Origin: Symbiodinium sp. CCMP2592
Taxonomy: Eukaryota; Sar; Dinophyceae; Suessiales; Symbiodiniaceae
Reading direction: 5' to 3'
NCBI GenBank assembly: GCA_905221615.1
Contig: CAJNDT010001213.1
Location: 951,001 to 1,015,000 of the forward strand
DNA length: 64,000 bases
The translations under genes and the position numbers were made by a program. This document shows positions 1 to 64,000 of the stretch, in pieces (within the stretch, counting starts at the first letter, position 1; each line of letters begins with the position of its first letter). The notes beneath the pieces are model-generated. The model made no database searches and was not told the origin of the DNA. It saw only the letters and a list, made by a program, of their open reading frames with translations.

Positions 1-64
1 TGTCCTCCAAGTAGTCCAAGAGATCTTGCCTCATGATGCCCCGCTCTGTGCTGGCCTTGATCGC
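1..64 (-). CDS. Possible further 3' exon of the ankyrin/TM gene, cut by the window edge
   Basis: The minus strand has a 3' splice AG at 65-66. It is followed by an open frame of 21 codons reading AIKASTERGIMRQDLLDYLE and onward, up to the window edge. The frame is helix-like and not low-complexity. It lies only 27 nt downstream of the stop that ends the long ankyrin/TM frame at 91. Either the transcript has an intron in between (a GT lies within the last codons of that frame) and the printed stop is not used, or this is a separate gene. No domain is recognised. The splice junction is not proven. Confidence 0.35.
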
Positions 65-90
65 CTGCCGCAGGCACAGACGGGTGCCAG

Positions 91-2198
91 TCACTCTATG
101 GACTTAAGAGCCACAAAAAACTGTATAGAATAGAATGGGGCGGATGCCTGCCGGAGGTGCCAGGGTGGGAGCACGCGCAGCTGTTTCAGGCCGCTCCGCG
201 CCACCACGAACGTCATGACCGCGGCAAAGAAATAGTGTTTTGATGCGAGAAAAGTGAAGATTGTGTTGACGTCTAAGACCACATCCAGCACAAGCAATGC
301 CACTCCAAAATACAGCCCACCACCTTTCCAGGGCCAGGAGAATGCCACTGTTGGCATGATCTTTGTGTTCACTTGGCCAAACTCTTCTGGAGTTTGCGTT
401 TGCAGCAAATCCTTCACAGCCTGCGTCTTTGCTTGCGTGTGCTCTGGATCAATGAAGCTTGCGGGAGGACCCAAGAATATGGTGCCACAAACTTGTACAA
501 TAAGACATTGAGTGTACAAGAGGACCAGGAGAAGGTAAAAGCCGCACAAGATGAGAAAAATCGAACCAGCCTGCAGTGGCGGAGCCCACGAGAACATCCA
601 GTGATTGTTCAATGTGTTGTCGAAGTCACCCCAAACATACCTCATCTTGGTCTCAACCCATTTCGCAAAAAGCGGGTTAAGGAGCAGGCCCGAATCATGT
701 ATTGGCTCCGATAGTTTTCTGCCCGCCCGCTCGAGGAGGAACCCGACCAAACCACAGAAAGCCAAAGTGCGCAGGAGTGCCCACATCCGTCCGGCGAAGC
801 CTCTGCTCAGAACTGTCAGGGCTGGCGCACGGAGCACGGCTCCTATTCCATGGAGGATAATGGCTGGTATGAGATATGACATAACTGCCACCGGCAACCA
901 CCAAGCCCAGTTTGCGACAACCAACACGAATCCCAGCCAAAGCACGGCAATGCAGACTTCTAGCCAGCACCACAGCCTGCGGCGAATGCTATCTTTTGCG
1001 AAGGCTTGGCTGACCAGCAGTTTAGCGCCTTCAAAGAATGGGCAACGCGTGGCATCCTCGTGCATGAGCTTGGTGGACAGGCGCTGCATGAACTTTTCCT
1101 CCACAAAAACCACCGCTGAGGCCAGTAGTGCCACGGTGCCAGGCACCACAAAACTGTTCCAATCTTGCAGAGTTCTCGCGACAAGTGCCATGCGCGTCAT
1201 GCGCTGCTGCAAGTAGTCCCTGGCCTCTGCATTTTCTATTCGGTTCATCAGTGGCGTTCCCGCGGAGTCGTGCCAATCGATGTCGCCGCCACACTGCAGC
1301 CAGCGCTGCAATGAAGCCACGGACAACTCGTAAACACGATCGCACTGCAGCTGCACGGCTGCATCTTTCCAAGCCTCAACATGGGAAAGGTTGCCTCCAC
1401 AGCCCGTGTCGATCACGAAGTTGCAAGAGAGATGGCCGGTAAGCGAATCGGAAGGCGCATCGGGAGGTAGCCTGTCCAGCAGAAGAAGCAGCGCTTCCGG
1501 GCTGCTTCTCTCAGCCACATGAATAGGAGTCGCGCCACTGCTGTCTGTTGCAGATGCCCCTTCAGACCAGTAGTCCAGCAGAAGCTCCAGATACCTGATA
1601 CTGTTGGCGTCAGCTGCTTCATGTACAAGTGTCCAGCCGTGGTCATCAGTGGCTTTCGCCTTGTCGGGAAAGCCTTCCAGCAAGCGCTCCAAGATGTATT
1701 CATTGGGATCGCCCATGTGGACCATGGCTCGCAGCACCACAAATAGCCCCTCCGAGGATAAGCGATCCAGCATCAATTGGATAGCATCATAGTGACGACT
1801 GCTGGCTGCATACGCCATCGGCGTCATGTCCCACGGGTTCTGAGCTAGGAGTCCTTCAGGCCAAGCCTCGATCAGCAGACGCAAGACCTCCAGCTTGTTC
1901 CTCCTTGCTGCCACGTGAAGCATCGAGTCCCTGTATCCATCATCTAGTACCAGTGAACTCACATCGACCTGCTGGGTTCTGTTTTAAGCCCTTTGAAAAT
2001 TATTTATGAATAGGTTCCCTTTATAAGCAAATAAGGGAAATTAAAAATTATCCCAAAGCACAACCCAGCCTGTCCAGAATCCAGAAGTCTCTGAACCTCA
2101 CTTGCGTTGCCCCGCTGCACGGCGGAGATCATGTCCTGCTCCAGGGAGGAGGCCAGTGCACAAAGCCTGCACAGCCATGGCAGCACCAATCGGAGCAT
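91..2198 (-). CDS. Ankyrin-repeat protein with multi-pass membrane C-terminus (two exons)
   Basis: Exons on the minus strand are 2198-2070 (43 codons from an ATG at 2196-2198) and 1968-91 (625 codons plus stop), joined in phase 0 for about 668 residues. The N-terminus is hydrophobic (MLRLVLPWLCRLCALASS), possibly a signal segment. Ankyrin-like repeats follow, with recognisable motifs SAVQRGNASEVQRLLDSG, DSMLHVAARRNKLEVLRLL, WTLVHEAADANSIRYLELLL and ATPIHVAERSSPEALLLLL (about residues 20-200). After a soluble linker there are about six to eight hydrophobic segments between residues 310 and 650, for example LWCWLEVCIAVLWLGFVLVV and SIFLILCGFYLLLVLLYTQ. The layout resembles ankyrin-membrane proteins such as TRP-like channels, but no pore signature or DHHC motif is visible, so no transport function is claimed. 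Ankyrin repeats generally mediate protein binding. Confidence 0.72.
1969..2069 (-). other. 101-nt GC-AG intron in the ankyrin/TM gene
   Basis: Minus strand reads GGACAG|GCTGGG at the donor and CCCAGCAG|GTCGAT at the acceptor. Removing 1969-2069 joins RLLDSGQ to VDVSSLVLDD in frame and rebuilds an ankyrin unit. A GC donor is a known non-canonical choice in dinoflagellate genes. The intron holds no hairpin element. Confidence 0.6.
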
Positions 2199-2254
2199 GG
2201 TTGCCTCTCCTGAATGGGAAGCCGTGTCTAAGATCAAGGCCTTGACAAATCCTA

Positions 2255-2353
2255 CTTAGAGGATCATGGGGTACCTTAATTAGGGTTATAAGTAGATATA
2301 CCTATAGTTACCTTACTTATAACCCCACTTACTAAGTCCCCTGATCCCGCAAG
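2255..2353. repeat. HP-A hairpin element
   Basis: Near-palindrome with ends CTTAGAGGATCATGGG and its complement (degenerate on the right). TA stands immediately outside both ends (2253-2254 and 2354-2355). About 100 bp; the family consensus is about 119 bp. Confidence 0.75.
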
Positions 2354-2547
2354 TACTCTTTCTACTGTTGCCCATGGTAGTCTCGAGGATTGCGCAAGAC
2401 GTGCCCCGGCTTCTTTCTTGAGGCGTGCTTCGGGCGGCGCTAGATGCAGCAGGGCCCACCCATCTAACCTTTTTGGTGATATAGGGATTATATAGGGACT
2501 AGACTACCCGAAGGAGGTTAAAGGTTCCCTACCCTACTACTAGGTAC

Positions 2548-2635
2548 TTAGGGGCACCTTGCTAAACAGCACATGCAAATCAGTAAGCAGAAGCCGTTTC
2601 TCATTCTTGCTGCGACCGGCTCTCAGTGCGGCATC
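2548..2635 (-). CDS. Coding-like exon, product unknown
   Basis: The minus strand shows acceptor CGCTCAG| then GATGCCGCACTGAG, an open frame DAALRAGRSKNEKRLLLTDL and onward, and a GT donor (CCCCTAA|GTACC). It runs 88 nt. It sits between an HP-B hairpin (2674-2779) and the ankyrin gene on the same strand, so it could be an upstream exon of that gene; the junction cannot be fixed by eye. No domain recognised. Confidence 0.4.
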
Positions 2636-2673
2636 CTGAGCGCGGTGGTATATGCCACCAGTGGCTAGATTCT

Positions 2674-2779
2674 AGAGAGTCAATACCCCTTAATTGAGGA
2701 ATATATGGCTTAAATTCTAAAGGACTTCATATTATGATTTAAGCCATATTCCTTAATCAATGGGTATTGGGCTCTCTGA
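2674..2779. repeat. HP-B hairpin element, left end decayed
   Basis: Arms AGAGAGTCAATACCCCTTAA and its near complement ending in GGGCTCTCTG, with an A/T-rich centre TTCATATTATGATTTAAG shared with other HP-B copies. The terminal CCC is lost on the left. Confidence 0.7.
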
Positions 2780-3025
2780 AATTCTACACATCAAAGGGTA
2801 CTTGCCCTGCGCTGCTTCTCACTCACGCTTCAACCTCAGATTTGCCTTCGATCAGCCGCCGTCAAGAGACGAGGCTCCAGAAATCACGCTGCAGCCGAGA
2901 GATAGGATGGCCACAAGGCTCGGATGGTCTCGGCTGCGCTGTATGTGTGCATAGATGTGTGTACAGTGTATATGTATATGTTACAACTTGTATGCCATAT
3001 GCTACTTGTATGTTCCATGGGTGTA

Positions 3026-3027
3026 TG

Positions 3028-3077
<50 letters not shown>

Positions 3078-3131
3078 TGTATGTATGTATGTATGTATGT
3101 ATGTATGTATGTATGTGTGTGTGTGTGCGTA
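3026..3131. repeat. (TA)n / (TATG)n / (TG)n microsatellite
   Basis: A run of TA, then about 20 TATG units, then TG. All open frames here are repeat translations. Confidence 0.95.
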
Positions 3132-3199
3132 GTTGTATGTGTGTGTAAATGTATACATATGTCTTATGTATGCATATGTTATGTGTGTGCATAGCTGCA

Positions 3200-3301
3200 C
3201 TAGCTCGCCATCTGCGCAGTTGGCCAAGTGACCATTATCCGGGCCGCCTCCGCGCCCGCCACGGACAAATACAGACAAATAGGCTTGTCGGCCTCCAGCA
3301 G
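3200..3301 (-). CDS. Coding-like terminal exon, paralogous to the exon at 56715-56938
   Basis: The minus strand shows acceptor TTTTCAAG| then an open frame LLEADKPICLYLSVAGAEAA, RIMVTWP and a TAG stop at 3200-3202 (34 codons). It aligns with LLDAEHPACIHLAVAGAELG, RILSMWP in the terminal exon at 56715-56938, including the VAGAE and W-P positions. Two diverged copies keeping this frame argue for real coding sequence. Function unknown. Confidence 0.5.
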   Translation of the reverse strand: MLEADKPICLYLSVAGAEAARIMVTWPTAQMAS

Positions 3302-3334
3302 CTTGAAAATGTAGAGACATGGCCATCACCTCAG

Positions 3335-3396
3335 CAGCCGCGTGTTGTCGCTGTTGACGATGACCAGGTAGCCCATGATGACTGGCGCGTCCACCT
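3335..3396 (-). CDS. Coding-like segment upstream of the 3200-3301 exon
   Basis: The minus strand shows acceptor GAGTTCAG| then VDAPVIMGYLVIVNSDNTRL and a GT (CTGCTGAG|GTGATGG). The gap to the next exon is only about 28-36 nt and is flanked by a CTGCTG(G)AGG direct repeat. The junction is unresolved: a very short intron, a deletion or two gene copies are all possible. Confidence 0.35.
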
Positions 3397-3460
3397 GAAC
3401 TCTGGGCCCTGAAACCCTGAACCCACCAAGCCAGGCGCCCTGTTATTCCTGGACACCTTG

Positions 3461-3580
3461 CTTAGAGGATCATGGGACTTAGTAAGTAGGGTTATAAGTA
3501 CCTTTGTTAGGGTTATAAGTAGATATATCTATAGTTACCTTACTAAAAACCCCACTTATTAAGTCCCCTGACCCTCCAAG
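3461..3580. repeat. HP-A hairpin element
   Basis: Full-length foldback: CTTAGAGGATCATGGGACTT on the left, complementary GACCCTCCAAG on the right, internal GGGTTATAAG motif doubled. Confidence 0.85.
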
Positions 3581-3639
3581 CATAGTATCCCTTATAGACC
3601 CTTTTCAAGGAACCCTACTCCAATTATTGGGGCCCCTCC

Positions 3640-3845
3640 CTACACCCTGAATCCTAAACCCTAAACCCTTTTCCAAGTCCCCTGATCCTCTAAGTAGACC
3701 CTAAACCCTAAACCCTATAGATCCCTTTAAGGAACCCTCTAGATCCCTTTAAGGAGCCCTTCAAGGAACCCTACTTACTAAGTCCCCTACCCTATAGCTC
3801 CCTTTAAGGAACCCTACTTACTAAGTCCCCTGATCCTCGAAGCAA
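3640..3845. repeat. Stuttered HP-A right arms with TTTAGGG-type repeats and spacer words
   Basis: AAGTCCCCTGATCCTC-like HP-A right ends occur three times (about 3676, 3780 and 3820). Between them lie CCCTAAACCCTAAACCC and ATAGATCCCTTTAAGGAACC words. This is one of the composite structures described in the findings. Confidence 0.65.
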
Positions 3846-3906
3846 CCTGCAGCTCCCTTTAAGGAACCCAAGTATCTATAGATCCTCAAAAGGGACCCTT
3901 ACTAAT

Positions 3907-4035
3907 AGGGCCCCAAAAAAGCACATAAGCAACAATGAGGATAGGGATATCCCATATAAACCCCCTTATAATGAAGCCCAATAAGGTAGGGATACCCCGG
4001 TAAAATGCTTATGCTTATGTGCTTTTTGGGTCCCT
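3907..4035. repeat. HP-O hairpin element, single copy here
   Basis: Arms GGGCCCCAAAAAAGCACATA and TATGTGCTTTTTGGGTCC enclose about 90 bp, including CCTTATAATGAAGC. Confidence 0.65.
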
Positions 4036-4137
4036 AAACTAAGTCCCCTGATCCTCTAAGTAACCTTGGGCATCGGCTCCGTGAGGCTTGCGGCAGCTGC
4101 GCAGCGGCGTGCCTCTCGCAGGTGCCCATGTAATCAC

Positions 4138-4335
4138 AGGGACCCTTAGGGGGGGTAAGGGGGAGGGGGGTTTAGGGTTTAGGGACTATACTTCCTTAAA
4201 CAAGCCTATACTTCCTTAAGCGGGGTTTAGGGTTTAAGGTCTAGGGTTTAGGGTTTAGGGATTATACTTCCTTAAACAGGCCTTACTAATTCCTTATTGT
4301 GGGTATTAAGGCCCCGCTACCCCACTAAGGGTCCT
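4138..4335. repeat. TTTAGGG-type tract within an imperfect inverted repeat
   Basis: GGGTTTAGGG runs at 4166-4262 are interrupted by three near-identical ACTATACTTCCTTAAAC words. AGGGACCCTTAGGGG on the left pairs with CACTAAGGGTCCT on the right. Confidence 0.5.
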
Positions 4336-4401
4336 CATGATGGTAGTATGTAAGCCGACATTCCTGCGATGGCTAAAAGTAAGAAAAGGTTTCTTAACAA
4401 G

Positions 4402-4482
4402 CATACATACATACAAACAAACATACATACATACATATGTGTGCATGTGTATATATAGATATATAGAGAGAGAGAGAGATAT
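4402..4482. repeat. CATA / GA-type microsatellite
   Basis: CATACATACAAACAAACATA followed by TATAGATATA and GAGAGAGA runs. Confidence 0.9.
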
Positions 4483-5026
4483 TTAGATATCAATATAACT
4501 ACAATCTATCGAATAGAACGACATCACATAAACAGATTTTTCTTTATATGGTACAGTTTGGTGATCTGCAAAAGTTGGATTCAACTCAAGGCAAAGCGAG
4601 CGAACAAGTTCGAAGTAACCCAAGGTGCATTGTTACAGAAGCCTGGTACAATCCTATTCTCGGGAACAGTTCTCTTCTGGCAGGCATTCATACGTCGAGC
4701 CCTCGCATCTACGATCTGCAGACTGTGAAGCACCCGATAATGGACTCTAAGCCCACAGAACCTGAGCTTCTTCTCGGACAAGCTTCAACATTCCGAAGGC
4801 AAAACACATTCCTTCTACCTACACTTTCCACAGGGCTACATCGTAAGCCAAACCCTAAAAACTTGCGAGGTTTAGGCTGCAGGGCAAAGGACTACTGTAG
4901 GTCTGTTGCTCAAGGCGTAACGTTTCGGCGTCAAGGTTCGGGTTTGTTCACGCTAACGGTGGCCAGACACGTCTGCGAGTAAAATGCCAACCTCTGCAAT
5001 ACCGTTGACCCCGAACCCAAACCTCC
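4483..5026. other. Stretch without a supported gene
   Basis: Contains a 144-codon plus-strand open frame (4548-4982). It has no recognisable motif and no homologous copy in the window. I see no feature I can support. Confidence 0.4.
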
Positions 5027-5028
5027 TA

Positions 5029-5141
5029 TAGTAGAAGCCAGAAAGTTGGAACATGGCTTTAGGAGGATTAGTGCTAGGATCCCTTATACTTTACCTTAAG
5101 GGCATGGGGACAATGATGTTCCAACTTTCTGGCTTCTACTA
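5029..5141. repeat. HP-G hairpin element, with TA duplication
   Basis: Terminal inverted repeats TAGTAGAAGCCAGAAAGTTG... match perfectly over 25 bp at both ends. TA lies outside both ends (5027-5028, 5142-5143). Confidence 0.88.
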
Positions 5142-5143
5142 TA

Positions 5144-5880
5144 ACCGTAATATAGGTGACTTCATGATTAGAATAAGTTTGGGGGTGTAATATACTGCAA
5201 CTTTGATAAGAACCCAGAAGATAGTATTGGTGATGATTTAAGAAGCCCCAAGCCCTGAACCCTAAACCTTTCCGTGCAGCATCCGAGGCTGTGAGAAAAT
5301 CGAACTCGATCGTCGAAACCGACAAAAATTTTAGACTGCATCATAGGGGCCCGTAAAGGGGGTAGGGGACCATATTTCTTTACATTAGCCTTATTAGGTC
5401 CTTATCATGGGCATTAAGGCCCCCCACCACCCACCCGGCCCCTACCGCCCTAAGTGTCCCTATGACTGTAAGGTTTCGGGTTTGTTCAGGCTGGCACTTA
5501 TGGTCCCGGGCTTCGGACCTGGACCTCAAACAGCAGAACAAGTCTTGGGGGGGGTGGTAAACCCAAAGTAAAACCCCTAATAAACCTTAAACCACACCCT
5601 CCCATACTCCCTAGCCTGCGAGACACGGATGACCCACAGGACCAAGCTTACCTTTGCCGGCAAAAAATATCGCAGGTTTAGGGTTCACGCAAGTTTTTCT
5701 TGGGTTTGTATGTGCCTCATACTGACTTGTAGGGTTTGGGACTCTTGAGAAGGGGTAGGGTGTCGGATGAGGATCAGTTTGTTGGGGGCCAGGGATATTC
5801 GGGCCCCTTCCTTCTTTGGCCCCAAAACCGCATAGCAAACTACAGCTTTAAGAACTTATGACCCTCAACCGAGGTACACA
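5144..5880. other. Non-coding stretch with degenerate repeats
   Basis: Holds an imperfect inverted repeat at about 5344-5466 (ATAGGGGCCCGTAAAGGG against CGCCCTAAGTGTCCCTAT). There are scattered telomere-like words, but no gene. Confidence 0.4.
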
Positions 5881-6279
5881 TGAAGCTGCTAAAGGTCATG
5901 TTGGCAGGCCTTCTTATGGTCAAGACCACCCTCGTCACTACCTCGTGCACCAACGGTTCTCTTAGTTCTCTGACAGTCTTACACACACGGTTTAGGGTTG
6001 AGGGTCAAACTAATGCAAGAAACAGTGCTGACATGTTTCACGATAGCAACTCTGTGGAAGACTTCGGCGGACCGTACTCAAACACCGCCGTGGGAGACGA
6101 TCGAACAAACAAACACGGCCGGCACGAATCAAGAACGACGGCATGACAAAACACAACTAAACCAACCGACTTCCCTGACCGCAACACAGCGCGACGTCAC
6201 AAAGGATGACACACAATGCAACGCTGCTCATTCTCCGACCCATGACCTCCGGAGCCTTATATTCAAGAGTGCTCTGTAG

Positions 6280-6392
6280 GTCTGTATGTCTGTATGTCTG
6301 TATGTCTGTCTGTATGTCTGTATGTGTGTATGATGTGTATGATGTGTATGCATGTACTTATGTGTATGCATGCATGCATGTATGTGTGTATA
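6280..6392. repeat. TGTATGTC / TGCATG microsatellite
   Basis: Runs of CTGTATGT, then GATGTGTAT and GCATGCATGCATG. Confidence 0.9.
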
Positions 6393-6459
6393 AAAACACG
6401 CGCACACATTTTGCCATGCGCATGCAATCGTACTCATTCATGTGGTCAGTTACTTAGCA

Positions 6460-7196
6460 TAACTGAAGACAGCCCCGAGTTGAATCGAATGTCCTACTTC
6501 TGAAGGCTACCATGTGCTTGAAACTTGAAACCCCAAGAACCCAAAAGCCTTACTTTAAGTAGGCTTTGGTGTTCTGGGCACAAACGCACACAAGCCAAAG
6601 TAACCGGGTCGAGGGAAACACAGTTAGAGCACTGAAGCGGAAACCTTTAACTCAAGACCGCGACCTGGGGAACATAATGGTCTTGGTATTGACAACGAAG
6701 AAGTAAGGGGTACCAAAAAGTAACAATCGTAGAACAATACTGACAATGACAGTAATCACCCATGACAACATGACAACCACAAAACCTGGACCCTAAGACC
6801 CAGTTCATGAACCAGCAAGCTAAACTCTATTGCAACCCCAGAGCAGGATCCAGAAAGGTTGCACCGCTCTGCACGGAGTTTCAATTGCACCCTCTAGTCC
6901 TTGATCACAAGGCACTCTCTGTGAGTTGCGGACCTATGCAGGCAGCCACTGAATGCCGCCTGGACACAGGGTTTAGGGTGAATCCGAAAGCCTGAGACTC
7001 CCTTACGCCCCGGGTTCTCCTGCCTAAGGGTGGTTTAGGGCGCATGAAACCCCCCAAAAATCAGAGAGCCCAACACTTCGCGTTACTCACGACAGTAGGA
7101 TTCGTTACCTATACTCAGCGACTATTCCACGTCTTCATTGGGAAGTGGATTACAACGAAGACTCGGACTGCTGCTTGGCGGCTTCATAGAGTTTGG
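6460..7196. other. Stretch without a supported gene
   Basis: No repeat family member, no frame with recognisable motifs and no RNA gene was seen. Confidence 0.4.
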
Positions 7197-7301
7197 TACG
7201 GTGGATGATATCGATGCTGCATTACATTAATGACCCTAGACTATGGGAATTATGGTATATTCCTGATTATGGGTAATGCAGGATGTATATCATCAACCGT
7301 A
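7197..7301. repeat. HP-F hairpin element
   Basis: Left arm TACGGTGGATGATATCGATG, right arm ATGTATATCATCAACCGTA. The inner GTAATGCAGGA and CCATAGTCTAGGGTCATTAA (minus sense) are shared with copies at 33189 and 48218. Confidence 0.8.
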
Positions 7302-7434
7302 GTGTCAAGAGTAGCGGACACTAATCTAAAAGCTCAAACATTAGGAAACTTAATAGAAGAACCTCCCAAAAGGGATCCCCATGCCAACCTAGACCCCTGA
7401 GACACGAACAGCCCTCGACGAAGGAACGGAGTAG

Positions 7435-7439
7435 GGTTC
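7435..7439. repeat. Target-site duplication GGTTC, left copy
   Basis: GGTTC lies directly outside the left LTR and is repeated at 17501-17505 outside the right LTR. It is the 5-bp duplication expected for Ty1/copia integration. Confidence 0.93.
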
Positions 7440-7784
7440 TGTGGAATGTATCTTCCCGATACAGGGCTTCGTCTCCTCGTTCTAAACAGCGTGGTTAACA
7501 CAGAAAGACAAGCCGTGGGGCCATGCACAACGGAGCAGGATGCTTTTTCTCCTTCTACAGCGACACAGTGACTAACGCTTCTGTGCACAGTTAGTCTTAA
7601 GCATATTAGCTTATGCGACGCAGTGGCTTCTGCCGATCATGGCATAAGGTTGCCAATGGCTTCTGCCGATCATGGACTCAGAAATCACTTCATGAGCCTT
7701 CAATCACACATATACAAGGGTTCCCAACTGCACAAGCTCCACTCATGCACTTTACAAAAGCGAGGGGGGCTCGGGACATCAACA
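7440..7784 (-). repeat. 3' LTR (345 bp)
   Basis: In element orientation it begins TGTTGATGTCCC and ends CATTCCACA, with TG...CA termini. It matches 17156-17500 except for one base. Confidence 0.95.
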
Positions 7785-7793
7785 CCCCTCCTT
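7785..7793 (-). other. Polypurine tract
   Basis: Element strand reads AAGGAGGGG immediately before the 3' LTR, the normal place for the plus-strand primer of reverse transcription. Confidence 0.7.
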
Positions 7794-7818
7794 GGCTTGA
7801 ACGAAAGATCACAGCCAC

Positions 7819-10800
7819 TTACATAGGCCTTTCCGTGACCTCTCGCTGCCCTGGTATGCACTTTGCACACACATCCTTCTGAAGAAACTTCGTAGACCGA
7901 TTCAGAGTGCTGCAGTCTCGTGTAGCGTGAACGCATGTTCCAGAGGGTGTTACAAATACGACCTTGGGCATCTCCTTCAGCATTTCAACCTGCGTTCCCA
8001 CCGAACGAGTTCGGTGTCCTCTCTCATCCCCAGCGATAGGGCCTAAAGGTGGCCCTTGAAGAGTTTGTGCTCGGTAGCGTCGATCATCTTCTTCAACCAA
8101 ATCTTCATAGGTAGGGGGCGGAGGCGGAGGTGGAACCCTTCGCTGTTGCCGCTGTGCCCGTCGTTCCCTCAAGAAATCTTCATCTGCCGCACATGAGCTA
8201 AAAGGGTCTGGAGGTGGCGGAGGTGAATCGCCTCTGCCCATCACTGTCTTTGGGACTGACGAAGAGGAACTTGAGCTCTGCGACAGGATTCCGGAAAGGT
8301 CAACTCCAGTAGCCTCTGCCAACTGAACCATCCTCTCCCTCTCCTGTGCACTCAACTGCATAGGACTCGACCGTAGCAGGGAGTTTAGCTCCCTCATCTC
8401 TTTCTTCGACAGTCTTTGACTTTCTTGCACAGCCCTCAATCGAAGCGCCTTTCCTCGATTGCGCCAGCAAATGCGCCCGCACTCCCAGATCGCAATAAAG
8501 CAGATCCCCAGCATTGCAACCACACCATAAAGTTCCAAAGAGGAATCCACAGCCAAGGCAGTTGGGACTTCGGGGTTGATCACTTCACCACTAGCTTTAG
8601 CTATGTTAAGTAACACAACCAATAGACCCAAACAACAACCCAAGCCCTCCGGATTCGTATGTGGAACTGTGGGTGTTTGAGCTCGCTCTGCTGGCTGCTG
8701 TTCTGCTGGCTGATGCTGTGCTGGCTGCTGTTGTGCTGGCCGCTGTTGTGCTGGCTGCTGTTGTGCTGGCTGCTGACCTGCTAGTGCTCGAACTTGCCGT
8801 AGGCGAACATGGTCTCCTGCTGCAGCAAGTCCCCAGAACAACATCATCTGATTCATTCTTTGAGAAGCTAACAACTTCGTAAGACCGTCTGCCAGTTGTT
8901 GATCACCTGGGCAGTACACGACCTCCACCCATCCTTGCTCAACCTTCTGGCGTAAAGCTCGATGCCTCACCTTCAAATGGCGGGTTTTCCAACTCCCTCC
9001 TTCGGAAGTTGCCAAAGTGATCGCCGCTGCATTGTCAACGTAGATCACCCGCTGGTTCGGTGTCTCGCCCATGTCTGTGAGTAAGGCATCAATCGATTCC
9101 ATTTGTTGACATCCATGGTGGGCCGCCACTAATTCGGTCTCCGCCGAACTTGTAGTCACCAACTGCTGACGCGAACTCCTCCAGGCAATTGGACAGGTAC
9201 CCCAAAAGGTCACAGCTCCCCCATGGCTTCGATCTCCATCCGGAGCATACGAAGAGTCCGTGTAGGTGACCAACGTAGGCGTCCCTCCCGTCCAAAAACG
9301 CAGCCTCCACGAACTCGTATGGTTGAGGTAGGACATGGTTTTCCTACCTATCGCTGCCACCCGCACAGGATCTCTTGTAGTCAAACTCGACATAATACTC
9401 ACCACATAGGCAAGGTCGGGTCTGCAACGTTGCGCCATCCAAGCCAGCTCGCCCGTCAAGGATTGCGCCAGCTTGAGGTCCTCGGGCGTGAAGGTCGGGG
9501 GGTCAAACTCAGGGCTGAGCGTTAAGGTCTCCTTTGTAGCCGGTAGTAGCGATTTGTCCTCCGGCTTCACACCTCGATGCCTAAGCACTTCTTGAAGGTA
9601 ACCTTCTTGATCCAAGGTGTATCCCTCAAACTCATCCACTTCATTACGGGCTTCCCGTATCTCCATTCCAAGAAAACGAATCGGTGAGGTAGAGGAGGTG
9701 TATTGGATGGGGGTGGTTTCCCAAGTCCCCGAAAGCCACTGGTAGATATCATCACAGACGTCCTTGGGCCCTGCAATGAAGAAGTCGTCTACGTATATTA
9801 TAACCAGGCCAACAACAACGCCCTCACTGTTCCGCACCTGCCAAACTTCGGAGTCTGCAACTCCTTGATGGAAGCTCAGTCCTCCCGGAGTGGTTGCCTG
9901 CTTCATGATGCCCGTCCTGTGATTTCCCCACCATCGGGGACTACTTCTAAATCCATAGAGTGCCATATGCACTGACCACACCTCGCCGGGCTGAGCTAGC
10001 CCAGCTCGCACTAACACTGCTGGTGGCCGGAGGGCCAACAGGGTGCCCTTGGGCACCGGCGCCCGTAAAAAGGCGCTCACCACATCGCCTGTGCAGATCG
10101 CCCATACTCTTCTGGCTGCCTGAGCGACCCCCAGACGCACAGCCTCGGCGGCTGCACCACCAGAGTAGTTTTGCTCCGAGTCGTCCTTGGCCTGGAAGTT
10201 TCCACATCCCACTATACGGGCCTTGCGACGATACTTGGTTCCAGGTTTGCTTGGGGGTTTCACCGTATATACGGCCTTCCCCGGTACGACCTGAACCCCA
10301 GGTAGGTTCAGGTAGTCCTTCGCTGCCTGCCCCACCAGCCGCTTGATGGCTCCGATGTCTTCGAGGGTGCTCATCTCGGCCTTGAGGGCCTGAATCCAGC
10401 TCGGTAGGTGCTGGTCAACCTCACGTGGGTGAACTGTATGAACAACGCGTAGTTCATCCTGCAGCGACTCCAGAATCTCCTCGATCCCGCAGGTGTAAAG
10501 GTTGTCTGCCGCAGCCTTTGCGCATCTAACAACATCCTCTTCCACCTCGATCGCGGGGTCCTTTTCGCCGAAGTTATGAACCACATCCCCATGCTCTATC
10601 ACCCATGGTAGGTGCAGCGCTTCATTGTGTTCTTGTACTTCAGCACGCTTGATCATGTACTCCTCGTCCTCCTTATCGGGAATCCGGAAGCCCGCGGTGC
10701 TCAAGAGCTGAACCTCTTCATCCTTAAGCTTCTTCCATCCACCAATAGTATGCGCAGCCAACAAAAGTCTCGTACCATCACTCGGTTGTACTGCACAGTG

Positions 10801-13800
10801 AAGACGATGAGGCTTGACTTTCACGTCTCCTTTTAAGCTATGCACATGGCCCGGGATCTCCCGGCCCTTGTAGTTCCTGGTCTCGTAGCTTCCCAAAAAC
10901 AGATCTCCAGGACATAGCTCCTCCCAAACCGCAGCATCACCGGTCACGTCCAACGGGATCACCATGTTGTAGGTCTTGCGATCGTTGAAGCAATCTCGGT
11001 GCACAGGCATACAAGCATCACGGACAATCGTCACCGAGGAAAACACCTCCTCAGGGAACGCCAAGCTCACCAGCTCACACACCTTCTTCGCGAGATCTTC
11101 CCTTTCCTTTGTAGCGTTGGTGACGCCAATCACCCCTCCATGTTGGTAGGCACCCAGGGTCACGTAAGAACTCTCAGGTTGAAGCTCCTGTGCCTGTAGT
11201 TGGGGACGAGTAACTCCACCAAGGTCATCGCTGTTCTTCAACATCTGCAAGATTTCATTCTTCAGCTTTCCCTTGGCTTCCCGAACCTCCTTCACTGACA
11301 TAGACTGGAGCCTCAAACCATCTGGATCTACCGGAGTTTTTGTGGTCAACCTCCTCCTCGGCCGTGGCTCAACCTTCAACTCCGGCTCCTTGTCGATCGT
11401 GCCCGGGTCCACAAGTTTCGCCCTCACATGCGTAGACACAGTGAAGCGGTTCGTCTCATCCTCAAGGATTGCCGACCCCTGGTTTACATCCCACACCGGT
11501 CCCATGTAGGTTCCCTTAACCCAACGAGGTAGTAGATCAAGTTTTCCGCCTTGGCCATAGTATTTCTTTTTGATAGCCACCTTCGTGCCGTACGCCGGGG
11601 GAACAACAGTGGTCTCCGGTCGAAGACAATCCTCACGTTGTCGGTGCGCAGCCGTCGCCATAGCCGTTGCCCAATGCTGGGGTGGTAATCCGGCGGATCG
11701 TAGTAGAGAACGTGCACGGCCCTTGAGAAAGCGAACAGCCCTCTCAGCGGTTCCATTGGACTGGGGGGATTGGCCCTCCGTCCGGGTAAGAAGTATGTTG
11801 TTGTCCAAGGTCCACTGACGTAGACTCTCGGACCGCAGCTCATGGGCTCTATCCGCATGAATTCGAACAACAGGAAGGTTCTCCATACGTAGCTGTAGTA
11901 CCACTTCTTGGATTGCCTTGAGTACATGCTTCCCGCTCTTCCCCTTCAAGGGCTTGAAGTAGTACAAAAAGTCCGTTTGGACCTCGGCGTTCCCCTCCTC
12001 ATCTTCCGTGGCCTTAGCATCCCTTTCTTGTTCAATCGCGGCCAAATCATCATCATCCCATAGACCATTGGTTCCACCAACCTTCTTCACCGCCGGCTCC
12101 TCAGTGGGGTCGACCTCGGAAGGCTCATACTCCGCCAGCTCGTCTTCATCAAAGACACCGCCCTGCACGCTCAACTCATCATCCGCCACGCCGCCTGAGT
12201 CATCTCCCTCACTGGCGTCCAAACTGGAGAAGTCGTAGTCAAGATCGGCAAGGTCTTCCGGCAGCTCTTCCGCAGGTGGTTCCAAACCGGAGAAACGGGG
12301 CTTCGTATAGGACGCTGCCAGGAAGTACTTGTACCCAGATCCGTGGGCATCCTTGCTGGGCGCCCTCAACGGACCGCCCACATCCACACTCAGCACATAG
12401 CAGCTTTTCTGACGAACACGTCTATGGGGGCGGCCTGTTCCCAACATCATCACACACTGCTCACAATCACGTCTAAACGGTACATGATCTCGTTGAATGT
12501 GAAGCCGCCAGCCCTGTTCCTTAGACAACTTGCGGAATTCGCACTGACCATCAGATTGATGATCTTCCGCTCCATCTCCGATCCCCTTCGCTCTGATGCC
12601 CTCATAGATAGCTCGGCGCAGTCCGGGGCACCATCGTCGAGCGGGAAATTCAGGATCTCGGCCAGGACGTAGATGCTCAGGTCGTGTATCCTCAGATCCG
12701 TGGTGGATCTCCAGTCCCGCATTTTGAAGGAACCTCATCGGCGCCCTCTCGGGGTGTCCAAATACGCCTTGATCTACCTCGCAAGCTGTAACACCAACCT
12801 CGCCCACATGGAACTTCTTAACCATCTCCATGTCCCAAAAGTTCCCTTTTTCAATAGGAGCTCCCAACACGAAGGACGGGTCAGCACCCTCCGAGGCAGT
12901 GTAGCTGACCAAGTACAAAAACAACGTCTTCGCCAACACTTCAGTGTCCTTTGTTAGACGCAAGGCCTGATCGCTCCGGGACCCCTCGAGTTCCATGGTA
13001 TCAAAGCCCTTGGTGGGCGGTGAAGCGACCACTGCCTTTATTCTTGAGTTCATTGCGCCCCACAACAGCGCCTTGTAAAGATCACCTCGAAGATTCCATG
13101 CTGAAGAAAGCATCACGTCCAAGTTGATGATCACTACCTCGCCCCGATGGCTTGATGAGGTAGTGCCCGCCAAGGCCTGCAAAGGGTCGCCCCGTTTCTC
13201 ACCCGCGAACATGTTCAACACCCAGCATCTGGACTTGTACAAGCGCTTCCTCATTCTCCTTGGAAGGGGAAGGTACTTCAGGTAGTCCCAGCACGCCTTG
13301 GGCGAGGTGTCCATAGCAGGCGCTGTTGCAATCCTCACTTCACTTGGTATCTTTGCAAACACTGGCGATGTAAACAGGGCCTGCAGCCCATCAGCCGCGC
13401 ACCCCTCCTCAGCATACTTGGCCAGTAGCACCCGCCAGTCCGTTTGGCGGTCTTCCAACATCCGGATAGCCATCAGCTGGTCTTGCAGCACCTGGGTCTT
13501 CTCCTTGAGCTCGGCAACCTTCTTCATCTCCAACTCCGCAATGATCGCTGCCGCCTGGCCCGCATCGCTTATCTCTGGGCATCCTCCCCTCACCCTCGTC
13601 TTGATACGTCCATGCTTCGGGTGATGGAGGTAGAAGCCGCCCTTAGACCATTTCAGGGTACAGCCCAAACATTCAATCACCTTCCCAAACGGGATAATAG
13701 ACTGAATGTCCTTGCCCTTCTCGGAGTCCACGATGATGCTGCCGCTCGCCGTCTGGTTGAGTAGCCGTTTTTCATCGCCCGCCAGGGTAACGGAAACCTG

Positions 13801-16800
13801 TTGGCTCCGTTCGCGTTCCTGGTCATCTCTTGCAGGTCGAAGAACATGGGTAGAACCAGAATCCAGCAAAGTTCCTTGTTGCTCCCCGCCCTCCACATCT
13901 GAAACCTTCATCGCCTTCATACGAAGATTGACCAGCTGCCGTTGTATATCAGCATACGAGGGTGCCGTTGGAGGGTTCGACGAGGAACTCGTAGATTCTC
14001 GCGTAGGACTTCCCACACTCATTGACTTAAGCCTCAGCTCATCCATATGCTTCTGGATCGACTCAAACGACGGCGTAGTAGAGGAGCCTGACGGGTTGTT
14101 AGCCATCATAGTCTTCAACATTTGAGACGCATCCGCCAGCATCTGCTTCAGCTCACCGGGACGCTCCTCCTCCGGTGCTGCTTTGTTCTGACTAGAGGAA
14201 GGCGAGGTCGTCGGAGAAGGCTCTGCCGCGGGTTGCTGTTGCATGCTCGTTGTCGTTGAGGTAACCTCTGGCGCCGTAGTCATCGCTCTCGTTGCCGGGC
14301 TTGTAGTAGAGGGAGGTTGCGAAGGCACTTCAGGTCTCGACTTAGGGGGCCGCAAGGACGTTCCCTTCTCCTTTGTCGGGCAATCCTTTTTAAGGTGACC
14401 CGTACTTGAGCAAACCAAACACCGGCCTGCCTTCGGAGTATTTCCCCATTCATGGTTGAACTGACAGTCGCTTCCCCTTCTGCAGCCACCATCTGACTTT
14501 GCAAACCATTTGCACGACTTGTCCCTTGCAGGCGAAGCCTTAGGTTTAGCAGCAGGCGGGGCCGTCGGAGAAGAAGGAGTTCCTGAGGTGGACTCGCCCG
14601 TGGTCGTAGCGCTCTTAATCCTGGGCGCCGCCTTTGCCGTAGAAGACGCGGTAGAAAGCAGCTCCATTTCGGCCTGCAAGTGCTTGTGGTAGTCTAAGGT
14701 GGACTCTTCACACGGGTTGCTATCAAGTTGAAGCTTCTGACGGACCATGGAGGTACGCAACCAAACATCTTGATGACGACTCAAAACACTCGAGACGATC
14801 ACCGCTAGGCCCTTTATCATCAAGACCGGGTCGGGAACTGCCACAGTGAGGTCCTTCGCCCGTGCGTGCCATCGACCCCATCGCCGTAGTCCCTGAACCG
14901 CCTCCTCGGCAGTCGTAGCCGCCTCTGGTGCCGTGAGCTGCTGCAACAGCAAAGTCTTCTCTCGTTCCCCTCCTGGTCTGTACGCCGTGAGGAGCTTGAA
15001 GATCAGGCACGCGGTGCTACCCGACACCTTCTTCGTGATCATCTCGGACTTCACTTCCTGGGGTAGTGCCGCCAAAACCATGCCAGCCGCTCTCGCGTTC
15101 ACCCTTCCGTAGCGCCCTTGTTCAAGGCTTGCGCGCTTGGGCATCGGGAGGGAGATCTTCTCCATCGGCGTAGACTTAATCCACTTTCGGTAGTGCTCCT
15201 CCGCCAATTCGCGAACCTGCAGCCACCACTCCCAGCTAGAGTCGCTGAGATCGGTCATCACGCTCCCAACCTCCTCCAACCAGTCCTGTATATCCACCGG
15301 GCTGGTGTCTTGACCCGGTGACAGCAAGGTAGGCAACGACGAAATACCCGGCTTCACCACTTCGGGAACATCGGACCTCTTCTCCATCTGTCGAAGCTGC
15401 ACATCCTGCAACTGCTTCATCCCCGTAGCTATGAAGCCCAACAGCTCCATTGTTGACGGTCCCCCTTCTGCTGAACTGCTGCCTCGAGCTTGCTCTGGTG
15501 GTGGATCAAGTTCTGTTGGTAGCCGTTGCTGGTCACGAAGAGCCCTATCCCCTGCTGCCAAATCAAAGTATTCAGTGGCACGACCTGGTACATGAGGTAC
15601 ACTCTGGCGAACATCATCGCTGACGCTTGGACGACCCTCTGTAGACTGATCACGCCGTGGTAGCCGACCCTCTGTAGACTGATCACGCCGTGGTAGCCGA
15701 CCCTCTGTAGACTGATCACGCCGTGGTAGCCGACCCTCTGTAGATTGATCACGCCCTGGTAGCTGACCCTCTGTACGTTGATCACGCCGTGGTAGCCGAC
15801 CCTCTGTAGACTGATCACGCCCTGGTAGCTGACCCTCTGTACGTTGATCACGCCGTGGTAGCCGACCCTCTGTAGACTGCTCACGCCCTGGTAGCTGACC
15901 CTCTGTACGTTGATCACCCCTTGGTAGCTGACCCTCTGTACGTTGATCACGCCCTGGTAGCTGACCCTCTGTACGTTGATCACCCCTTGGTAGCTGACCC
16001 TCTGTACGTTGATCACCCCCTGGTAGCTGACCCTCTTGACTCAGTCGCATTGCAAGGCGGTCTCTCTCTTGTTGTAACATCTGAACTTCACTTCTAAGGC
16101 GCTGTGCTTCACCATCATGTCGCTCCACAAAGCTCCTTAGCTGCCGTTGCACCTCAGCTTGAACTTCCTCAGACGACGTAGAGCTCGGGGGGCCTTGTCT
16201 TGCATAAAGCCATGGTGCTTCATGCTCATGCCGATCAAAGCGCCGCGCCTGGTCCGGAGTGAACAAGAGAGGGCTCCCGCAAGGAGGAGCTGGCGGCGGT
16301 GCACTTGCGATCGGAGACCACGGTGGAGCTATTGCCCTCATTGGCGGAGGTGGCGGAGGTGATGGTGATCGACTTCCCGCCGGTGACACAGGTAACCTTA
16401 TTGGTAGCGGAGGCGGTGGAGGCCTAGGTCTCAAAGAGTAGTTCTGCAAATCTTGCGGTCTTGTAAGGGACATAGTCGACGATTGCGCTGCCGCTTGGTG
16501 AAAGGCTAGCTGCTGCTGCATATCTGTTGGGTAATGCTGCTGCTCTGAGTGGGTAGTGAATCCTGAAGGGTGTTGAGTTGTCGTAGCACCTAAACCCAAC
16601 CCTTCTAAAACCCTACCCTGAAGTCCGCTGCCACGAGCCGACGACCTCAAAAACTCCGTCAGTCTTGCAACCCATCGCACAACAGGCTGTCCACCAGATT
16701 GCTGAAACGAATACTCCATCTCCACTGCTCGCGCTTCCTCGTGCGGTGGTGGCACCATTCCTTCGACTCCTCGTCTCTCCCTTCTCGGGGACGGGCTAAG

Positions 16801-17151
16801 GGACGCATAGTCGCTGCTTCCCACAGGGCTTACCACGGTGCCCGAGCCAAGATCATCATGTCGTATCGTAGCCGCATACGCGTCGCGGTCACCCGGCTCA
16901 CTGGTCTCCAGCCTACTCGACTCCGTGTGACCCTCTCGGGACTGTCCAGCTACCCGCGAGACTTCGCGAGCAGCTCCAGTCCTTTGAGGATCCACACCAT
17001 TCGGTAGCTGCTGGTCTCCATGAACCGGCCTGACCTCTTGACTCGAGTCCGCTGCCTGAGCACCTTGCTCTGGTTCCGTTGCACCATATTGAGGCCCGCT
17101 TGTCTCTCCTGGAAGTACTGGAAAGCTCGCAGAAGCAGCTTGGGCGCTCAT
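7819..17151 (-). CDS. Gag-pol polyprotein of the copia-type element (3,110 aa)
   Basis: The first true ATG is at 17149-17151, 5 nt inside the element from the 5' LTR; the frame upstream is open into the LTR but only from GTG. By approximate residue: proline-rich gag with about twelve 11-residue repeats EGRLPRRDQST (373-507). Then a CCCH-like finger CKWFAKSDGGC..C..H (about 880) and a CCHC knuckle CLVCSSTGHLKKDC (about 907). The protease DSG motif is in TLLDSGSTHVLRP (about 1092). A methyltransferase-like stretch follows (1300-1430). The integrase has an HHCC-like motif HIQRDHVPFRRDCEQC (about 1551) and D,D(35)E residues in VLSVDVGG, RIHADRA and NGTAERAV. A dioxygenase-like stretch follows (about 1990-2135). 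RT has DVVSAFL and IIYVDDFF (about 2356 and 2453); RNase H has TDSS, SSAETE, VDNAAA and QLADGLTK. The C-terminal extension has two hydrophobic segments and PPTY. Confidence 0.93.
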   Translation of the reverse strand: MSAQAASASFPVLPGETSGPQYGATEPEQGAQAADSSQEVRPVHGDQQLPNGVDPQRTGAAREVSRVAGQSREGHTESSRLETSEPGDRDAYAATIRHDDLGSGTVVSPVGSSDYASLSPSPRRERRGVEGMVPPPHEEARAVEMEYSFQQSGGQPVVRWVARLTEFLRSSARGSGLQGRVLEGLGLGATTTQHPSGFTTHSEQQHYPTDMQQQLAFHQAAAQSSTMSLTRPQDLQNYSLRPRPPPPPLPIRLPVSPAGSRSPSPPPPPPMRAIAPPWSPIASAPPPAPPCGSPLLFTPDQARRFDRHEHEAPWLYARQGPPSSTSSEEVQAEVQRQLRSFVERHDGEAQRLRSEVQMLQQERDRLAMRLSQEGQLPGGDQRTEGQLPRGDQRTEGQLPGRDQRTEGQLPRGDQRTEGQLPGREQSTEGRLPRRDQRTEGQLPGRDQSTEGRLPRRDQRTEGQLPGRDQSTEGRLPRRDQSTEGRLPRRDQSTEGRLPRRDQSTEGRPSVSDDVRQSVPHVPGRATEYFDLAAGDRALRDQQRLPTELDPPPEQARGSSSAEGGPSTMELLGFIATGMKQLQDVQLRQMEKRSDVPEVVKPGISSLPTLLSPGQDTSPVDIQDWLEEVGSVMTDLSDSSWEWWLQVRELAEEHYRKWIKSTPMEKISLPMPKRASLEQGRYGRVNARAAGMVLAALPQEVKSEMITKKVSGSTACLIFKLLTAYRPGGEREKTLLLQQLTAPEAATTAEEAVQGLRRWGRWHARAKDLTVAVPDPVLMIKGLAVIVSSVLSRHQDVWLRTSMVRQKLQLDSNPCEESTLDYHKHLQAEMELLSTASSTAKAAPRIKSATTTGESTSGTPSSPTAPPAAKPKASPARDKSCKWFAKSDGGCRRGSDCQFNHEWGNTPKAGRCLVCSSTGHLKKDCPTKEKGTSLRPPKSRPEVPSQPPSTTSPATRAMTTAPEVTSTTTSMQQQPAAEPSPTTSPSSSQNKAAPEEERPGELKQMLADASQMLKTMMANNPSGSSTTPSFESIQKHMDELRLKSMSVGSPTRESTSSSSNPPTAPSYADIQRQLVNLRMKAMKVSDVEGGEQQGTLLDSGSTHVLRPARDDQERERSQQVSVTLAGDEKRLLNQTASGSIIVDSEKGKDIQSIIPFGKVIECLGCTLKWSKGGFYLHHPKHGRIKTRVRGGCPEISDAGQAAAIIAELEMKKVAELKEKTQVLQDQLMAIRMLEDRQTDWRVLLAKYAEEGCAADGLQALFTSPVFAKIPSEVRIATAPAMDTSPKACWDYLKYLPLPRRMRKRLYKSRCWVLNMFAGEKRGDPLQALAGTTSSSHRGEVVIINLDVMLSSAWNLRGDLYKALLWGAMNSRIKAVVASPPTKGFDTMELEGSRSDQALRLTKDTEVLAKTLFLYLVSYTASEGADPSFVLGAPIEKGNFWDMEMVKKFHVGEVGVTACEVDQGVFGHPERAPMRFLQNAGLEIHHGSEDTRPEHLRPGRDPEFPARRWCPGLRRAIYEGIRAKGIGDGAEDHQSDGQCEFRKLSKEQGWRLHIQRDHVPFRRDCEQCVMMLGTGRPHRRVRQKSCYVLSVDVGGPLRAPSKDAHGSGYKYFLAASYTKPRFSGLEPPAEELPEDLADLDYDFSSLDASEGDDSGGVADDELSVQGGVFDEDELAEYEPSEVDPTEEPAVKKVGGTNGLWDDDDLAAIEQERDAKATEDEEGNAEVQTDFLYYFKPLKGKSGKHVLKAIQEVVLQLRMENLPVVRIHADRAHELRSESLRQWTLDNNILLTRTEGQSPQSNGTAERAVRFLKGRARSLLRSAGLPPQHWATAMATAAHRQREDCLRPETTVVPPAYGTKVAIKKKYYGQGGKLDLLPRWVKGTYMGPVWDVNQGSAILEDETNRFTVSTHVRAKLVDPGTIDKEPELKVEPRPRRRLTTKTPVDPDGLRLQSMSVKEVREAKGKLKNEILQMLKNSDDLGGVTRPQLQAQELQPESSYVTLGAYQHGGVIGVTNATKEREDLAKKVCELVSLAFPEEVFSSVTIVRDACMPVHRDCFNDRKTYNMVIPLDVTGDAAVWEELCPGDLFLGSYETRNYKGREIPGHVHSLKGDVKVKPHRLHCAVQPSDGTRLLLAAHTIGGWKKLKDEEVQLLSTAGFRIPDKEDEEYMIKRAEVQEHNEALHLPWVIEHGDVVHNFGEKDPAIEVEEDVVRCAKAAADNLYTCGIEEILESLQDELRVVHTVHPREVDQHLPSWIQALKAEMSTLEDIGAIKRLVGQAAKDYLNLPGVQVVPGKAVYTVKPPSKPGTKYRRKARIVGCGNFQAKDDSEQNYSGGAAAEAVRLGVAQAARRVWAICTGDVVSAFLRAPVPKGTLLALRPPAVLVRAGLAQPGEVWSVHMALYGFRSSPRWWGNHRTGIMKQATTPGGLSFHQGVADSEVWQVRNSEGVVVGLVIIYVDDFFIAGPKDVCDDIYQWLSGTWETTPIQYTSSTSPIRFLGMEIREARNEVDEFEGYTLDQEGYLQEVLRHRGVKPEDKSLLPATKETLTLSPEFDPPTFTPEDLKLAQSLTGELAWMAQRCRPDLAYVVSIMSSLTTRDPVRVAAIGRKTMSYLNHTSSWRLRFWTGGTPTLVTYTDSSYAPDGDRSHGGAVTFWGTCPIAWRSSRQQLVTTSSAETELVAAHHGCQQMESIDALLTDMGETPNQRVIYVDNAAAITLATSEGGSWKTRHLKVRHRALRQKVEQGWVEVVYCPGDQQLADGLTKLLASQRMNQMMLFWGLAAAGDHVRLRQVRALAGQQPAQQQPAQQRPAQQQPAQHQPAEQQPAERAQTPTVPHTNPEGLGCCLGLLVVLLNIAKASGEVINPEVPTALAVDSSLELYGVVAMLGICFIAIWECGRICWRNRGKALRLRAVQESQRLSKKEMRELNSLLRSSPMQLSAQERERMVQLAEATGVDLSGILSQSSSSSSSVPKTVMGRGDSPPPPPDPFSSCAADEDFLRERRAQRQQRRVPPPPPPPTYEDLVEEDDRRYRAQTLQGPPLGPIAGDERGHRTRSVGTQVEMLKEMPKVVFVTPSGTCVHATRDCSTLNRSTKFLQKDVCAKCIPGQREVTERPM
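8000..8790 (-). other. C-terminal extension of the polyprotein: Gln/Pro repeats, two TM-like segments, PPxY, Cys motif
   Basis: After RNase H the frame continues for about 350 residues. It holds a QPAQQ repeat (about 8690-8790), hydrophobic segments GCCLGLLVVLLNIAKAS and LYGVVAMLGICFIAIWECG, and a serine run. PPPPPPPTYEDL contains a PPxY motif. Near the end there is a Cys/His pattern, TPSGTCVHATRDCSTL ... DVCAKC. Most copia elements stop soon after RNase H. The function is unknown; an envelope-like or membrane-anchoring role is only inference. Confidence 0.7.
10700..11200 (-). other. 2OG-Fe(II) dioxygenase-like region inside the polyprotein
   Basis: Lies between integrase and RT. The reading has PVHRDCFND (HxD), and 67 residues after the first His comes HCAVQPSDGTRLLL (His-x9-Arg). 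HxD...H...R/K with this spacing is the metal and 2-oxoglutarate binding signature of the double-stranded beta-helix dioxygenases. The assignment is by motif only. Confidence 0.45.
12855..13230 (-). other. Cytosine-methyltransferase-like (degenerate) region inside the polyprotein
   Basis: Lies between protease and integrase. VLNMFAGEKRGDP resembles SAM-binding motif I (F-x-G). VVIINLD resembles the acidic end of strand 2. VVASPPTKGF sits 65 residues after the motif I Phe, where the catalytic PC (motif IV) of C5-methyltransferases would be, but reads PPT. By eye only; if correct, the enzyme lacks its catalytic Cys. Confidence 0.35.
15632..16035 (-). repeat. 33-bp tandem repeat inside gag
   Basis: About twelve in-frame copies encoding EG(Q/R)LP(G/R)(G/R)DQ(R/S)T. 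Two alternating subtypes (GR and RR) suggest recent expansion by unequal exchange. Confidence 0.93.
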
Positions 17152-17155
17152 AACC
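17143..17155 (-). promoter_or_regulatory. Primer-binding site complementary to a tRNA-Met anticodon arm
   Basis: Element strand GGTTATGAGCGCC starts at the base after the 5' LTR. Its complement GGCGCTCATAACC has the layout of a CAU-anticodon loop (CTCATAA). Priming by a 5' half of initiator tRNA-Met is known for Drosophila copia. The ATG of the polyprotein lies inside this site. Confidence 0.65.
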
Positions 17156-17500
17156 TGTGGAATGTATCTTCCCGATACAGGGCTTCGTCTCCTCGTTCTA
17201 AACAGCGTGGTTAACACAGAAAGACAAGCCGTGGGGCCATGCACAACGGAGCAGGATGCTTTTTCTCCTTCTACAGCGACACAGTGACTAACGCTTCTGT
17301 GCACAGTTAGTCTTAAGCATATTAGCTTATGCGACGCAGTGGCTTCTGCCGATCATGGCATAAGGTTGCCAATGGCTTCTGCCGATCATGGACTCAGAAA
17401 TCACTTCATGAGCCTTCAATCACACATATACAAGGGTTCCCAACTGCACAAGCTCCACTCATGCATTTTACAAAAGCGAGGGGGGCTCGGGACATCAACA
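17156..17500 (-). repeat. 5' LTR (345 bp)
   Basis: Same length and ends as the 3' LTR. It carries two near-copies of GGCTTCTGCCGATCATGG, possibly promoter or R-region elements. The promoter position was not determined. Confidence 0.95.
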
Positions 17501-17505
17501 GGTTC
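17501..17505. repeat. Target-site duplication GGTTC, right copy
   Basis: Matches 7435-7439. Confidence 0.93.
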
Positions 17506-17609
17506 ACATCCGGCTTCAAATCACGATAGGTACTCTTAATCTGGGAGCCGCTATAACGAAATCATGGATGTCTGCGACAGACTCCTACTCTAGCCCATAC
17601 AAGTCTCGG

Positions 17610-18142
17610 GAGTTCTTATATAGATATACCTGTACATGTACACGTACATGTACATGTATATGTACATGTATATGTAAACGTATACGTACATGTATATGTA
17701 TATGTACCTGTATATGCATATGTATACGCATATGTATACGCATATGCATGTACATGTAGATGTACATTTAGATGTACACGTGCATGTGCAAGTGCGTGTA
17801 GGTGTAGATGCAGATGCAGATGTAGATGTATATGCATATGTATATGAATGTAATATTTATGTATATGCATATATGCATATGTCTGTGTATATGTATATGT
17901 CTCTGTCGATGTCTATGTTTTGTCTCTGTCTCTCTCTATGTTTATGTACATGTGTATGTACATGTATGCGTATGTATATATATATATATATATATACACA
18001 TATGTAGGTACGTATGCATGCATGCAGGCATGGATGGATGGATGGATGCATGGATGGATGGATGGGTGGATGGGTGGATGGATGGGTGGACGTACACTAT
18101 TCACATATGTGTGTATGTATATATATATATATATATATATAC

Positions 18143-18181
<39 letters not shown>

Positions 18182-18322
18182 TCGAATACTCTGTAGTATA
18201 CACACACTCATACAAACATGCATACATGCAAACACACACATACATACATACTCACTTACCTACGTATGGTGTACATACATATGACTCACGTGTATAACAG
18301 CGTATAATACAATAGCCGTATA

Positions 18323-18358
<36 letters not shown>

Positions 18359-18430
18359 TTACACAAATACGTACATTCATAGATGAATAGATAGATGGAA
18401 AGAAAATAGTTGGACGGATAGATGGACTGA
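17610..18430. repeat. Microsatellite block
   Basis: Successive ACATGTATATGT, GTAGATGTA, (TA)n, GGATGGAT/GGGTGGAT, (TA)n, CATACATA and GATAGATG-type runs. All open frames here are repeat translations. Confidence 0.95.
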
Positions 18431-18782
18431 TTGACAGGTCAGGGCTTTCAGTGCTCCGGGCATGGCTTTTCAGAGCTTCCAGGCTTAGAGTCACGGGTCA
18501 AGCAATGCTGTTTGCTACTGATGGTATGCGCTTCAGGTTTGAGTCTTTATGGTTTAGGGTCTGGGGCTTAGTGATTAGGGGTATACCGGCAAACACCCCC
18601 TTAGCTAATATACACTCATGAGGCCTTCAGGATGTTTTGGTGGTTCCGAACAAAGGGTAGGCATAGGTTTTACATCTAGTTTGCAGGTTACTGTTGGGTT
18701 TAGGGTTTTGGGCTTTGCTGCAGGCCTACAGCCTTCAAGGATAATTTGTCGTGCTAGAGTAGGGTTTGCCGGTTTGGTGTAA
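18431..18782. other. Stretch without a supported gene
   Basis: Mixed sequence with isolated TTTAGGG words. Nothing further supported. Confidence 0.4.
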
Positions 18783-18884
18783 TATAGGGGCCTTTCAAAT
18801 TAGAATAGGGTTTTGGGGTATACTATACTATGATCATAATAAGGAACCCCCACAATAGTATAGGCAATTGTTAAAGCCCCTATA
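18783..18884. repeat. HP-E hairpin element
   Basis: TAGGGGCCTTTCAAATTAGA on the left, complementary GCCCCTA on the right, GGAACCCCCA in the right arm. Confidence 0.8.
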
Positions 18885-18946
18885 GTAGTTACCTTACAAA
18901 TAAAAGCACTCACTACACCCATCAAAGGAACCCTAAACCTAAACGA

Positions 18947-19063
18947 ACCCTTAATATAGGGGCCTTGATAATGAGAACAGGGCTTTGGGGCCGATTATAC
19001 TCTAAGCATACTGAGGAACCCCGAATATACTATTGGTCACTATTTAGGCCCCCATATTAAAGG
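18947..19063. repeat. HP-E hairpin element
   Basis: ACCCTTAATATAGGGGCC and GGCCCCCATATTAAAGGT arms, with the inner HP-E core. Confidence 0.75.
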
Positions 19064-19110
19064 TTGTCGTGCTAAGGTTCGACGGTTTGGGGTGAAGACC
19101 TTCGACAGCT

Positions 19111-19530
19111 TCAAAAACAGTTTTGGCAATGCCTTGCCGAAGTGTCGCGGACTCGGTCGCACCTTCGGCATCTAGCAGCTAGCACCGGCAGCCATGGGGC
19201 GAGGTGGAGATATTTCTCCCGCAGATGTGCAAGCGCTGTGAGCAGTTCCCTGTTGTCCTCGCGCACTTCCCTGAACTCCTGCCAGATTGTTCCGAGCTAG
19301 GTGTCATGGCACCTGACCCCATCCCAGAGACTCCAACATCCCCTACTTAAGGAATATTCCTTAAATTATGGTAGGATCCTCCATATGATTTAAAACGTAT
19401 GATGGATCCTACGATAATTTAAGGAATATTCCTTAATTAAGGGATATTGGAGTCTCTGGGATCGAGCAGAAGATCCTGGGTCGCACGTGAAACGCGGACG
19501 TTCGAGGCAGTCACAGCAGTGTTGGCGCAC
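19111..19530 (-). CDS. Two-exon gene end with hairpin-bearing intron; zinc-ribbon-like C-terminus
   Basis: Minus-strand exons are 19530-19476 (ends in phase 0) and 19296-19111 (62 codons to TGA). The second exon encodes a charged helix, IWQEFREVREDNRELLTALA, then LREKYLHLAPWLP, then CRRCDRVRDTSARHCQNCF, whose CxxC...HCxxC spacing resembles a small zinc-binding module. The intron 19297-19475 contains a complete HP-C hairpin (19323-19460). Its acceptor is ACACCTAG| and its donor is CAG|GATCTT (GA) or CGT|GCGACC (GC), both in phase. Upstream exons are not identified. No named family recognised. Confidence 0.5.
19323..19460. repeat. HP-C hairpin element in an intron, AT duplication
   Basis: CCCAGAGACTCCAACATCCC on the left, GGGATATTGGAGTCTCTGGG on the right. 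AT lies outside both ends (19321-19322, 19461-19462). The centre is enlarged by a second palindrome around GGATCC. Confidence 0.88.
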
Positions 19531-19565
19531 CTGTCGGCCCCGCGGTAACGCCGGGGGCTTTTTTG

Positions 19566-19612
19566 GGGTTTAGGGTTTAGGGGTTTAGGGGTTTAGGGGT
19601 TTAGGGTTTAGC
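19566..19612. repeat. TTTAGGG-type tract
   Basis: About six TTTAGGG/TTTAGGGG units. Confidence 0.9.
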
Positions 19613-19851
19613 GATGACTCCAAAAACGAATGCCGTCAACAGAAACCTCAATGCGTGCAGACGGCTTTTGACAGTTCTGTTAGACAGCCCAAAACTCTGC
19701 AACACTTCCAGAACCATGTAGGTGACCCGAGGCACAGAAACCGCTACATGAACCAACATAATCCAAAACAACACCCATTCTAAACCCGAAGCTATCAACC
19801 CTGGGTTCCACCCGTGTCCCCTTCGTAATCCTGGAATTTCTCTTTTTTTGA

Positions 19852-19960
19852 ACTACTATTTGCTTAAGAACCCCCAAAAAATAAAAAATATATTCCTTAT
19901 GGGGGTAATATAGGGGATTATTATTTTTATTTTCTGGGGGGTTCTTAAGCAAATAGTAGT
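19852..19960. repeat. HP-M hairpin element, single copy here
   Basis: ACTACTATTTGCTTAAGAAC and its perfect complement at the ends, with poly-A/T inner arms. Confidence 0.82.
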
Positions 19961-20131
19961 GAAAGTAACCCAACAAGCAAGATGGCAACAGGTGTGCTGG
20001 GGAATCTGGTGAACATAAACGGCGCCTGAATTATTACCAACACTATTTGTGGGGGTTCCTTGTGAAGACTGTAGTATACTATACCACAAAACCCTATTCT
20101 ACTTCTTGAGAACCCTTATAGCCTTATAGTA

Positions 20132-20250
20132 CTCAGAGGATCATGGGACTTAGTACACAGGGTTATAAGCACCTGAATTGAGTTATAAGTAGATATAACA
20201 AGAGTTGCCTTACTTCTAAGCCCACTTACTAAGTCCCCTAATCCTCTAAG
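20132..20250. repeat. HP-A hairpin element, TA duplication
   Basis: CTCAGAGGATCATGGGACTT to ATCCTCTAAG. TA lies outside both ends. Stuttered HP-A right-end fragments with telomere-like words follow to about 20420. Confidence 0.85.
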
Positions 20251-20439
20251 TAGACCCGAAACCCTAAACCCTTTTAGCACCTACAGATCCCTCAAAGGGA
20301 CTCTTAACTCCCTACTTACCAAGTCTCCTGATCCAAGTAGACACTAAGCCCCACACCTTTATAGTACCTATAGATCCCTTACAGGGGACCTTAACCCCAC
20401 TTGCTAAGTCCCCCGATCCTCTAAGAGACTCTAAGTAGC

Positions 20440-20550
20440 CCGTGTAGAGCCGTCAGCAAGCTTCGGAAGGCCTCCGGAGCGCAGCCGACGAGCTCCCGCT
20501 GCTGGTGTTTCACAAAGGCGCCTCGAATGGCGATGCCTCGAGGGCTTCTG
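20440..20550 (-). CDS. Coding-like exon, paralogous to 33085-33155
   Basis: The minus strand has AG|GC then IAIRGAFVKHQQRELVGCAP. The island near 33.1 kb has AG|GC then IAIRGAQTKRFGQERQLAGC. Over the shared IAIRGA codons the differences (ATT/ATC, CGA/CGG) are silent in the minus frame but change residues in the plus frame, which favours minus coding. Product unknown; limits approximate. Confidence 0.45.
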
Positions 20551-20901
20551 TGGGCTCTTCGACGTTTCCGTGGGTTTCGTCTTGGGTCGCCCTTGGGGTC
20601 CAGAAATTTCAAGGTGCATGGTTCAGAGTCTTGGAGGTTTAGAGGTTCAAGAGCTGGCTTAGTACATGATAGGAGGCCGTGCTGAAGGCTTGCATCTGAA
20701 TATGCAAGGTGCGTGTGCCCAGAGCCCTACAAGCAGCACTCTAAAACCCAAAGCCCCAGGTCCCTCATTCTTATTGATCTCAGCCGCAGAACTCAAAACC
20801 CTGATGCCCGAAAATCGAGAAGCCCTGAAATTGCAGGGCATCGAATCTTCGAAAACTCTTAACATCTAGAATCCGAAAACCCGAAAGGTCCTTTAAAGTG
20901 C

Positions 20902-20983
20902 CTTTGGTTAGTAGGGAATGGAGGAATGGGGGTACAATTACAACGACTATTACTACCATTCTTCAATTCCCTACTAACCAAAA
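20902..20983. repeat. HP-L hairpin element
   Basis: CTTTGGTTAGTAGGGAATGG and its complement TTCCCTACTAACCAAAAG. A loose right end recurs at about 21080-21105. Confidence 0.75.
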
Positions 20984-21401
20984 GTAAGCTATAGGATTAC
21001 AAACGCCCCTACATTACAGCACCCCAAATAGATCCTATTCCCATAGTAACCCTTCTAGACCCCTTTATAAGGCCCCTTCCATTCTCTACTAACCAAAGGA
21101 AAGTAAAGCTAAAGGCTGAACCTCTGATCTGAGTGCCGCGGTGCGTTGCCCGGCCGCCAGCGCCTTGGTCCTTCGCTCTGGCCGCGTATGACGGAAGCTG
21201 GCTTTGGTAAAACTATTAGGTTCCTTTCAAGGGATCCTTCCAAGGGTTCCATAAGGGACCTTACAATAGGGCTCTATATCAGGGCCTTAATAATTAGAAT
21301 AAGGTTTTGGGTCTAGGGTTTAGGTCTGGCAAGCTGGGCTCTCACAAGATTTTTGTTCAACCGCTATGTGAGGAGCGCAAGGCTTGAGCACCACTTTCTG
21401 T

Positions 21402-21483
21402 TGATAAACCCTAAACGCCTAAACCCTCAACCCTAAACCCTTCTCCCCGAAACCCTAAAGCCTAAACCCCCAAACCCTCAAGC
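21402..21483. repeat. Degenerate CCCTAAA tract
   Basis: CCCTAAACGCC, CCCTCAACCC and CCCTAAACCC words. Confidence 0.75.
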
Positions 21484-21487
21484 CTGC

Positions 21488-21570
21488 TCTTCAAGACATA
21501 GCAACCAAGCCGCCTCGCCAAATCGCCCCACAGAGACCAGCGAATCTGGGTGTGCTGGGCGCCCGGCCTG
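21488..21570 (-). CDS. Coding-like exon, paralogous to 35030-35100
   Basis: The minus-strand frame contains QIRWSLWGDLARRLG. The island near 35.05 kb contains QIRWSLWCETAMQLG. TCT/TCC, GCG/GCA and GGT/GGC differences are silent in this frame. In both places it lies upstream (minus sense) of an IAIRGA exon, so exon order is conserved between two gene copies. Function unknown. Confidence 0.45.
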
Positions 21571-21682
21571 ATACCATTTATGGTTTAGGGCTATTTCGGG
21601 TTTAGGGTTTAAGGTTCAGGATTTAGGGCTACGAGATAGCTAGCTTAATAGCACTTCTATTCACGGGGAAATGCCCACCCAC

Positions 21683-21874
21683 ACCGGCTCAGCTTGCCTA
21701 TGCCGAATAAGGGTGCTGGTCCAGCTTGCCTATGAGGAATAAGCGCACGTGCCGGTCTTGGCTATGCCTCATAAGGGTGCCGGTCCAGTTTGCCTATGTC
21801 GAATAAGCGAGCCGGTGCAGATTGCGAATGCCGAATAAGGGTGTCGGTCCAGTTTGCCTAGGCTGAATAAGAGT
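21683..21874. repeat. Diverged 32-36-bp minisatellite, six copies
   Basis: Units share CCGGTCCAG.TTGCCTATG.CGAATAAGGGTG-like content. Copies differ at many sites, so the array is old. Confidence 0.8.
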
Positions 21875-22311
21875 GTAAGATCTAAATATGCACGGAGGAG
21901 GTTTAAAGGGATTGGCTTTTGGGCATTGGGTTTAGGCTAAAGCTTAGACTCTGAACGAAGCATCCGGGAATCAGAGAACGGGTTATAAGTAGAGTGATAT
22001 GTACCATACGGGATCTGTGATCCTGGACCTTGCAATATCAGGTTGCGGAGTAGGGCTTTTCAGTCCAGCATGACTGAAGCTCACCCAAGACGCACAAAAC
22101 CCTGCCACCCCCAATCCAGGGGCTTCGGGGTTTAGGGTTACGGCTTCAGGGCTTAGCGCCTAGGGTTTAGGTTTTGTTTAGGGTTGAGGGTTCAGGGTTA
22201 AGTTTTGGAATACAAAGCTGCTTATGTCAGTGCCCACGCCTTGAACACTCAAGGCCTTAAACCCTAAACCCTAAATCCGAAACCCCAAACCCTCAACCCA
22301 AACCTCGGCGA

Positions 22312-22925
22312 TCAAAAAGTTTAACTCGAAGTTTTAGAGGCACTGAACCCAGGGTGTGGCAGCAGGCAGTCGACCTTAAAGCGCTTTTGGAGTTTAGGGT
22401 TTAGGGCATACCAAGGGCAAACGGTGCTAAGGGTCCTCATGTAGCTTGGCCTCTACAATTTTCCCTTGGATTGAAACCCCTTAAACCGCTCAGGTGGCTG
22501 AATACACGAAAGCCACGAAAGGCCGTTTTTAAAACACAACGTTTTCGATGGTCGGCCTAAAACCCCGAAGGAAAACTAGGCTCCCGATGTATGACGTCGA
22601 GAAAGCACCGGAAAAGGAACAAAACAAACAAAAGCAATGCAGAGAAAAACTGCATTCCCGATGGACGGAGTACGACTGCAAAGTGCAGCATTCAGGGAAC
22701 CATGTGTCAATCACAACGACGACGAGGTCGACGGCAATGACCTCAACAACCACAACCAACAGCGATAATAATACTGGTTTTGAAACAGCAGCGATGTAAG
22801 GGCCTTAAGCAACAAGAACTGCAATAGGGTCTTGGGGGCTGTCATGATATAACTACAGATAGTAGGCACTATAAGGGGAGAATCTTATTCATAGTTCTGA
22901 CCCTATTTTAACCCGAACGCATATT
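22312..22925. other. Stretch without a supported gene
   Basis: An HP-E-like fragment lies at about 22808-22905 (GGGTCTTGGGGGC). The plus-strand open frame at 22548-22799 is unrecognised. Confidence 0.4.
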
Positions 22926-23040
22926 TTGAGGATTATAGGACTTAGTAAATAAGGTTATAAGTACCGCAGATAGAGTTTTCAGTAGATAAAGCGTTATCCC
23001 ACTTATAACCCTACTTGCTAAGTCTCCTGATCCTCTACGT
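22926..23040. repeat. HP-A hairpin element, ends decayed
   Basis: GAGGATTATAGGACTTAGTA to AGTCTCCTGATCCTC, followed directly by CCCTAAACCCTAAACCC. Confidence 0.75.
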
Positions 23041-23148
23041 AGACCCTAAACCCTAAACCCTTGTAGTACCCTATAAGTCTTTTCAATGGACCCTTAACTC
23101 TTTACCCCCTACTTACTAAGTCCCCTGATCTTCGTCTAAGTAGTCATA

Positions 23149-23268
23149 CTTGGAGGATCATGGGACTTAGTAAGTAGGGTTATGAGTGCCCTAACCAGGG
23201 TTGTAAGTACATATAACTAGAGTTACCTTACTTATATCCCTACTTACTAAGTCCGCTGATCCTTTAAG
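23149..23268. repeat. HP-A hairpin element, TA duplication
   Basis: CTTGGAGGATCATGGGACTT to GATCCTTTAAG. TA at 23147-23148 and 23269-23270. Confidence 0.88.
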
Positions 23269-23291
23269 TAGCAGGTGTCCCGGGGACCGAC

Positions 23292-23332
23292 CTCGGCATG
23301 AGGGTAACCACGCGCAGGTGCTGTTGGCCATC
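23292..23332 (-). CDS. Very short coding-like exon candidate
   Basis: Minus strand GCGAG| then DGQQHLRVVTLMP and AG|GTCGGT. The opposite strand is also open (HAQVLLAILALTC), so the strand is uncertain. It abuts an HP-A hairpin. Confidence 0.25.
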
Positions 23333-23945
23333 CTCGCTCTCACTTGCTGATCTCTGGCGGTTGGGGGTGTAGGGTTTCGGCCTCAGGGGGTTTAAGGGTG
23401 GGCTTAGAATTTGGGGTTTAGGGTCTTGGGGCTTTTGGGGGGTCTTGGGCTTAGAGCCTTGTGGGAGGCTTTGGGCCGCTCAGCTGCACGGTCGGACTCA
23501 GATTTTAGGGTGTCTTTTTCATTCTTGTGGGCTCTTCTCCAGGCAGGTTTAGGGTCTAGGGTTCAGGGTTTAGGGTTTCTACGACTCGTGCAAGCCTATG
23601 AAGAAGGCTTAAGGCTGGGACCCTGGTCCAAGTCAAACTGCAGGCTCCTTCTGGTTGGGTTCAGGGTTTCCTAACTTTCGAAAGTCACACCTGTAAAACA
23701 TGCAGAGGCTCAAACCCTGATTACGGCCGGCATGGAAAAAGCTCAGCAAAGAAAGCCAGCGGTCCCAAAAATAAGCACGGTCACGAACATCATGTAACAG
23801 GATTCTTTATGGCTCACATGGAGCTTGTAGTAATCCCTAAACCCTAAACCCTGAACCCTTACCGTTAATATTCAGACCAAGCATGAACATGGCTGTGTTC
23901 ATGATGTGCCTTATCAGAACAAACCATGCCGGCCAGGGCCGCAAA

Positions 23946-24076
23946 CTTACTCAGACCCCCGGGAGGATCCAAAAAGTAGATCCCTTAATGGGGGCTCCTA
24001 TAAAGTACCCTTAGTAGTATAGGGCCTCAAATTAGGGGATCTACTTTCTAGATCCTCCGGGGGTCTGAGCAGTAAG
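23946..24076. repeat. HP-N hairpin element, single copy here
   Basis: CTTACTCAGACCCCCGGGAG on the left; CTCCGGGGGTCTGAGCAGTAAG-like complement on the right; inner AGTAGATCCC arms. Confidence 0.75.
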
Positions 24077-24263
24077 TATTGTTAGGGGGACATTGATTGG
24101 ATCCATATCTACTTATAGGCCCCATTCAAGTAGTCATCAATGTACTTTCGGATGCCGGTGAACCTTCAAGCTCTGAGACAGCGCTGAGTTTGGGGCACTA
24201 AGGCTGCTGATTCGGCCTTGTTAGGTATTAAGGCCCCCTACCCCCCTGCCCCCTTCCCCCCTA

Positions 24264-24362
24264 CTTAGAGGATCATGGGACTTACGACTCAGGGTTATAA
24301 AAAGATATAACTATAGTTACCTTACTTATAACCCTACTTACTAAGTCCCTTGATCCTCCAGG
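24264..24362. repeat. HP-A hairpin element
   Basis: CTTAGAGGATCATGGGACTT to TTGATCCTCCAGG. Confidence 0.82.
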
Positions 24363-24462
24363 TCTTGGAGCTTAGAACGGAACCCTAAGCCCAAGGCCAC
24401 CTGAGTGTATATTCAGATATACAGATATGCAAACATGTACATCTGCATATGTATTTGGATAG

Positions 24463-24464
<2 letters not shown>

Positions 24465-24498
<34 letters not shown>

Positions 24499-24592
24499 CT
24501 ATATATATATATATACATATATATGTATATATATATATACATATATATATATATACATATATATGTACATATATATGTATATATATATGGAT
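24465..24592. repeat. (TA)n-rich microsatellite
   Basis: TATATATA runs with TACATATATATG interruptions. Confidence 0.95.
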
Positions 24593-24773
24593 ACAGGTGC
24601 ATGTGCGAATATATGCACAGACACTCAAGTTGAATCAAAACGTTTACACGGATGGTATGTAGGATCTCTTCTGGGGCTAAGTACAGGATAATCCGAGGCC
24701 GAAGCCGGGGCCAAATGCCACCCCAAGCCCTTGGACCAACCCCGCAACTTCCATTCTGCATGCTGCAAGCAAA

Positions 24774-24883
24774 CCCAGAGAGCCCAATACCCCTTAGTTA
24801 AAGGAATATGGCTTCAATTATATAGGGCTTCATATTATGATCTAAGCTATATTCCTTACTTGAGGGGTATTGGGCTCTCTGGG
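24774..24883. repeat. HP-B hairpin element, AA duplication
   Basis: CCCAGAGAGCCCAATACCCC to its perfect complement. AA lies outside both ends. Confidence 0.92.
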
Positions 24884-25167
24884 AATGACCTTGCACTAAA
24901 GTCACAAAGCGTCAACCCCACACCCTCAACACAAAAACCTTAAAGCCTGGAAGCAAGAATCTCAAAGCATAAATCCCAAAACTAGGTGGCGAAGGCAAGT
25001 GCAGCCGGCACACTGAACTTGCAAGACTTGCTGCGCAGCTTCGGCCATGAGCTAAACACTAAACCTTGCCGGGCTGGAGGATTTCAGAATCTGCTTCCAA
25101 CAATGCACAGCCCAAGCTCCTCTGAAGCTGGCATCGCATGAACAGGCACAGGGTGTCTAGGAGCTTT

Positions 25168-25229
25168 TAGGGTTTAGGGTTTAGGGGTTTAGGGTTTAGG
25201 GTTTAGGCTTAGGGGTTTAGGGTTTAGGC
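25168..25229. repeat. TTTAGGG tract
   Basis: About eight TTTAGGG units. Confidence 0.92.
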
Positions 25230-25318
25230 TTCTTTTTTGAGGTCGATGGTCCACGTGGAGGACAAGAGTACAGGCCTCAGGTTCGGACTTGGGGTGCAGG
25301 TTTCAGGGCCCCAGGTAA

Positions 25319-25422
25319 TGTAGGGGCCTTAATGATTAGAATACGGTTTTGGGCTCCTTTATAGTATATGAATAATAAGGAACCCTAGGGAATAATACTG
25401 GCAACTATTTAGGCTTCTACAG
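25319..25422. repeat. HP-E hairpin element
   Basis: TAGGGGCCTTAATGATTAGA to GGCTTCTACA, with the AATAAGGAACCC arm. Confidence 0.78.
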
Positions 25423-25909
25423 TAGTCAATGATGACGTGCGCGTCCAACATGGTGCGGAAAAAACCCTTAGCTTGCCAAACTACCCTGTATTAACTAGTA
25501 GGTATAATTTAATGCTTCTTCGAACTGCCCATGAACCTTAAAGCAATGGCTCATCACTCTGCAAACTGAGCCCGCGCTCCAGAGAAATGCTGACTCGGAT
25601 TTCGTTAAGGGTTTAGGGGCTCTTCATGGGAGTTTCCGATTTGGGGTCCTTATAAACAGGATCCTACTACATTCAGGGCAGTCTATCATGAAGCCGGCTT
25701 GGTGTCCGGAATCTGGGCCTGCAAACTGGGCCGCAAACCCTCACAAAAAGCTGCTTAACGGTCGACGTTGGTTGTGCCCGGCTCCGTTTCAATGGTTGCA
25801 CACACCGGCTGGACGCGCACCTGGACTACAATGCTACAGTGCAGTGAAAATGACAATCATGGCACCTCACCTCACCCTAATTAGCGTTGTAAAACCCAAA
25901 CGGGGTGTA

Positions 25910-26076
25910 GGGTCCCACGTAGAGAAGGGCTGGGACCCACCGGGTCCCACCACGTCCCACCGAACCCGATTTGGGTCCCACGTAGAGAAGAGCTGGGACC
26001 CACCGGGTCCCACGGAACCCGATTTGATTTGGGTCCCACCGTAGAGAAGAGCTCGGACCCACCAGGTCCCACCAAA
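25910..26076. repeat. Three-copy tandem repeat, 58-63-bp unit
   Basis: GGGTCCCACGTAGAGAAG.GCT.GGACCCACC.GGTCCCAC.GAACCCGATTT repeated at 25910, 25973 and 26031. Each unit contains GGGTCCCA/TGGGACCC inverted words. Confidence 0.88.
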
Positions 26077-27084
26077 TACGTGTCGTTACACGCGCAAGGC
26101 TGGTGGTTTTGAGGGCGCGATTTTGGGTCCAGAAAATGCTCTTGCTTCCGGCTTCAACATAGCGTGCCTCCATAGTATTATAAGCATTCAATCAGCTTAC
26201 ATGCCCCTCTCTCTGTCTGGGGGAAGGACAAATTGTGCAATGTAGGGCCATGTCGCAGCAAGCTACGTGCAAGCTTTTGGTCTAGTCTAGAGAACGGTTG
26301 GGCAGCCACAGGGCATTGGATTGGCAAGCAAAACATCCGACTTCCGGCCTCGTTTCTGGGACCGTTTTCCGGGCAGCTTTCTTAATGCCGGCAGTAGCAA
26401 GGTCACCAGTTTACGGGCTGTGCCGCGGGCCGAGTTTTGGAGCCACGGAAACTCCGTATTTTGGGAACCACAATGTCGGCACCGATCATTCAAACTACTT
26501 GTCGGGCTGCTTTGTGCTCCCATCCTTGCGACCAGATTTGCTTCCCGTGTTGGGGTTCCGGTTTCAGAATCGCTCTGCGGACCCCAAAACTGGACCAACG
26601 CACAGTATTTAGGGTGTATGTTAGGAGGGTTCAGGTCTTTTTAGGAACTATAAGGGCTCGCGCGGTCCTTTAAAGGCCTCTTGAAAGGATTCCTTGAAGG
26701 GATCCTTGGTTTTAGGAGGGGTTGCGGGCTTAAATGCTTAACGTCTCAAATTTCTAATGGTTTAAAACTTGCAAATTTCCGGATTAAAATACGGGGTGTA
26801 GAATCTGAGAGCTTCAAAGTTGAGATTCGGTTTATGTTGGCTCCCCGGGTCCTTGCGACAGGCATGGCATGCCATTTTGGGGATCGCGAAATTGATGAGA
26901 AGGGCTCACTGTTTAATGACCTGGGATTTTGAGTTCCAGGCGCGTCTACATGAAACATAGGAAACTCGCAGAAATTGGAGGCTGCGGGTTACACTTCAGG
27001 TGCGGGATGGGTTTGGCGTTCTCGAATCGAACTTGCGACCGTGCGATTAATCCTGCACATATCATCTTCGGAATCCTAATCCTA
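26077..27084. other. Stretch without a supported gene
   Basis: Several overlapping open frames of about 100 codons lie at 26287-26673 in four frames. None has a recognisable motif, and their overlap makes chance likely. Confidence 0.35.
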
Positions 27085-27203
27085 CTTGGAGGATCAGGGG
27101 TCTTAGTAAGTAGGGCTATAAGTAAAGTAACAAAAGTTATACCTACTGAAAACCCAAATAAGGGACTGTTAAGCCTGCTTACTAAGTCCCATGAACCTCT
27201 AAG
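27085..27203. repeat. HP-A hairpin element, TA duplication
   Basis: CTTGGAGGATCAGGGGTCTT to ATGAACCTCTAAG. TA outside both ends. Confidence 0.85.
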
Positions 27204-27297
27204 TAAACCCCTAGACCACATCCTGAACCCAGAAGCTTGCAAGCAGATCTCCACATGACCTCCCAAAATCTCCCTAAACCCTAAACCCTTAAACCCC

Positions 27298-27368
27298 TAA
27301 AAGACCCTGAGCCATGTTTGAATGCGGGTCGCCAGCTGTCTCCTCCCCTTCTTTCTGAGCAGGCACTC
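27298..27368 (-). CDS. Coding-like exon next to a hairpin
   Basis: Minus-strand frame ECLLRKKGRRQLATRIQTWL then RVF and TAG. The upstream HP-B hairpin ends CTCTGGG and the next bases are GAG, so a 3' splice AG falls 3 nt from the hairpin end, as at 58.0 kb. Basic helix; product unknown. Confidence 0.4.
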
Positions 27369-27674
27369 CCCAGAGAGCCCCGAATGCCTCTTAATTAACG
27401 AATATGGCTGAAGGTGGGTAGCGTGATGAGGGAGACCCCTCAAAAGGTACCCCTTCTGAACCCTACTTCCGGCTCTCTTAAAAGGGACCTTTTTGAGAGG
27501 GTCTATATCCCCGAGGGTCCCCCTAATCCTAACTCCCAGAAGGCATAGAGGGTTCCTTAAAAGGTTCCTTAAAGGGATCAAGAAGGGAATTCAGGAATAT
27601 GGCTTAAGTTATATAGGGCTTCATATTATGATTTAAGCCATATTCGTTGATTAAGGGGTATTGGACTCTCTGGG
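27369..27674. repeat. Composite HP-B hairpin with inserted spacer module, TC duplication
   Basis: CCCAGAGAGCCCCGAATGCC to GGGGTATTGGACTCTCTGGG, TC outside both ends. About 180 bp of GGGTTCCTTAAAAGG-type spacer interrupt the left arm, after which the arm restarts (AGGAATATGGCTTAAG). Confidence 0.8.
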
Positions 27675-27905
27675 TCACTGCTAGGTCCTTCTACCTCATT
27701 GAATCCTAATCAACGCCGACAGGAGGTTCTTAGGCTCACATGCGCAGTTTCCACAGGTTTACTTTTGCAGACTTACATGAGCCATATATGACTAACCAGC
27801 ATGCACCTGCGTTCATACACGTAGCTAAACACCGAAACCCTTCCAGAGTCCTTCAAAGTCTTGACATTCCTGTCAACAAGCAGAGACTGGGCACTTGGAG
27901 TCCAC

Positions 27906-28016
27906 GGGTAAAAGGAGGGAGGTATATACCCATAATATAGAATTTAGATACCCATTATATAGCCCATTATAGGGTAGGGGTCTCCATTAAGGGTCCCTCC
28001 TTTTCCCCTTTGATGG
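27906..28016. repeat. HP-H hairpin element
   Basis: GGGTAAAAGGAGGGA to GGGTCCCTCCTTTTCCCC. Inner ATATAGCCCATTATAGGG shared with 46577 and 53489. Confidence 0.75.
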
Positions 28017-28560
28017 AGTATGCGAATGCGGCTATGACGCTAAGCGCCGTGATTGTGAAAGCTGTTGGCCGTCGTACATCTCTCATTGACGGAGTCTTGG
28101 GAGTGGGGACGTTCACTGTACATCGGGCAACTTCCGCCAAACGGTTTAGGATTCAAGGCCACGTTTAGCATTCAGGGCTCAGTTTCAACATGGCGTAAGA
28201 TGAAGGATTTCCGCTTCGGAGCACCTGCTGTGCCCTTCCGTCACATCTCTGCAAACAAGCCCAGCACGGCTCTGGACTGAAGCTTCGTCTTGATGGCTCG
28301 GACCTACTTTGGGCCTAACTATCGTGAATGCAAATTGTGTACTGTGAGTTCTAAATCCAAAGCTACAGTTGCATAACCATTAAAATCTACAGGGATGCGC
28401 CAGGGTGTAAAACCTTGCGACTTGAATCTGCTACATTAGATTGCACGGTTGAGGGTTTCGACATCCAACTCTTTAGCCTTGCAGCAAACATCAGCGAACT
28501 GTCCAGCTCAGGGCGGCTATTTGGATTTGGTAAGGCTTAAACCCTGAACCCTAAACCCTA
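28017..28560. other. Stretch without a supported gene
   Basis: Ends in a CCCTGAACCCTAAACCC tract (28540-28566). No frame I can support. Confidence 0.35.
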
Positions 28561-28563
28561 AAC

Positions 28564-28647
28564 CCTGCTTGCAGCTGCACTTGTTCCGAGATGTGGATCC
28601 CACGGCCGCAGCAGGGGCGCACCCTGCAGCCGCTTGTCTTTTCCCAT
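28564..28647 (-). CDS. Candidate first exon whose donor lies in telomere-type repeats
   Basis: Minus-strand ATG at 28645-28647 opens MGKDKRLQGAPLLRPWDPHL and onward for exactly 28 codons to AGG|GTTTAG. The GT donor is the first GT of a (TTTAGGG)n run. Product unknown; the next exon was not fixed. Confidence 0.4.
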
Positions 28648-28679
28648 CTTTCGCTTAAACCCAGAAAACAAGAAATATC

Positions 28680-28711
28680 CCCCTAAACCCTAAACCCTAA
28701 ACCCTAAACCC
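28680..28711. repeat. CCCTAAA tract
   Basis: Four perfect CCCTAAA units. Confidence 0.92.
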
Positions 28712-29318
28712 AGAAAACGAGAAATATCTCGCAATTATGTACTAGAAGGGCCCTTTGTCAAGTTCAAGACGTGTTGTGTATTGGGCTACCGTAGACTCTT
28801 GAGTTTAAGCTGAGTACTGCACTGCCTCTAAACGCAACAAACCCCTCAGCCGACACTCCAACTTACGGCCTTGTGTCCCACCTAACCACTATCGGGTTCG
28901 TGATGGTGTATTCTGGGTACGGCCCCCACTCAGTAATAGTTGAACAATGATTCAGTATATAGATACATTAGGACCTTAATAGTAGCCCTAGTATAGACTC
29001 TTACTGTATGGAGGCAGTACCTAAGGTGTATTCATGTCCCCGGGCCGTTGATGAAACTCTTCTCCTGTACCATGAAAGCAAACACTAGACCCAAGAGTAG
29101 CTTAGGAATAAAAAGGGTGCCCTTTTTGGTTTAAAGGGGCTTTTAAGTGAAGCTGAACCCTTACAAAGGGAAAAAGGGCCTACCCTGGGTCCTAGAACAA
29201 CAGTTTCTGAACGCTCCTGCAGAGCCCAGTGACAACAAAAGCTGCAACAACAATAAGAGCAGCACAACACCCAAGCGCCTGACAGGAACAATGAAATTTA
29301 CGACTGATACTACGACTT

Positions 29319-29429
29319 GGGGGCTGCTCTAAATTATGGTCCCTTTTTGGGGTATCCTATATAACAAGGACTATACTACTATAGGGCCCAAAAAGGGACC
29401 ATAACTTAGAACGGCCCCCACTTCCGAAA
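29319..29429. repeat. HP-I hairpin element, single copy here
   Basis: GGGGGCTGCTCTAAATTATG to ATAACTTAGAACGGCCCCC, inner GGTCCCTTTTTGGG arms. Related to HP-J by the inner word. Confidence 0.75.
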
Positions 29430-29469
29430 CCAACCCGAAGGCCATTAGTTCGTTCATTCACTCAGAGCC

Positions 29470-29587
29470 TATAGTGAACCCCAGAAAGTTGGAACATGGA
29501 TGTAGGATGATTAGTGCTGGGATCCCCTGTACCTTACCTTTACGGCCATGAGGATGTCGTTGTTCCAACTTTCTGGCTTCTACTGTA
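29470..29587. repeat. HP-G hairpin element
   Basis: TATAGTGAACCCCAGAAAG to CTTTCTGGCTTCTACTGTA. TA outside both ends. Confidence 0.82.
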
Positions 29588-30135
29588 AGCCCTCCGACCC
29601 CGTCGTAGGTTAGGTCCAGAGCTGCCGGCCTGAACCACGAACTCAGAAAGCCCCCTTCTTTAAGTTAAAGACTTTAACCATTGAATAAAGGGCTTCTTGA
29701 AATCATAGAGGGGTCCTCCATGTGATGTAAAGGGGCCCAATAAACGTTGATGAATGAATAACTCTCCAAGACCATGAGGGATCTTACAAATGCTCCAAAC
29801 TGCCGGCTGGACTGCTTAAACCCTTGGGGGCTCTGTAAGAAACCCTAAACACCCCTTAAACCTTGCAAAGAAACCCGAAACTCAACACTTTGGAAAACCC
29901 TTGACCCCTGAACCCTTGAACCATAAACCCTAACCAAACCCTAAACCCGAATTGAAGCCTAAACCCTATGACCTGAATCAAACTTCTCTGGGAAAAGACG
30001 GTGCTCTCCCCAAGCCTCCTAGGGCTCGGAGCCTAAAGCGCTGCTTCTTTGGAGCTTCACACGCGCTCGGCGGACTGCACTGAAACATAGAGACTTAAGG
30101 TTTGGCGGATCTATGGGTTTAGGTCTAGGGTCTCT

Positions 30136-30226
30136 GTTTTTGGTTTACGGTTTAGGGTTTTAAGGTTTAGGGTTTAGGGTTTTAGGGTTTAGGGTTTAGG
30201 GTTTTAGGGTTTAGGGCTTAGGGTTC
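30136..30226. repeat. TTTAGGG / TTTTAGGG tract
   Basis: About eleven units. Confidence 0.92.
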
Positions 30227-30372
30227 TTATGCAGATGATTGTATTGCGGTACAATAATGTTCAAGCCCTGATATACAGTTAGACGCCGTCTAAAGTCTAC
30301 TTGGAGGATGGGGGGACTAGATACCAAGTAGAGGTATAAGTACCCCAACAGAGTTCCTAGACCCTAAACCCT

Positions 30373-30478
30373 GAAGACTCCAATATCCCTTAACTAAGGA
30401 ATATTCCTTAAATTGCAGTAGGATCCTCAAGATGATTTCAGGAAAATTCCTTAACTAAGGGATATTTAAGTGTCTGGG
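30373..30478. repeat. HP-C hairpin element, left end truncated
   Basis: AGACTCCAATATCCCTTAAC to TTCCTTAACTAAGGGATATT. A telomere-type word abuts the left end. Confidence 0.75.
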
Positions 30479-30533
30479 ACCCTATCACCATAAAAGGGGT
30501 CCGACTTGGGGATGCGATGTATGAGGGAGGCCT

Positions 30534-30688
30534 GAGGAGCGGCATTCCTCATCATTCAATAGAATACCCCTTAATTGAGGAATATAGCTTAAATCATAAT
30601 ATGAAGCCCTATATAGTTTAAGCCATATTCCTTAATTAAGGGGTATTGGGCTCTCTGGGGAGGAGTGGCATTCCTCATCATTCAATAG
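30534..30688. repeat. HP-B hairpin flanked by 29-bp direct repeats
   Basis: 30534-30562 and 30660-30688 are identical except for one base (GAGGAG[C/T]GGCATTCCTC...). Between them lies an HP-B hairpin (30563-30659) that lacks its left CCCAGAGAGCCC. Confidence 0.88.
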
Positions 30689-30701
30689 TTCATAAACCCC
30701 A

Positions 30702-30820
30702 CTTGGAGGGTCGTGGGACGTTATGATTATCGGTTTTATAAGTACCTTAGTTGGGGTTGTACGTAGATATACCTATAGTTTCCTTACCTATAATCCTACT
30801 AAGTCCCATCATCCTCTAAG
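30702..30820. repeat. HP-A hairpin element, CA duplication
   Basis: CTTGGAGGGTCGTGGGACGT to CATCCTCTAAG. CA at 30700-30701 and 30821-30822. Confidence 0.85.
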
Positions 30821-31082
30821 CACACTTCGCTCCCACTCGAATAGTAGTATAGCCCATGAAAAGACAAGTTGCATAAGGTTTTGAAAAGGTTTTATACAAG
30901 TCGACATGTTCAAAATAGCTTGTCATCGGGGTTTGGTGTTCCATTGAGGCGTGTTTAAGGGATCTGCGAAAATTTAGTTTTTCGGGTTTAGGATATAGTG
31001 GCCGTAGTGACAGGACCACCTTGGGGTCAGGGTGGAGGGCTCATGGCTGCAATGATCAAAACAGGGCTTAGGGGTATATTTT

Positions 31083-31183
31083 GGGTGGTTGTCAAAATCA
31101 TGGTCCCTTTTTGGTACCCTAAATATTAGGTGCCGTACTGCATTAGGGGCTCAACAAGGAACCCTAATTTTAACAACTACCCA
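31083..31183. repeat. HP-J hairpin element
   Basis: TGGGTGGTTGTCAAAATCAT to ATTTTAACAACTACCCA. A left half alone recurs at 31960-32000. Confidence 0.78.
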
Positions 31184-31321
31184 CTTGGTCTCGCAAAATA
31201 CACTGTAAGGGTACATTATTGCTGGTTCTTCTGACCTCTACGTAAATCCAAGCTTAAGCGCTGCTAAAATTCTAGCATGCATCATCCAAGCAGTCAGCTC
31301 CGGCAGTTCCTAAGCTACTTC

Positions 31322-31505
31322 CCCAGAGATCCCAATACCCCTTAATTAAGGAGCATGGCTTAAGGCCTAGGGGTTCCTTAAAGGGCTCCTTAAAAAGATC
31401 TATAAAGGTTCTATAAGGGAATTGAGGAATATACCTTAAATTCTAGGGGGCCTAAATATTATGATTCAAAGTAATTCCTCAATTAAGGGGTATTGGGTTC
31501 TCTGG
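31322..31505. repeat. Composite HP-B-type hairpin (GATCCC subtype), TC duplication
   Basis: CCCAGAGATCCCAATACCCC to GGGGTATTGGGTTCTCTGG. TC outside both ends. A CCTAGGGGTTCCTTAAAGGG spacer sits in the left arm, which then restarts. Confidence 0.82.
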
Positions 31506-32235
31506 TCGAAACTCGTTCTGAGGCGCTCAGGGCATCTTGTCCTGTGCGAGCGAGGATTGAAGATGCTTGTTTCAGAAATGGTTTTTTTGTGATAGAAAAA
31601 GCACGAATGGGCTTCTGAGCATCTAGGAAGTCTCCCATGAGTTCGGGTGTTGCGGGATTTGTGTTTCAGGTTTCAGCTTCGACTTTCAGCTTCTGGACTT
31701 AGAGGGCGCTTAGTCTGTCTTTCGGGTGTCTCTTGGGCCTTCCCCGAAAGCTTTTTCGAGTCGGAGTTCAGCCAGAACCGTCCGCAAAGCAAACAAAACC
31801 AGCCCGAAAAAGCGTGCATCCCTTCAGCTACCATGCTCTGTCAAAGGGTCGGTCCAGGAGAAGGGAAACTTCCAGGGATCCGACAAGTCATGAAGCACTA
31901 CGTGTCGACTTCGACAGCCATCAACATCAATTAAATTAGGACTTTACATCCGACGATAAGGGTAGTTGTCAAACTTATGGTCCCTTTTTGGGGTACCAGG
32001 ACCCAAAACCACCCATAAGGGAAAGTAAGAATTATGCCAAATCGATACCTAGTCAAGTGGTTATCGCAGCGTATCCCTATCCACCGTGCCATATACTCCC
32101 AAACCCATGGTCTCACGAAAACATTCACCTTTTCTACAAAACAATACTCCAACACGTCTCGCATCGTTCTAACGTCATGAGGGCCCACAGATTGACATTG
32201 GGGCGTGGGGGTGACACTTTGGGGTTTGAGGTCCA

Positions 32236-32356
32236 CTTAGAGGATTAGGGGACTGAGTAAGTAGGGCTAAAAGCGAAGTAGCTATAGGTGTATCTATTTA
32301 TAACTCGAATAAAGGTGCCCATAACCCCGTTTACCAAGTCCAGATGATCCTCTGAG
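32236..32356. repeat. HP-A hairpin element, CA duplication
   Basis: CTTAGAGGATTAGGGGACTG to GATCCTCTGAG. CA outside both ends. Confidence 0.84.
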
Positions 32357-32525
32357 CAGGGACATGGGCGTGCTTTGAGCTTACCGGATTGAAAAGCACT
32401 CCCCTCGGCCCCACCCTGCAAACCCTAAACCCTAGACCCTCAACCCTGAACCGTCCACCCTTATATGCTGATGCTAAACCGTCGACTCTCAACCCTAAAC
32501 ACTGAAACCCGTGGGGCTCTCTGAG

Positions 32526-32598
32526 CTGTGGACTACCCACCGGCATTCTGCAACACATCGGGCAAGAGCTGAATGCCACCCTGCGAGCGCGCCGCTAG
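32526..32598. CDS. Coding-like island, strand uncertain
   Basis: Plus frame CGLPTGILQHIGQELNATLR then ARR and TAG. Minus frame QGGIQLLPDVLQNAGG then TAG. Both look protein-like, so only the presence of an exon is suggested. Confidence 0.25.
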
Positions 32599-33047
32599 GC
32601 AGCCAGGGTTTAGCGTTTCTGTAAGGCCTCTAGAGAGCTTCTAAAAGGGATGCATAAGGGTTTTGTAACAGTTATTCTCCAAAGTTCAGAGGTTTAGGGC
32701 TCCAGGCGTTTAGGGTCGAAGGGTTTCCCACTTTCGGGGGTTCATTTGCTGGGTGTAAGATCTGATGTAAAAACAACACCAAACACAGAAAGCAACACAA
32801 AGAAGCAAATCCTGACAGGCCTAAAACCTGCGAGACTGTGAAGCTGCTGTAGAGGCATGTCGAAGCCCAAAACTATATAAACTAAACGGCGTTCCGTCAA
32901 AAAGCACTGACACAAAAATACCAAAAACAATGACAAAAACAACCAGATGCGCTCCTAAGCCCGCTGCTGATCACCCGTACAAAAAAAACTAGTCTACAAA
33001 ACCCAACGTATGTGGTGTGAAAAACACGCGAAAAGGAATTTTAAAAA

Positions 33048-33075
33048 ACACACACACACACACGCACACACACGC
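33048..33075. repeat. (CA)n microsatellite
   Basis: CACACA run with CG interruptions. Confidence 0.9.
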
Positions 33076-33084
33076 ACGCCTCAC

Positions 33085-33155
33085 GGAAGCAGCCGGCGAG
33101 CTGCCTTTCCTGGCCGAAGCGTTTCGTCTGGGCGCCCCGGATGGCGATGCCTCAA
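33085..33155 (-). CDS. Coding-like exon, paralogous to 20440-20550
   Basis: Minus strand CCTTTGAG|GC then IAIRGAQTKRFGQERQLAGC, with a GT donor (TTCC|GTGAGG). See the partner entry for the silent-difference argument. Confidence 0.42.
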
Positions 33156-33188
33156 AGGGTGTTCTTCGAAGGCTGCTCTTAGGATTCC

Positions 33189-33288
33189 TGCGGTTGATGA
33201 TATATTTATTACCTTAATGACCCTAGACAATGGAAATTATAGTATATTCCTTATTAGGGGTAATGCAGGATGTATATCATCAGCCGTA
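33189..33288. repeat. HP-F hairpin element
   Basis: TGCGGTTGATGATATATTTA to GTATATCATCAGCCGTA. Confidence 0.8.
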
Positions 33289-33433
33289 GGTTTAGGGCTT
33301 CGGGTTCCTATACCCTAAGGCCCCAAAGATGCAAATAGTACCCATTTGTTGCCCAAATTCTATAAATGCTACCTCCTTTGGGCTACCTGGAGCACCAGGA
33401 TAAGAGATCCTGTACGGGATCTTTTGGGTGACT

Positions 33434-33542
33434 CCCAGAGAGCCCAATAACCCTTAATTAAGGAATATGGCTTAAATTATATAGGTGTTCATATTATAAT
33501 TTAAGCTGTATTCCTTAATTAAGGGGTATTGGGCTCTCTGGG
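33434..33542. repeat. HP-B hairpin element
   Basis: CCCAGAGAGCCCAATAACCC to its complement. Flanking dinucleotides differ (CT, TT). Confidence 0.9.
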
Positions 33543-33950
33543 TTCTTCTTGTTGAGAGCTCCTTGCGAGATTTGTCGGCTTTCTGGGTTGGCTAGGGGTG
33601 TTGGTAGGGTTGGGAATTGAAGGTTGAATTCATCCAGGGTGTGGAGTTTGAGGGTTCAAGGTCAGCGATGGCTTCGTAGGCTTTTTAAGTGCCCATGCTT
33701 AGGATTCTTGGCAAATGCTACTCTTTAAGTGCTGTTCGTGGGCTCCTTGTTGCGCATTAGCATTGCTTACGTGCATCTTCGTTCTCGAGCTTTGCGTTTC
33801 TTGGGACCATTTAAGCGTTTCCTCAGATGCCGGAGGGATTCCCTAAACCCTAAACCCTAAACCGCCTTGGGGTCTCTTGTGGTTTTTAAAGGAACCCTTG
33901 GCCATGAACGTTTCGGGCTGCTGAGGGCCGTTGAAGTCTGGCCTCTTGCT

Positions 33951-34132
33951 AAGGAATTCACTTTGAGTTACCATAATGAGGAAACCATATTATTTTATGT
34001 AGATAAGGAATCTAGTTTCAGTTACCATATAAGGAAACCATACTATTTACTGTAGATAAGGAATCTAACTCAAGATACCATGAAAAGGAAATCATAGTAT
34101 TTACTATAGATCCTATCATGGTATAAACCTTA
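33951..34132. repeat. Three-copy tandem repeat, about 54-bp unit
   Basis: AAGGAATC....GTTACCATA.AAGGAAACCATA.TATTTA.TGTAGAT repeated at 33951, 34005 and 34058. Confidence 0.85.
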
Positions 34133-34646
34133 AACCCTAAACCCTTAAAGGAACCCTTATAGATCCCTTAGAGGATCTCTTATAGATCCCTACTATGGCA
34201 ACTTAAATTAACTCAAAATGAACCCCTTAACAAGAACCCAGTTTTGGAGTTGTTGTTTGAGGTGGCCTCCTCGGGAGGACTTTTTGCAGGGCAGCCTGGG
34301 GTTGCTTACGGTTTAGGGTTTAGGGTCTAGGGTTTTAGGGTTTGAGGGTTTAGGGTCTAGTGGGGTTCTTACGGTGGTTTAAGAATGCTTTAGGCCAGCT
34401 TCTGCAGTTTTCTTAGGTCTGTGTTGAAAAGTGTTTGAAGCGTTCTGCGGGTTTCTTGTGTAGGCTGTGTAGGCTTTCTGAATCTTGTAATCGGTGTGAA
34501 ACTGTTTCTTAGGGTTGTTCTCAGGTTTCCTTTTGCGTGTACTTCAACTGGTGTGTTCATGCTTTCTTTCGGGTTTGTTTTCGCGCTTCTTGGAGTATAC
34601 TATGTGTGTGTGTGTGTGTGTGCGCGCACGTGTGTTGTTTCTGCAG
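34133..34646. other. Stretch with TTTAGGG tract and (TG)n
   Basis: TTTAGGG-type run at 34313-34362 and (TG)n at 34599-34633. No gene supported. Confidence 0.5.
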
Positions 34647-34849
34647 GGTGTTTATAGCTTCCTTGGTTCCGTCAAGGGTTTCTGAAGGCATTTTGGACGT
34701 GCCCCTTTATTCCCGTGCCCCGCGTCCCGCCGTTTGCGCGGCTTCAAGCTGTAAGTCTGTATGCCTTGAAACTTGGGGCGAGGCGTAACCATCGAAAGCC
34801 CTACGATACGCTTGAGGGCGTAGAAGTTTAGGGTTTAGGGTTTTGGGTT

Positions 34850-34984
34850 TAGGGTCCCAAAAAAGTCCAGAGATAACTGATACCCGGGTGCGTTGGCCAG
34901 CAAGCTGCTTGTGCCCATAGTTCCTGGCCACACGCAGTGCACAGAAACGCCACATGCAAATCGGGCATTTAGAGCTCGAATTTG
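34850..34984 (-). CDS. Coding-like exon, weakly dehydrogenase-like
   Basis: Minus strand ACATCTTTGCAG| then QIRALNARFACGVSVHCVWP, GTMGTSSLLANAPGY. The GVSVHCVWPGTMGTS word resembles the V.V..V.PG...T segment of short-chain dehydrogenases/reductases, but no active-site YxxxK or Rossmann motif is visible nearby. A GT donor (CCCGG|GTATCAG) precedes TTTAGGG repeats. Family assignment is weak. Confidence 0.35.
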
Positions 34985-35029
34985 CTGCAAAGATGTAATG
35001 TTCAGAACGGTGTCACGCCGACAACTCTT

Positions 35030-35105
35030 CAAAAACTAAGGAGCCAAGCTGCATTGCCGTCTCGCACCACAGGGACCAGCGAATCTGCTTGCCGCCCTGC
35101 CTGCA
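35030..35105 (-). CDS. Coding-like exon, paralogous to 21488-21570
   Basis: Minus strand GGTTGCAG| then QGGKQIRWSLWCETAMQLGS. See the partner entry. Confidence 0.42.
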
Positions 35106-35229
35106 ACCAACACAGCGACTCGAAGCCACAGAAGCCCTAGTTTACCAAGTAGGAAACTCGGAAACCTTCATCGCTGCGCTTATAGATTTTCGCTGCTCCT
35201 TCATGCGCATCGGGCAGCTCCAGACCCAA

Positions 35230-35485
35230 ATTCTAAACCCTACTAAGCCCTAAACTCCCCAAATTCCCTCCACCCTAAACTCCAAACTCTAAACTCTAAA
35301 CCCTAGACCGTACCTAAACCTTAAACCCTTATCTCGAAAGCCCTCGCCGAGGGGTTCATACTGTTCGGGTAGGGGAAGAAGCTCTCTATTCAAGGGTTTT
35401 TAGGATTAGGTTCTAGGGATCAGGGTTCAGGATTTAGGGTTAGGTTTTAGGGATCGAGGTACAAGGGTTATAGGGTTTAGGGATT
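35230..35485. repeat. Degenerate TTTAGGG-type tracts
   Basis: CCCTAAACTCC words (35230-35330), then TTTAGGATTAGG words in the opposite orientation (35395-35485). Confidence 0.7.
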
Positions 35486-35590
35486 AGACCAAAACCCAGG
35501 CTCCCTTAGCCAAACAAACTCCGGAAACCCTGAACCAAAGGGTCCTGCAGCCTTCATGGTTGTGGGTTTATTTAGGCTTCCGTGTTCAGG

Positions 35591-35629
35591 TGGTTTAGGG
35601 TTTAGGGTTTAGGGTTTAGGGTTTAGGGG
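35591..35629. repeat. TTTAGGG tract
   Basis: Five perfect TTTAGGG units. Confidence 0.95.
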
Positions 35630-35710
35630 AGTCAAGAAACTATGCTAAGGATCCCTCTGTCGGACAGGGAGTTAGTTTCGCTGGGTTTCTGGACTAATTG
35701 CAGATTCTTA

Positions 35711-35754
35711 CTGGGGGCATTGGGCTCCGTGCTTCGGGACCAGGCAAATCTCGT
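35711..35754 (-). CDS. Short coding-like exon beside a hairpin
   Basis: Minus strand: hairpin end CTCTGGG, then TAAG|, then DEICLVPKHGAQCP and a strong donor CA|GTAAGA. Short, so uncertain. Confidence 0.35.
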
Positions 35755-35758
35755 CTTA

Positions 35759-35929
35759 CCCAGAGAACCCAATACCCCTTAATTAAGGAAGTATAGCTTA
35801 CAATCATAATATGAAGCCCTATAATATGAAGCCCTATATATGGTATGCCATATTCCTTCATCCCCTTATAGACCCCCTTATAGATCCCTTTATGGAGCCG
35901 CTTAATTAAGGGGTATTGGGCTCTCTGGG
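35759..35929. repeat. Composite HP-B hairpin, TA duplication
   Basis: CCCAGAGAACCCAATACCCC to GGGGTATTGGGCTCTCTGGG. TA outside both ends. The CCTTATAGATCCCTTTATGG spacer is in the right arm, and ATATGAAGCCCTATA is duplicated at the centre. Confidence 0.85.
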
Positions 35930-35947
35930 TATCTGAGTCTGAGTATA

Positions 35948-36033
35948 AAATTGGGGGGTACCCTTATTCAGGGGGGTCCTTATAATAAGGATCCTACTAT
36001 TTAAGTTACCAGATTAGGGTCCCCCATTTTCGG
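35948..36033. repeat. HP-D hairpin, left end truncated
   Basis: GGGGTCCTTATAATAAGGAT core and CGGAAACTCCC right end. Confidence 0.7.
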
Positions 36034-36098
36034 AAACTCCCAAATGATAACAGCAATACTAGCATTAGCCGAAAGCTCTACACCCAAGTCCTTTGACC

Positions 36099-36216
36099 CT
36101 ACAGTAAACCCAGAAATTTGGAAACCGTAGTAAGGCCAAATCGTGCTGGGATTACCTCTACATTACTCTCTCGGATTGAGGCTATTGGGTTTCCAACCTT
36201 TGGGCTTCTACGGAAA
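36099..36216. repeat. HP-G hairpin, diverged
   Basis: ACCCAGAAATTTGGAAACC to GGTTTCCAACCTTTGGGCTT. Confidence 0.6.
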
Positions 36217-36221
36217 GCCGC

Positions 36222-36320
36222 CTTAGTAAGCAGTGTTCTAAGTAGTTTAACTAGGATAATAAATATAACTATAGTTACCTTATTTAAAACCCTACTTCCC
36301 AAGTCCCCTGATCCTCTAAG
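36222..36320. repeat. HP-A hairpin, left end truncated
   Basis: Ends AGTCCCCTGATCCTCTAAG, directly against an HP-D copy. Confidence 0.7.
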
Positions 36321-36322
36321 TG

Positions 36323-36423
36323 GTAGTTTCCGAAAACCGGGGACCCTTATATAGTAGCCTAAATAGTAGGGTCCTTATTGTGAGGACCCCAAAATAAGGT
36401 ACCCCTAATTCTCGGAAACTCCC
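36323..36423. repeat. HP-D hairpin element
   Basis: GTAGTTTCCGAAAACCGGGG to CTCGGAAACTCCC. Confidence 0.82.
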
Positions 36424-36460
36424 AAGTAAACCCAAAGTCCTTAGAGCCTGAGCCTTGAAG

Positions 36461-36598
36461 GCTTAGGGTTTAGGGTTTAGGGTTTAGGGGTTTTAGGGTT
36501 TAGGGGTTTTAGGGTTTAGGGGTTTAGGGTTTAGGGTTTAGGGTTTAGGGTTGAGGGTTGAGGGGTTTAGGGGTTTAGGGTTTAGGGGTTTAGGGTAA
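36461..36598. repeat. TTTAGGG tract
   Basis: About eighteen TTTAGGG/GTTTAGGGG units, among the purest tracts in the window. Confidence 0.95.
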
Positions 36599-36638
36599 GT
36601 CCCAAGCCCCCATCTTAATCTGGCTTCTTGCAGGACTG

Positions 36639-36806
36639 CCCAGAGACTCCAATATCCCTTCATTCAGGAATAGCTAGGGTTCCTGTAAGGGATCCATAAG
36701 GGATCTGTAGGGTTTAGGGCTCAGGGGCCTCCAATATCCATCATATTAGGGATCCTACTACAACTTACCTTATGTTCCTTAATTGAGGGATATTGGAGTC
36801 TCTGGG
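36639..36806. repeat. Composite HP-C hairpin, TG duplication
   Basis: CCCAGAGACTCCAATATCCC to GGGATATTGGAGTCTCTGGG. TG outside both ends. The left arm is interrupted by a GGGTTCCTGTAAGGGATCC spacer and TTTAGGG, then restarts as CCTCCAATATCC. Confidence 0.88.
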
Positions 36807-37298
36807 TGAGCTGGGTCGCCATGGTAACGAAAGCCTAGGATACACCCGACTATGGTAACGCAAACTAAGTAGTTTGGCCGCCGGTCTAACATAGAGGCCT
36901 GAATTATAATAGTACTAGTAATAATACAACTAATAATAGTTAATCATGGTAAACATAACAATAATGAATAGTATAGAAGCGTGAACCCCCTAAACCCTAA
37001 ACCCTAAACCCGAATAATTAATGATGTTACTCCTTAAGGTTGTTGATTATGTTTATACTAGAACATGCCCCAAAGCCCCGTTCTAATTGCTGATGCCCCC
37101 ATACTAGGGTTGCAACATTCTCACGTTCAGGGTTAAGGCTCAAGAGTTTAGGGTTCAAATTGCTCGTGCTTGTTTAAAAGCCTCAATGAAGCGATTCTAA
37201 TGGCGCTTAGGGCCATGAAGGAATTTACGGTTTCCTGCGCCGTTTAGGATTGAGAGATTCCAACAGCACTGATCAGCTTGTGGTTCAGAGTTTCGGAT

Positions 37299-37410
37299 AT
37301 GGGGTTTAGGGGTTTAATTTGGGGTTTAGGGGTTCAGGGGTTTAGGGGTTCAGGGGTTTAGGGTTTAGGGGTTTAGGGGATCAGGGTTTCAGGTTTAGGG
37401 TTTCGGATTT
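37299..37410. repeat. Degenerate TTTAGGGG tract
   Basis: TTTAGGGG/TTCAGGGG words. Confidence 0.85.
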
Positions 37411-37464
37411 GGGGCGTGTGTCTGGGCAGTTGGCGTTTGAGACGAAGCCGAACTGCCCCCACAA

Positions 37465-38931
37465 TCACGGCAAAGTCTTCAGCTGCTCCTGTACAGCGCT
37501 GCTGTCGCCACCGCGACAATCATCACCCCAGGTGACCACAGATCCGTCGCCCAGGATTGCAGCAAATGCGCCAGCAGAAGCTTGGATCTGCTGCACATTC
37601 TTTAGTTGCTCCTGTACGGCACTGCTGTCGCCACCGTAGTCCTTCCCACCCCAGGCGACCACAGATCCATCGTCCTTGATTGCAGCAAATACACGATCAA
37701 ACGCTTGGATCTGCTGCACATTCCTCAGCTGCTCCTGTACAGCGCTGCTGTCGCCACCGCGACAATCATCACCCCAGGTGACCACAGATCCATCGCCAAG
37801 GATTGCAGCAAATGCGCCAGCAGAAGCTTGGATCTGCTGCACATTCTTCAGCTGCTCCTGTACGGCACCGCTGTCGCCACCGTAGTCTTGCCCACCCCAG
37901 GCGACCACAGATCCATCGTCCTTGATTGCAGCAAATGCGCCAGCAGAAGCTTGGATCTGCTGCACATTCTGTAATTGCTCCTGTACGGCACTGCTGTCGC
38001 CACCGTGGTCTTGCCGACCCCAGGCGACCACAGATCCATCATCCTTGATTGCAGCAAATGCACGATCAGAAGCTTGGATCTGCTGCACATTCCTCAGCTG
38101 CTCCTGTACAGCGCTGCTGTCGCCACCGCGACAATCATCACCCCAGGTGACCACAGATCCATCGCCAAGGATTGCAGCAAATGCACGACTAGAAGCTTGG
38201 ATTTGCTGCACATTCCTCAGCTGCTCCTGTACGGCACTGCTGTCGCCACCGCAGCGATCATCACCCCAGGTGACCACAGATCCGTCGCCCAGGATTGCAG
38301 CAAATGCGCCAGCAGAAGCTTGGATCTGCTGCACATTCTTCAGCTGCTCCTGTACGGCACTGCTGTCTCCACCGTAGTCTTGCCGACCCCAGGCGACCAC
38401 AGATCCATCGTCCTTGATTGCAGCGAATGCACCAAAAGAATCTTGGATCTGCTGCACATTCTTTAGTTGCTCCTGTACGGCACTGCTGTCGCCACCGTGG
38501 TCTTGCCGACCCCAGGCGACCACAGATCCATCGTCCTTGATTGCAGCAAATGCACGACTAGAAGCTTGGATTTGCTGCACATTCTTCAGCTGCTCCTGTA
38601 CAGCGCTGCTGTCGCCACCGCGGCGATCATCACCCCAGGTGACCACAGATCCATCGCCAAGGATTGCAGCAAATGCTGCGCTCAAAAAGCTACCACTCGC
38701 GACTACGACCTGCTTCACACTCAAGGTCAGCACGTCACCGCTCTGCAGCCCTGCTTTTATGATATTTGACGCGCCATCAAGTACCTGCCCAGAAGAGTTA
38801 AACAGCCTGCCTCTGCCAGCATTTAGAGCACTCCGGGCACGTCTCTCGAGAAACTCAACAGACTCATCTGTGTCCACTTCCAGAGATGCCTTCTTTCCAC
38901 TCAGCAGATGCACCTCCACCGAAATCGACAT
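37465..38931 (-). CDS. Ubiquitin-like domain plus ten degenerate RCC1-type repeats (488 aa)
   Basis: ATG at 38929-38931. Residues 1-75 have a ubiquitin-like layout (SISVEVHLLSGKKASLEVDT ... LQSGDVLTLSV). Then ten 41-residue units follow, of the form NVQQIQASxxAFAAIxxDGS, VVxWG, GGDSSAVQEQLK. G-D/E-G-x-V-x-x-W-G is the core of RCC1-type propeller blades, but the units are shorter than the usual 50-60 residues. The units alternate between a TWGDD and an AWGRQD subtype. Proteins of this layout are abundant in dinoflagellates and are often labelled UVR8- or HERC-like, but no GEF or ligase activity is implied. The last unit breaks at LKTLP-stop with a GT (GCC|GTGATT) nearby, so the C-terminus may lie in a further exon. 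Confidence 0.82.
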   Translation of the reverse strand: MSISVEVHLLSGKKASLEVDTDESVEFLERRARSALNAGRGRLFNSSGQVLDGASNIIKAGLQSGDVLTLSVKQVVVASGSFLSAAFAAILGDGSVVTWGDDRRGGDSSAVQEQLKNVQQIQASSRAFAAIKDDGSVVAWGRQDHGGDSSAVQEQLKNVQQIQDSFGAFAAIKDDGSVVAWGRQDYGGDSSAVQEQLKNVQQIQASAGAFAAILGDGSVVTWGDDRCGGDSSAVQEQLRNVQQIQASSRAFAAILGDGSVVTWGDDCRGGDSSAVQEQLRNVQQIQASDRAFAAIKDDGSVVAWGRQDHGGDSSAVQEQLQNVQQIQASAGAFAAIKDDGSVVAWGGQDYGGDSGAVQEQLKNVQQIQASAGAFAAILGDGSVVTWGDDCRGGDSSAVQEQLRNVQQIQAFDRVFAAIKDDGSVVAWGGKDYGGDSSAVQEQLKNVQQIQASAGAFAAILGDGSVVTWGDDCRGGDSSAVQEQLKTLP

Positions 38932-39200
38932 TGCGCTTCTTCGCGCTTCTTAGGGTGGTCGTAGCAAGCAAATGCTAAGCCTGAGTTCAATTGAATCCTA
39001 CAGCCATACCCGGTATACATCCTTGACATGCTTCCCTGTGCGAAATTCGTGCACTTCAGCAAGGTAGCACTCGAGAACCATACATTGAGGACAGCAAAGC
39101 AGACCCCAGGGAAAATCCAGAGTGCAGGTCCCTTTTATGACTTCCTATACAGCTCCAGCTCTACTTGTTCTACTTAGATTCGAGATCCCCCAATTAATCT
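38932..39200. other. 5' flank of the RCC1-type gene
   Basis: No TATA-like or spliced-leader-like sequence was recognised. Ordinary mixed sequence. Confidence 0.4.
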
Positions 39201-39244
39201 GTAAATCGGAGTTTAGGGTTTAGGGTTTAGGGTAAATCGGAGTT
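39201..39244. repeat. Small TTTAGGG insertion between 12-13-bp direct repeats
   Basis: GTAAATCGGAGTT at 39201-39213 is repeated at 39232-39244, with TAGGGTTTAGGGTTTAGGG between the copies. Confidence 0.85.
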
Positions 39245-39513
39245 GGGAGTACTGAGCCACTGAGCCCTGTGAACCTGCCTCTGCTGCGTGAGGCAAATTA
39301 CACGTAGGGCCAGCTTGCCGTCCTCTCAGGTGCTGACTTATTCGGAGGCCGGGGTATATCTTCATTGTTCTAAATATCATAACTTCATGATATCTATAAA
39401 CTGTGAAATCATACTTAGTGGTATTTATATTTAATAAGTTTAAGACGATGGGGTTAGGATCTTAGGGTTCGGGATTCCGGAGTTTGGGTTCTTGTTCAGG
39501 GGTTTCATTTTAG

Positions 39514-39652
39514 TAAACCCTAAACCCCTAAACCCTCAACCCTCCACTAAACCCCAAACCCCTAGACCCCCTGAGCCCCTGAACCCCTAAACCCTAAACC
39601 CTAAACCCTCGACTAAACAATCCTCGACAAAACCCTTAACCCTAAACCCTGA
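39514..39652. repeat. Degenerate CCCTAAA tract
   Basis: CCCTAAACCCC, CCCTGAACCCC and CCCTCGACTAAA words. Confidence 0.85.
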
Positions 39653-39669
39653 TTCCCAAATCTTCCCTT

Positions 39670-39786
39670 CCCAGAGACTCCAATATCCCTTAATCAAGGA
39701 ATATTCCCTAAATCATATTTGGGATCCTACTATAATTTAGGGTACATTCCCTAAACCCTAAACCCTAAACCCCAAAAGTCTCTGGG
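39670..39786. repeat. HP-C hairpin with right arm replaced by telomere-type repeats, TT duplication
   Basis: Left CCCAGAGACTCCAATATCCC is intact. The right arm runs to GGTACATTCC, then CTAAACCCTAAACCC repeats, then AAAAGTCTCTGGG. TT outside both ends. Confidence 0.85.
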
Positions 39787-39791
39787 TTGAG

Positions 39792-39854
39792 GAGTTTTGG
39801 AGGCTCGTCTTGGGCTCCGAAGAAGCAAAGGAGGCCAGCGCGAAATGCTAATAA
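39792..39854 (+). CDS. Coding-like terminal exon after a hairpin
   Basis: Hairpin end CTCTGGG then TTGAG|, then EEFWRLVLGSEEAKEASAKC-like frame (GAG start) and TAA. It is one of few islands better read on the plus strand. Short and without domain; the strand could be wrong. Confidence 0.3.
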
Positions 39855-39868
39855 TTAGAATAGGGCTG

Positions 39869-39984
39869 CGGGGTTTAGGGTTTATTTAGGGTTTAGGGTT
39901 GATTTAGGGCTTAGGGTTTATTTAGGGTTTATTTAGGGTTTAGGGTTTATTTAAGGTTTAGGGTTTATTTAGGGTTTAGGGTTA
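39869..39984. repeat. TTTATTTAGGG / TTTAGGG tract
   Basis: An 11-bp variant unit, TTTATTTAGGG, alternates with TTTAGGG. Confidence 0.9.
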
Positions 39985-40052
39985 ACAATTAGAGTAGGAT
40001 GCCCTTTAAAGGGTTCCTTGAAGGGGTCTTTAAGGGATCTACAGTAGGTTTC

Positions 40053-40240
40053 CATCATGTAGGAGCCTTAATAATAGAATAGGGTTTAAGGGTCTATTCG
40101 GGGTTTATTTAAGGTTTATGTCGGGTTTAGGGTATATACAGGAATTAACACAGAGTATTGTATTGGGCTCCCTTTTCGTATAGCTTTAACAAGGAACCCT
40201 AAGGAAGAATATGGGTAATCATGTAAACTTCTACAGTAGC
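40053..40240. repeat. HP-E hairpin with TTTAGGG-type sequence inside
   Basis: TGTAGGAGCCTTAATAATAG on the left; AAACTTCTACA on the right; GGGTTTATTTAAGG and GGGTTTAGGG words in the centre. Confidence 0.65.
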
Positions 40241-40257
40241 CACCAGAGGACCACCAT

Positions 40258-40456
40258 GGTTTAGGGCTTAGCGTTTAGGATTTGGACTTTAGGGGTTTAG
40301 GGTTTTAGGAGTTTAGGGATTGGCGTTCAGGGAGTTAGGTTTTAGGGGTTTACGGCTTTAGGAGTTTAGGGGTTTAGGGGTTCAGGGTTTAGGGTAGGGT
40401 TTAAGGCTTTAGGTTTTAGGGGTTTAGGGTTTAAGGTTTATTTGAGGTTTAGGGTA
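40258..40456. repeat. Degenerate TTTAGGG tract
   Basis: About twenty diverged units. Confidence 0.85.
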
Positions 40457-40539
40457 CAGAAAACGCTGCGGAACGAGCACCCTTAAAGGGATCTATAAGG
40501 CTCTTGAAGGGATATATAGGGTTTAGGGTTTAGGGTCTA

Positions 40540-40575
40540 CTTAGAGGATCATGGGACTTAGTAAGTAGAGTTACA
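40540..40575. repeat. HP-A left end only
   Basis: CTTAGAGGATCATGGGACTT without right arm, directly after TTTAGGG repeats. Confidence 0.7.
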
Positions 40576-40715
40576 ACAGAAACATGAACCTTGGGTTTCA
40601 GAGTACAGAATATCGAGTTTGTGTGCAAATCCCACAATCTATGCGGCAATACCATTAGTGATTAAGCCCTAAACCATAAACCCTAAACCCTAAGCCCTAA
40701 ACCCTAAAGCCCTTC

Positions 40716-41243
40716 TGGTCCTTGGTGTCTTTCGTCTCCACGTCGCCAACGTCTGCAACGAAGGCCTCGGAGATGTTGACCTCGGGAGTTTAAGGTGTTT
40801 TGTGCGGGCCCATACCCAAGCCCTTTTTCACACTTGCCACCCTGCATAAATACATTCGCGTATGATCTTTTTCTGGTGTCTCATCAAACTTTTAGGGTTC
40901 GGGGTCTTGTGGGTTTCAGAGTTTAAGGTCTAGGCTTTCTGGATTTTGGCCGGTGCTCATATGGTTTACATGCTTCTCTGGTGCGTCATAAGGGTCTTTG
41001 GTAAAGGCCGATGGGTTTGTTAGCAGGGCTTTCATGAAGCTGCACAGGGTTTTATAAGGGGTTGTGTAACCTCCCAAATCTAATCTTTGAACCTTCTACA
41101 ACCCTGACATCTACAATCCTCCAAACCCAATCCTGAAACCGTCTAGACTCCTAAACCCGAAACCCCTAAACCCCTGAACTCTAAACCCTGACTTCTCCAA
41201 TCCTGACACGTGGCGTAGGTTCTGTCTGGCTTTTCCACGGCCT
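40716..41243. other. Stretch without a supported gene
   Basis: Scattered telomere-like words. Nothing further supported. Confidence 0.4.
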
Positions 41244-41337
41244 GCCCAGAGACTTCAATATCCCTTTTTTAAGGAACATACCTAAAATCATAGTAGGATC
41301 CCTAATACGATTTAAGGAATATTCCTTAATTGAGGGT
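41244..41337. repeat. HP-C hairpin, right end lost
   Basis: CCCAGAGACTTCAATATCCC to TTCCTTAATTGAGGG. Confidence 0.75.
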
Positions 41338-41515
41338 GGCAAGGACCAGAACACTGCCGAGGGTTTGGTTCTCCGGATTTAGGCCCAGGGCTGTCCTTCA
41401 GGGGCTGGTGTCATGGTGTTTGGGGTACCCGTTTTAAGGAGCCCTAAGCGCCTTCGGCTTCCCTTTAAAGAAATCCAAGCACCCCTGGGCTTGGGAGTTT
41501 TGGGCTGATCTATGT

Positions 41516-41615
41516 GGGAGTTTCCGAATATAGGGACCCTATATAGTACCCTACATAGTAGGATCCTTATTATAAGGACCCCAAAATACGGTACCCCTAA
41601 TTTTCGGAAACTCCC
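41516..41615. repeat. HP-D hairpin element
   Basis: TGGGAGTTTCCGAATATAGG (from 41515) to CGGAAACTCCCA. With the extended ends TGGGAG...CTCCCA, TG lies outside both sides. Confidence 0.88.
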
Positions 41616-42063
41616 ATGTTGATGCAAAATCTAGCTTCGAGGATAAGGACGCACTACGGATTCTACGATTCATCTTCACGGTGGCTTCACGATGTACTTT
41701 TTCCTTGATACTCCTTCGACCATACGTCCTGGCTGCTTTGCTTAAGGCTTTGGTGCAGGGCTGAGGGTTTTTTCGAGCTTTCTTAATTTAACTCATCTCG
41801 TGAGAAGCCCAAAAACATAATTAACCCTGAACCCTACGCCCTTTCAAGGTACAGTAACCAAGGGAGCATGTTCTTCACTACATACCCTTCTAGTGATACC
41901 TCAACTGCAGTTCCCCAACATAACCCAGAAACCCCCAAGCCTCAACACCCGCAGCCCCAACGCTCCAATCCCTTATAAGAAAGAAAAAGCTATCACATGT
42001 GAAAAACCAGATTAGAACTCCATCAACTGGTCCATCAACTTCTAGAACCCCAGACCCCCATTG
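41616..42063. other. Stretch without a supported gene
   Basis: No repeat family member and no convincing frame. Confidence 0.35.
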
Positions 42064-42156
42064 TCGGGGCCTCAATAATAAGAATGGGGTTTCGGGGGGC
42101 TCCTTCTTAAAATAACAGTAGTATTCTAATTATTCATGCCCCTACATTAACCTAAA
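42064..42156. repeat. HP-E hairpin, diverged
   Basis: GGGGCCTCAATAATAAGAAT to TCATGCCCCTACA. Confidence 0.65.
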
Positions 42157-42184
42157 TCCGAAGCTGCCCTGCGTTCCTACGCTT

Positions 42185-42297
42185 CTCCCGCCCTGCCTCC
42201 AGCAAGGGCAATGGAAGGTTCTGCGTCCTTGCGGCTTCAGAGGGAGCCTGCAGTATCTGGATGTTGACGGCATCCGGGTCGGCGCAATTTAGGTAGA
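42185..42297 (-). CDS. Coding-like exon beside an HP-C half element
   Basis: Minus strand: hairpin end CTCTGGG, then CAACGCTGAG| and FYLNCADPDAVNIQILQAPS, EAARTQNLPLPLLEAGRE. High GC at third positions supports this strand over the open plus frame (GSLQYLDVDGIRVGAI). Product unknown. Confidence 0.48.
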
Positions 42298-42309
42298 ACC
42301 TCAGCGTTG

Positions 42310-42400
42310 CCCAGAGACTCCAATATCCCTGAATTAAGGGATATACTCTAAATCATAACACTACGACAATTTAAGGTGGTCTGTTCCTCACCCATATTCC
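42310..42400. repeat. HP-C half element
   Basis: CCCAGAGACTCCAATATCCC left arm; right arm lost after CAATTTAAGG. Confidence 0.7.
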
Positions 42401-43013
42401 TTATCTCTGGTTGCTACAGCAGTCAAGAGTCTGCCTGCGGGCGTGGGTTGATTAGAAGCCTGTCTGGAAGCATCTATGGGCAGGTGACAGCTTCACGGAA
42501 AACCTAAACCCTAAACCCCAAACCTGGGAGGCAGCTACAGGCTCTATCAACGCAGCCTTCAATACCCTCATAGACCACATGAAACCCATCTAAAGCCCTG
42601 TGACCCTGGAGGTTTGTCGAAAACCCTCGAAAAACACAAGACACCTTATGGCAAGCATCTCTTCTTCCTGAAGCAAGTTGGCTCGGGATGCAAGGGTTCG
42701 ATTTAGAGCTTTGGTTTGGCTAGCTTGGTCCTCTTGGGGACACGGAATGACGCCAACGAGTCGCATGGCGCAACGATGCTGGGAAAGTCGCCAACCCGTC
42801 CCCTTGCTGCTCGAATGCTCGTCAGCAGGTCTTGAAACCCCACACCCTCAACCCTGAACCCTGAAACCCAAAAAAAACCAACCTTAAAGCCTACACCAAG
42901 ACCCAGTGTCTTAACCCCGACCCTGGACAATTCCTGGAACCCCCCCCCCCGTTAACCCCGCACAAAACAAAAGAACCCCCCGACACTCCTCGAAGCCCTT
43001 CTAGAACTCTACT

Positions 43014-43116
43014 TGGGTGGTTGTCAATATCAGGGTCCCTTTTTGGGTCCCTATTATAATACGGCACATAATATTTAAGGTACCCAAAAAGAGACCCTAA
43101 TTTTGACAACCACCCA
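43014..43116. repeat. HP-J hairpin element, CT duplication
   Basis: TGGGTGGTTGTCAATATCAG to TTGACAACCACCCA. CT outside both ends. An HP-A copy follows directly. Confidence 0.85.
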
Positions 43117-43229
43117 CTTGAAGCATCAGGGGACTTGGTAAGAAGAGCTATAAGTATAGTTCGATCTACTTGTTAACCCAGTTAAGTTGTTTATAAGCCT
43201 ATACTTACTAAGCCCCATTCTCCTCCAAG
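43117..43229. repeat. HP-A hairpin element
   Basis: CTTGAAGCATCAGGGGACTT to TTCTCCTCCAAG. Confidence 0.8.
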
Positions 43230-43325
43230 TAAACCTGCTAACTGCCGCAACCCTAGACCCTTCAAAACATATTGATTACCCCCTGAACCCTGCAATCCCT
43301 CAAGCCTCGAACCATTAAATCCCCA

Positions 43326-43504
43326 GACCCTGAACCCTAAACCCTGCGAACACAATCCCTAACCCATACCCCTAAGCCCTAATTCGTTAACCCCTAAACT
43401 CTAAGACCTAAACCCCTAAGCCTAAACCCCTAAACCCCTGAACCCCTGAACCCCTAAACCCCTAAACCCCTAAACCCCTAAGCCCTAAACCCCTGAACCC
43501 CAAA
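43326..43504. repeat. Degenerate CCCCTAAA tract
   Basis: About twenty CCCCTAAA/CCCCTGAA units. Confidence 0.9.
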
Positions 43505-43616
43505 AAAAACGCACCCCAAACGAAGGTTTTTCCGGCCTTCGGCCGGGTGGAGCGAAATCCAGGCTCTTTCCCTTCAGCTCGCAGACCTTCTCAAAGGTTT
43601 AAGGCTAAAGGCGGGT

Positions 43617-43868
43617 GGGGTTTAAGGTTTAGGGTTTAAGGTTTTTTTTTAAAGTGTAATGACTCTTTAAAAGGGTTGAAGGTTTAGCATTTAGGGTTTA
43701 GGGTTTAAGGTAAAGGGTTTAGGGCTTAGATCCTAGGAATTAGAGTTTTAGGTTTGGGGGTTTGAAAGATCAGGGTTTCGGGTTCAGGGCTTAGGGTGTT
43801 AGGGTTTTAGGGTATCAAAGATCAGGTTTAAGGTGTAGGGTTTAGGGCTCAGGGGTTTGGGTTTAGGG
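43617..43868. repeat. Degenerate TTTAGGG tract
   Basis: Opposite orientation to 43326-43504, so the two form a loose inverted pair. Confidence 0.8.
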
Positions 43869-44112
43869 TGTGTTTGTTTCTGAATGTAGACCCCTTGATT
43901 GATTAGGACCTCCCCCACAAGGATTACAAGACGTCCCAATATTGGGTCCTTTTAAGAAAGACGGCGTTATGCTGTTCCGTTGGAAAGCTCTGTGTTTGGG
44001 GGCAGACTTCCAGTATCAAGTTTCGAACTTGCGACGTAGAGATTAGAGGCTGCTCTTACTGGTTCTTGTCGTTCTCGTAGGCTTTGTGGTGGTTTACTAG
44101 GGTCTGTATCGG

Positions 44113-44222
44113 AAAACCCTAAACCCAAAATCCTAAATCCTAAAACTCTAAACCCTAAACCCTGAACCCTGAACCCAAACTCTAAAACCTTAACTCTAAG
44201 CCCTCTAAACCCTCAACCCGAG
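44113..44222. repeat. Degenerate CCCTAAA tract
   Basis: CCCTAAAC, CCTGAACC and CTCTAAAC words. Confidence 0.8.
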
Positions 44223-44499
44223 GAGCTTCGGTTCTAGGGTTCAGGTGGTCGTGCTGCCAGGCAAGCAATGAGGAAATGGGATGCACGGATGCACGGCGAT
44301 CCTCTTTGGTATTGGGTAGCTACTGCCTAGTATCATTCTTTTCTCCTGACATAGTTGCAGTTGTAGTGGCAGTGACAGGAGAAGGAGTAGTAGTGATAGT
44401 CGTAGTAGGCAGTAGCTTCCATGCTCTAGGAACTTTGGGTGTCTAGGATGTAGGATTGAACCTAAAACCCCCAAACCCTGACCCCTATAGATCCCTTAT

Positions 44500-44592
44500 A
44501 CGAACTCAGGAATCCTATAGCTTAAATCTTAATATGAAGCGCTATATAATCTAGGTCATATTCCGTAATTAAGGGAAATTGGGCTCTCTGGG
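44500..44592. repeat. HP-B hairpin, left end truncated
   Basis: TTAATATGAAGCGCTATATA core and GGGCTCTCTGGG right end. Confidence 0.75.
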
Positions 44593-44605
44593 ACCAGAAG
44601 AACAC

Positions 44606-44662
44606 CAAGCTGCCTTGAATCCACTGAGGCGGACGACTGCTCCCGGGTGGAGGCCTGGATGC
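44606..44662 (-). CDS. Coding-like exon ending just before a hairpin
   Basis: Minus strand TCTCAAG|GC, then IQASTREQSSASVDSRQL, then G|GTGTTC. The hairpin end lies 13 nt into the intron. Plus frames are also open, so the strand is tentative. Confidence 0.3.
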
Positions 44663-44685
44663 CTTGAGACTCGTTTCGGGTAGTG

Positions 44686-44884
44686 TCAGGGCCTTAGTAA
44701 TGGGAATAGGGTTCCTTTAAAGGGTTTCATAAGGGCGGGCTCGTTTAAAGGGTTCCATAAGGGCCAGTATAAGGGTTCTATAAGAAAGGGGCCTTCACCA
44801 TTTGAATGGGGTTTGGGGGCCATTTACTATATTTGAATAAGGAACCCCCAAAATAGCGTTGGCAATTATTTAGGCCCCTATATT
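44686..44884. repeat. Composite HP-E with duplicated left end
   Basis: GGGCCTTAGTAATGGGAATA at 44690 is followed by a GGGTTCCTTTAAAGGG spacer, then the left end restarts at 44776 (GGGGCCTTCACCATTTGAAT) and runs to GGCCCCTATA. Confidence 0.8.
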
Positions 44885-44948
44885 TGACACCTGACTAACT
44901 AGCTCCTCCTTTTCAAAGGCTTGATGATCAGGACTCCAGTACAACGTA

Positions 44949-45055
44949 GGTTTAGTGTTTAGGGGTTTAAGGTTTAGGGATTTGGGGGTTTAGGGGTTTA
45001 TGGGGCTTTAGGCGTTTAGTGGTTCAGGGGTCAAGGGTCTAGGGTTTAGGGTTGG
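44949..45055. repeat. Degenerate TTTAGGGG tract
   Basis: About twelve diverged units. Confidence 0.82.
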
Positions 45056-45181
45056 TCTAGCGCCCACAAAGGAGTGTCAAGGTCTACAGTACCGGAGTCT
45101 TTGCCTTCCCCTTGTGCACGATAGCCTGTCTGAAAGTTCATCGTGATGCCAAACCCACAGGGCTTGCGGGTGTAGGCAAGT

Positions 45182-45277
45182 ATACCTTAACCCCACGTAA
45201 CCTACCTGTTTAAAGACGTATATAAAGAAATCATATTAGGGAACCCTAAAAAAGTAGGTTCCTTAGGGTCCAGGTAG
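45182..45277. repeat. HP-K hairpin element
   Basis: TACCTTAACCCCACGTAACC to GGTTCCTTAGGGTCCAGGTA. Confidence 0.75.
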
Positions 45278-45551
45278 GCAACAGAAGGAGCCCAGAAGGA
45301 CTACGAATTTTCAGCGAACCCCTATAGCGTTGCTTTTTCCTCCCCTCCAAATTCCGCTGCTGCAAAAGCTAAAGTCACAGGCCCGCTGACGCCGAAGCCA
45401 GCAGAAAACAGAAAAAAAAAAAAAAAAAAAAACATACTATACACCCCGTAGAACCACAACAAAAATAATAGGTTCAATATTCTCTTGGGTTTGTATATGA
45501 GCAAAAATAAAAAAATCCTAAGGAATATAGTAAGACCCAAGACCCGTGAAG

Positions 45552-45692
45552 TTAAACCCGGATCGCGATTGGAGGCGCTCTTTGAAGCCGCCCTGGAAGA
45601 ACTTGACGTCGACTTGGCCGGTGGCGTCGCCTTCTTTGAAATTCTTCCATGGCTTGTTTTGGGGGCTCAAGCAACGCGGGAACCTGCTTCAG
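45552..45692 (-). CDS. Coding-like exon, product unknown
   Basis: Minus strand GAAGCAG|G, then FPRCLSPQNKPWKNFKEGDA, TGQVDVKFFQGGFKERLQ. About 75 percent of the sampled codons end in G or C. A 87-codon plus frame overlaps but has weaker third-position bias. No domain recognised. Confidence 0.42.
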   Translation of the reverse strand: MKQVPALLEPPKQAMEEFQRRRRHRPSRRQVLPGRLQRAPPIAIRV

Positions 45693-45858
45693 AAGCGCCT
45701 ACCAGACAGCAGCCACCAAAAGTCCATGATCAGGCCCTTACACTATGAGAACTTCGGATTGAGGGGTGTTAAGTTTAGGGCCGAGAGGTGTTAAGCTTTG
45801 AGGATTCCAAAGATTCCGATCCGAGCTGAGGGTGCAAGCGTCTACGACTCAGTCCGCT

Positions 45859-46064
45859 CCCAGAGACTCCAATATCCCTTGATTAAAGAGTATACCTAGG
45901 ATTCCTTTGAAGGTATCCTTAAGGGTTCCTTTAAGGGATCTATAGGGTTTAGGGCTTAGGGGACTCCAATATCCCTCAATTAAAGAATATACCTTAAATG
46001 ATAGTAGGATCCCTAATATGATTTAAGGGGTATTCCTCAAATAAGGGGTATTGGAGTCTCTGGG
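45859..46064. repeat. Composite HP-C hairpin
   Basis: CCCAGAGACTCCAATATCCC, then CCTTTGAAGG and GGGATCTATAGGGTTTAGGG spacer, then GACTCCAATATCCC restart, ending GGAGTCTCTGGG. Confidence 0.88.
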
Positions 46065-46094
46065 CCAGCAGTTTGGAGTGTTCAGCTTGCCTAA

Positions 46095-46297
46095 ATAAAT
46101 AGGGTTTTGGGGTACACGATACTACATGGAGGATCATGGGACTTAGTAAGTAGGGTTGTAAGTACCCTAACTCGGGTTACAAGTAAATATAACGATAGTT
46201 ACCTTACTTATATCCCTACTTACTAAGTCCCCTGAACCTTTAAGTATAACTATAAGAACCCCCATAATGGTACCGGTAAATAGTCAAGCCCCCAAAA
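46095..46297. repeat. HP-E hairpin split by an HP-A insertion
   Basis: Left HP-E arm to GGGTACACGATAC, HP-A at 46125-46244, then TAACTATAAGAACCCCC completes the HP-E right arm. Confidence 0.8.
46125..46244. repeat. HP-A hairpin nested in HP-E, TA duplication
   Basis: CATGGAGGATCATGGGACTT to TGAACCTTTAAG. TA at 46123-46124 and 46245-46246. Confidence 0.87.
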
Positions 46298-46576
46298 GTG
46301 GCCCTAAACCCTAAACCCAAACCCACGGCCTACAGCTCTGGCTTGGAAGAAACATGGACCTCAGTCATACTACTGCTTGGGATCCAAAAGTCTCTTCAGA
46401 GTAATCTAGCCTCAACCCGCTTGCACCAAACCCTAAAAGAGCCCCGCAACCCTCCCGCTGCCCGAACCCATAAAAATAGCCAATAGCCCAGACCCTAAAC
46501 CCTAAACCGGAACCTTTATCCTGCTGCCCTACAGCCTCACCAAGAAACCTTAAAACTTCTGAACCCCAAGCTTTCC

Positions 46577-46672
46577 AAGGGTACAGGGGAGGGACCCTTA
46601 AGAAGGAATCCTGGGTATATAGCCCGTTATGGGGTGGGGATCCCCATTAAGGGTCCCTCCTTCTGCTCTTTG
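46577..46672. repeat. HP-H hairpin element
   Basis: AGGGGAGGGACCCTTAAGAA to TTAAGGGTCCCTCCTTCTG. Confidence 0.75.
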
Positions 46673-46949
46673 AAGCTTTGAACCTCCAAACTGTAGCCGG
46701 TGGCACCCAAGCGCACATGAAAGCTCGTCCCGGTCTTGTGGTCGGACCGGTACACGATCTTCCCTCACAGGGCTTGCTATAGGGGTCTTGAAATTTGGAA
46801 TAGAGGGTTTGCTTAAAGTGTTCTGTGATGGTTCATCGCAGCATTAACACTTAGAAATCAGCTTTTGGTGTATGTTCTTCTCAACTTAGACTACGAATTA
46901 GTGGAGCGCGCAGAATACGGACCTTGAACCCCAAACCCGAAACCCTGTG

Positions 46950-47075
46950 AGTTGCGCAAGCCTGAAACTCCTTTAAGTTCCGCCCGAGACATTTCTACAA
47001 AACGATACCGGAAGCTGCAAACCCCACCAATGTCCACGTGTTCCACGATGCCAAACGCAATACCGAAACGCCCAA
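46950..47075 (-). CDS. Coding-like exon, possible later exon of the 47.4-48.0 kb gene
   Basis: Minus-strand frame IVEHVDIGGVCSFRYRFVEM, SRAELKGVSGLRNS, about 40 codons, same strand and just downstream of the three-exon model. Link not proven. Confidence 0.35.
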
Positions 47076-47307
47076 CCCTCAAACCCCAAAACCACCCCCC
47101 CCCCGCAACCATCCGCGACAGAGAACGTCAACTAACCGGCTGCAGGGCTGTATATCTAAAGACCGAGTGATTTCCCCAAGTCAACCTCCTGTTGGAGTTT
47201 AGGGTTTCGGTTTGTTGTTAAGCATTTAAGCTGTGGCTTTTAGGTCTAGGGTCTGGGCTTTGTTGGGGGCCCAGGGTTGGGGCTCCCACTACTGACTGTA
47301 TTACATA

Positions 47308-47414
47308 CCCAGAGAGCCCACTACCCGTTGATTAAGGAATGTAGCTTAAATCATGATATGAGGACCTATGCAATTTAAGCCATATTCCTTAATTAAGGGG
47401 TATTGAGTTCTGGG
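47308..47414. repeat. HP-B hairpin element in an intron
   Basis: CCCAGAGAGCCCACTACCCG to GGGGTATTGAGTTCTGGG. Confidence 0.85.
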
Positions 47415-47435
47415 CATACTGGGTCTTCGCAAAAC

Positions 47436-47967
47436 CTGCTCATGACTAGCAACGTCCCGTTCCAGCAACTTGAGCCCCCGAATGCTTAAGACCTCAAACT
47501 GACGTTGAGTTCCCCAGAGAGCCTAATACCCCTTAATTAAGGAATCAAGGAATATGGCTTAAATTTTATGGGGCCTTATACCATGATTTAAGCTATGTTC
47601 CTTAATTCAGGGGTAGTGGGCTCTCTGGGTCTCGGAGCGCCTGCAATGAACACCCGTTCGTTTACCTGTAGCCAATCATACCCTACCTGTTGAGGGTTCC
47701 TTAGTACCCAGAGATCCCAATACCCCTTAATTAAGGAATATTCCTTGAATCATAGGGGGGCCTAATGTTATGATTTAAGGTATATTCCTTACTTAAGGGG
47801 TATTGGGTTCTCTGGGTATGGGTTCTACCTCACAAAGGTACCCCTCTTTTGGGCCACTGGTGGGGCTTTAGGCTTCAGGCCCCGAAAACCCGAAGCCAGA
47901 CGGGAGTCCTTGCAACGGTGCTTCCAGTACACCCAGCTTCAGCTCCTCATCCACCTCCTGAATGTTG
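47436..47967 (-). CDS. Three consecutive exons of an unknown gene, separated by hairpin introns
   Basis: Minus-strand exons: 47967-47890 (NIQEVDEELKLGVLEAPLQG...), 47699-47666 (NPQQVGYDWLQ) and 47498-47436 (FEVLSIRGLKLLERDVASHE). Phases agree at both joins (2 then 1 base; then phase 0). Donors are GG|GTTTTC, CAG|GTAAAC and CAG|GTTTTG. Acceptors are AACAG|, ACTAAG| and GTCAG|. The two enclosed introns each hold one complete HP-B-type hairpin, and the intron after the third exon runs into a third. No domain recognised; the N- and C-termini lie elsewhere. Confidence 0.55.
47513..47629. repeat. HP-B hairpin in an intron, TC duplication
   Basis: CCCAGAGAGCCTAATACCCC to GGGGTAGTGGGCTCTCTGGG. TC outside both ends. 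A short AAGGAATC duplication lies in the left arm. Confidence 0.9.
47707..47816. repeat. HP-B-type hairpin (GATCCC subtype) in an intron, TA duplication
   Basis: CCCAGAGATCCCAATACCCC to GGGGTATTGGGTTCTCTGGG. TA outside both ends. It shows the same T/T arm mismatch as 31322. Confidence 0.92.
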
Positions 47968-48095
47968 CTGTTAAGTTGGGGGGGAACCCGAAACCCTAAC
48001 ACTAAACTCTAAGCCCTAAGCTCTAAACCCTAAACCTGAAAACCCTAAACCCTGGACTTGTTGAGTTAGGGGGGAAGGGTGGAGGGGGAAAGTGG

Positions 48096-48205
48096 AAAGT
48101 TCAGGGGACTTGGCAAGTAGGGTTAAAAGTAAGATATCTACAGTTACTTCTAAAACTAACTAAGCGACTTATAACCCTACTTACTAAGTTTCATGATCCT
48201 CCAAG
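48096..48205. repeat. HP-A hairpin, left end truncated
   Basis: TTCAGGGGACTTGGCAAGTA to CATGATCCTCCAAG. Confidence 0.78.
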
Positions 48206-48217
48206 TAGATGTATGAC

Positions 48218-48322
48218 TACGGTTGATGATATACATCCTGCATTCCCTTAATGACCCTAGGCTACGGGAAGTATGGAATATTCCTAGCTATGAGTAAGGC
48301 AGGATTTTTATCCACAACCTTA
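48218..48322. repeat. HP-F hairpin element, diverged
   Basis: TACGGTTGATGATATACATC to TTTTTATCCACAACCTTA. Confidence 0.72.
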
Positions 48323-48416
48323 GGATCTCGACTGTTGCAACCTCAAAGCCCAACCCATAGACAAACAGCAACCCTGGAACCCAAGCCCAAACTCGTGAAC
48401 CCTATACGGGAGTTTC

Positions 48417-48509
48417 CGAAAATAGGGGGCCCTAATATGGTACCCTAAATAGTAGGATTATTATTACAAGGCACCCAAAATAAGGTACCCCTAATTTCGG
48501 AAACTCCCA
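48417..48509. repeat. HP-D hairpin element, TA duplication
   Basis: CGGGAGTTTCCGAAAATAGG to TTCGGAAACTCCCA. TA at 48415-48416 and 48510-48511. Confidence 0.88.
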
Positions 48510-48531
48510 TACCGAAAAAGGCCAGGGTAGG

Positions 48532-48577
48532 GTAGGGCAGCGTAGGCTAGGCTAGGCTAGGGTAGCCTAGGGAGCCC
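48532..48577. repeat. Short (TAGGC/TAGGG)n array
   Basis: GGCTAGGCTAGGCTAGGG words. Confidence 0.8.
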
Positions 48578-48677
48578 GTGATACCAAGGTCCTCAACGCT
48601 GAACCGCCAAGAGTCTAGAGCTGAAGATACGGAGGGTTGCCTCCGGGCTGAAAGTCCAAGACCCTGAACCCTCAAGG

Positions 48678-48729
48678 TTTAGGGTTTAGGGTTTAAGGTG
48701 TAGGGTTTAGGGTTCAGGGTTTAGGGTTT
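48678..48729. repeat. TTTAGGG tract
   Basis: Seven TTTAGGG-type units. Confidence 0.9.
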
Positions 48730-49105
48730 GGGGCTTAAGGGAACCTTAACCCTTCAACCCTGAACCACAAGCTCTACGGTAAGGGCGTACCCTACAGACC
48801 CTCGGGCTGGGGACAAAGAAGAGGCTCTGCTTCAAAATAGCACGTCTAGTTCCATTGCAGGGAAACCCAGCAGAGAGTCGCCAAAAAACAAATTTCAAAA
48901 AAACAAGCAATTCAAAAAGCATGCAACTTTATCGACCCGACAAGCGCTCTGAATTCAAACGCTTAGAAGGTCAGCTTCCCACCGAAAAACCCTAAAAAAC
49001 CCTAAACGAGCCCGTACAGCCCCCCTAAACCCTAAGAAAAGATCGAGTCTAGGCTTAAAGCTTCAGGGTCCAGACGTAATCCCCTAAACCCTAAGGCTCC
49101 CTGGT

Positions 49106-49296
49106 GCTTAGTAGGGAATGGGGGAATGGATCCCTATGGCAGCCCCTACCTGGACCCTAAGGAACCTGCCTTTTTAGGGCTCCCTAATATGATTTCTTTA
49201 TATAAGTCCTTAAAAAGGTAGGTTACTTGGGGTTAAGGTATATAATCCCCAAATAGTCGTCTCCATAATCCATTCCCCCGTTCCCTACTGCTCGGA
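49106..49296. repeat. HP-L hairpin containing a nested HP-K
   Basis: CTTAGTAGGGAATGGGGGAA to CCCCCGTTCCCTACT. An HP-K copy (49147-49241, TACCTGGACCCTAAGGAACC to TTACTTGGGGTTAAGGTA) lies between the arms. Confidence 0.75.
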
Positions 49297-49683
49297 AAGG
49301 CCCATGTGTCTTGCCGTGCATCCACAAGATATAGGATCTTGCAAAGACCGTGTAATCCGGGGTTTCTCCCGCATGGACAGGCTCTTGTGTTAGGGTGCTG
49401 TTTTGTAAAGACAACATCCAAGTGTGCTCCCTTCCATGCAAAGTGCCGGGCACAGGTCGTTATCACGGTTTGTGCATGGATTCTCTTCTCATCGGATGCA
49501 CTGGACCTGTGCATGACTATGGCGGCTCTACACTACGGAGGCACTTGCGCACGGAAGGCGCGCAGGGTTTAGGGTTAAGGGTAGAATTTGCAGAAGATTG
49601 AAACGGCAGCATACGGCCAGGAGGACGTTTTCAGCATGTCGTGGTGTCCTGCGGCGTAGCGTCCGGCCTGAGGACCAGACCCT
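49297..49683. other. Stretch without a supported gene
   Basis: Overlapping open frames of 70-90 codons on both strands without motifs. Confidence 0.35.
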
Positions 49684-49924
49684 ACACCCCTCAACCCCAA
49701 GCCTCCCTAAACCCCACTCCCTAAACCCCAAGCCTCCCTAAACCCACGCGAAACCCCACGCCCTAAATCCCAAGCCCTAAACCCCAAGCCCCGAACCCCA
49801 AGCCCAAAACCCTAAGCCCAAAACCCTAAGCCCAAAACCCAAAGCCCAAAACCCTAAGCACTAAGACCCAATCCCTCAACCCTAAAACCCAAGCCCCAAA
49901 TCCTCAAGGCCCAAAACCCTGAAG
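49684..49924. repeat. Degenerate tract with a CCCAAAACCCTAAG sub-repeat
   Basis: AAGCCCAAAACCCT is repeated four times inside a CCCTAAA background. Confidence 0.85.
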
Positions 49925-49940
49925 TAGGACGGCCTAGGAA

Positions 49941-50125
49941 CCCAGAGAGCCCGATACCCTTTAATTAAGGAATATGGCTTAAATTCTATAGGGCTTCATA
50001 CTATGATTTAAGCTACCTTCCTTAATTCCCTTGTAGAACCCCTATAGATCCCTTTAAGGAACCCTTCAAAGAACCCCTAGGCCTTAGGCTATATTCCATC
50101 ATTAAGGGGTATTGGGCTCTCTGGG
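49941..50125. repeat. Composite HP-B hairpin, AA duplication
   Basis: CCCAGAGAGCCCGATACCCT to GGGGTATTGGGCTCTCTGGG. AA outside both ends. The right arm is duplicated around an AGATCCCTTTAAGGAACC spacer. Confidence 0.88.
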
Positions 50126-50129
50126 AAAC

Positions 50130-50218
50130 TTTGGGATGGAGCGGGCCCCGAGCGCCTGAATGGTCACTGCGCGTGGCCCAGGTGGCTCATTAGCTGCAGG
50201 CTCTGCCGTTGGAGCCTT
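50130..50218 (-). CDS. Coding-like exon whose donor abuts a hairpin
   Basis: Minus strand CCCCCAG|, then KAPTAEPAANEPPGPRAVTI, QALGARSIP, then AA|GTTT followed at once by the hairpin CCCAGAG. The GT is two bases from the element's AA/TT flank. Ala/Pro-rich, probably a linker; product unknown. Confidence 0.45.
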
Positions 50219-50366
50219 CTGGGGGCCCCCTTAGAGGGTTTTATAAGGGTTCCTTTAAAGGGGCTACTGTAGTTTAGGGTTTTCTGGTTTAATGAGGGTT
50301 GAGGGTTTAGGGTCGAGGGTTTAGGGACTTAGGGTTACCACCATCATTGTCGGAGCCTTCTGGTAC

Positions 50367-50553
50367 TGTAGGGGCCTTAATAATTACAATAGGGTTCCCT
50401 TTAAAGGGGTCCTTTAAAGGGCTACTATAAGGGATCTATCAGAGGGTTCTATTATATAAGGGCTTCAATAACTAGAATAGGGTCTTGGGGTTTCTTATAC
50501 CATCATGATAATAAGGATCCCCCAAAAGTATGGGTAGTTGTTTAAGCCCCTAG
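50367..50553. repeat. Composite HP-E with duplicated left end
   Basis: TAGGGGCCTTAATAATTACA, spacer GGGTTCCCTTTAAAGGGG, restart GGGCTTCAATAACTAGAATA, end AAGCCCCTAGA. Confidence 0.8.
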
Positions 50554-50558
50554 AGTAC

Positions 50559-50873
<315 letters not shown>

Positions 50874-51065
50874 AATTGGGCGGGTTACCCTACAGATAAA
50901 AGTTCTGTGATTAGAGGTTGAGGGTTGACCGGCTGTTGGGATTTAGGGTTTACGGGTTAACGGTTGTGCGGTTTAGATACCCTAAACCTCCAACCCTAAA
51001 GCCATGTTTTTAAGGCTCTCTCTCACGACCAATTAAAGTTTGGCTTCTGGAGCTTCAAAAACTGG

Positions 51066-51262
51066 GTCTGGGTGCCGAAATCGTTTTGACGGCAACATTT
51101 TAACCGAAACGTTCCGAGCGAAACGTGTTTCCCTTTGGAACTATAGAAAATTGTTGAGGGTTTGGGTGCCAATAAGTTTTGACCGAAATCTTTTGCCTTT
51201 TGGAAGTATAGAAATTGTTAAGCGGTTGGATGCCAATCAGATTTGACCGAAACGTGTTGACC
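51066..51262. repeat. Degenerate tandem repeat of about 70 bp
   Basis: GGGTGCC.A...GTTTTGACCGAAA and TTTGGAA.TATAGAAA.TTGTT words occur two to three times. Confidence 0.65.
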
Positions 51263-51341
51263 GATTTTTTTGACAGGGCTTTCCTGTTAAAACCTGCTTC
51301 TGAATTTGGGCTGGGAGTGAGGCCTTGGGGCTGGATGCTTG

Positions 51342-51460
51342 CTTAGAGGATATGGGACTTAGTAAGTAGGGTTATAAGTACCTTAATTACGGTTATAAGT
51401 AGATATAAGTATAGTTACCTTACTTATAACCCTACTTACTAAGTCCCCTGATCCTCCAAG
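51342..51460. repeat. HP-A hairpin element, TG duplication
   Basis: CTTAGAGGATATGGGACTTA to CTGATCCTCCAAG. TG at 51340-51341 and 51461-51462. Confidence 0.9.
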
Positions 51461-51706
51461 TGGGAGGCCATGGAGTGCTCGGTGCCGGGGCGGGGCTGGG
51501 CGCTGGGGGGCTGGCTGGGGCCGGTTGTTGGGGGCGGGCCTCGACGGTTTAGTGGGTTCAGGATGAACAAAGACACGCAATTTCTATTTGTTTCGCTCTT
51601 GAGGGTTTAGGGGTAGGGTTTATTTAGGTTTCAGGGCTAGGGTTTTTTAATTAAGGGTTGAGGGCTTAGGATTTTCCATAACCCTTTGAAGATGATTCCT
51701 CTCAAC

Positions 51707-51813
51707 CGTTCAGGACGCGGAACCTCGGAAGTGGGCGGCGGTGGTTCGGTTGCAGCCGCTTCGCCCATCGGCTGCGCGTTGGCGTCGCCAGGAATTTCCG
51801 CCGATGTCTCGCC
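51707..51813 (-). CDS. Coding-like exon, product unknown
   Basis: Minus strand AGCCCCAG|, then GETSAEIPGDANAQPMGEAA, ATEPPPPTSEVPRPE, then CG|GTTGAG. Pro/Glu-rich and probably disordered. Confidence 0.42.
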
Positions 51814-52469
51814 CTGGGGCTTAGGTTCTAGGGTTTAGGGTTTGGGGTTTCTGTTTAATGGGTTTAGGGTTCAGGGTTCAGAGCTTAAGGTTTTTTCAAA
51901 CGCTTCAGGGTTTTTCTAAATGAGTTTAGAGTGAAGTGTTTAGCTTAAGGGCCGGGTTGAGGCCTGCGCTGGATTGGACAACGAGAATAGCACCCGGGAT
52001 CTTGCTTCGGGCTTGGCGACCAAGAGGACTTAGGAAGTTGCAGCGGTGCCTTTTGTAGTTTACGGCGTGGTTTCGCAATTGAGGGCTTCGCTTGAATTTC
52101 GGCTGAGGTGACGGGGCAGCAGACAGGGCAGGCACTTTTGCTGGTTGGAGGGGCCTGCGGCTGGGCCTTTGACTGCAGTGATGGAAAGGTAACGAAGCCA
52201 GAAGAAGGCATTTGGGGCTCAGAAGGGTATGGGTATAGGGTGTCCTCAACACCAAGGCAGCAACACGAAAGCCCCAACCCGAAACCCTGGTAAGGTCCCG
52301 AACCCAAACACGTGCGCATTGAAATTTAAATAGCCCATCCCAAACCTCTAAACGTCTTGAAGCCACAACCACAAAACCCCTAACTTCTAACCCCCTACAC
52401 CCGCATCCTCAACGCAAAAATGCCTGGCGCTGGCGTTTCTTCTCAAGTGCCGCCTGCCTGGCGGATAGA

Positions 52470-52685
52470 TATGGGGCCTTAACAATCAGAATAGGGTTTT
52501 GGGGCCCATTATACTATAATTATTGTGAGGAATCCACAGAACAGTATAGTATAGGTAATTCCCAGAGCCTCCAAAACCCCTTAACTAAGGAATCTACCTT
52601 AAATTGGAATAGGACCCCTTATATGATTTAAGGTATATTCCTTAATTAAGGGGTTTTGGAGGCTCTGGGTTATTGAGGGCCCTAG
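52470..52685. repeat. HP-E hairpin split by an HP-C-type insertion
   Basis: HP-E left arm from ATGGGGCCTTAACAATCAGA to TATAGGTAATT; right remainder TTATTGAGGGCCCTA after the insert. Confidence 0.88.
52561..52669. repeat. HP-C-type hairpin (GCCTCC subtype) nested in HP-E, TT duplication
   Basis: CCCAGAGCCTCCAAAACCCC to its perfect complement. TT at 52559-52560 and 52670-52671. Confidence 0.93.
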
Positions 52686-53109
52686 AGTCGCTAAGGGCGC
52701 CGGCGCTCTTACGTAGGGTTTGGGATTGGGCGTTTACGGCTTCAGGTTGAAAAAAGCTGGTTGCAGCAACGATAACCACGGGAACGCTGGTAACAGTGAA
52801 ACCAGCATTGGTAAGAAGAAGGGCAGGGAGAGCGGCAATAACCACTGAGACAGCAGCGATGGTAGTAAAAAGAACTGAAAGGGGAATGATAACAACAAGA
52901 TTTACGACAACAACGATGAGAACAGCATCGCCAAAAACAGTGCTGCTGCTACCAAACATACTGACCCTTGTCATGACAAAAAGATGACACTCGCAAAAAT
53001 GATACTGCTAACAGCACCAATACCGGCGATGAATGGCGATGATTAGGGACTTTGGTTATTATGGATCGGGCCTACAGTCTCTCATTAAGAACCCGCCCAG
53101 GATTCCTTC

Positions 53110-53204
53110 CTTAGAGGTTCATGGGACTTGATAAGTAGGGCCATAAGTATCTAAATGAAGGTCTGCACTAGATACAACTGTAGTTACCTTACGTTTGACC
53201 CTAC
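53110..53204. repeat. HP-A hairpin cut by HP-D
   Basis: CTTAGAGGTTCATGGGACTT; the right arm stops at GACCCTACT where HP-D begins. Confidence 0.75.
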
Positions 53205-53408
53205 TTGGAGTTTCCGAAAATAGGGGGCCCCAAATATAGCACCCTAAAATAGTAGGATCCTTGTTATAAGGACCCCGAAATAAGGTACGTACCCCTAATC
53301 TTCGGAAACTCCCTAAACCCTAAACCCTAAACCCTATAGATCCCTTATCGTACCTTTATAGTAACCCTTTAAAGGAACCCTAAGGTACCCCTAATCTTCG
53401 GACACTGC
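53205..53408. repeat. HP-D hairpin followed by telomere-type/spacer stutter and a second HP-D right end
   Basis: TGGAGTTTCCGAAAATAGGG to TTCGGAAACTCC (53312), then CCCTAAACCCTAAACCC, ATAGATCCCTTATCG and CCCTTTAAAGGAACCC, then AAGGTACCCCTAATCTTCGG again. Confidence 0.82.
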
Positions 53409-53411
53409 CAC

Positions 53412-53477
53412 TTGCTTCTCGAGGATGCCGCAATACACTTCTGTCAAGCTGGGGCCCACCAACCCAGGGCCGAAAGA
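53412..53477 (-). CDS. Coding-like exon between two hairpin structures
   Basis: Minus strand CAACGCAG|, then SFGPGLVGPSLTEVYCGILE, KQ, then GTGGCA donor (22 codons, phase 0). HP-H ends about 9 nt before the acceptor; HP-D right-end sequence follows the donor. Confidence 0.42.
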
Positions 53478-53488
53478 CTGCGTTGATC

Positions 53489-53617
53489 AAAGGGGAAAAG
53501 GAGGGACCCTTAATGGGGACCCCTACCCTATAATGGGCTATATAATGGGTATATAATAGCTACACTAAGGGTATATACCTAGGGGTCCTTATTAAGGGTC
53601 CCTCTTTTTACCCTTGG
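53489..53617. repeat. HP-H hairpin element
   Basis: AAAGGGGAAAAGGAGGGACC to GGGTCCCTCTTTTTACCCTT. Confidence 0.82.
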
Positions 53618-53679
53618 AGTTGGGCAGTTCTCTATAACAGGGTCCCGCTTGGAGCCTTTCATGAGTGTGCCGTACTATT

Positions 53680-53783
53680 TGGGAGTTTCTGAAAACAAGG
53701 CGAACCCTGATATACTATCCATTGCAGGATTGATGTTAGTAGGATCCTGAAATAAGGTACCCCTAAATTTTCGAAGACTCCCA
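53680..53783. repeat. HP-D hairpin element, TT duplication
   Basis: TGGGAGTTTCTGAAAACAAG to TTCGAAGACTCCCA. TT outside both ends. Confidence 0.82.
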
Positions 53784-53993
53784 TTTGGGGTTAAAGCCTC
53801 ATCCCTGCGATCTGCTTTTCTTGACTCCCACACACCTACAATAAACCCGGAATAAGCCCTCCTGCAACACAAACCCCCCAGAGCCGTGTAGACCTCTCGC
53901 CTGCTCCGTTCCAGCCTTTGGCGCTGCTCCGCAGACACCTCTGCAGCTCTCTTGATTGCAGCTTCTCAAACTTGGCATTTTGAACTTGGAGCT

Positions 53994-54195
53994 TACTTAG
54001 AGCTTCGGGGAAGTAGTAAGTAGGGTCAGACATGAGGTAACTGTAGTTATATCTACTAATTATCCTAATGACGGTACTTACAAACAATAGTTGTTTCACA
54101 GAGGTATAAGTATCCTATCCCCAATTAGGATCCGTTTTAAGGTGCTTACAACTCTACTTACAACGCAATTTGCTATGTCCCCTGAACCTCTCAGC
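53994..54195. repeat. Enlarged, diverged HP-A hairpin
   Basis: CTTAGAGCTTCGGGGAAGTA to CCTGAACCTCTCAG; GGTATAAGTATCC duplicated inside. Confidence 0.65.
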
Positions 54196-54551
54196 AGGGT
54201 TTGGACTGTCCCCGTGTGAGCTTCGGGCGATGCTACATTGGAACGTCACCAAAAGGGACCTTAAAGGTTCGAAGAGGGTTTTAGGGGAGTTTGGAGCTGT
54301 CTATGTCTGAGTCTTGAAAAGGATAAAAGCCATCTGAAAGGCTTGAATAGAGTTTTGGAGGAGTTTGGGGTTGTTCCTGTTTCGAAAGGATAACAGGCGA
54401 AAAAAAAACAAAAACAAAAACTTCCCCTAAACCCTACACCCTAGACCCTAGACCCTTAACCCTAATTCCGACCCCTGCATCGATTGTTTTTGGGGTGTGA
54501 GGCTCGATCCTCATGCTGCGAAGGCCGTGGGTTCATGGCTTTTGGGGCATT

Positions 54552-54660
54552 CCCAGAGACTCCAATATCCCTTAATTAAGGAATATTCCATAAATCATAT
54601 TAGGGATCCTATTAAAATTTACGGCATATTCCTTAATTAAAGGCTATTGGAGTCTCTGGG
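54552..54660. repeat. HP-C hairpin element, TT duplication
   Basis: CCCAGAGACTCCAATATCCC to CTATTGGAGTCTCTGGG. TT outside both ends. Confidence 0.92.
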
Positions 54661-54682
54661 TTGGCCCTGAGCCCTGGAACTA

Positions 54683-54791
54683 CCCAGAGAGCCCAACACC
54701 CCTTAACTAAGGAATGTAGCTTAAATCCTAATATGAAGCCCTATATAGTTTGAGCCATATTCCTTAATTAAGGGCTATTGGGTTCTCTGGG
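54683..54791. repeat. HP-B hairpin element, TA duplication
   Basis: CCCAGAGAGCCCAACACCCC to CTATTGGGTTCTCTGGG. TA outside both ends; 22 bp from the HP-C copy. Confidence 0.92.
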
Positions 54792-54907
54792 TATGCATCT
54801 CTCCGCAAGGAGCCATAGCCCTGTACTCAGTACTGAAGTTAGAAACTTCCGCTCAACGCAATCTCTACCCTAAGCCCTAAACCCCTGAACCCCTAAACCC
54901 TCAAACC

Positions 54908-55001
54908 TCAAGCCACGGCCTGCCCAGCAGCGACTGCGGAGCTGAGAGGTGCCACGGCTTTGATCTGCTTCAGGAGGTTGCCGAAGTCCAAGGCGCTCCA
55001 T
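54908..55001 (-). CDS. Coding-like terminal exon, product unknown
   Basis: Minus strand GTCCCAAG|A, then WSALDFGNLLKQIKAVAPLS, SAVAAGQAVA and TGA. Helical and well biased at third positions. No family recognised. Confidence 0.45.
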
Positions 55002-55111
55002 CTTGGGACCGGCCTTCTCGTTGCTCTCTATAAGGGTTTAGGGTTTAAAGTTTTTTTTTTCTTTTTTTAAGTTTAGGGTTTAGGGTTTAGGGTTTAGAGT
55101 TTAGGGTTAGG

Positions 55112-55837
55112 GGACTCCAATATCCCTTTTTTAAGGAATATACCCAGGGTTCCTTTAAAGGGTTCCAAGAAGGGATCTATTTGGTTTAGGGTTTAGGGAC
55201 TCCAATATCCCAAAATTAAGGAATATTCCTTAGCATATATGCTCTCGGGTCCCGGGCCGCCCCCCCCCCCCCCCTGGTATCCCCCCCCCCCTCCCCCCAA
55301 CCCCCTGCTGCCCTGCTGCTGCACGCCCACCCGCCCTGCCCGCCCCGCCGCCCCCGGCCCGCACCTTGCCTGCCCCTTGACCTTGTGCGCGGATCGGGAG
55401 TGTCGCACTATGCCCTGCCGTGTGCGGAAAGCGGCATCTGACGTGAATTGCAATGATGAATTATGAGGGTTGTATTGCGATGGTGATGGTGGCAGATCTT
55501 CTTTTGAAGGTATCAATGATGAACATGACGACGACAAGGATGATGTTGAGCATGGTATGATCGTCGACTCATGTCCCGGTCTAGAGCAGCACAACATCAT
55601 GAGCAGTATAACCGGTGCCACAACAAGAGGGAAGACAAGGAGTAACACATAAGAACGTCGTGGCAAAAAGAGTACCACCACAGGCCCCACACCACAGGGG
55701 GGGCGGGGGGGAAGGGGGGAGGATACCATGGGGTGGGGGGGGAGGGGGGGTGTGGCAGCCCTGCATCATAAATATAATAGGATCCCTAACATGGTTTAAA
55801 GAATATTCTTTGATTAAGGGATATTGGAGTCTCTGGG
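55112..55837. repeat. HP-C hairpin split by a C/G-rich inverted-repeat insertion
   Basis: GACTCCAATATCCC with spacer and TTTAGGG restart at 55196, then a 520-bp insert, then AATAGGATCCCTAAC and GGGATATTGGAGTCTCTGGG. Confidence 0.72.
55240..55765. repeat. About 520-bp inverted repeat with poly-C / poly-G arms
   Basis: Poly-C runs around CTGGTATCCC (55260-55298) pair with poly-G runs around GGATACCATGGGG (55697-55750). A 178-codon minus frame (55193-55729) crosses it; its C-terminal half is poly-Gly/Pro from the repeat. The inner part is GC-rich and unlike its surroundings. Confidence 0.6.
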
Positions 55838-55875
55838 TGCTCTGGGTCTAGGAGGGGGACTAGGACTCGGAGTAG

Positions 55876-55908
55876 GAGCAGCAGCAGCAGCAGCAGCAGC
55901 AGTACTAG
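55876..55908. repeat. (CAG)n microsatellite
   Basis: Nine CAG units then TAC/TAG. Confidence 0.9.
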
Positions 55909-56028
55909 TAGTATTTAATTTGTAGTACAATTCTTACCAGCAGTGTCATAACGAGTACTGCCACGAGAACTGGCGAAGCCCACTTTTCGTTCGAGTTTTA
56001 TGGCTCCCTGCGCAAACGTATACCCTAA

Positions 56029-56117
56029 ACAAGTACCTTAACCGGGAATACAAGTAGATATAACTATAATTACCTTACTTATAACCCTACTTACTAAGTC
56101 CCCTGATCCTCCAAGTA
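56029..56117. repeat. HP-A hairpin, left end truncated
   Basis: CAAGTACCTTAACCGGGAAT to CTGATCCTCCAAG, followed by CCCTAAACCCTAAACCC (56134-56170). Confidence 0.78.
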
Positions 56118-56178
56118 AACCTTACGTCAACCCTAAACCCTAAACCCTAAACCCAAACCCTAAAGCCTAAACCTTACG

Positions 56179-56627
56179 TCATCCCGCTCGTGTCCTTTCC
56201 AGCTGCTCGATCTTGATCGCAGCCTCCTCCACGCAGAAGTTGCACCAAAAGCCTCGCTATGGTAGAGGATCAGGGGACTTAGCCAGTAGGGTTCCCTTAT
56301 GGGTTCCTTGGAGGGTTCTATAAGGGTTCTTTTTAGGGGTTTAGGGTTTAGGGGACTAAGTAAATAGAGGATCAGGGGACTAGTAAGCAGGGTTCCTTTA
56401 AGGGTTCCTTGAAGGGTTCCTTTTAGTGGTTCAGGGTTTAGGGGACTTAGTAAGCAGGGCTGTAGGTAAGGTAACCCTAGATGTATCGACTTAGAACCAC
56501 CAAGATCCTCCAAGCAATAACCGGCACGGTCGCCTGAAGCGAAGGCCACACCGTGCATCCAAGCCGGTAGCTGGGTCTTGTCGTCCACGAGGCAGGCAAC
56601 GAATGCGCCCCACCAGGCATCGACAGC
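56179..56627 (-). CDS. Two-exon gene end; intron is almost wholly a composite hairpin
   Basis: Minus-strand exons are 56627-56522 (AVDAWWGAFVACLVDDKTQL, PAWMHGVAFASGDRA) and 56252-56179 (FWCNFCVEEAAIKIEQLERT, RAG, TGA). Donor GCCG|GTTATT and acceptor ATAGCGAG|GC join in phase to give DRAGFWCNFC. The intron 56253-56521 (269 nt) consists of the HP-A composite at 56261-56514 plus a few bases on each side. A WCxxC pair could bind metal. No family recognised; it lies directly downstream of the 56.7-58.0 kb gene on the same strand and could be part of it. Confidence 0.55.
56261..56514. repeat. Composite HP-A with three left-end iterations
   Basis: AGAGGATCAGGGGACTTAG occurs at about 56264 and 56365, and GGGGACTTAGTAAGCAGGG again at 56441, separated by GGGTTCCTTGAAGGGTTC and GGGGTTTAGGGTTTAGGGG. 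One right arm ends CAAGATCCTCCAAG. Confidence 0.85.
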
Positions 56628-56714
56628 CTCTCAGGTTTCCAAAGGGCTCTTTAACTGGTTTCTTCAAGCCGGTCTACTAGAGTCTAATTTGTGCGGCAAA
56701 CTACACAGGTGTAA

Positions 56715-57602
56715 TTAAATATTCAGGCTTCCATATTCGGGTGTTCGTGCCTTCTTCATCTCTGGCCACATGCTCAAGATGCGTCCGAGCTCTGCCCCAG
56801 CCACGGCCAGATGAATGCAGGCCGGATGCTCGGCATCCAGCAGCCGAAGGGGCCGCTTGATGTGAAAGCCGCTTTTGAGAAAGCCCACATCTTGCAGCTT
56901 CTTGAAGGAGAGCTGCTCATGACGCATCGTCTCCTGGGCTTTGAAGCAACCAGGGAAAATAAAGGATAAAACTTTTGTAATGGTTCCTTCTAAGTATAAC
57001 AGGTCCCAGAAAAAGCCGTAAAGTACGGTACTCCAAAGCCCAGTATCATGAATCACCGCAGAAAAAACTTCCAGCAGATCATCTGGAGCGCGATGGGGCG
57101 ACCGTGCGGTGGTGAGAAGCCGCACGAGAAGCGAGGTGAGCGCATACCTAGGCTGTTCAGAAACCCTAAACCCTAAACCCAGAAACCCTAAACCGTAAAA
57201 CCAGAAACCCTAAACCCTAAACTACCCAGAAACCTGAAAGTAAAAAAGTGTACCACTGAAGAGCCTGCATACTGCCCGACCATCTGCCCCAGGACCTTGC
57301 CTCGCTCCCTCATGCCAGTATAAGCCCACCTGGGTGCTCTTTTAAGGGATGCAATTCAAGTTTCTACAATACGGAAACCACATAATCTAATGTAGATCCC
57401 ATTATGATAACTGATAACTGTAACCTAAAGCACAGGTACTTGCGATCCCCATTATGGTAACTTTAAATTATATTCCTTAACAAGAGCCCAGCCACAGCCA
57501 CACGTGGTCTTTCAGCTTCGGGTCATGAGCTTGCTTTTGAAGATCCTTCGCCTCTATCGATTTTGCGATTGTCTCGGCTGCGCTGCGATTGGCCTCAGTG
57601 CA
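56715..57602 (-). CDS. Four-exon gene end, unknown product; an intron carries telomere-type repeats
   Basis: Minus-strand exons are 57602-57496, 57329-57273, 57147-57032 and 56938-56715 (TAA). All four joins are phase-consistent. They give CTEANRSAAETIAKSIEAKD ... DHVWLWAYTGMRERGKVLGQ ... MVGQYALTSLLVRLLTTARS ... VIHDTGLWTQETMRHEQLSF and a C-terminus containing HLAVAGAELGRILSMWP. Introns are 166, 125 and 93 nt with GT...AG ends. The 125-nt intron (57148-57272) contains CCCTAAA repeats. The last exon is paralogous to 3200-3301. Mostly helical; no domain recognised. A candidate upstream exon (57895-58005) is listed separately. Confidence 0.6.
57163..57225. repeat. CCCTAAA repeats inside an intron
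   Basis: AAACCCTAAACCCTAAACCC and AGAAACCCTAAACC words within the 125-nt intron. Confidence 0.88.
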
Positions 57603-57894
57603 CTGTTAGGAATAAAAAAACGGGATGACATCAAGGTATCATGGACAGTCTTATATTTGCCTGTATGGTGCTTTTCATAAAAAGCACTCGGAATCCTAAA
57701 CCCGAAAACCGCAAACCCACCCGTGCACAACCATTAAAGAACCCAGCAAGAATCCTTTACGGCACCTTCGACATAAAACATAAAGATCGAAGACCCTGTA
57801 AAATCTTGATAACCCTATACAACCCCATTTAAAAATGCAAAAACTTGTAAGTACTAAACAACCGTAAAAACCCTCCGTAAGAACCCAGTAAAAC

Positions 57895-58005
57895 GCTGCT
57901 CTAAGCCTTCGGCCACGCGGTCAAAGAGTTCGGCCAAGCGATGCGGAGGCGGAGGTTCAGAGGCCAATGCACCAGGGTTCGAGGTAGCAGAGGATGAGGA
58001 GCAAC
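57895..58005 (-). CDS. Candidate upstream exon of the 56.7-57.6 kb gene
   Basis: Minus strand: hairpin end CTCTGGG, GAG|, then frame CSSSSATSNPGALASEPPPP, HRLAELFDRVAEGLEQ. The phase to the next exon could not be fixed. Ser/Pro-rich then helical. Confidence 0.42.
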
Positions 58006-58008
58006 CTC

Positions 58009-58260
58009 CCCAGAGAGCCCAATACCCCTTAATTTAGGCATATGGCTTAAAATATATAGGGCTTCATATTATGATTTAAGCTATATTTCAGGGTTCCTGT
58101 AAGAACTCTATAATGGCTCCTTTAAGGTATCTATAAGGGTTTTGATGATGGTTCTATAGGGCTCTAAAGGATTAGGAGGCTTAGTAAATAGGGTTGCAGG
58201 TACCTGATTTAGGGTTAAAAGTACACACAACTCTTGTTACCTTACTTGGGGCACCAGGGT
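58009..58260. repeat. Chimeric hairpin: HP-B left part joined through spacer to HP-A
   Basis: CCCAGAGAGCCCAATACCCC to GATTTAAGCTATATTTC, then GGGTTCCTGTAAGAAC/GGTATCTATAAGGG spacer, then AGGATTAGGAGGCTTAGTAA and the HP-A inner part to TTACCTTACTTGG. Confidence 0.8.
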
Positions 58261-58564
58261 TCAACGGGATGAACCTCAGGGGGTCTAGGGTTTAGGGTTT
58301 CTGGGTCTAGGGCTCATGGGCTTGGGGTTTAGGCTTCAGGGTTTAGGGTTTATTGTTTAGACTTTTGGGATTGGGGCATAGCTGGTAGGATTCAAGAGTT
58401 TAGGTTGCGACACAAACCTCTGACTGCGATCATGTCCTCGAGTCATCCCCATATGTGCAAAATTCTTATGTTTGCTGTAGCATCCCAGAGGCACTGCCGG
58501 CGGACTTAAACCTAAACCTTAAACCCCAAAGCCCAAACCCTCACAAGGTGGGAAGTAGAATTTG

Positions 58565-58750
58565 AGAGTTTCCGAACGTAGGGGACCCTAATTGCAGTAC
58601 CCTGAATAGTCGGATCCTTATTATAAGGACCGCAAAATAAGGTACCCCCTAACTTTTCGGAAACTCTAAACCCTAAACCCTTTATAGAACCCTTATAGAT
58701 CCCTTTACAGGAACCCCTATAGATCCCTTTAAAGGAACCCTAAGGTACCC
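58565..58750. repeat. HP-D hairpin followed by stutter module
   Basis: GAGAGTTTCCGAACGTAGGG to TTTTCGGAAACTC, CCCTAAACCC, ATAGATCCCTTTACAGGAAC twice, then AAGGTACCCCCTAACT again. Confidence 0.8.
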
Positions 58751-58758
58751 CCTAACTC

Positions 58759-58852
58759 CATTTCGCCAACGAGGCCTTGCCGTGGGGCTTGAACCTGCGT
58801 CTCCTGGCCGAGCAAGGCGCGAAACGGATCCGCTGCCCGGCTGACCTTTGCA
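58759..58852. CDS. Strongly coding-like island, strand uncertain
   Basis: Plus frame HFANEALPWGLNLRLLAEQG, AKRIRCPADLCKG has high GC at third positions. The minus frame after TTTGCAAAG| (VSRAADPFRALLGQETQVQA, PRQGLVGEMEL) is equally open and fits the strand of its neighbours. It is bounded by HP-D sequence and an HP-C-like hairpin. Confidence 0.35.
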
Positions 58853-58860
58853 AAGGGTGT

Positions 58861-59108
58861 CCCCAAAGAGTCCACTATCCCTTAATTAAGGAATATTCCT
58901 TAAATCTCATTAGGGGTCCTAGCATAATTTAAGGAATAGTCTTTTTAGATCATATTAGGGATCCTACCAGAATTTAAGGAACATTCTTTAGATCCTATCA
59001 GGAATCCTACCATAATTCAAGGAACATTCTGAATATTCTTTAGACCATGTTAGGGATCCTACCATAGTTTTGAGGAAGATTCCTCAATTAACGGATATTG
59101 GAGTCCCC
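58861..59108. repeat. Expanded HP-C-type hairpin with repeated inner segment
   Basis: CCCAAAGAGTCCACTATCCC to GGATATTGGAGTCCC. The inner ATATTAGGGATCCTACCA.AATTTAAGGAA segment is repeated about four times. Confidence 0.8.
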
Positions 59109-59259
59109 GAAACCCTAAACCCTATAGATCCCTTATACATTCCTTAAAGGAACCCTTATAGATGCCTTTAAAGGAAGCCCGTTTCCTCTGTATGACCCAG
59201 AGTTTTGGACTTCAAGTTTCGGGCCTGGGGCTCCCCGTCGAATCGGCCTGGGGTACCGA

Positions 59260-59565
59260 CCCAGAGATCCCAAAACCCCTTACCCAGAGACTCCAACATC
59301 CCTTAATTAAGGAGAATACTTTAAATTATGATAGGATCCCTAATATGGTTTACGGAATATTCATTATTAATTAAGGAATATTGGAGTCTCTGGGTAATGA
59401 AGGAATATACCTTGAGGCCTAAGGGTTCCTGAAAGGGCTCCTTAAAGGGATCTAATGATGGGGGCTCTATAAGAGAATTCAGGAAGGTATATCTTAAACT
59501 ATAGGGGGGCTTCATACTATGATTTATAGTATATTCCTCAATTAAGGGGTATGGGGTTCTTTGGG
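59260..59565. repeat. HP-B-type hairpin holding a spacer module and a nested HP-C, GA duplication
   Basis: CCCAGAGATCCCAAAACCCC to GGGGTATGGGGTTCTTTGGG. GA at 59258-59259 and 59566-59567. Confidence 0.82.
59283..59394. repeat. HP-C hairpin nested in HP-B, TA duplication
   Basis: CCCAGAGACTCCAACATCCC to ATATTGGAGTCTCTGGG. TA outside both ends (59281-59282, 59395-59396). Confidence 0.93.
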
Positions 59566-59568
59566 GAT

Positions 59569-60158
59569 TTTGGTTTTGACAGAACCCAGGAGGCAAAGAA
59601 CCTGAAGATAGCTGCAAAGCCATGAAACCTGAACTCCGAAACCCTAAACCCCGACGCCCTAGACCCTATAACCTCTGTAAGACCCTCCCCTGATAAAAGA
59701 CTCATAGAACAAGCCTCAAAAGAACCCTTATGGAGCCCTTACGCAACCATCATAGAACCCCTATAAACCCTCACAGAACTTGTGGGAAGCATAGCAAGAC
59801 CCCCCATTGGAAGCTCTACAAAAGCCCTGACGGTGAAACTATAAATACAGCACCGGTATATAACCCTAACCAAGTCCGATAAACACCGCATAGAAACGGT
59901 TTGAAGCCTCTCAAACATTGTTTACAAACCAGAAAGACTAAAGCCTGTTGGAACTAAAACCCTGAAATTTAAACCCTTCAAAGCGACCTTACACAAGTCA
60001 TAAGACCTTGAAAAAGAAGCCTCAAGCCCAGTGGAACTGATACTGACCCTTAGAGTAACCTCAGAGCCTCAGCCCCGCGGGCTATCCCCGATAAGTCTTG
60101 CGACTGCAAGGCAAAGCCGAGTACCCCGAAAGAAGCGCCAAAGAACCCTAACCCCCCT
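59569..60158. other. Stretch without a supported gene
   Basis: Sequence rich in CCTAAACCC-like and AACCCTTA words. No convincing frame. Confidence 0.4.
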
Positions 60159-60160
60159 TA

Positions 60161-60281
60161 CTTAGAGGATCATGGGACTTAGCAGGTAGGGTTATAAGTA
60201 AGGTAACTACAGTTATATCTACTTATAACCCCAAACTGAGCTACATATAACTCTACATACTAAGCCCCATGGTCCTCCAAG
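60161..60281. repeat. HP-A hairpin element, TA duplication
   Basis: CTTAGAGGATCATGGGACTT to ATGGTCCTCCAAG. TA outside both ends. Confidence 0.9.
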
Positions 60282-60482
60282 TACAGACACCTCATCGAAC
60301 CAACCTTGATAGGACCCAGGCTGGAGGCCTCAAAAGGTCAGATGAAGGCAGGGAGGTTTAAGGATCCGTGATTTGCAGGACTGTTATTGCGAGACTTCCC
60401 TACCTACCTTCACCCCACCCTGGGAGCCCCTGCCTCATAAAGCCATAGAGCTGTAAAAAGCCTGAAACCCATGGCAACTCTA

Positions 60483-60569
60483 CTTGGAGGACCATGGGAT
60501 AGTAAGTAGGGTTATAACTACCTCCATGGGGGTTACACGTAGATAATAACGACAGTTACCTTACTTATC
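60483..60569. repeat. HP-A hairpin cut by the satellite
   Basis: CTTGGAGGACCATGGGATAG; the right arm stops at CCTTACTTAT where the C-rich satellite begins. Confidence 0.8.
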
Positions 60570-60575
60570 CGCCGA

Positions 60576-63500
60576 CCCCTGCGGGCGGCGCCTGTGATAT
60601 CCCGAGAGGTGTCCGCACCCACACCGCTTCCTCCGCCTCCACCGCTTTGTTCAAAGAGTCTTTCGCCGCTGTATTTGTAGGTGTTTAAAGAGTATTTCAA
60701 AGCCCCCACCGCCCACACCGCCCCCACCGCCCTCACCTGCCTATGTACCAGACTGCCCGCACCGCCTCCACTGCTCTGTTCAAAGAGTTTTCGCCGCTGT
60801 ATTTGTGGGTGTTTAAAGAGTATTTAAAGGCTGCCAATGTATGCCCGGACCCCCCCGCGCCCCCACCGCCCACACCGCCCCCACCGCCCACACCGCCCTC
60901 AGCGCCCTCACTGCCTTCACCTGCCTATATGTACCAGACTGCCCCCACCGCCTCCACTGCTCTGTTCAAAGAGTCTTTCGCCGCTGTATTTGTATAGGTG
61001 TTTAAAGAGTAAGAGTATTTAAAGGCTGCCAATGTATGCCCGGACCCCCCCGCGCCCCCACCGCCCACACCGCCCACACCGCCCACACTGCCCTCGCCTA
61101 TATGTACCAGACTGCACCGCCCACACCGCCCTCAGCGCCGTCACTGCCCTCACCTGCCTGTGTACCAGACTGCCCCCACCGCCTCCACTGCTCTGTTCAA
61201 AGAGTCTTTCGCCGCTGTATTTGTATAGGTGTTTAAAGAGTATTAAGGCTGCCAATGTATGCCCGGACCCCCCCGCGCGCCCACCGCCCACACCGCCCCC
61301 ACGCCCTCACCGCCCTCACTGCCCTCACCTGCCTATGTACCAGACTGCCCCCACCGCCTCCACTGCTCTGTTCAAAGAGTCTTTCGCCGCTGTATTTGTA
61401 GGTGTTCAAAGAGTATTTAAAGGCTGCCAATGTATGCCCGGACCCCCCAGCGCCCCCCACTGCCCACACCGCCCCCACCGCCCACACCGCCCTCACTGCC
61501 CTCACCTGCCTATGTACCAGACTGCACCGCAAACACCGGCCTCAGCGCCCTCACTGCCCTCACCTGCCTATGTAACAGACTGCCCCCACCGCCTCACTGC
61601 CCTCACCTGCCTATGTACCAGACTGCCCCCATCGCCTCCACTGCTCTGTTCAAAAAGACTTTCGCCGCTGTATTTGTAGGTGTTTAAAGAGTATTTAAAG
61701 GCTGCCAATGTATGCCCGGACCCCCCCGCGCCCTCACCGCCCACACCGCCCACACCGCCCACACCGCCCACACCGCCGCTCTGTTCAAAGAGTCTTTCGC
61801 CGCTGTATTTGTAGGTGTTCAAAGAGTATTTAAAGGCTGCCAATGTATGCCCGGACCCCCCAGCGCCCCCACTGCCCACACCGCCACCACCGCCCACACC
61901 GCCCTCACTGCCCTCACCTGCCTATGTACCAGACTGCACCGCCCACACCGCCCTCAGCCCTCACTGCCTATGTAACAGACTGCCCCCACCGCCTCCACTG
62001 CTCTGTTCAAAGAGTCTTTCGCCGCTGTATTTGTATAGGTGTTTAAAGAGTATTTAAAGGCTGCCAATGTATGCCCGGACCCCCCCGCGCGCCCACCGCC
62101 CACACCGCCCCCACGCCCTCACCGCCCTCACCTGCCTATGTACCAGACTGCCCCCACCGCCTCCACTGCTCTGTTCAAAGAGTCTTTCGCCGCTGTATTT
62201 GTAGGTGTTCAAAGAGTATTTAAAGGCTGCCAATGTATGCCCAGACCCCCCAGCGCCCCCACTGCCCACACCGCCCCCACCGCCCACACCGCCCTCACTG
62301 CCCTCACCTGCCTATGTACCAGACTGCACCGCCCACACCGGCCTCAGCGCCCTCACTGCCCTCACCTGCCTATGTAACAAACTGCCCCCACCGCCTCCAC
62401 TGCTCTGTTCAAAAAGTCTTTCGCCGCTGTATTTGTAGGTGTTTCAAGAGTATTTAGAGGCTGCCAATGTATGCCCGGACCCCCCCGCGCCCCACCGCAC
62501 ACACCGCCCCCACCGCCCTCACTGCCCTCACGTGCCTATGTACCAGACTGCCCCCATCGCCTCCACTGCTCTGTTGAAAGAGACTTTCGCCGCTGTATTT
62601 GTAGGTGTTTAAAAAGTATTTAAAGGCTGCCAATGTATGCCCGGACCCCCCCGCGCCCTCACCGCCCACACCGCCCACACCGCCCACACACCGCCCACAC
62701 CGCCCTCACCGCCCTCACTGCCCTCACCTGCCCCCCACCGCCCACACCGCCCCCACCGCCCTCACCTGCCTATGTACCAGACTGCCCCCACCGCCTCCAC
62801 TGTTCTGTTCAAAGAGTCTTTCGCCGCTGTATTTGTAGGTGTTCAAAGAGTATTTAAAGGCTCCCAATGTATGCCCGGACCCCCCAGCGCCCCACTGCCC
62901 ACACCGCCACCACCGCCCACACCGCCCTCACTACCCTCACCTGCCTATGTACCAGACTGCACCGCCCACACCGCCCTCACCGCCCTCACTGCCCTCACCT
63001 GCCTATGTAACAGACTGCCCCCACCGCCTCCACTGCTCTGTTCAAAGAGTCTTTCGCCGCTGTATTTGTAGGTGTTTAAAGAGTATTTAAAGGCTGCCAA
63101 TGTATGCCCGGACCCCCCCGCGCCCTCACCGCCCACACCGCCCACACCGCCCACACCGCCCACAGCGCCCACACCGCCCCCACCGCCCACACCGCCCTCA
63201 CCGCCCTCACTGCCCTCACCTGCCCCCCACCGCCCACACCGCCCCCACCGCCCTCACCTGCCTATGTACCAGACTGCCCCCACCGCCTCCACTGCTCTGT
63301 TCAAAGAGTCTTTCGCCGCTGTATTTGTAGGTGTTTAAAGAGTATTTAAAGGCTGCCAATGTATGCCCGGACCCCCCAGCGCCCCCACTGCCCACACCGC
63401 CACCACCGCCCTCACGCAAAGAGTCTTTCGCCGCTGTATTTGTAGGTGTTTAAAGAGTATTTAAAGGCTGCCAATGTATGCCCGGACCCCCCAGCGCCCC

Positions 63501-64000
63501 CACTGCCCACACCGCCACCACCGCCCTCAGCGCCCTCACTGCCCTCACCTGCCTATGTACCAGACTGCCCCCACCGCCTCCACTGCTCTGTTCAAAGAGT
63601 CTTTCGCCGCTGTATTTGTATAGGTGTTTAAAGAGTATTTAAAGGCTGCCAATGTATGCCCGGACCCCCCCGCGCCCACACCGCCCACACCGCCCACACT
63701 GCCCTCGCCTATATGTACCAGACTGCACCGCCCACACCGCCCTCAGCGCCGTCACTGCCCTCACCTGCCTGTGTACCAGACTGCCCCCACCGCCTCCACT
63801 GCTCTGTTCAAAGAGTCTTTCGCCGCTGTATTTGTATAGGTGTTTCAAGAGTATTAAGGCTGCCAATGTATGCCCGGACCCCCCCGCGCGCCCACCGCCC
63901 ACACCGCCCCCACGCCCTCACCGCCCTCGCTGCCCTCACCTGCCTATGTACTAGACTGCCCCCACCGCCTCCACTGCTCTGTTCAAAGAGTCTTTCGCCG
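60576..64000. repeat. Long C-rich satellite, about 18 units, open at the right edge
   Basis: A conserved core of about 90 bp (AAGAGTCTTTCGCCGCTGTA ... GGCTGCCAATGTATGCCCGG) recurs about every 110-280 bp. Between cores are variable arrays of CCGCCCACA/CCGCCCTCA words and TATGTACCAGACTGCCCCC. All proline-rich open frames here follow the repeat and are not genes. Confidence 0.95.

Follow-up and report, generated by a model that had tools for sequence, protein, structure and literature searches.

Among the matches listed, accounts of an internal part common to transposon copies or families with different ends come from animals (coral CMITEs and Drosophila Galileo), and these appear to be the closest precedents for the shared module described here; no dinoflagellate report of such a part was among the matches listed in the open-access literature. 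The CMITEs of Acropora are described as small non-autonomous inverted-repeat elements that form tandem arrays, with TTAA duplications, piggyBac-type tips and an internal region that is conserved across families better than the inverted repeats are; that account leaves the origin of this shared part open (PMC2872659). Drosophila Galileo/Foldback elements are described as having inverted repeats with a variable number of internal tandem repeats; Galileo copies may pair the repeats of one subfamily with the internal region of another, for which recombination or repair has been proposed, and Galileo has inverted repeats that may exceed 1 kb, makes 7-bp duplications and is grouped with the P elements by its transposase (PMC3573991). 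Dinoflagellate introners are reported as short hairpin-forming mobile elements with inverted repeats and many families (PMC9860276, PMC7789003).

The 64-kb stretch of DNA analysed here (the window) resembles nuclear DNA of a Symbiodinium-like dinoflagellate, a coral-symbiont type of alga, and its hairpin elements share several of these properties. As described for the CMITEs, they are small inverted-repeat elements, some of them with tandem units, and their common internal region is better conserved across families than are most of the arms, but their target duplication is 2 bp and not TTAA, the arm that contains the shared part starts anew after it, the tandem unit is arm plus module and the simple elements are near-full palindromes. 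As in Galileo, units within the arms are repeated and chimeric copies occur, whereas the elements here are only about 100-300 bp, with 2-bp duplications and arms of roughly 50 bp, and families mostly without arm similarity are linked by the module. The 2-bp duplications also differ from the 3-5 nt direct repeats given for Amoebophrya introners (PMC9860276, PMC7789003) and from the 4-bp duplications given for an introner example of Symbiodinium microadriaticum (PMC9860276).

Simple hairpins and their target duplications

The hairpins of the window are foldback MITE-like transposons, non-autonomous (the transposase search was a Pfam scan of six ORFs), which insert with a 2-bp target duplication that is most commonly TA. 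The tip search, in which up to 3 mismatches were allowed per tip (11-12 bases), one right tip was kept per left tip and the closest left tip was taken per right tip, defined 43 elements of 87-306 bp with matching terminal inverted repeats. Equal 2-bp flanks were found in 30 of these (permutation mean 9.7; 0/2000 permutations as high) and 15 of the 30 duplications were TA, while duplications of 3 bp and of 4 bp were each found in 0/43. Constant-length target duplications and short elements with matching terminal inverted repeats (here the hairpin arms) are features of MITEs, and movement could be read from one case, a C hairpin nested in a B arm whose joined flanks restore that arm. Most of the hairpins are 100-120 bp long. 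The type examples of families A-E, all simple hairpins listed without strand, are:

54552-54660, simple C hairpin, tips CCCAGAGACTCC / GGAGTCTCTGGG, TT duplication
33434-33542, simple B hairpin, tips CCCAGAGAGCCC, 2-bp flanks unequal
23149-23268, simple A hairpin, tip CTTAGAGGATCA, TA duplication
41515-41616, simple D hairpin, tip TGGGAGTTTCCG, TG duplication
18782-18885, simple E hairpin, tip CTATAGGGGCC, TA duplication

The window gave 0 matches in an Rfam scan at the gathering threshold and 0 in a tRNA search. Viral contigs scanned with tip, spacer and A-arm patterns and genome contigs scanned with tip and A-arm patterns gave 0 matches for each pattern.

A module of ordered words common to five families

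Several families have a long form, in which a shared module lies in one arm and the arm then begins again. In the longer copies of families A-E the module is 29-79 bp of ordered AGGG-delimited words, roughly (AGGGTTCCTTTAA)1-3 - AGGGATCTATA - (AGGGTTCTATAA) - (TTTAGGG)n, and some copies are without some of the words; a sixth family, F, has module-like words as well, but less clearly. The earlier note had described a spacer built of two named words; both are present, but their exact forms are rarer than was implied (GGGTTCCTTTAAAGGG five times and GGGATCTATAAGGG three times, with TTTAGGG found 264 times, both strands of the window summed). Spacer-type words formed 27 clusters, compared with 0-4 (mean 1.8) in 10 order-1 Markov sequences. 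Not all 27 belong to hairpin composites, because an A-E arm was missing from the 75 bp on the 3' side in 7/27 and from those on the 5' side in 16/27.

For modules bounded by hand (23 in total, from the word clusters and a map of arm copies made by Smith-Waterman alignment), the mean Smith-Waterman score between families was 20.0, above that of word-order-shuffled modules (16.6, sd 0.4, maximum 17.7 of 200). Runs of TTTAGGG within the chromosome, some of them inside the module, recall interstitial telomeric sequences, but the module carries ordered non-telomeric words and is not plain telomere repeat, because its core scored only 7.8 against other TTTAGGG-rich segments compared with 20.0 between families. 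The arm consensuses A/B, A/C, A/D, B/D and C/D were alike only at shuffle level, those of B/C were alike and those of A/E and B/E slightly so; the module is thus more conserved between families than most arms, with the caveat that its members were partly chosen by their words and that the B and C arms are alike.

The module nearly always runs from tip to centre. The 5' arm was on the same strand in 11/11 cases (at cluster 58092 the left B arm was taken as the 5' arm; the broken right B arm in contact with the module has the opposite direction and fell below threshold) and the 3' arm in 17/20. The claim that one spacer occurs in several families is therefore upheld, as an ordered module of near-fixed orientation common to families with mostly dissimilar arms. 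As its source, a chance likeness among low-complexity AGGG-rich sequences is barely conceivable: the window is rich in TTTAGGG-like words and the modules were partly word-picked, but the excess of clusters over the simulated sequences and the word-order and orientation results largely refute it.

Composite elements

The long elements of families C and B, with the fragments and nested copies associated with them, are:

36639-36806 (+), composite C element, TG duplication at outer tips, module 36677-36725, restarted piece short or diverged
45859-46064 (+), composite C element without 2-bp duplication, module 45899-45960, outer and inner arm sharing variants
55117-55240 (+), composite C fragment without tips, module 55147-55197, ends set by eye
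59107-59179 (-), module adjoining the inner C arm of element 58862-59105, without a recognisable outer arm
27369-27674 (+), long B element, module 27550-27587 with other sequence between, TC duplication
31322-31505 (+), composite B element, module 31370-31419, TC duplication on the assumption that the right tip has lost its final G
35759-35929 (-), composite B element, TA duplication, module 35862-35899 in the right arm, restarted piece short or diverged
49941-50125 (-), composite B element, AA duplication, module 50028-50077 in the right arm
59260-59565 (+), composite B element, GA duplication, tips hand-set, module 59422-59475, nested C element inside
59283-59394 (no strand), simple C hairpin nested in a B arm, TA duplication, joined flanks forming an uninterrupted B arm
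58009-58216 (+), B element whose right arm breaks into a module leading to an A arm, inter-family chimera

Those of families A, D, E and F are:

53206-53410 (-), composite D element, CT duplication, tips hand-set with one of them a base short, module 53311-53380
58563-58760 (-), composite D element, TT duplication, right tip hand-set, outer arm internally deleted, module 58667-58740
44683-44884 (+), composite E element without 2-bp duplication, module 44709-44787
50366-50555 (+), composite E element, TA duplication, left tip hand-set, module 50392-50459
40001-40062 (+), module within an incomplete E composite, with a TTTAGGG tract next to it
21219-21281 (+), module leading into an E arm, without outer arm
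3461-3842 (-), A element followed by an E arm and module words (about 3590-3650, by eye) and A modules 3699-3771 and 3786-3814, no 2-bp duplication
20132-20435 (-), A element with two tandem module+arm units (modules 20255-20312 and 20342-20398), TA duplication, outer right tip hand-set
22924-23140 (-), A element, module 23044-23107, TA duplication, outer right tip hand-set
56263-56460 (+), A arms with two module+arm units (modules 56289-56352 and 56390-56442)
34127-34190 (-), module-like words in family F, hairpin about 33938-34241

Two of these are inter-family chimeras, in which an E arm and module run into an A element (3590-3650) or B runs into A (58009-58216).

The earlier note had listed 14 sites at which an arm is copied up to an AGGG word, is followed by the spacer and starts again. 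Read by eye, 11 of them have this structure of outer arm, AGGG-word spacer and same arm (36639, 45859, 55112, 44686, 50367, 56261, 31322, 35759, 49941, 53205 and 58565). Two agree in part: 27369 has both the module and an inner B arm, but the outer arm lies about 130 bp of other sequence away, and at 3640 an E-type arm with module runs into an A element, but the A-type modules lie further on (3699-3814). The site at 59260 had been misread and was rejected as a restart, being a nested transposition of a complete C hairpin into a B arm, with a B module nearby.

The outer tips keep a 2-bp duplication in 11 of the 14 scored composites, nine of which have at least one hand-set tip, and the duplication at 31322 was scored only after a one-base shift of the right tip, the tip search (end at 31506) having given none. 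Where both tips came from the tip search (27369, 35759, 36639, 45859 and 49941), 4/5 were duplicated. Left out of this score were 55112, 56263, 40001, 21219, 34127 and 59107, where one or both tips are missing or not recognised, as well as the chimera at 58009 and a stray fragment near 50240.

Junctions and restarted arms

The restarted arm can be compared with the outer arm in 22 modules. In 8 of these the element's own restarted arm was unbeaten as a match to the outer arm, six convincingly (score 16 or more) and two weakly (B35862 and C59106), while the remaining 14 had an outer arm with a better match in another arm of the window; the kinship of the two arms that had been proposed is thus borne out to this extent.

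Template switching at AGGGTT microhomologies had been offered as the explanation of the junctions. Joins of this kind do occur: the restart follows GGG in 3/3 A type-2, 1/2 D and 3/4 E modules, and the left join lies at AGGGTT in 4/7 A and 2/4 E modules. But 0 positions with GGG before the restart were found in the B and C arms, and A type-1 restarts are without a GGG join and begin instead at the tip, preceded by TA, in 4/4 cases (3699, 20255, 20342 and 23044). Microhomology is not general, because B, C, A type 1, 1/2 D and 1/4 E do not follow GGG, and as a reading of the junctions it is weak, the junction classes being few and picked after looking. The restarts of C, A type 2 and B are without a tip and the D restart is without its first bases.

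Within families, the right junctions and the telomere-like tails are mostly shared, part of the junction likeness reflecting the bounding by hand. A TTTAGGG tail is present in 12/13 A/C/D modules (counting one degenerate tail, 20342) and in 0/9 B/E modules, and the 3' end of the module differs from family to family. The right junctions and the tail thus follow family membership, which fits descent and lends no support to the same event recurring copy by copy, as had been suggested. The mean module scores within families were 25.9 for B, 23.2 for C, 29.0 for D and 27.5 for E, compared with the between-family average of 20.0, and A modules were heterogeneous (16.8); in a normalised test of within- versus between-family likeness the values were 0.49 and 0.45 (p = 0.04). 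That B-E modules are somewhat more alike within than between families also fits descent, with no positive sign of repeated exchange. The window was likewise checked for a distinct spacer element with constant ends and its own target duplication, and none was seen in it. Taken with the outer duplications, the shared junctions and tails suggest that each composite was passed on and transposed as a whole, and was not built afresh wherever it is found.

Origin of the long forms

Our tentative reading, to which we give a chance close to even, is that a few template switches were followed by transposition of the long forms as units and by tandem expansion. Template switching during copying or gap repair probably gave rise to the long form, only a few times in each family. 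Synthesis would have run from the element tip inward, the nascent end following the arm, switching to the module of another element and rejoining its own arm further upstream, perhaps at AGGG or GGG in some families. The target duplications and shared junctions suggest that the long forms afterwards transposed as units from their outer tips. The unbeaten restarted arms, the GGG and AGGGTT joins of some A, D and E copies and the two chimeras favour this reading; the 14/22 modules whose outer arm is matched better by another arm, and the restarts that do not follow GGG, count against it. Neither a donor nor an intermediate of such a switch was seen in this one 64-kb window.

The module could instead be ancestral, a subterminal region of the parent transposons and perhaps an array of transposase-binding words, the short hairpins being deletion derivatives produced when the arm copies on either side of the module recombined. 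This seems unlikely on balance, yet much is compatible with it: the arm copies that flank the module are direct repeats, so that one deletion would yield the short form; the module is more conserved between families than most arms, as described for the coral CMITEs (PMC2872659); in B, C, D and E, module likeness is greater within families than between them; and tandem repeats in the inverted repeats of Galileo are cited as proposed secondary transposase-binding sites (PMC3573991). It does not predict the private variants common to outer and inner arm (the 8/22 unbeaten cases, six of them convincing) or the position of the module on either side of the asymmetric loop in B (4 vs 1) and C (2 vs 1; both by eye), and it needs a separate reason for a tail that is present in A/C/D and absent in B/E. 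An improbable alternative is capture of flanking DNA, in which a hairpin inserted beside a module or telomere-like tract used a same-family tip beyond the tract as its end, so that element, flank and half-element moved as a composite. The TTTAGGG tracts that are very frequent around the hairpins, and the A type-1 restarts at a tip preceded by TA, as expected if the inner part is a whole inserted element, would suit such capture, but not the tipless restarts of C, A type 2 and B or the truncated start of D, and near-fixed orientation and word order in all families would not be expected of independent captures. Still less probable, and very much so, are scars of telomerase-linked repair, in which telomerase would have lengthened a broken hairpin from its GGG end, with GGG then serving to join the product to the arm. 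In favour, the TTTAGGG tails occupy the 3' end of the G strand and in most cases have GGG before them, with a GGG join in 3/3 A type-2 and 1/2 D modules, but only 12/22 A-E modules have a tail (none in B or E) and the ordered non-telomeric words common to families imply that the module was copied and not synthesised anew.

A wider form of the template-switch reading would make the G-rich cassette a transferable part that passes between unrelated hairpin families in constant orientation and seeds tandem arm growth, so that the families evolve as a network and not as separate lineages; we consider this doubtful. The composites offer a hint of the way in which hairpin elements trade parts and lengthen. 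Should genome-wide data bear this out, dinoflagellate hairpins would provide many datable records of exchange between transposon families, with the outer target duplication of each record marking the unit of inheritance, and a natural setting for testing what part repeated arms, interstitial telomere repeats and palindromes play in shaping very large genomes.

Tandem units in family A

In family A the unit of arm and module is itself repeated, and may have been multiplied by slippage or unequal exchange. The tandem array at 20217-20435 consists of 2.5 units of 87 bp. The tip at the A type-1 module 20342 is shortened.

Hairpin families and target duplication

The hairpin elements are about 100-120 bp long and palindromic over nearly their whole length, at least among the matches listed by an inverted-repeat search and the copies that were read. 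Their tips include CCCAGAGA, CTTAGAGG, TGGGAGTTTCC and CTATAGGGG, and five families, A-E, were modelled.

Tips of the modelled hairpin families
Family A: CTTAGAGGATCA
Family B: CCCAGAGAGCCC
Family C: CCCAGAGACTCC
Family D: TGGGAGTTTCCG
Family E: CTATAGGGGCC

Equal 2-bp flanks were found in 30 of the 43 elements with both tips recognised; when the right flanks were permuted the mean was 9.7 equal pairs, and none of 2000 permutations reached 30. Three identical flanking bases occurred in none of these 43 tip-defined elements. The 30 duplications were TA (15), TG (3), TT (3), AA (2), TC (2), CA (2), AT (1), AC (1) and AG (1). A C element at 59283-59394 is nested in a B arm and flanked by a TA duplication; once its flanks are joined, the B arm reads without interruption. 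The hairpins are transposons that duplicate 2 bp of target DNA on insertion. At 30533-30677 a B-type hairpin is bracketed by two direct copies of a sequence of about 29 bp (GAGGAGYGGCATTCCTCATCATTCAATAG); the copies are nearly identical and much longer than the 2-bp duplication.

The arms of B and C are related (arm score 34). Weak likeness was seen between A and E (score 12, equalled by 0.3% of shuffles) and between B and E (score 10, 1.7%); for C/E and D/E, 9.3% and 6.7% of the shuffled arms did as well, and for A/B, A/C, A/D, B/D and C/D 11-76% did. At a score of at least 16 on both strands there were 49 arm matches for A, 64 for B, 76 for C, 17 for D right, 16 for D left, 23 for E left and 6 for E right. 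B and C share some of these matches, as do the two D models; a single Markov sequence, of which one strand was read, had none at this score. None of the patterns searched for had a match in viral or prokaryotic sequence collections. Other hairpins in the window are:

29318-29420, 43014-43116, 19852-19960 and 49147-49240: further full-length palindromes, from other families; by eye they seem to be flanked by 2-bp duplications (CT, CT, GA and TA, respectively)
33938-34241: sixth hairpin family (F); it has its own module-like words and repeats of 54 bp in tandem (33950-34111)

An ordered module shared between families

Clusters of spacer-type words numbered 27 in the window and 0-4 in ten simulated sequences. 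Bounding by hand gave 23 modules (A 7, B 5, C 4, D 2, E 4, F 1), each laid out roughly as one to three copies of GGGTTCCTTTAA, then GGGATCTATA and sometimes GGGTTCTATAA, usually followed in A, C, D and F by a TTTAGGG tail. When the tail was left off, alignments between modules from different families had a mean score of 20.0, compared with 16.6 when the word order was shuffled (sd 0.4; highest of 200 shuffles 17.7) and 7.8 for other TTTAGGG-rich segments; selecting modules on their words raises the similarity score itself and leaves the order test unaffected. The module is thus one ordered sequence and more than AGGG-rich DNA. By a cruder count, the first TTCC-type word precedes the first ATCTATA-type word in 17 of the 19 modules having both.

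The nearest 5' arm within 75 bp on the G strand has the same orientation in all 11 clusters that have one, the scored arm of cluster 58092 being a left B arm, with a broken right B arm beside the module running the opposite way. The nearest 3' arm agrees in 17/20 clusters. Among the exceptions, 43033 is a word cluster within another hairpin, and at 50393 and 59424 an inner arm on the same strand can be seen by eye, falling below or straddling the threshold. A module fragment with TTTAGGG words (50240-50335; exact GGGTTCCTTTAAAGGG at 50247) lies outside any recognised hairpin.

Few events or many

The earlier note had proposed that a single spacer enters several families in a recurrent event. 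An ordered module common to different families is borne out, whereas the data on recurrence favour few events followed by descent. The outer tips of the composites (outer arm, module and restarted inner arm) carry a 2-bp duplication in 11 of the 14 scored, both tips coming from the tip search in only five of these 14, four of them duplicated.

Composites scored for an outer 2-bp duplication
With: 27369, 31322, 35759, 36639, 49941, 50366, 53206, 58563, 59260, 20132, 22924
Without: 45859, 44683, 3461

Right junctions are mostly alike within families, with GACTCC in 3/4 C modules (GCCTCC in the fourth), AATTnAGG in 4/5 of B, AGTTTCCG in 2/2 of D and GGGCCTT or a variant in 4/4 of E; those of A are of two types. 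The telomere-like tail tracks family, being present in 12/13 A, C and D modules (one degenerate) and 0/9 B and E modules. Outer duplications, mostly shared junctions and the family-bound tail argue for few events, then descent. However, when all arms of the window were compared, a module's own inner arm was unbeaten as match to its outer arm in 8/22 modules, which counts against this: convincingly in A3790, E40005, C45899, D53310, A56391 and D58667 (family and module position), weakly in B35862 and C59106. Some other arm scores higher in the remaining 14, and most others do in A3700, C36677 and B59422. Judged by eye, modules lie on either side of an asymmetric loop in B (27550, 31371, 35862 and 59422 versus 50029) and in C (45899 and 59106 versus 36677), a pattern that points to two or more events or to an inverted loop. 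That the module can join different families is shown by two inter-family chimeras, one running from an E arm to A (3590-3650) and one from B to A (58009-58216).

Module scores, with single trimming, averaged 21.5 within and 20.0 between families (per base 0.49 and 0.45, permutation p = 0.04). Within-family means were 16.8 (A), 25.9 (B), 23.2 (C), 29.0 (D, one pair) and 27.5 (E), and between-family means ranged from 17.1 (A-E) to 27.1 (D-E). On average, modules of B, D and E resemble those of their own family most, and C-D pairs (26.4) are more alike than C-C pairs. These scores fit a module that would have been gained early in each family and then inherited; by themselves they do not show repeated exchange.

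Junctions and mechanism

The earlier note also proposed microhomology at AGGGTT. Joins at GGG or AGGGTT are seen in some A, D and E copies; the remaining copies do not fit, nor do B and C, whose arms have neither GGG nor AGGGTT. With junction classes set after inspection, the arm restarts after GGG in 3/3 A type-2 modules (second right-junction type; 3786, 56289, 56390) and 1/2 D modules, and at a GGG or GGGG belonging to the arm in 3/4 E modules; positions following GGG make up 3/38 of the A arm, 5/39 of D, 5/36 of E and none of B or C. The left join falls at AGGGTT, which occurs once in the A arm, once in E and never in B or C, in 4/7 A and 2/4 E modules. Type-1 A modules restart at the tip, preceded by TA. 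In part of A, D and E the joins are suggestive of microhomology.

Tandem growth was seen at 20217-20435, where an 87-bp unit of arm and module is present 2.5 times, and at 56263-56460, with two successive arm and module units. In the C element at 58862-59105 a 43-bp loop/arm piece without module is repeated about 3.3 times, so a tandem unit can be module-free.

Transposons with internal rearrangements are commonly explained by template switching. A rare switch during tip-inward copying or gap repair could create a composite, and later transposition would spread the long forms; this would account for a module found across families, its polarity, the repetition of the arm and the retention of the outer tips. 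The strongest competing account, still plausible, is a module of ancestral origin that the short forms would have lost when the arm repeats on either side of it recombined.

Comparison with known systems

Coral CMITEs are described as having an internal region whose conservation between families exceeds that of the inverted repeats, tandem arrays and TTAA use (PMC2872659); the shared internal region and the arrays resemble our elements, whereas TTAA differs from the 2-bp duplication. Galileo, as described in PMC3573991, has tandem repeats inside its inverted repeats, chimeras and an internal region common to copies of another subfamily, and is similar in all three respects. An introner of Symbiodinium microadriaticum differs, with reported 4-bp duplications (PMC9860276) instead of 2-bp. 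A shared internal region is already known from CMITEs and Galileo; here the shared part lies inside an arm that restarts.

Surroundings

TTTAGGG, described as the dinoflagellate telomere repeat (PMC11453091), occurs 264 times in the window on both strands together, and the window is taken as nuclear dinoflagellate DNA, probably of Symbiodiniaceae. Other features are:

7819-17304(-): uninterrupted single ORF, 3161 aa, polyprotein with a Copia-type reverse transcriptase domain (RVT_2, Pfam) and tandem 33/66-bp repeats near the N-terminal part
37465-38931(-): 488-aa ORF, RCC1-repeat protein (Pfam), made of 123-bp (369-bp) tandem units
60702-61912: large minisatellite region, 9/18-bp CGCCCACAC-type units, longer periods 135-231 bp

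The first is possibly an intact retroelement polyprotein. The RCC1-repeat ORF has many Symbiodinium relatives, which are most of the named proteins among the best 120 of 3096 matches (43 to 71% identity); a few of these 120 are bacterial.
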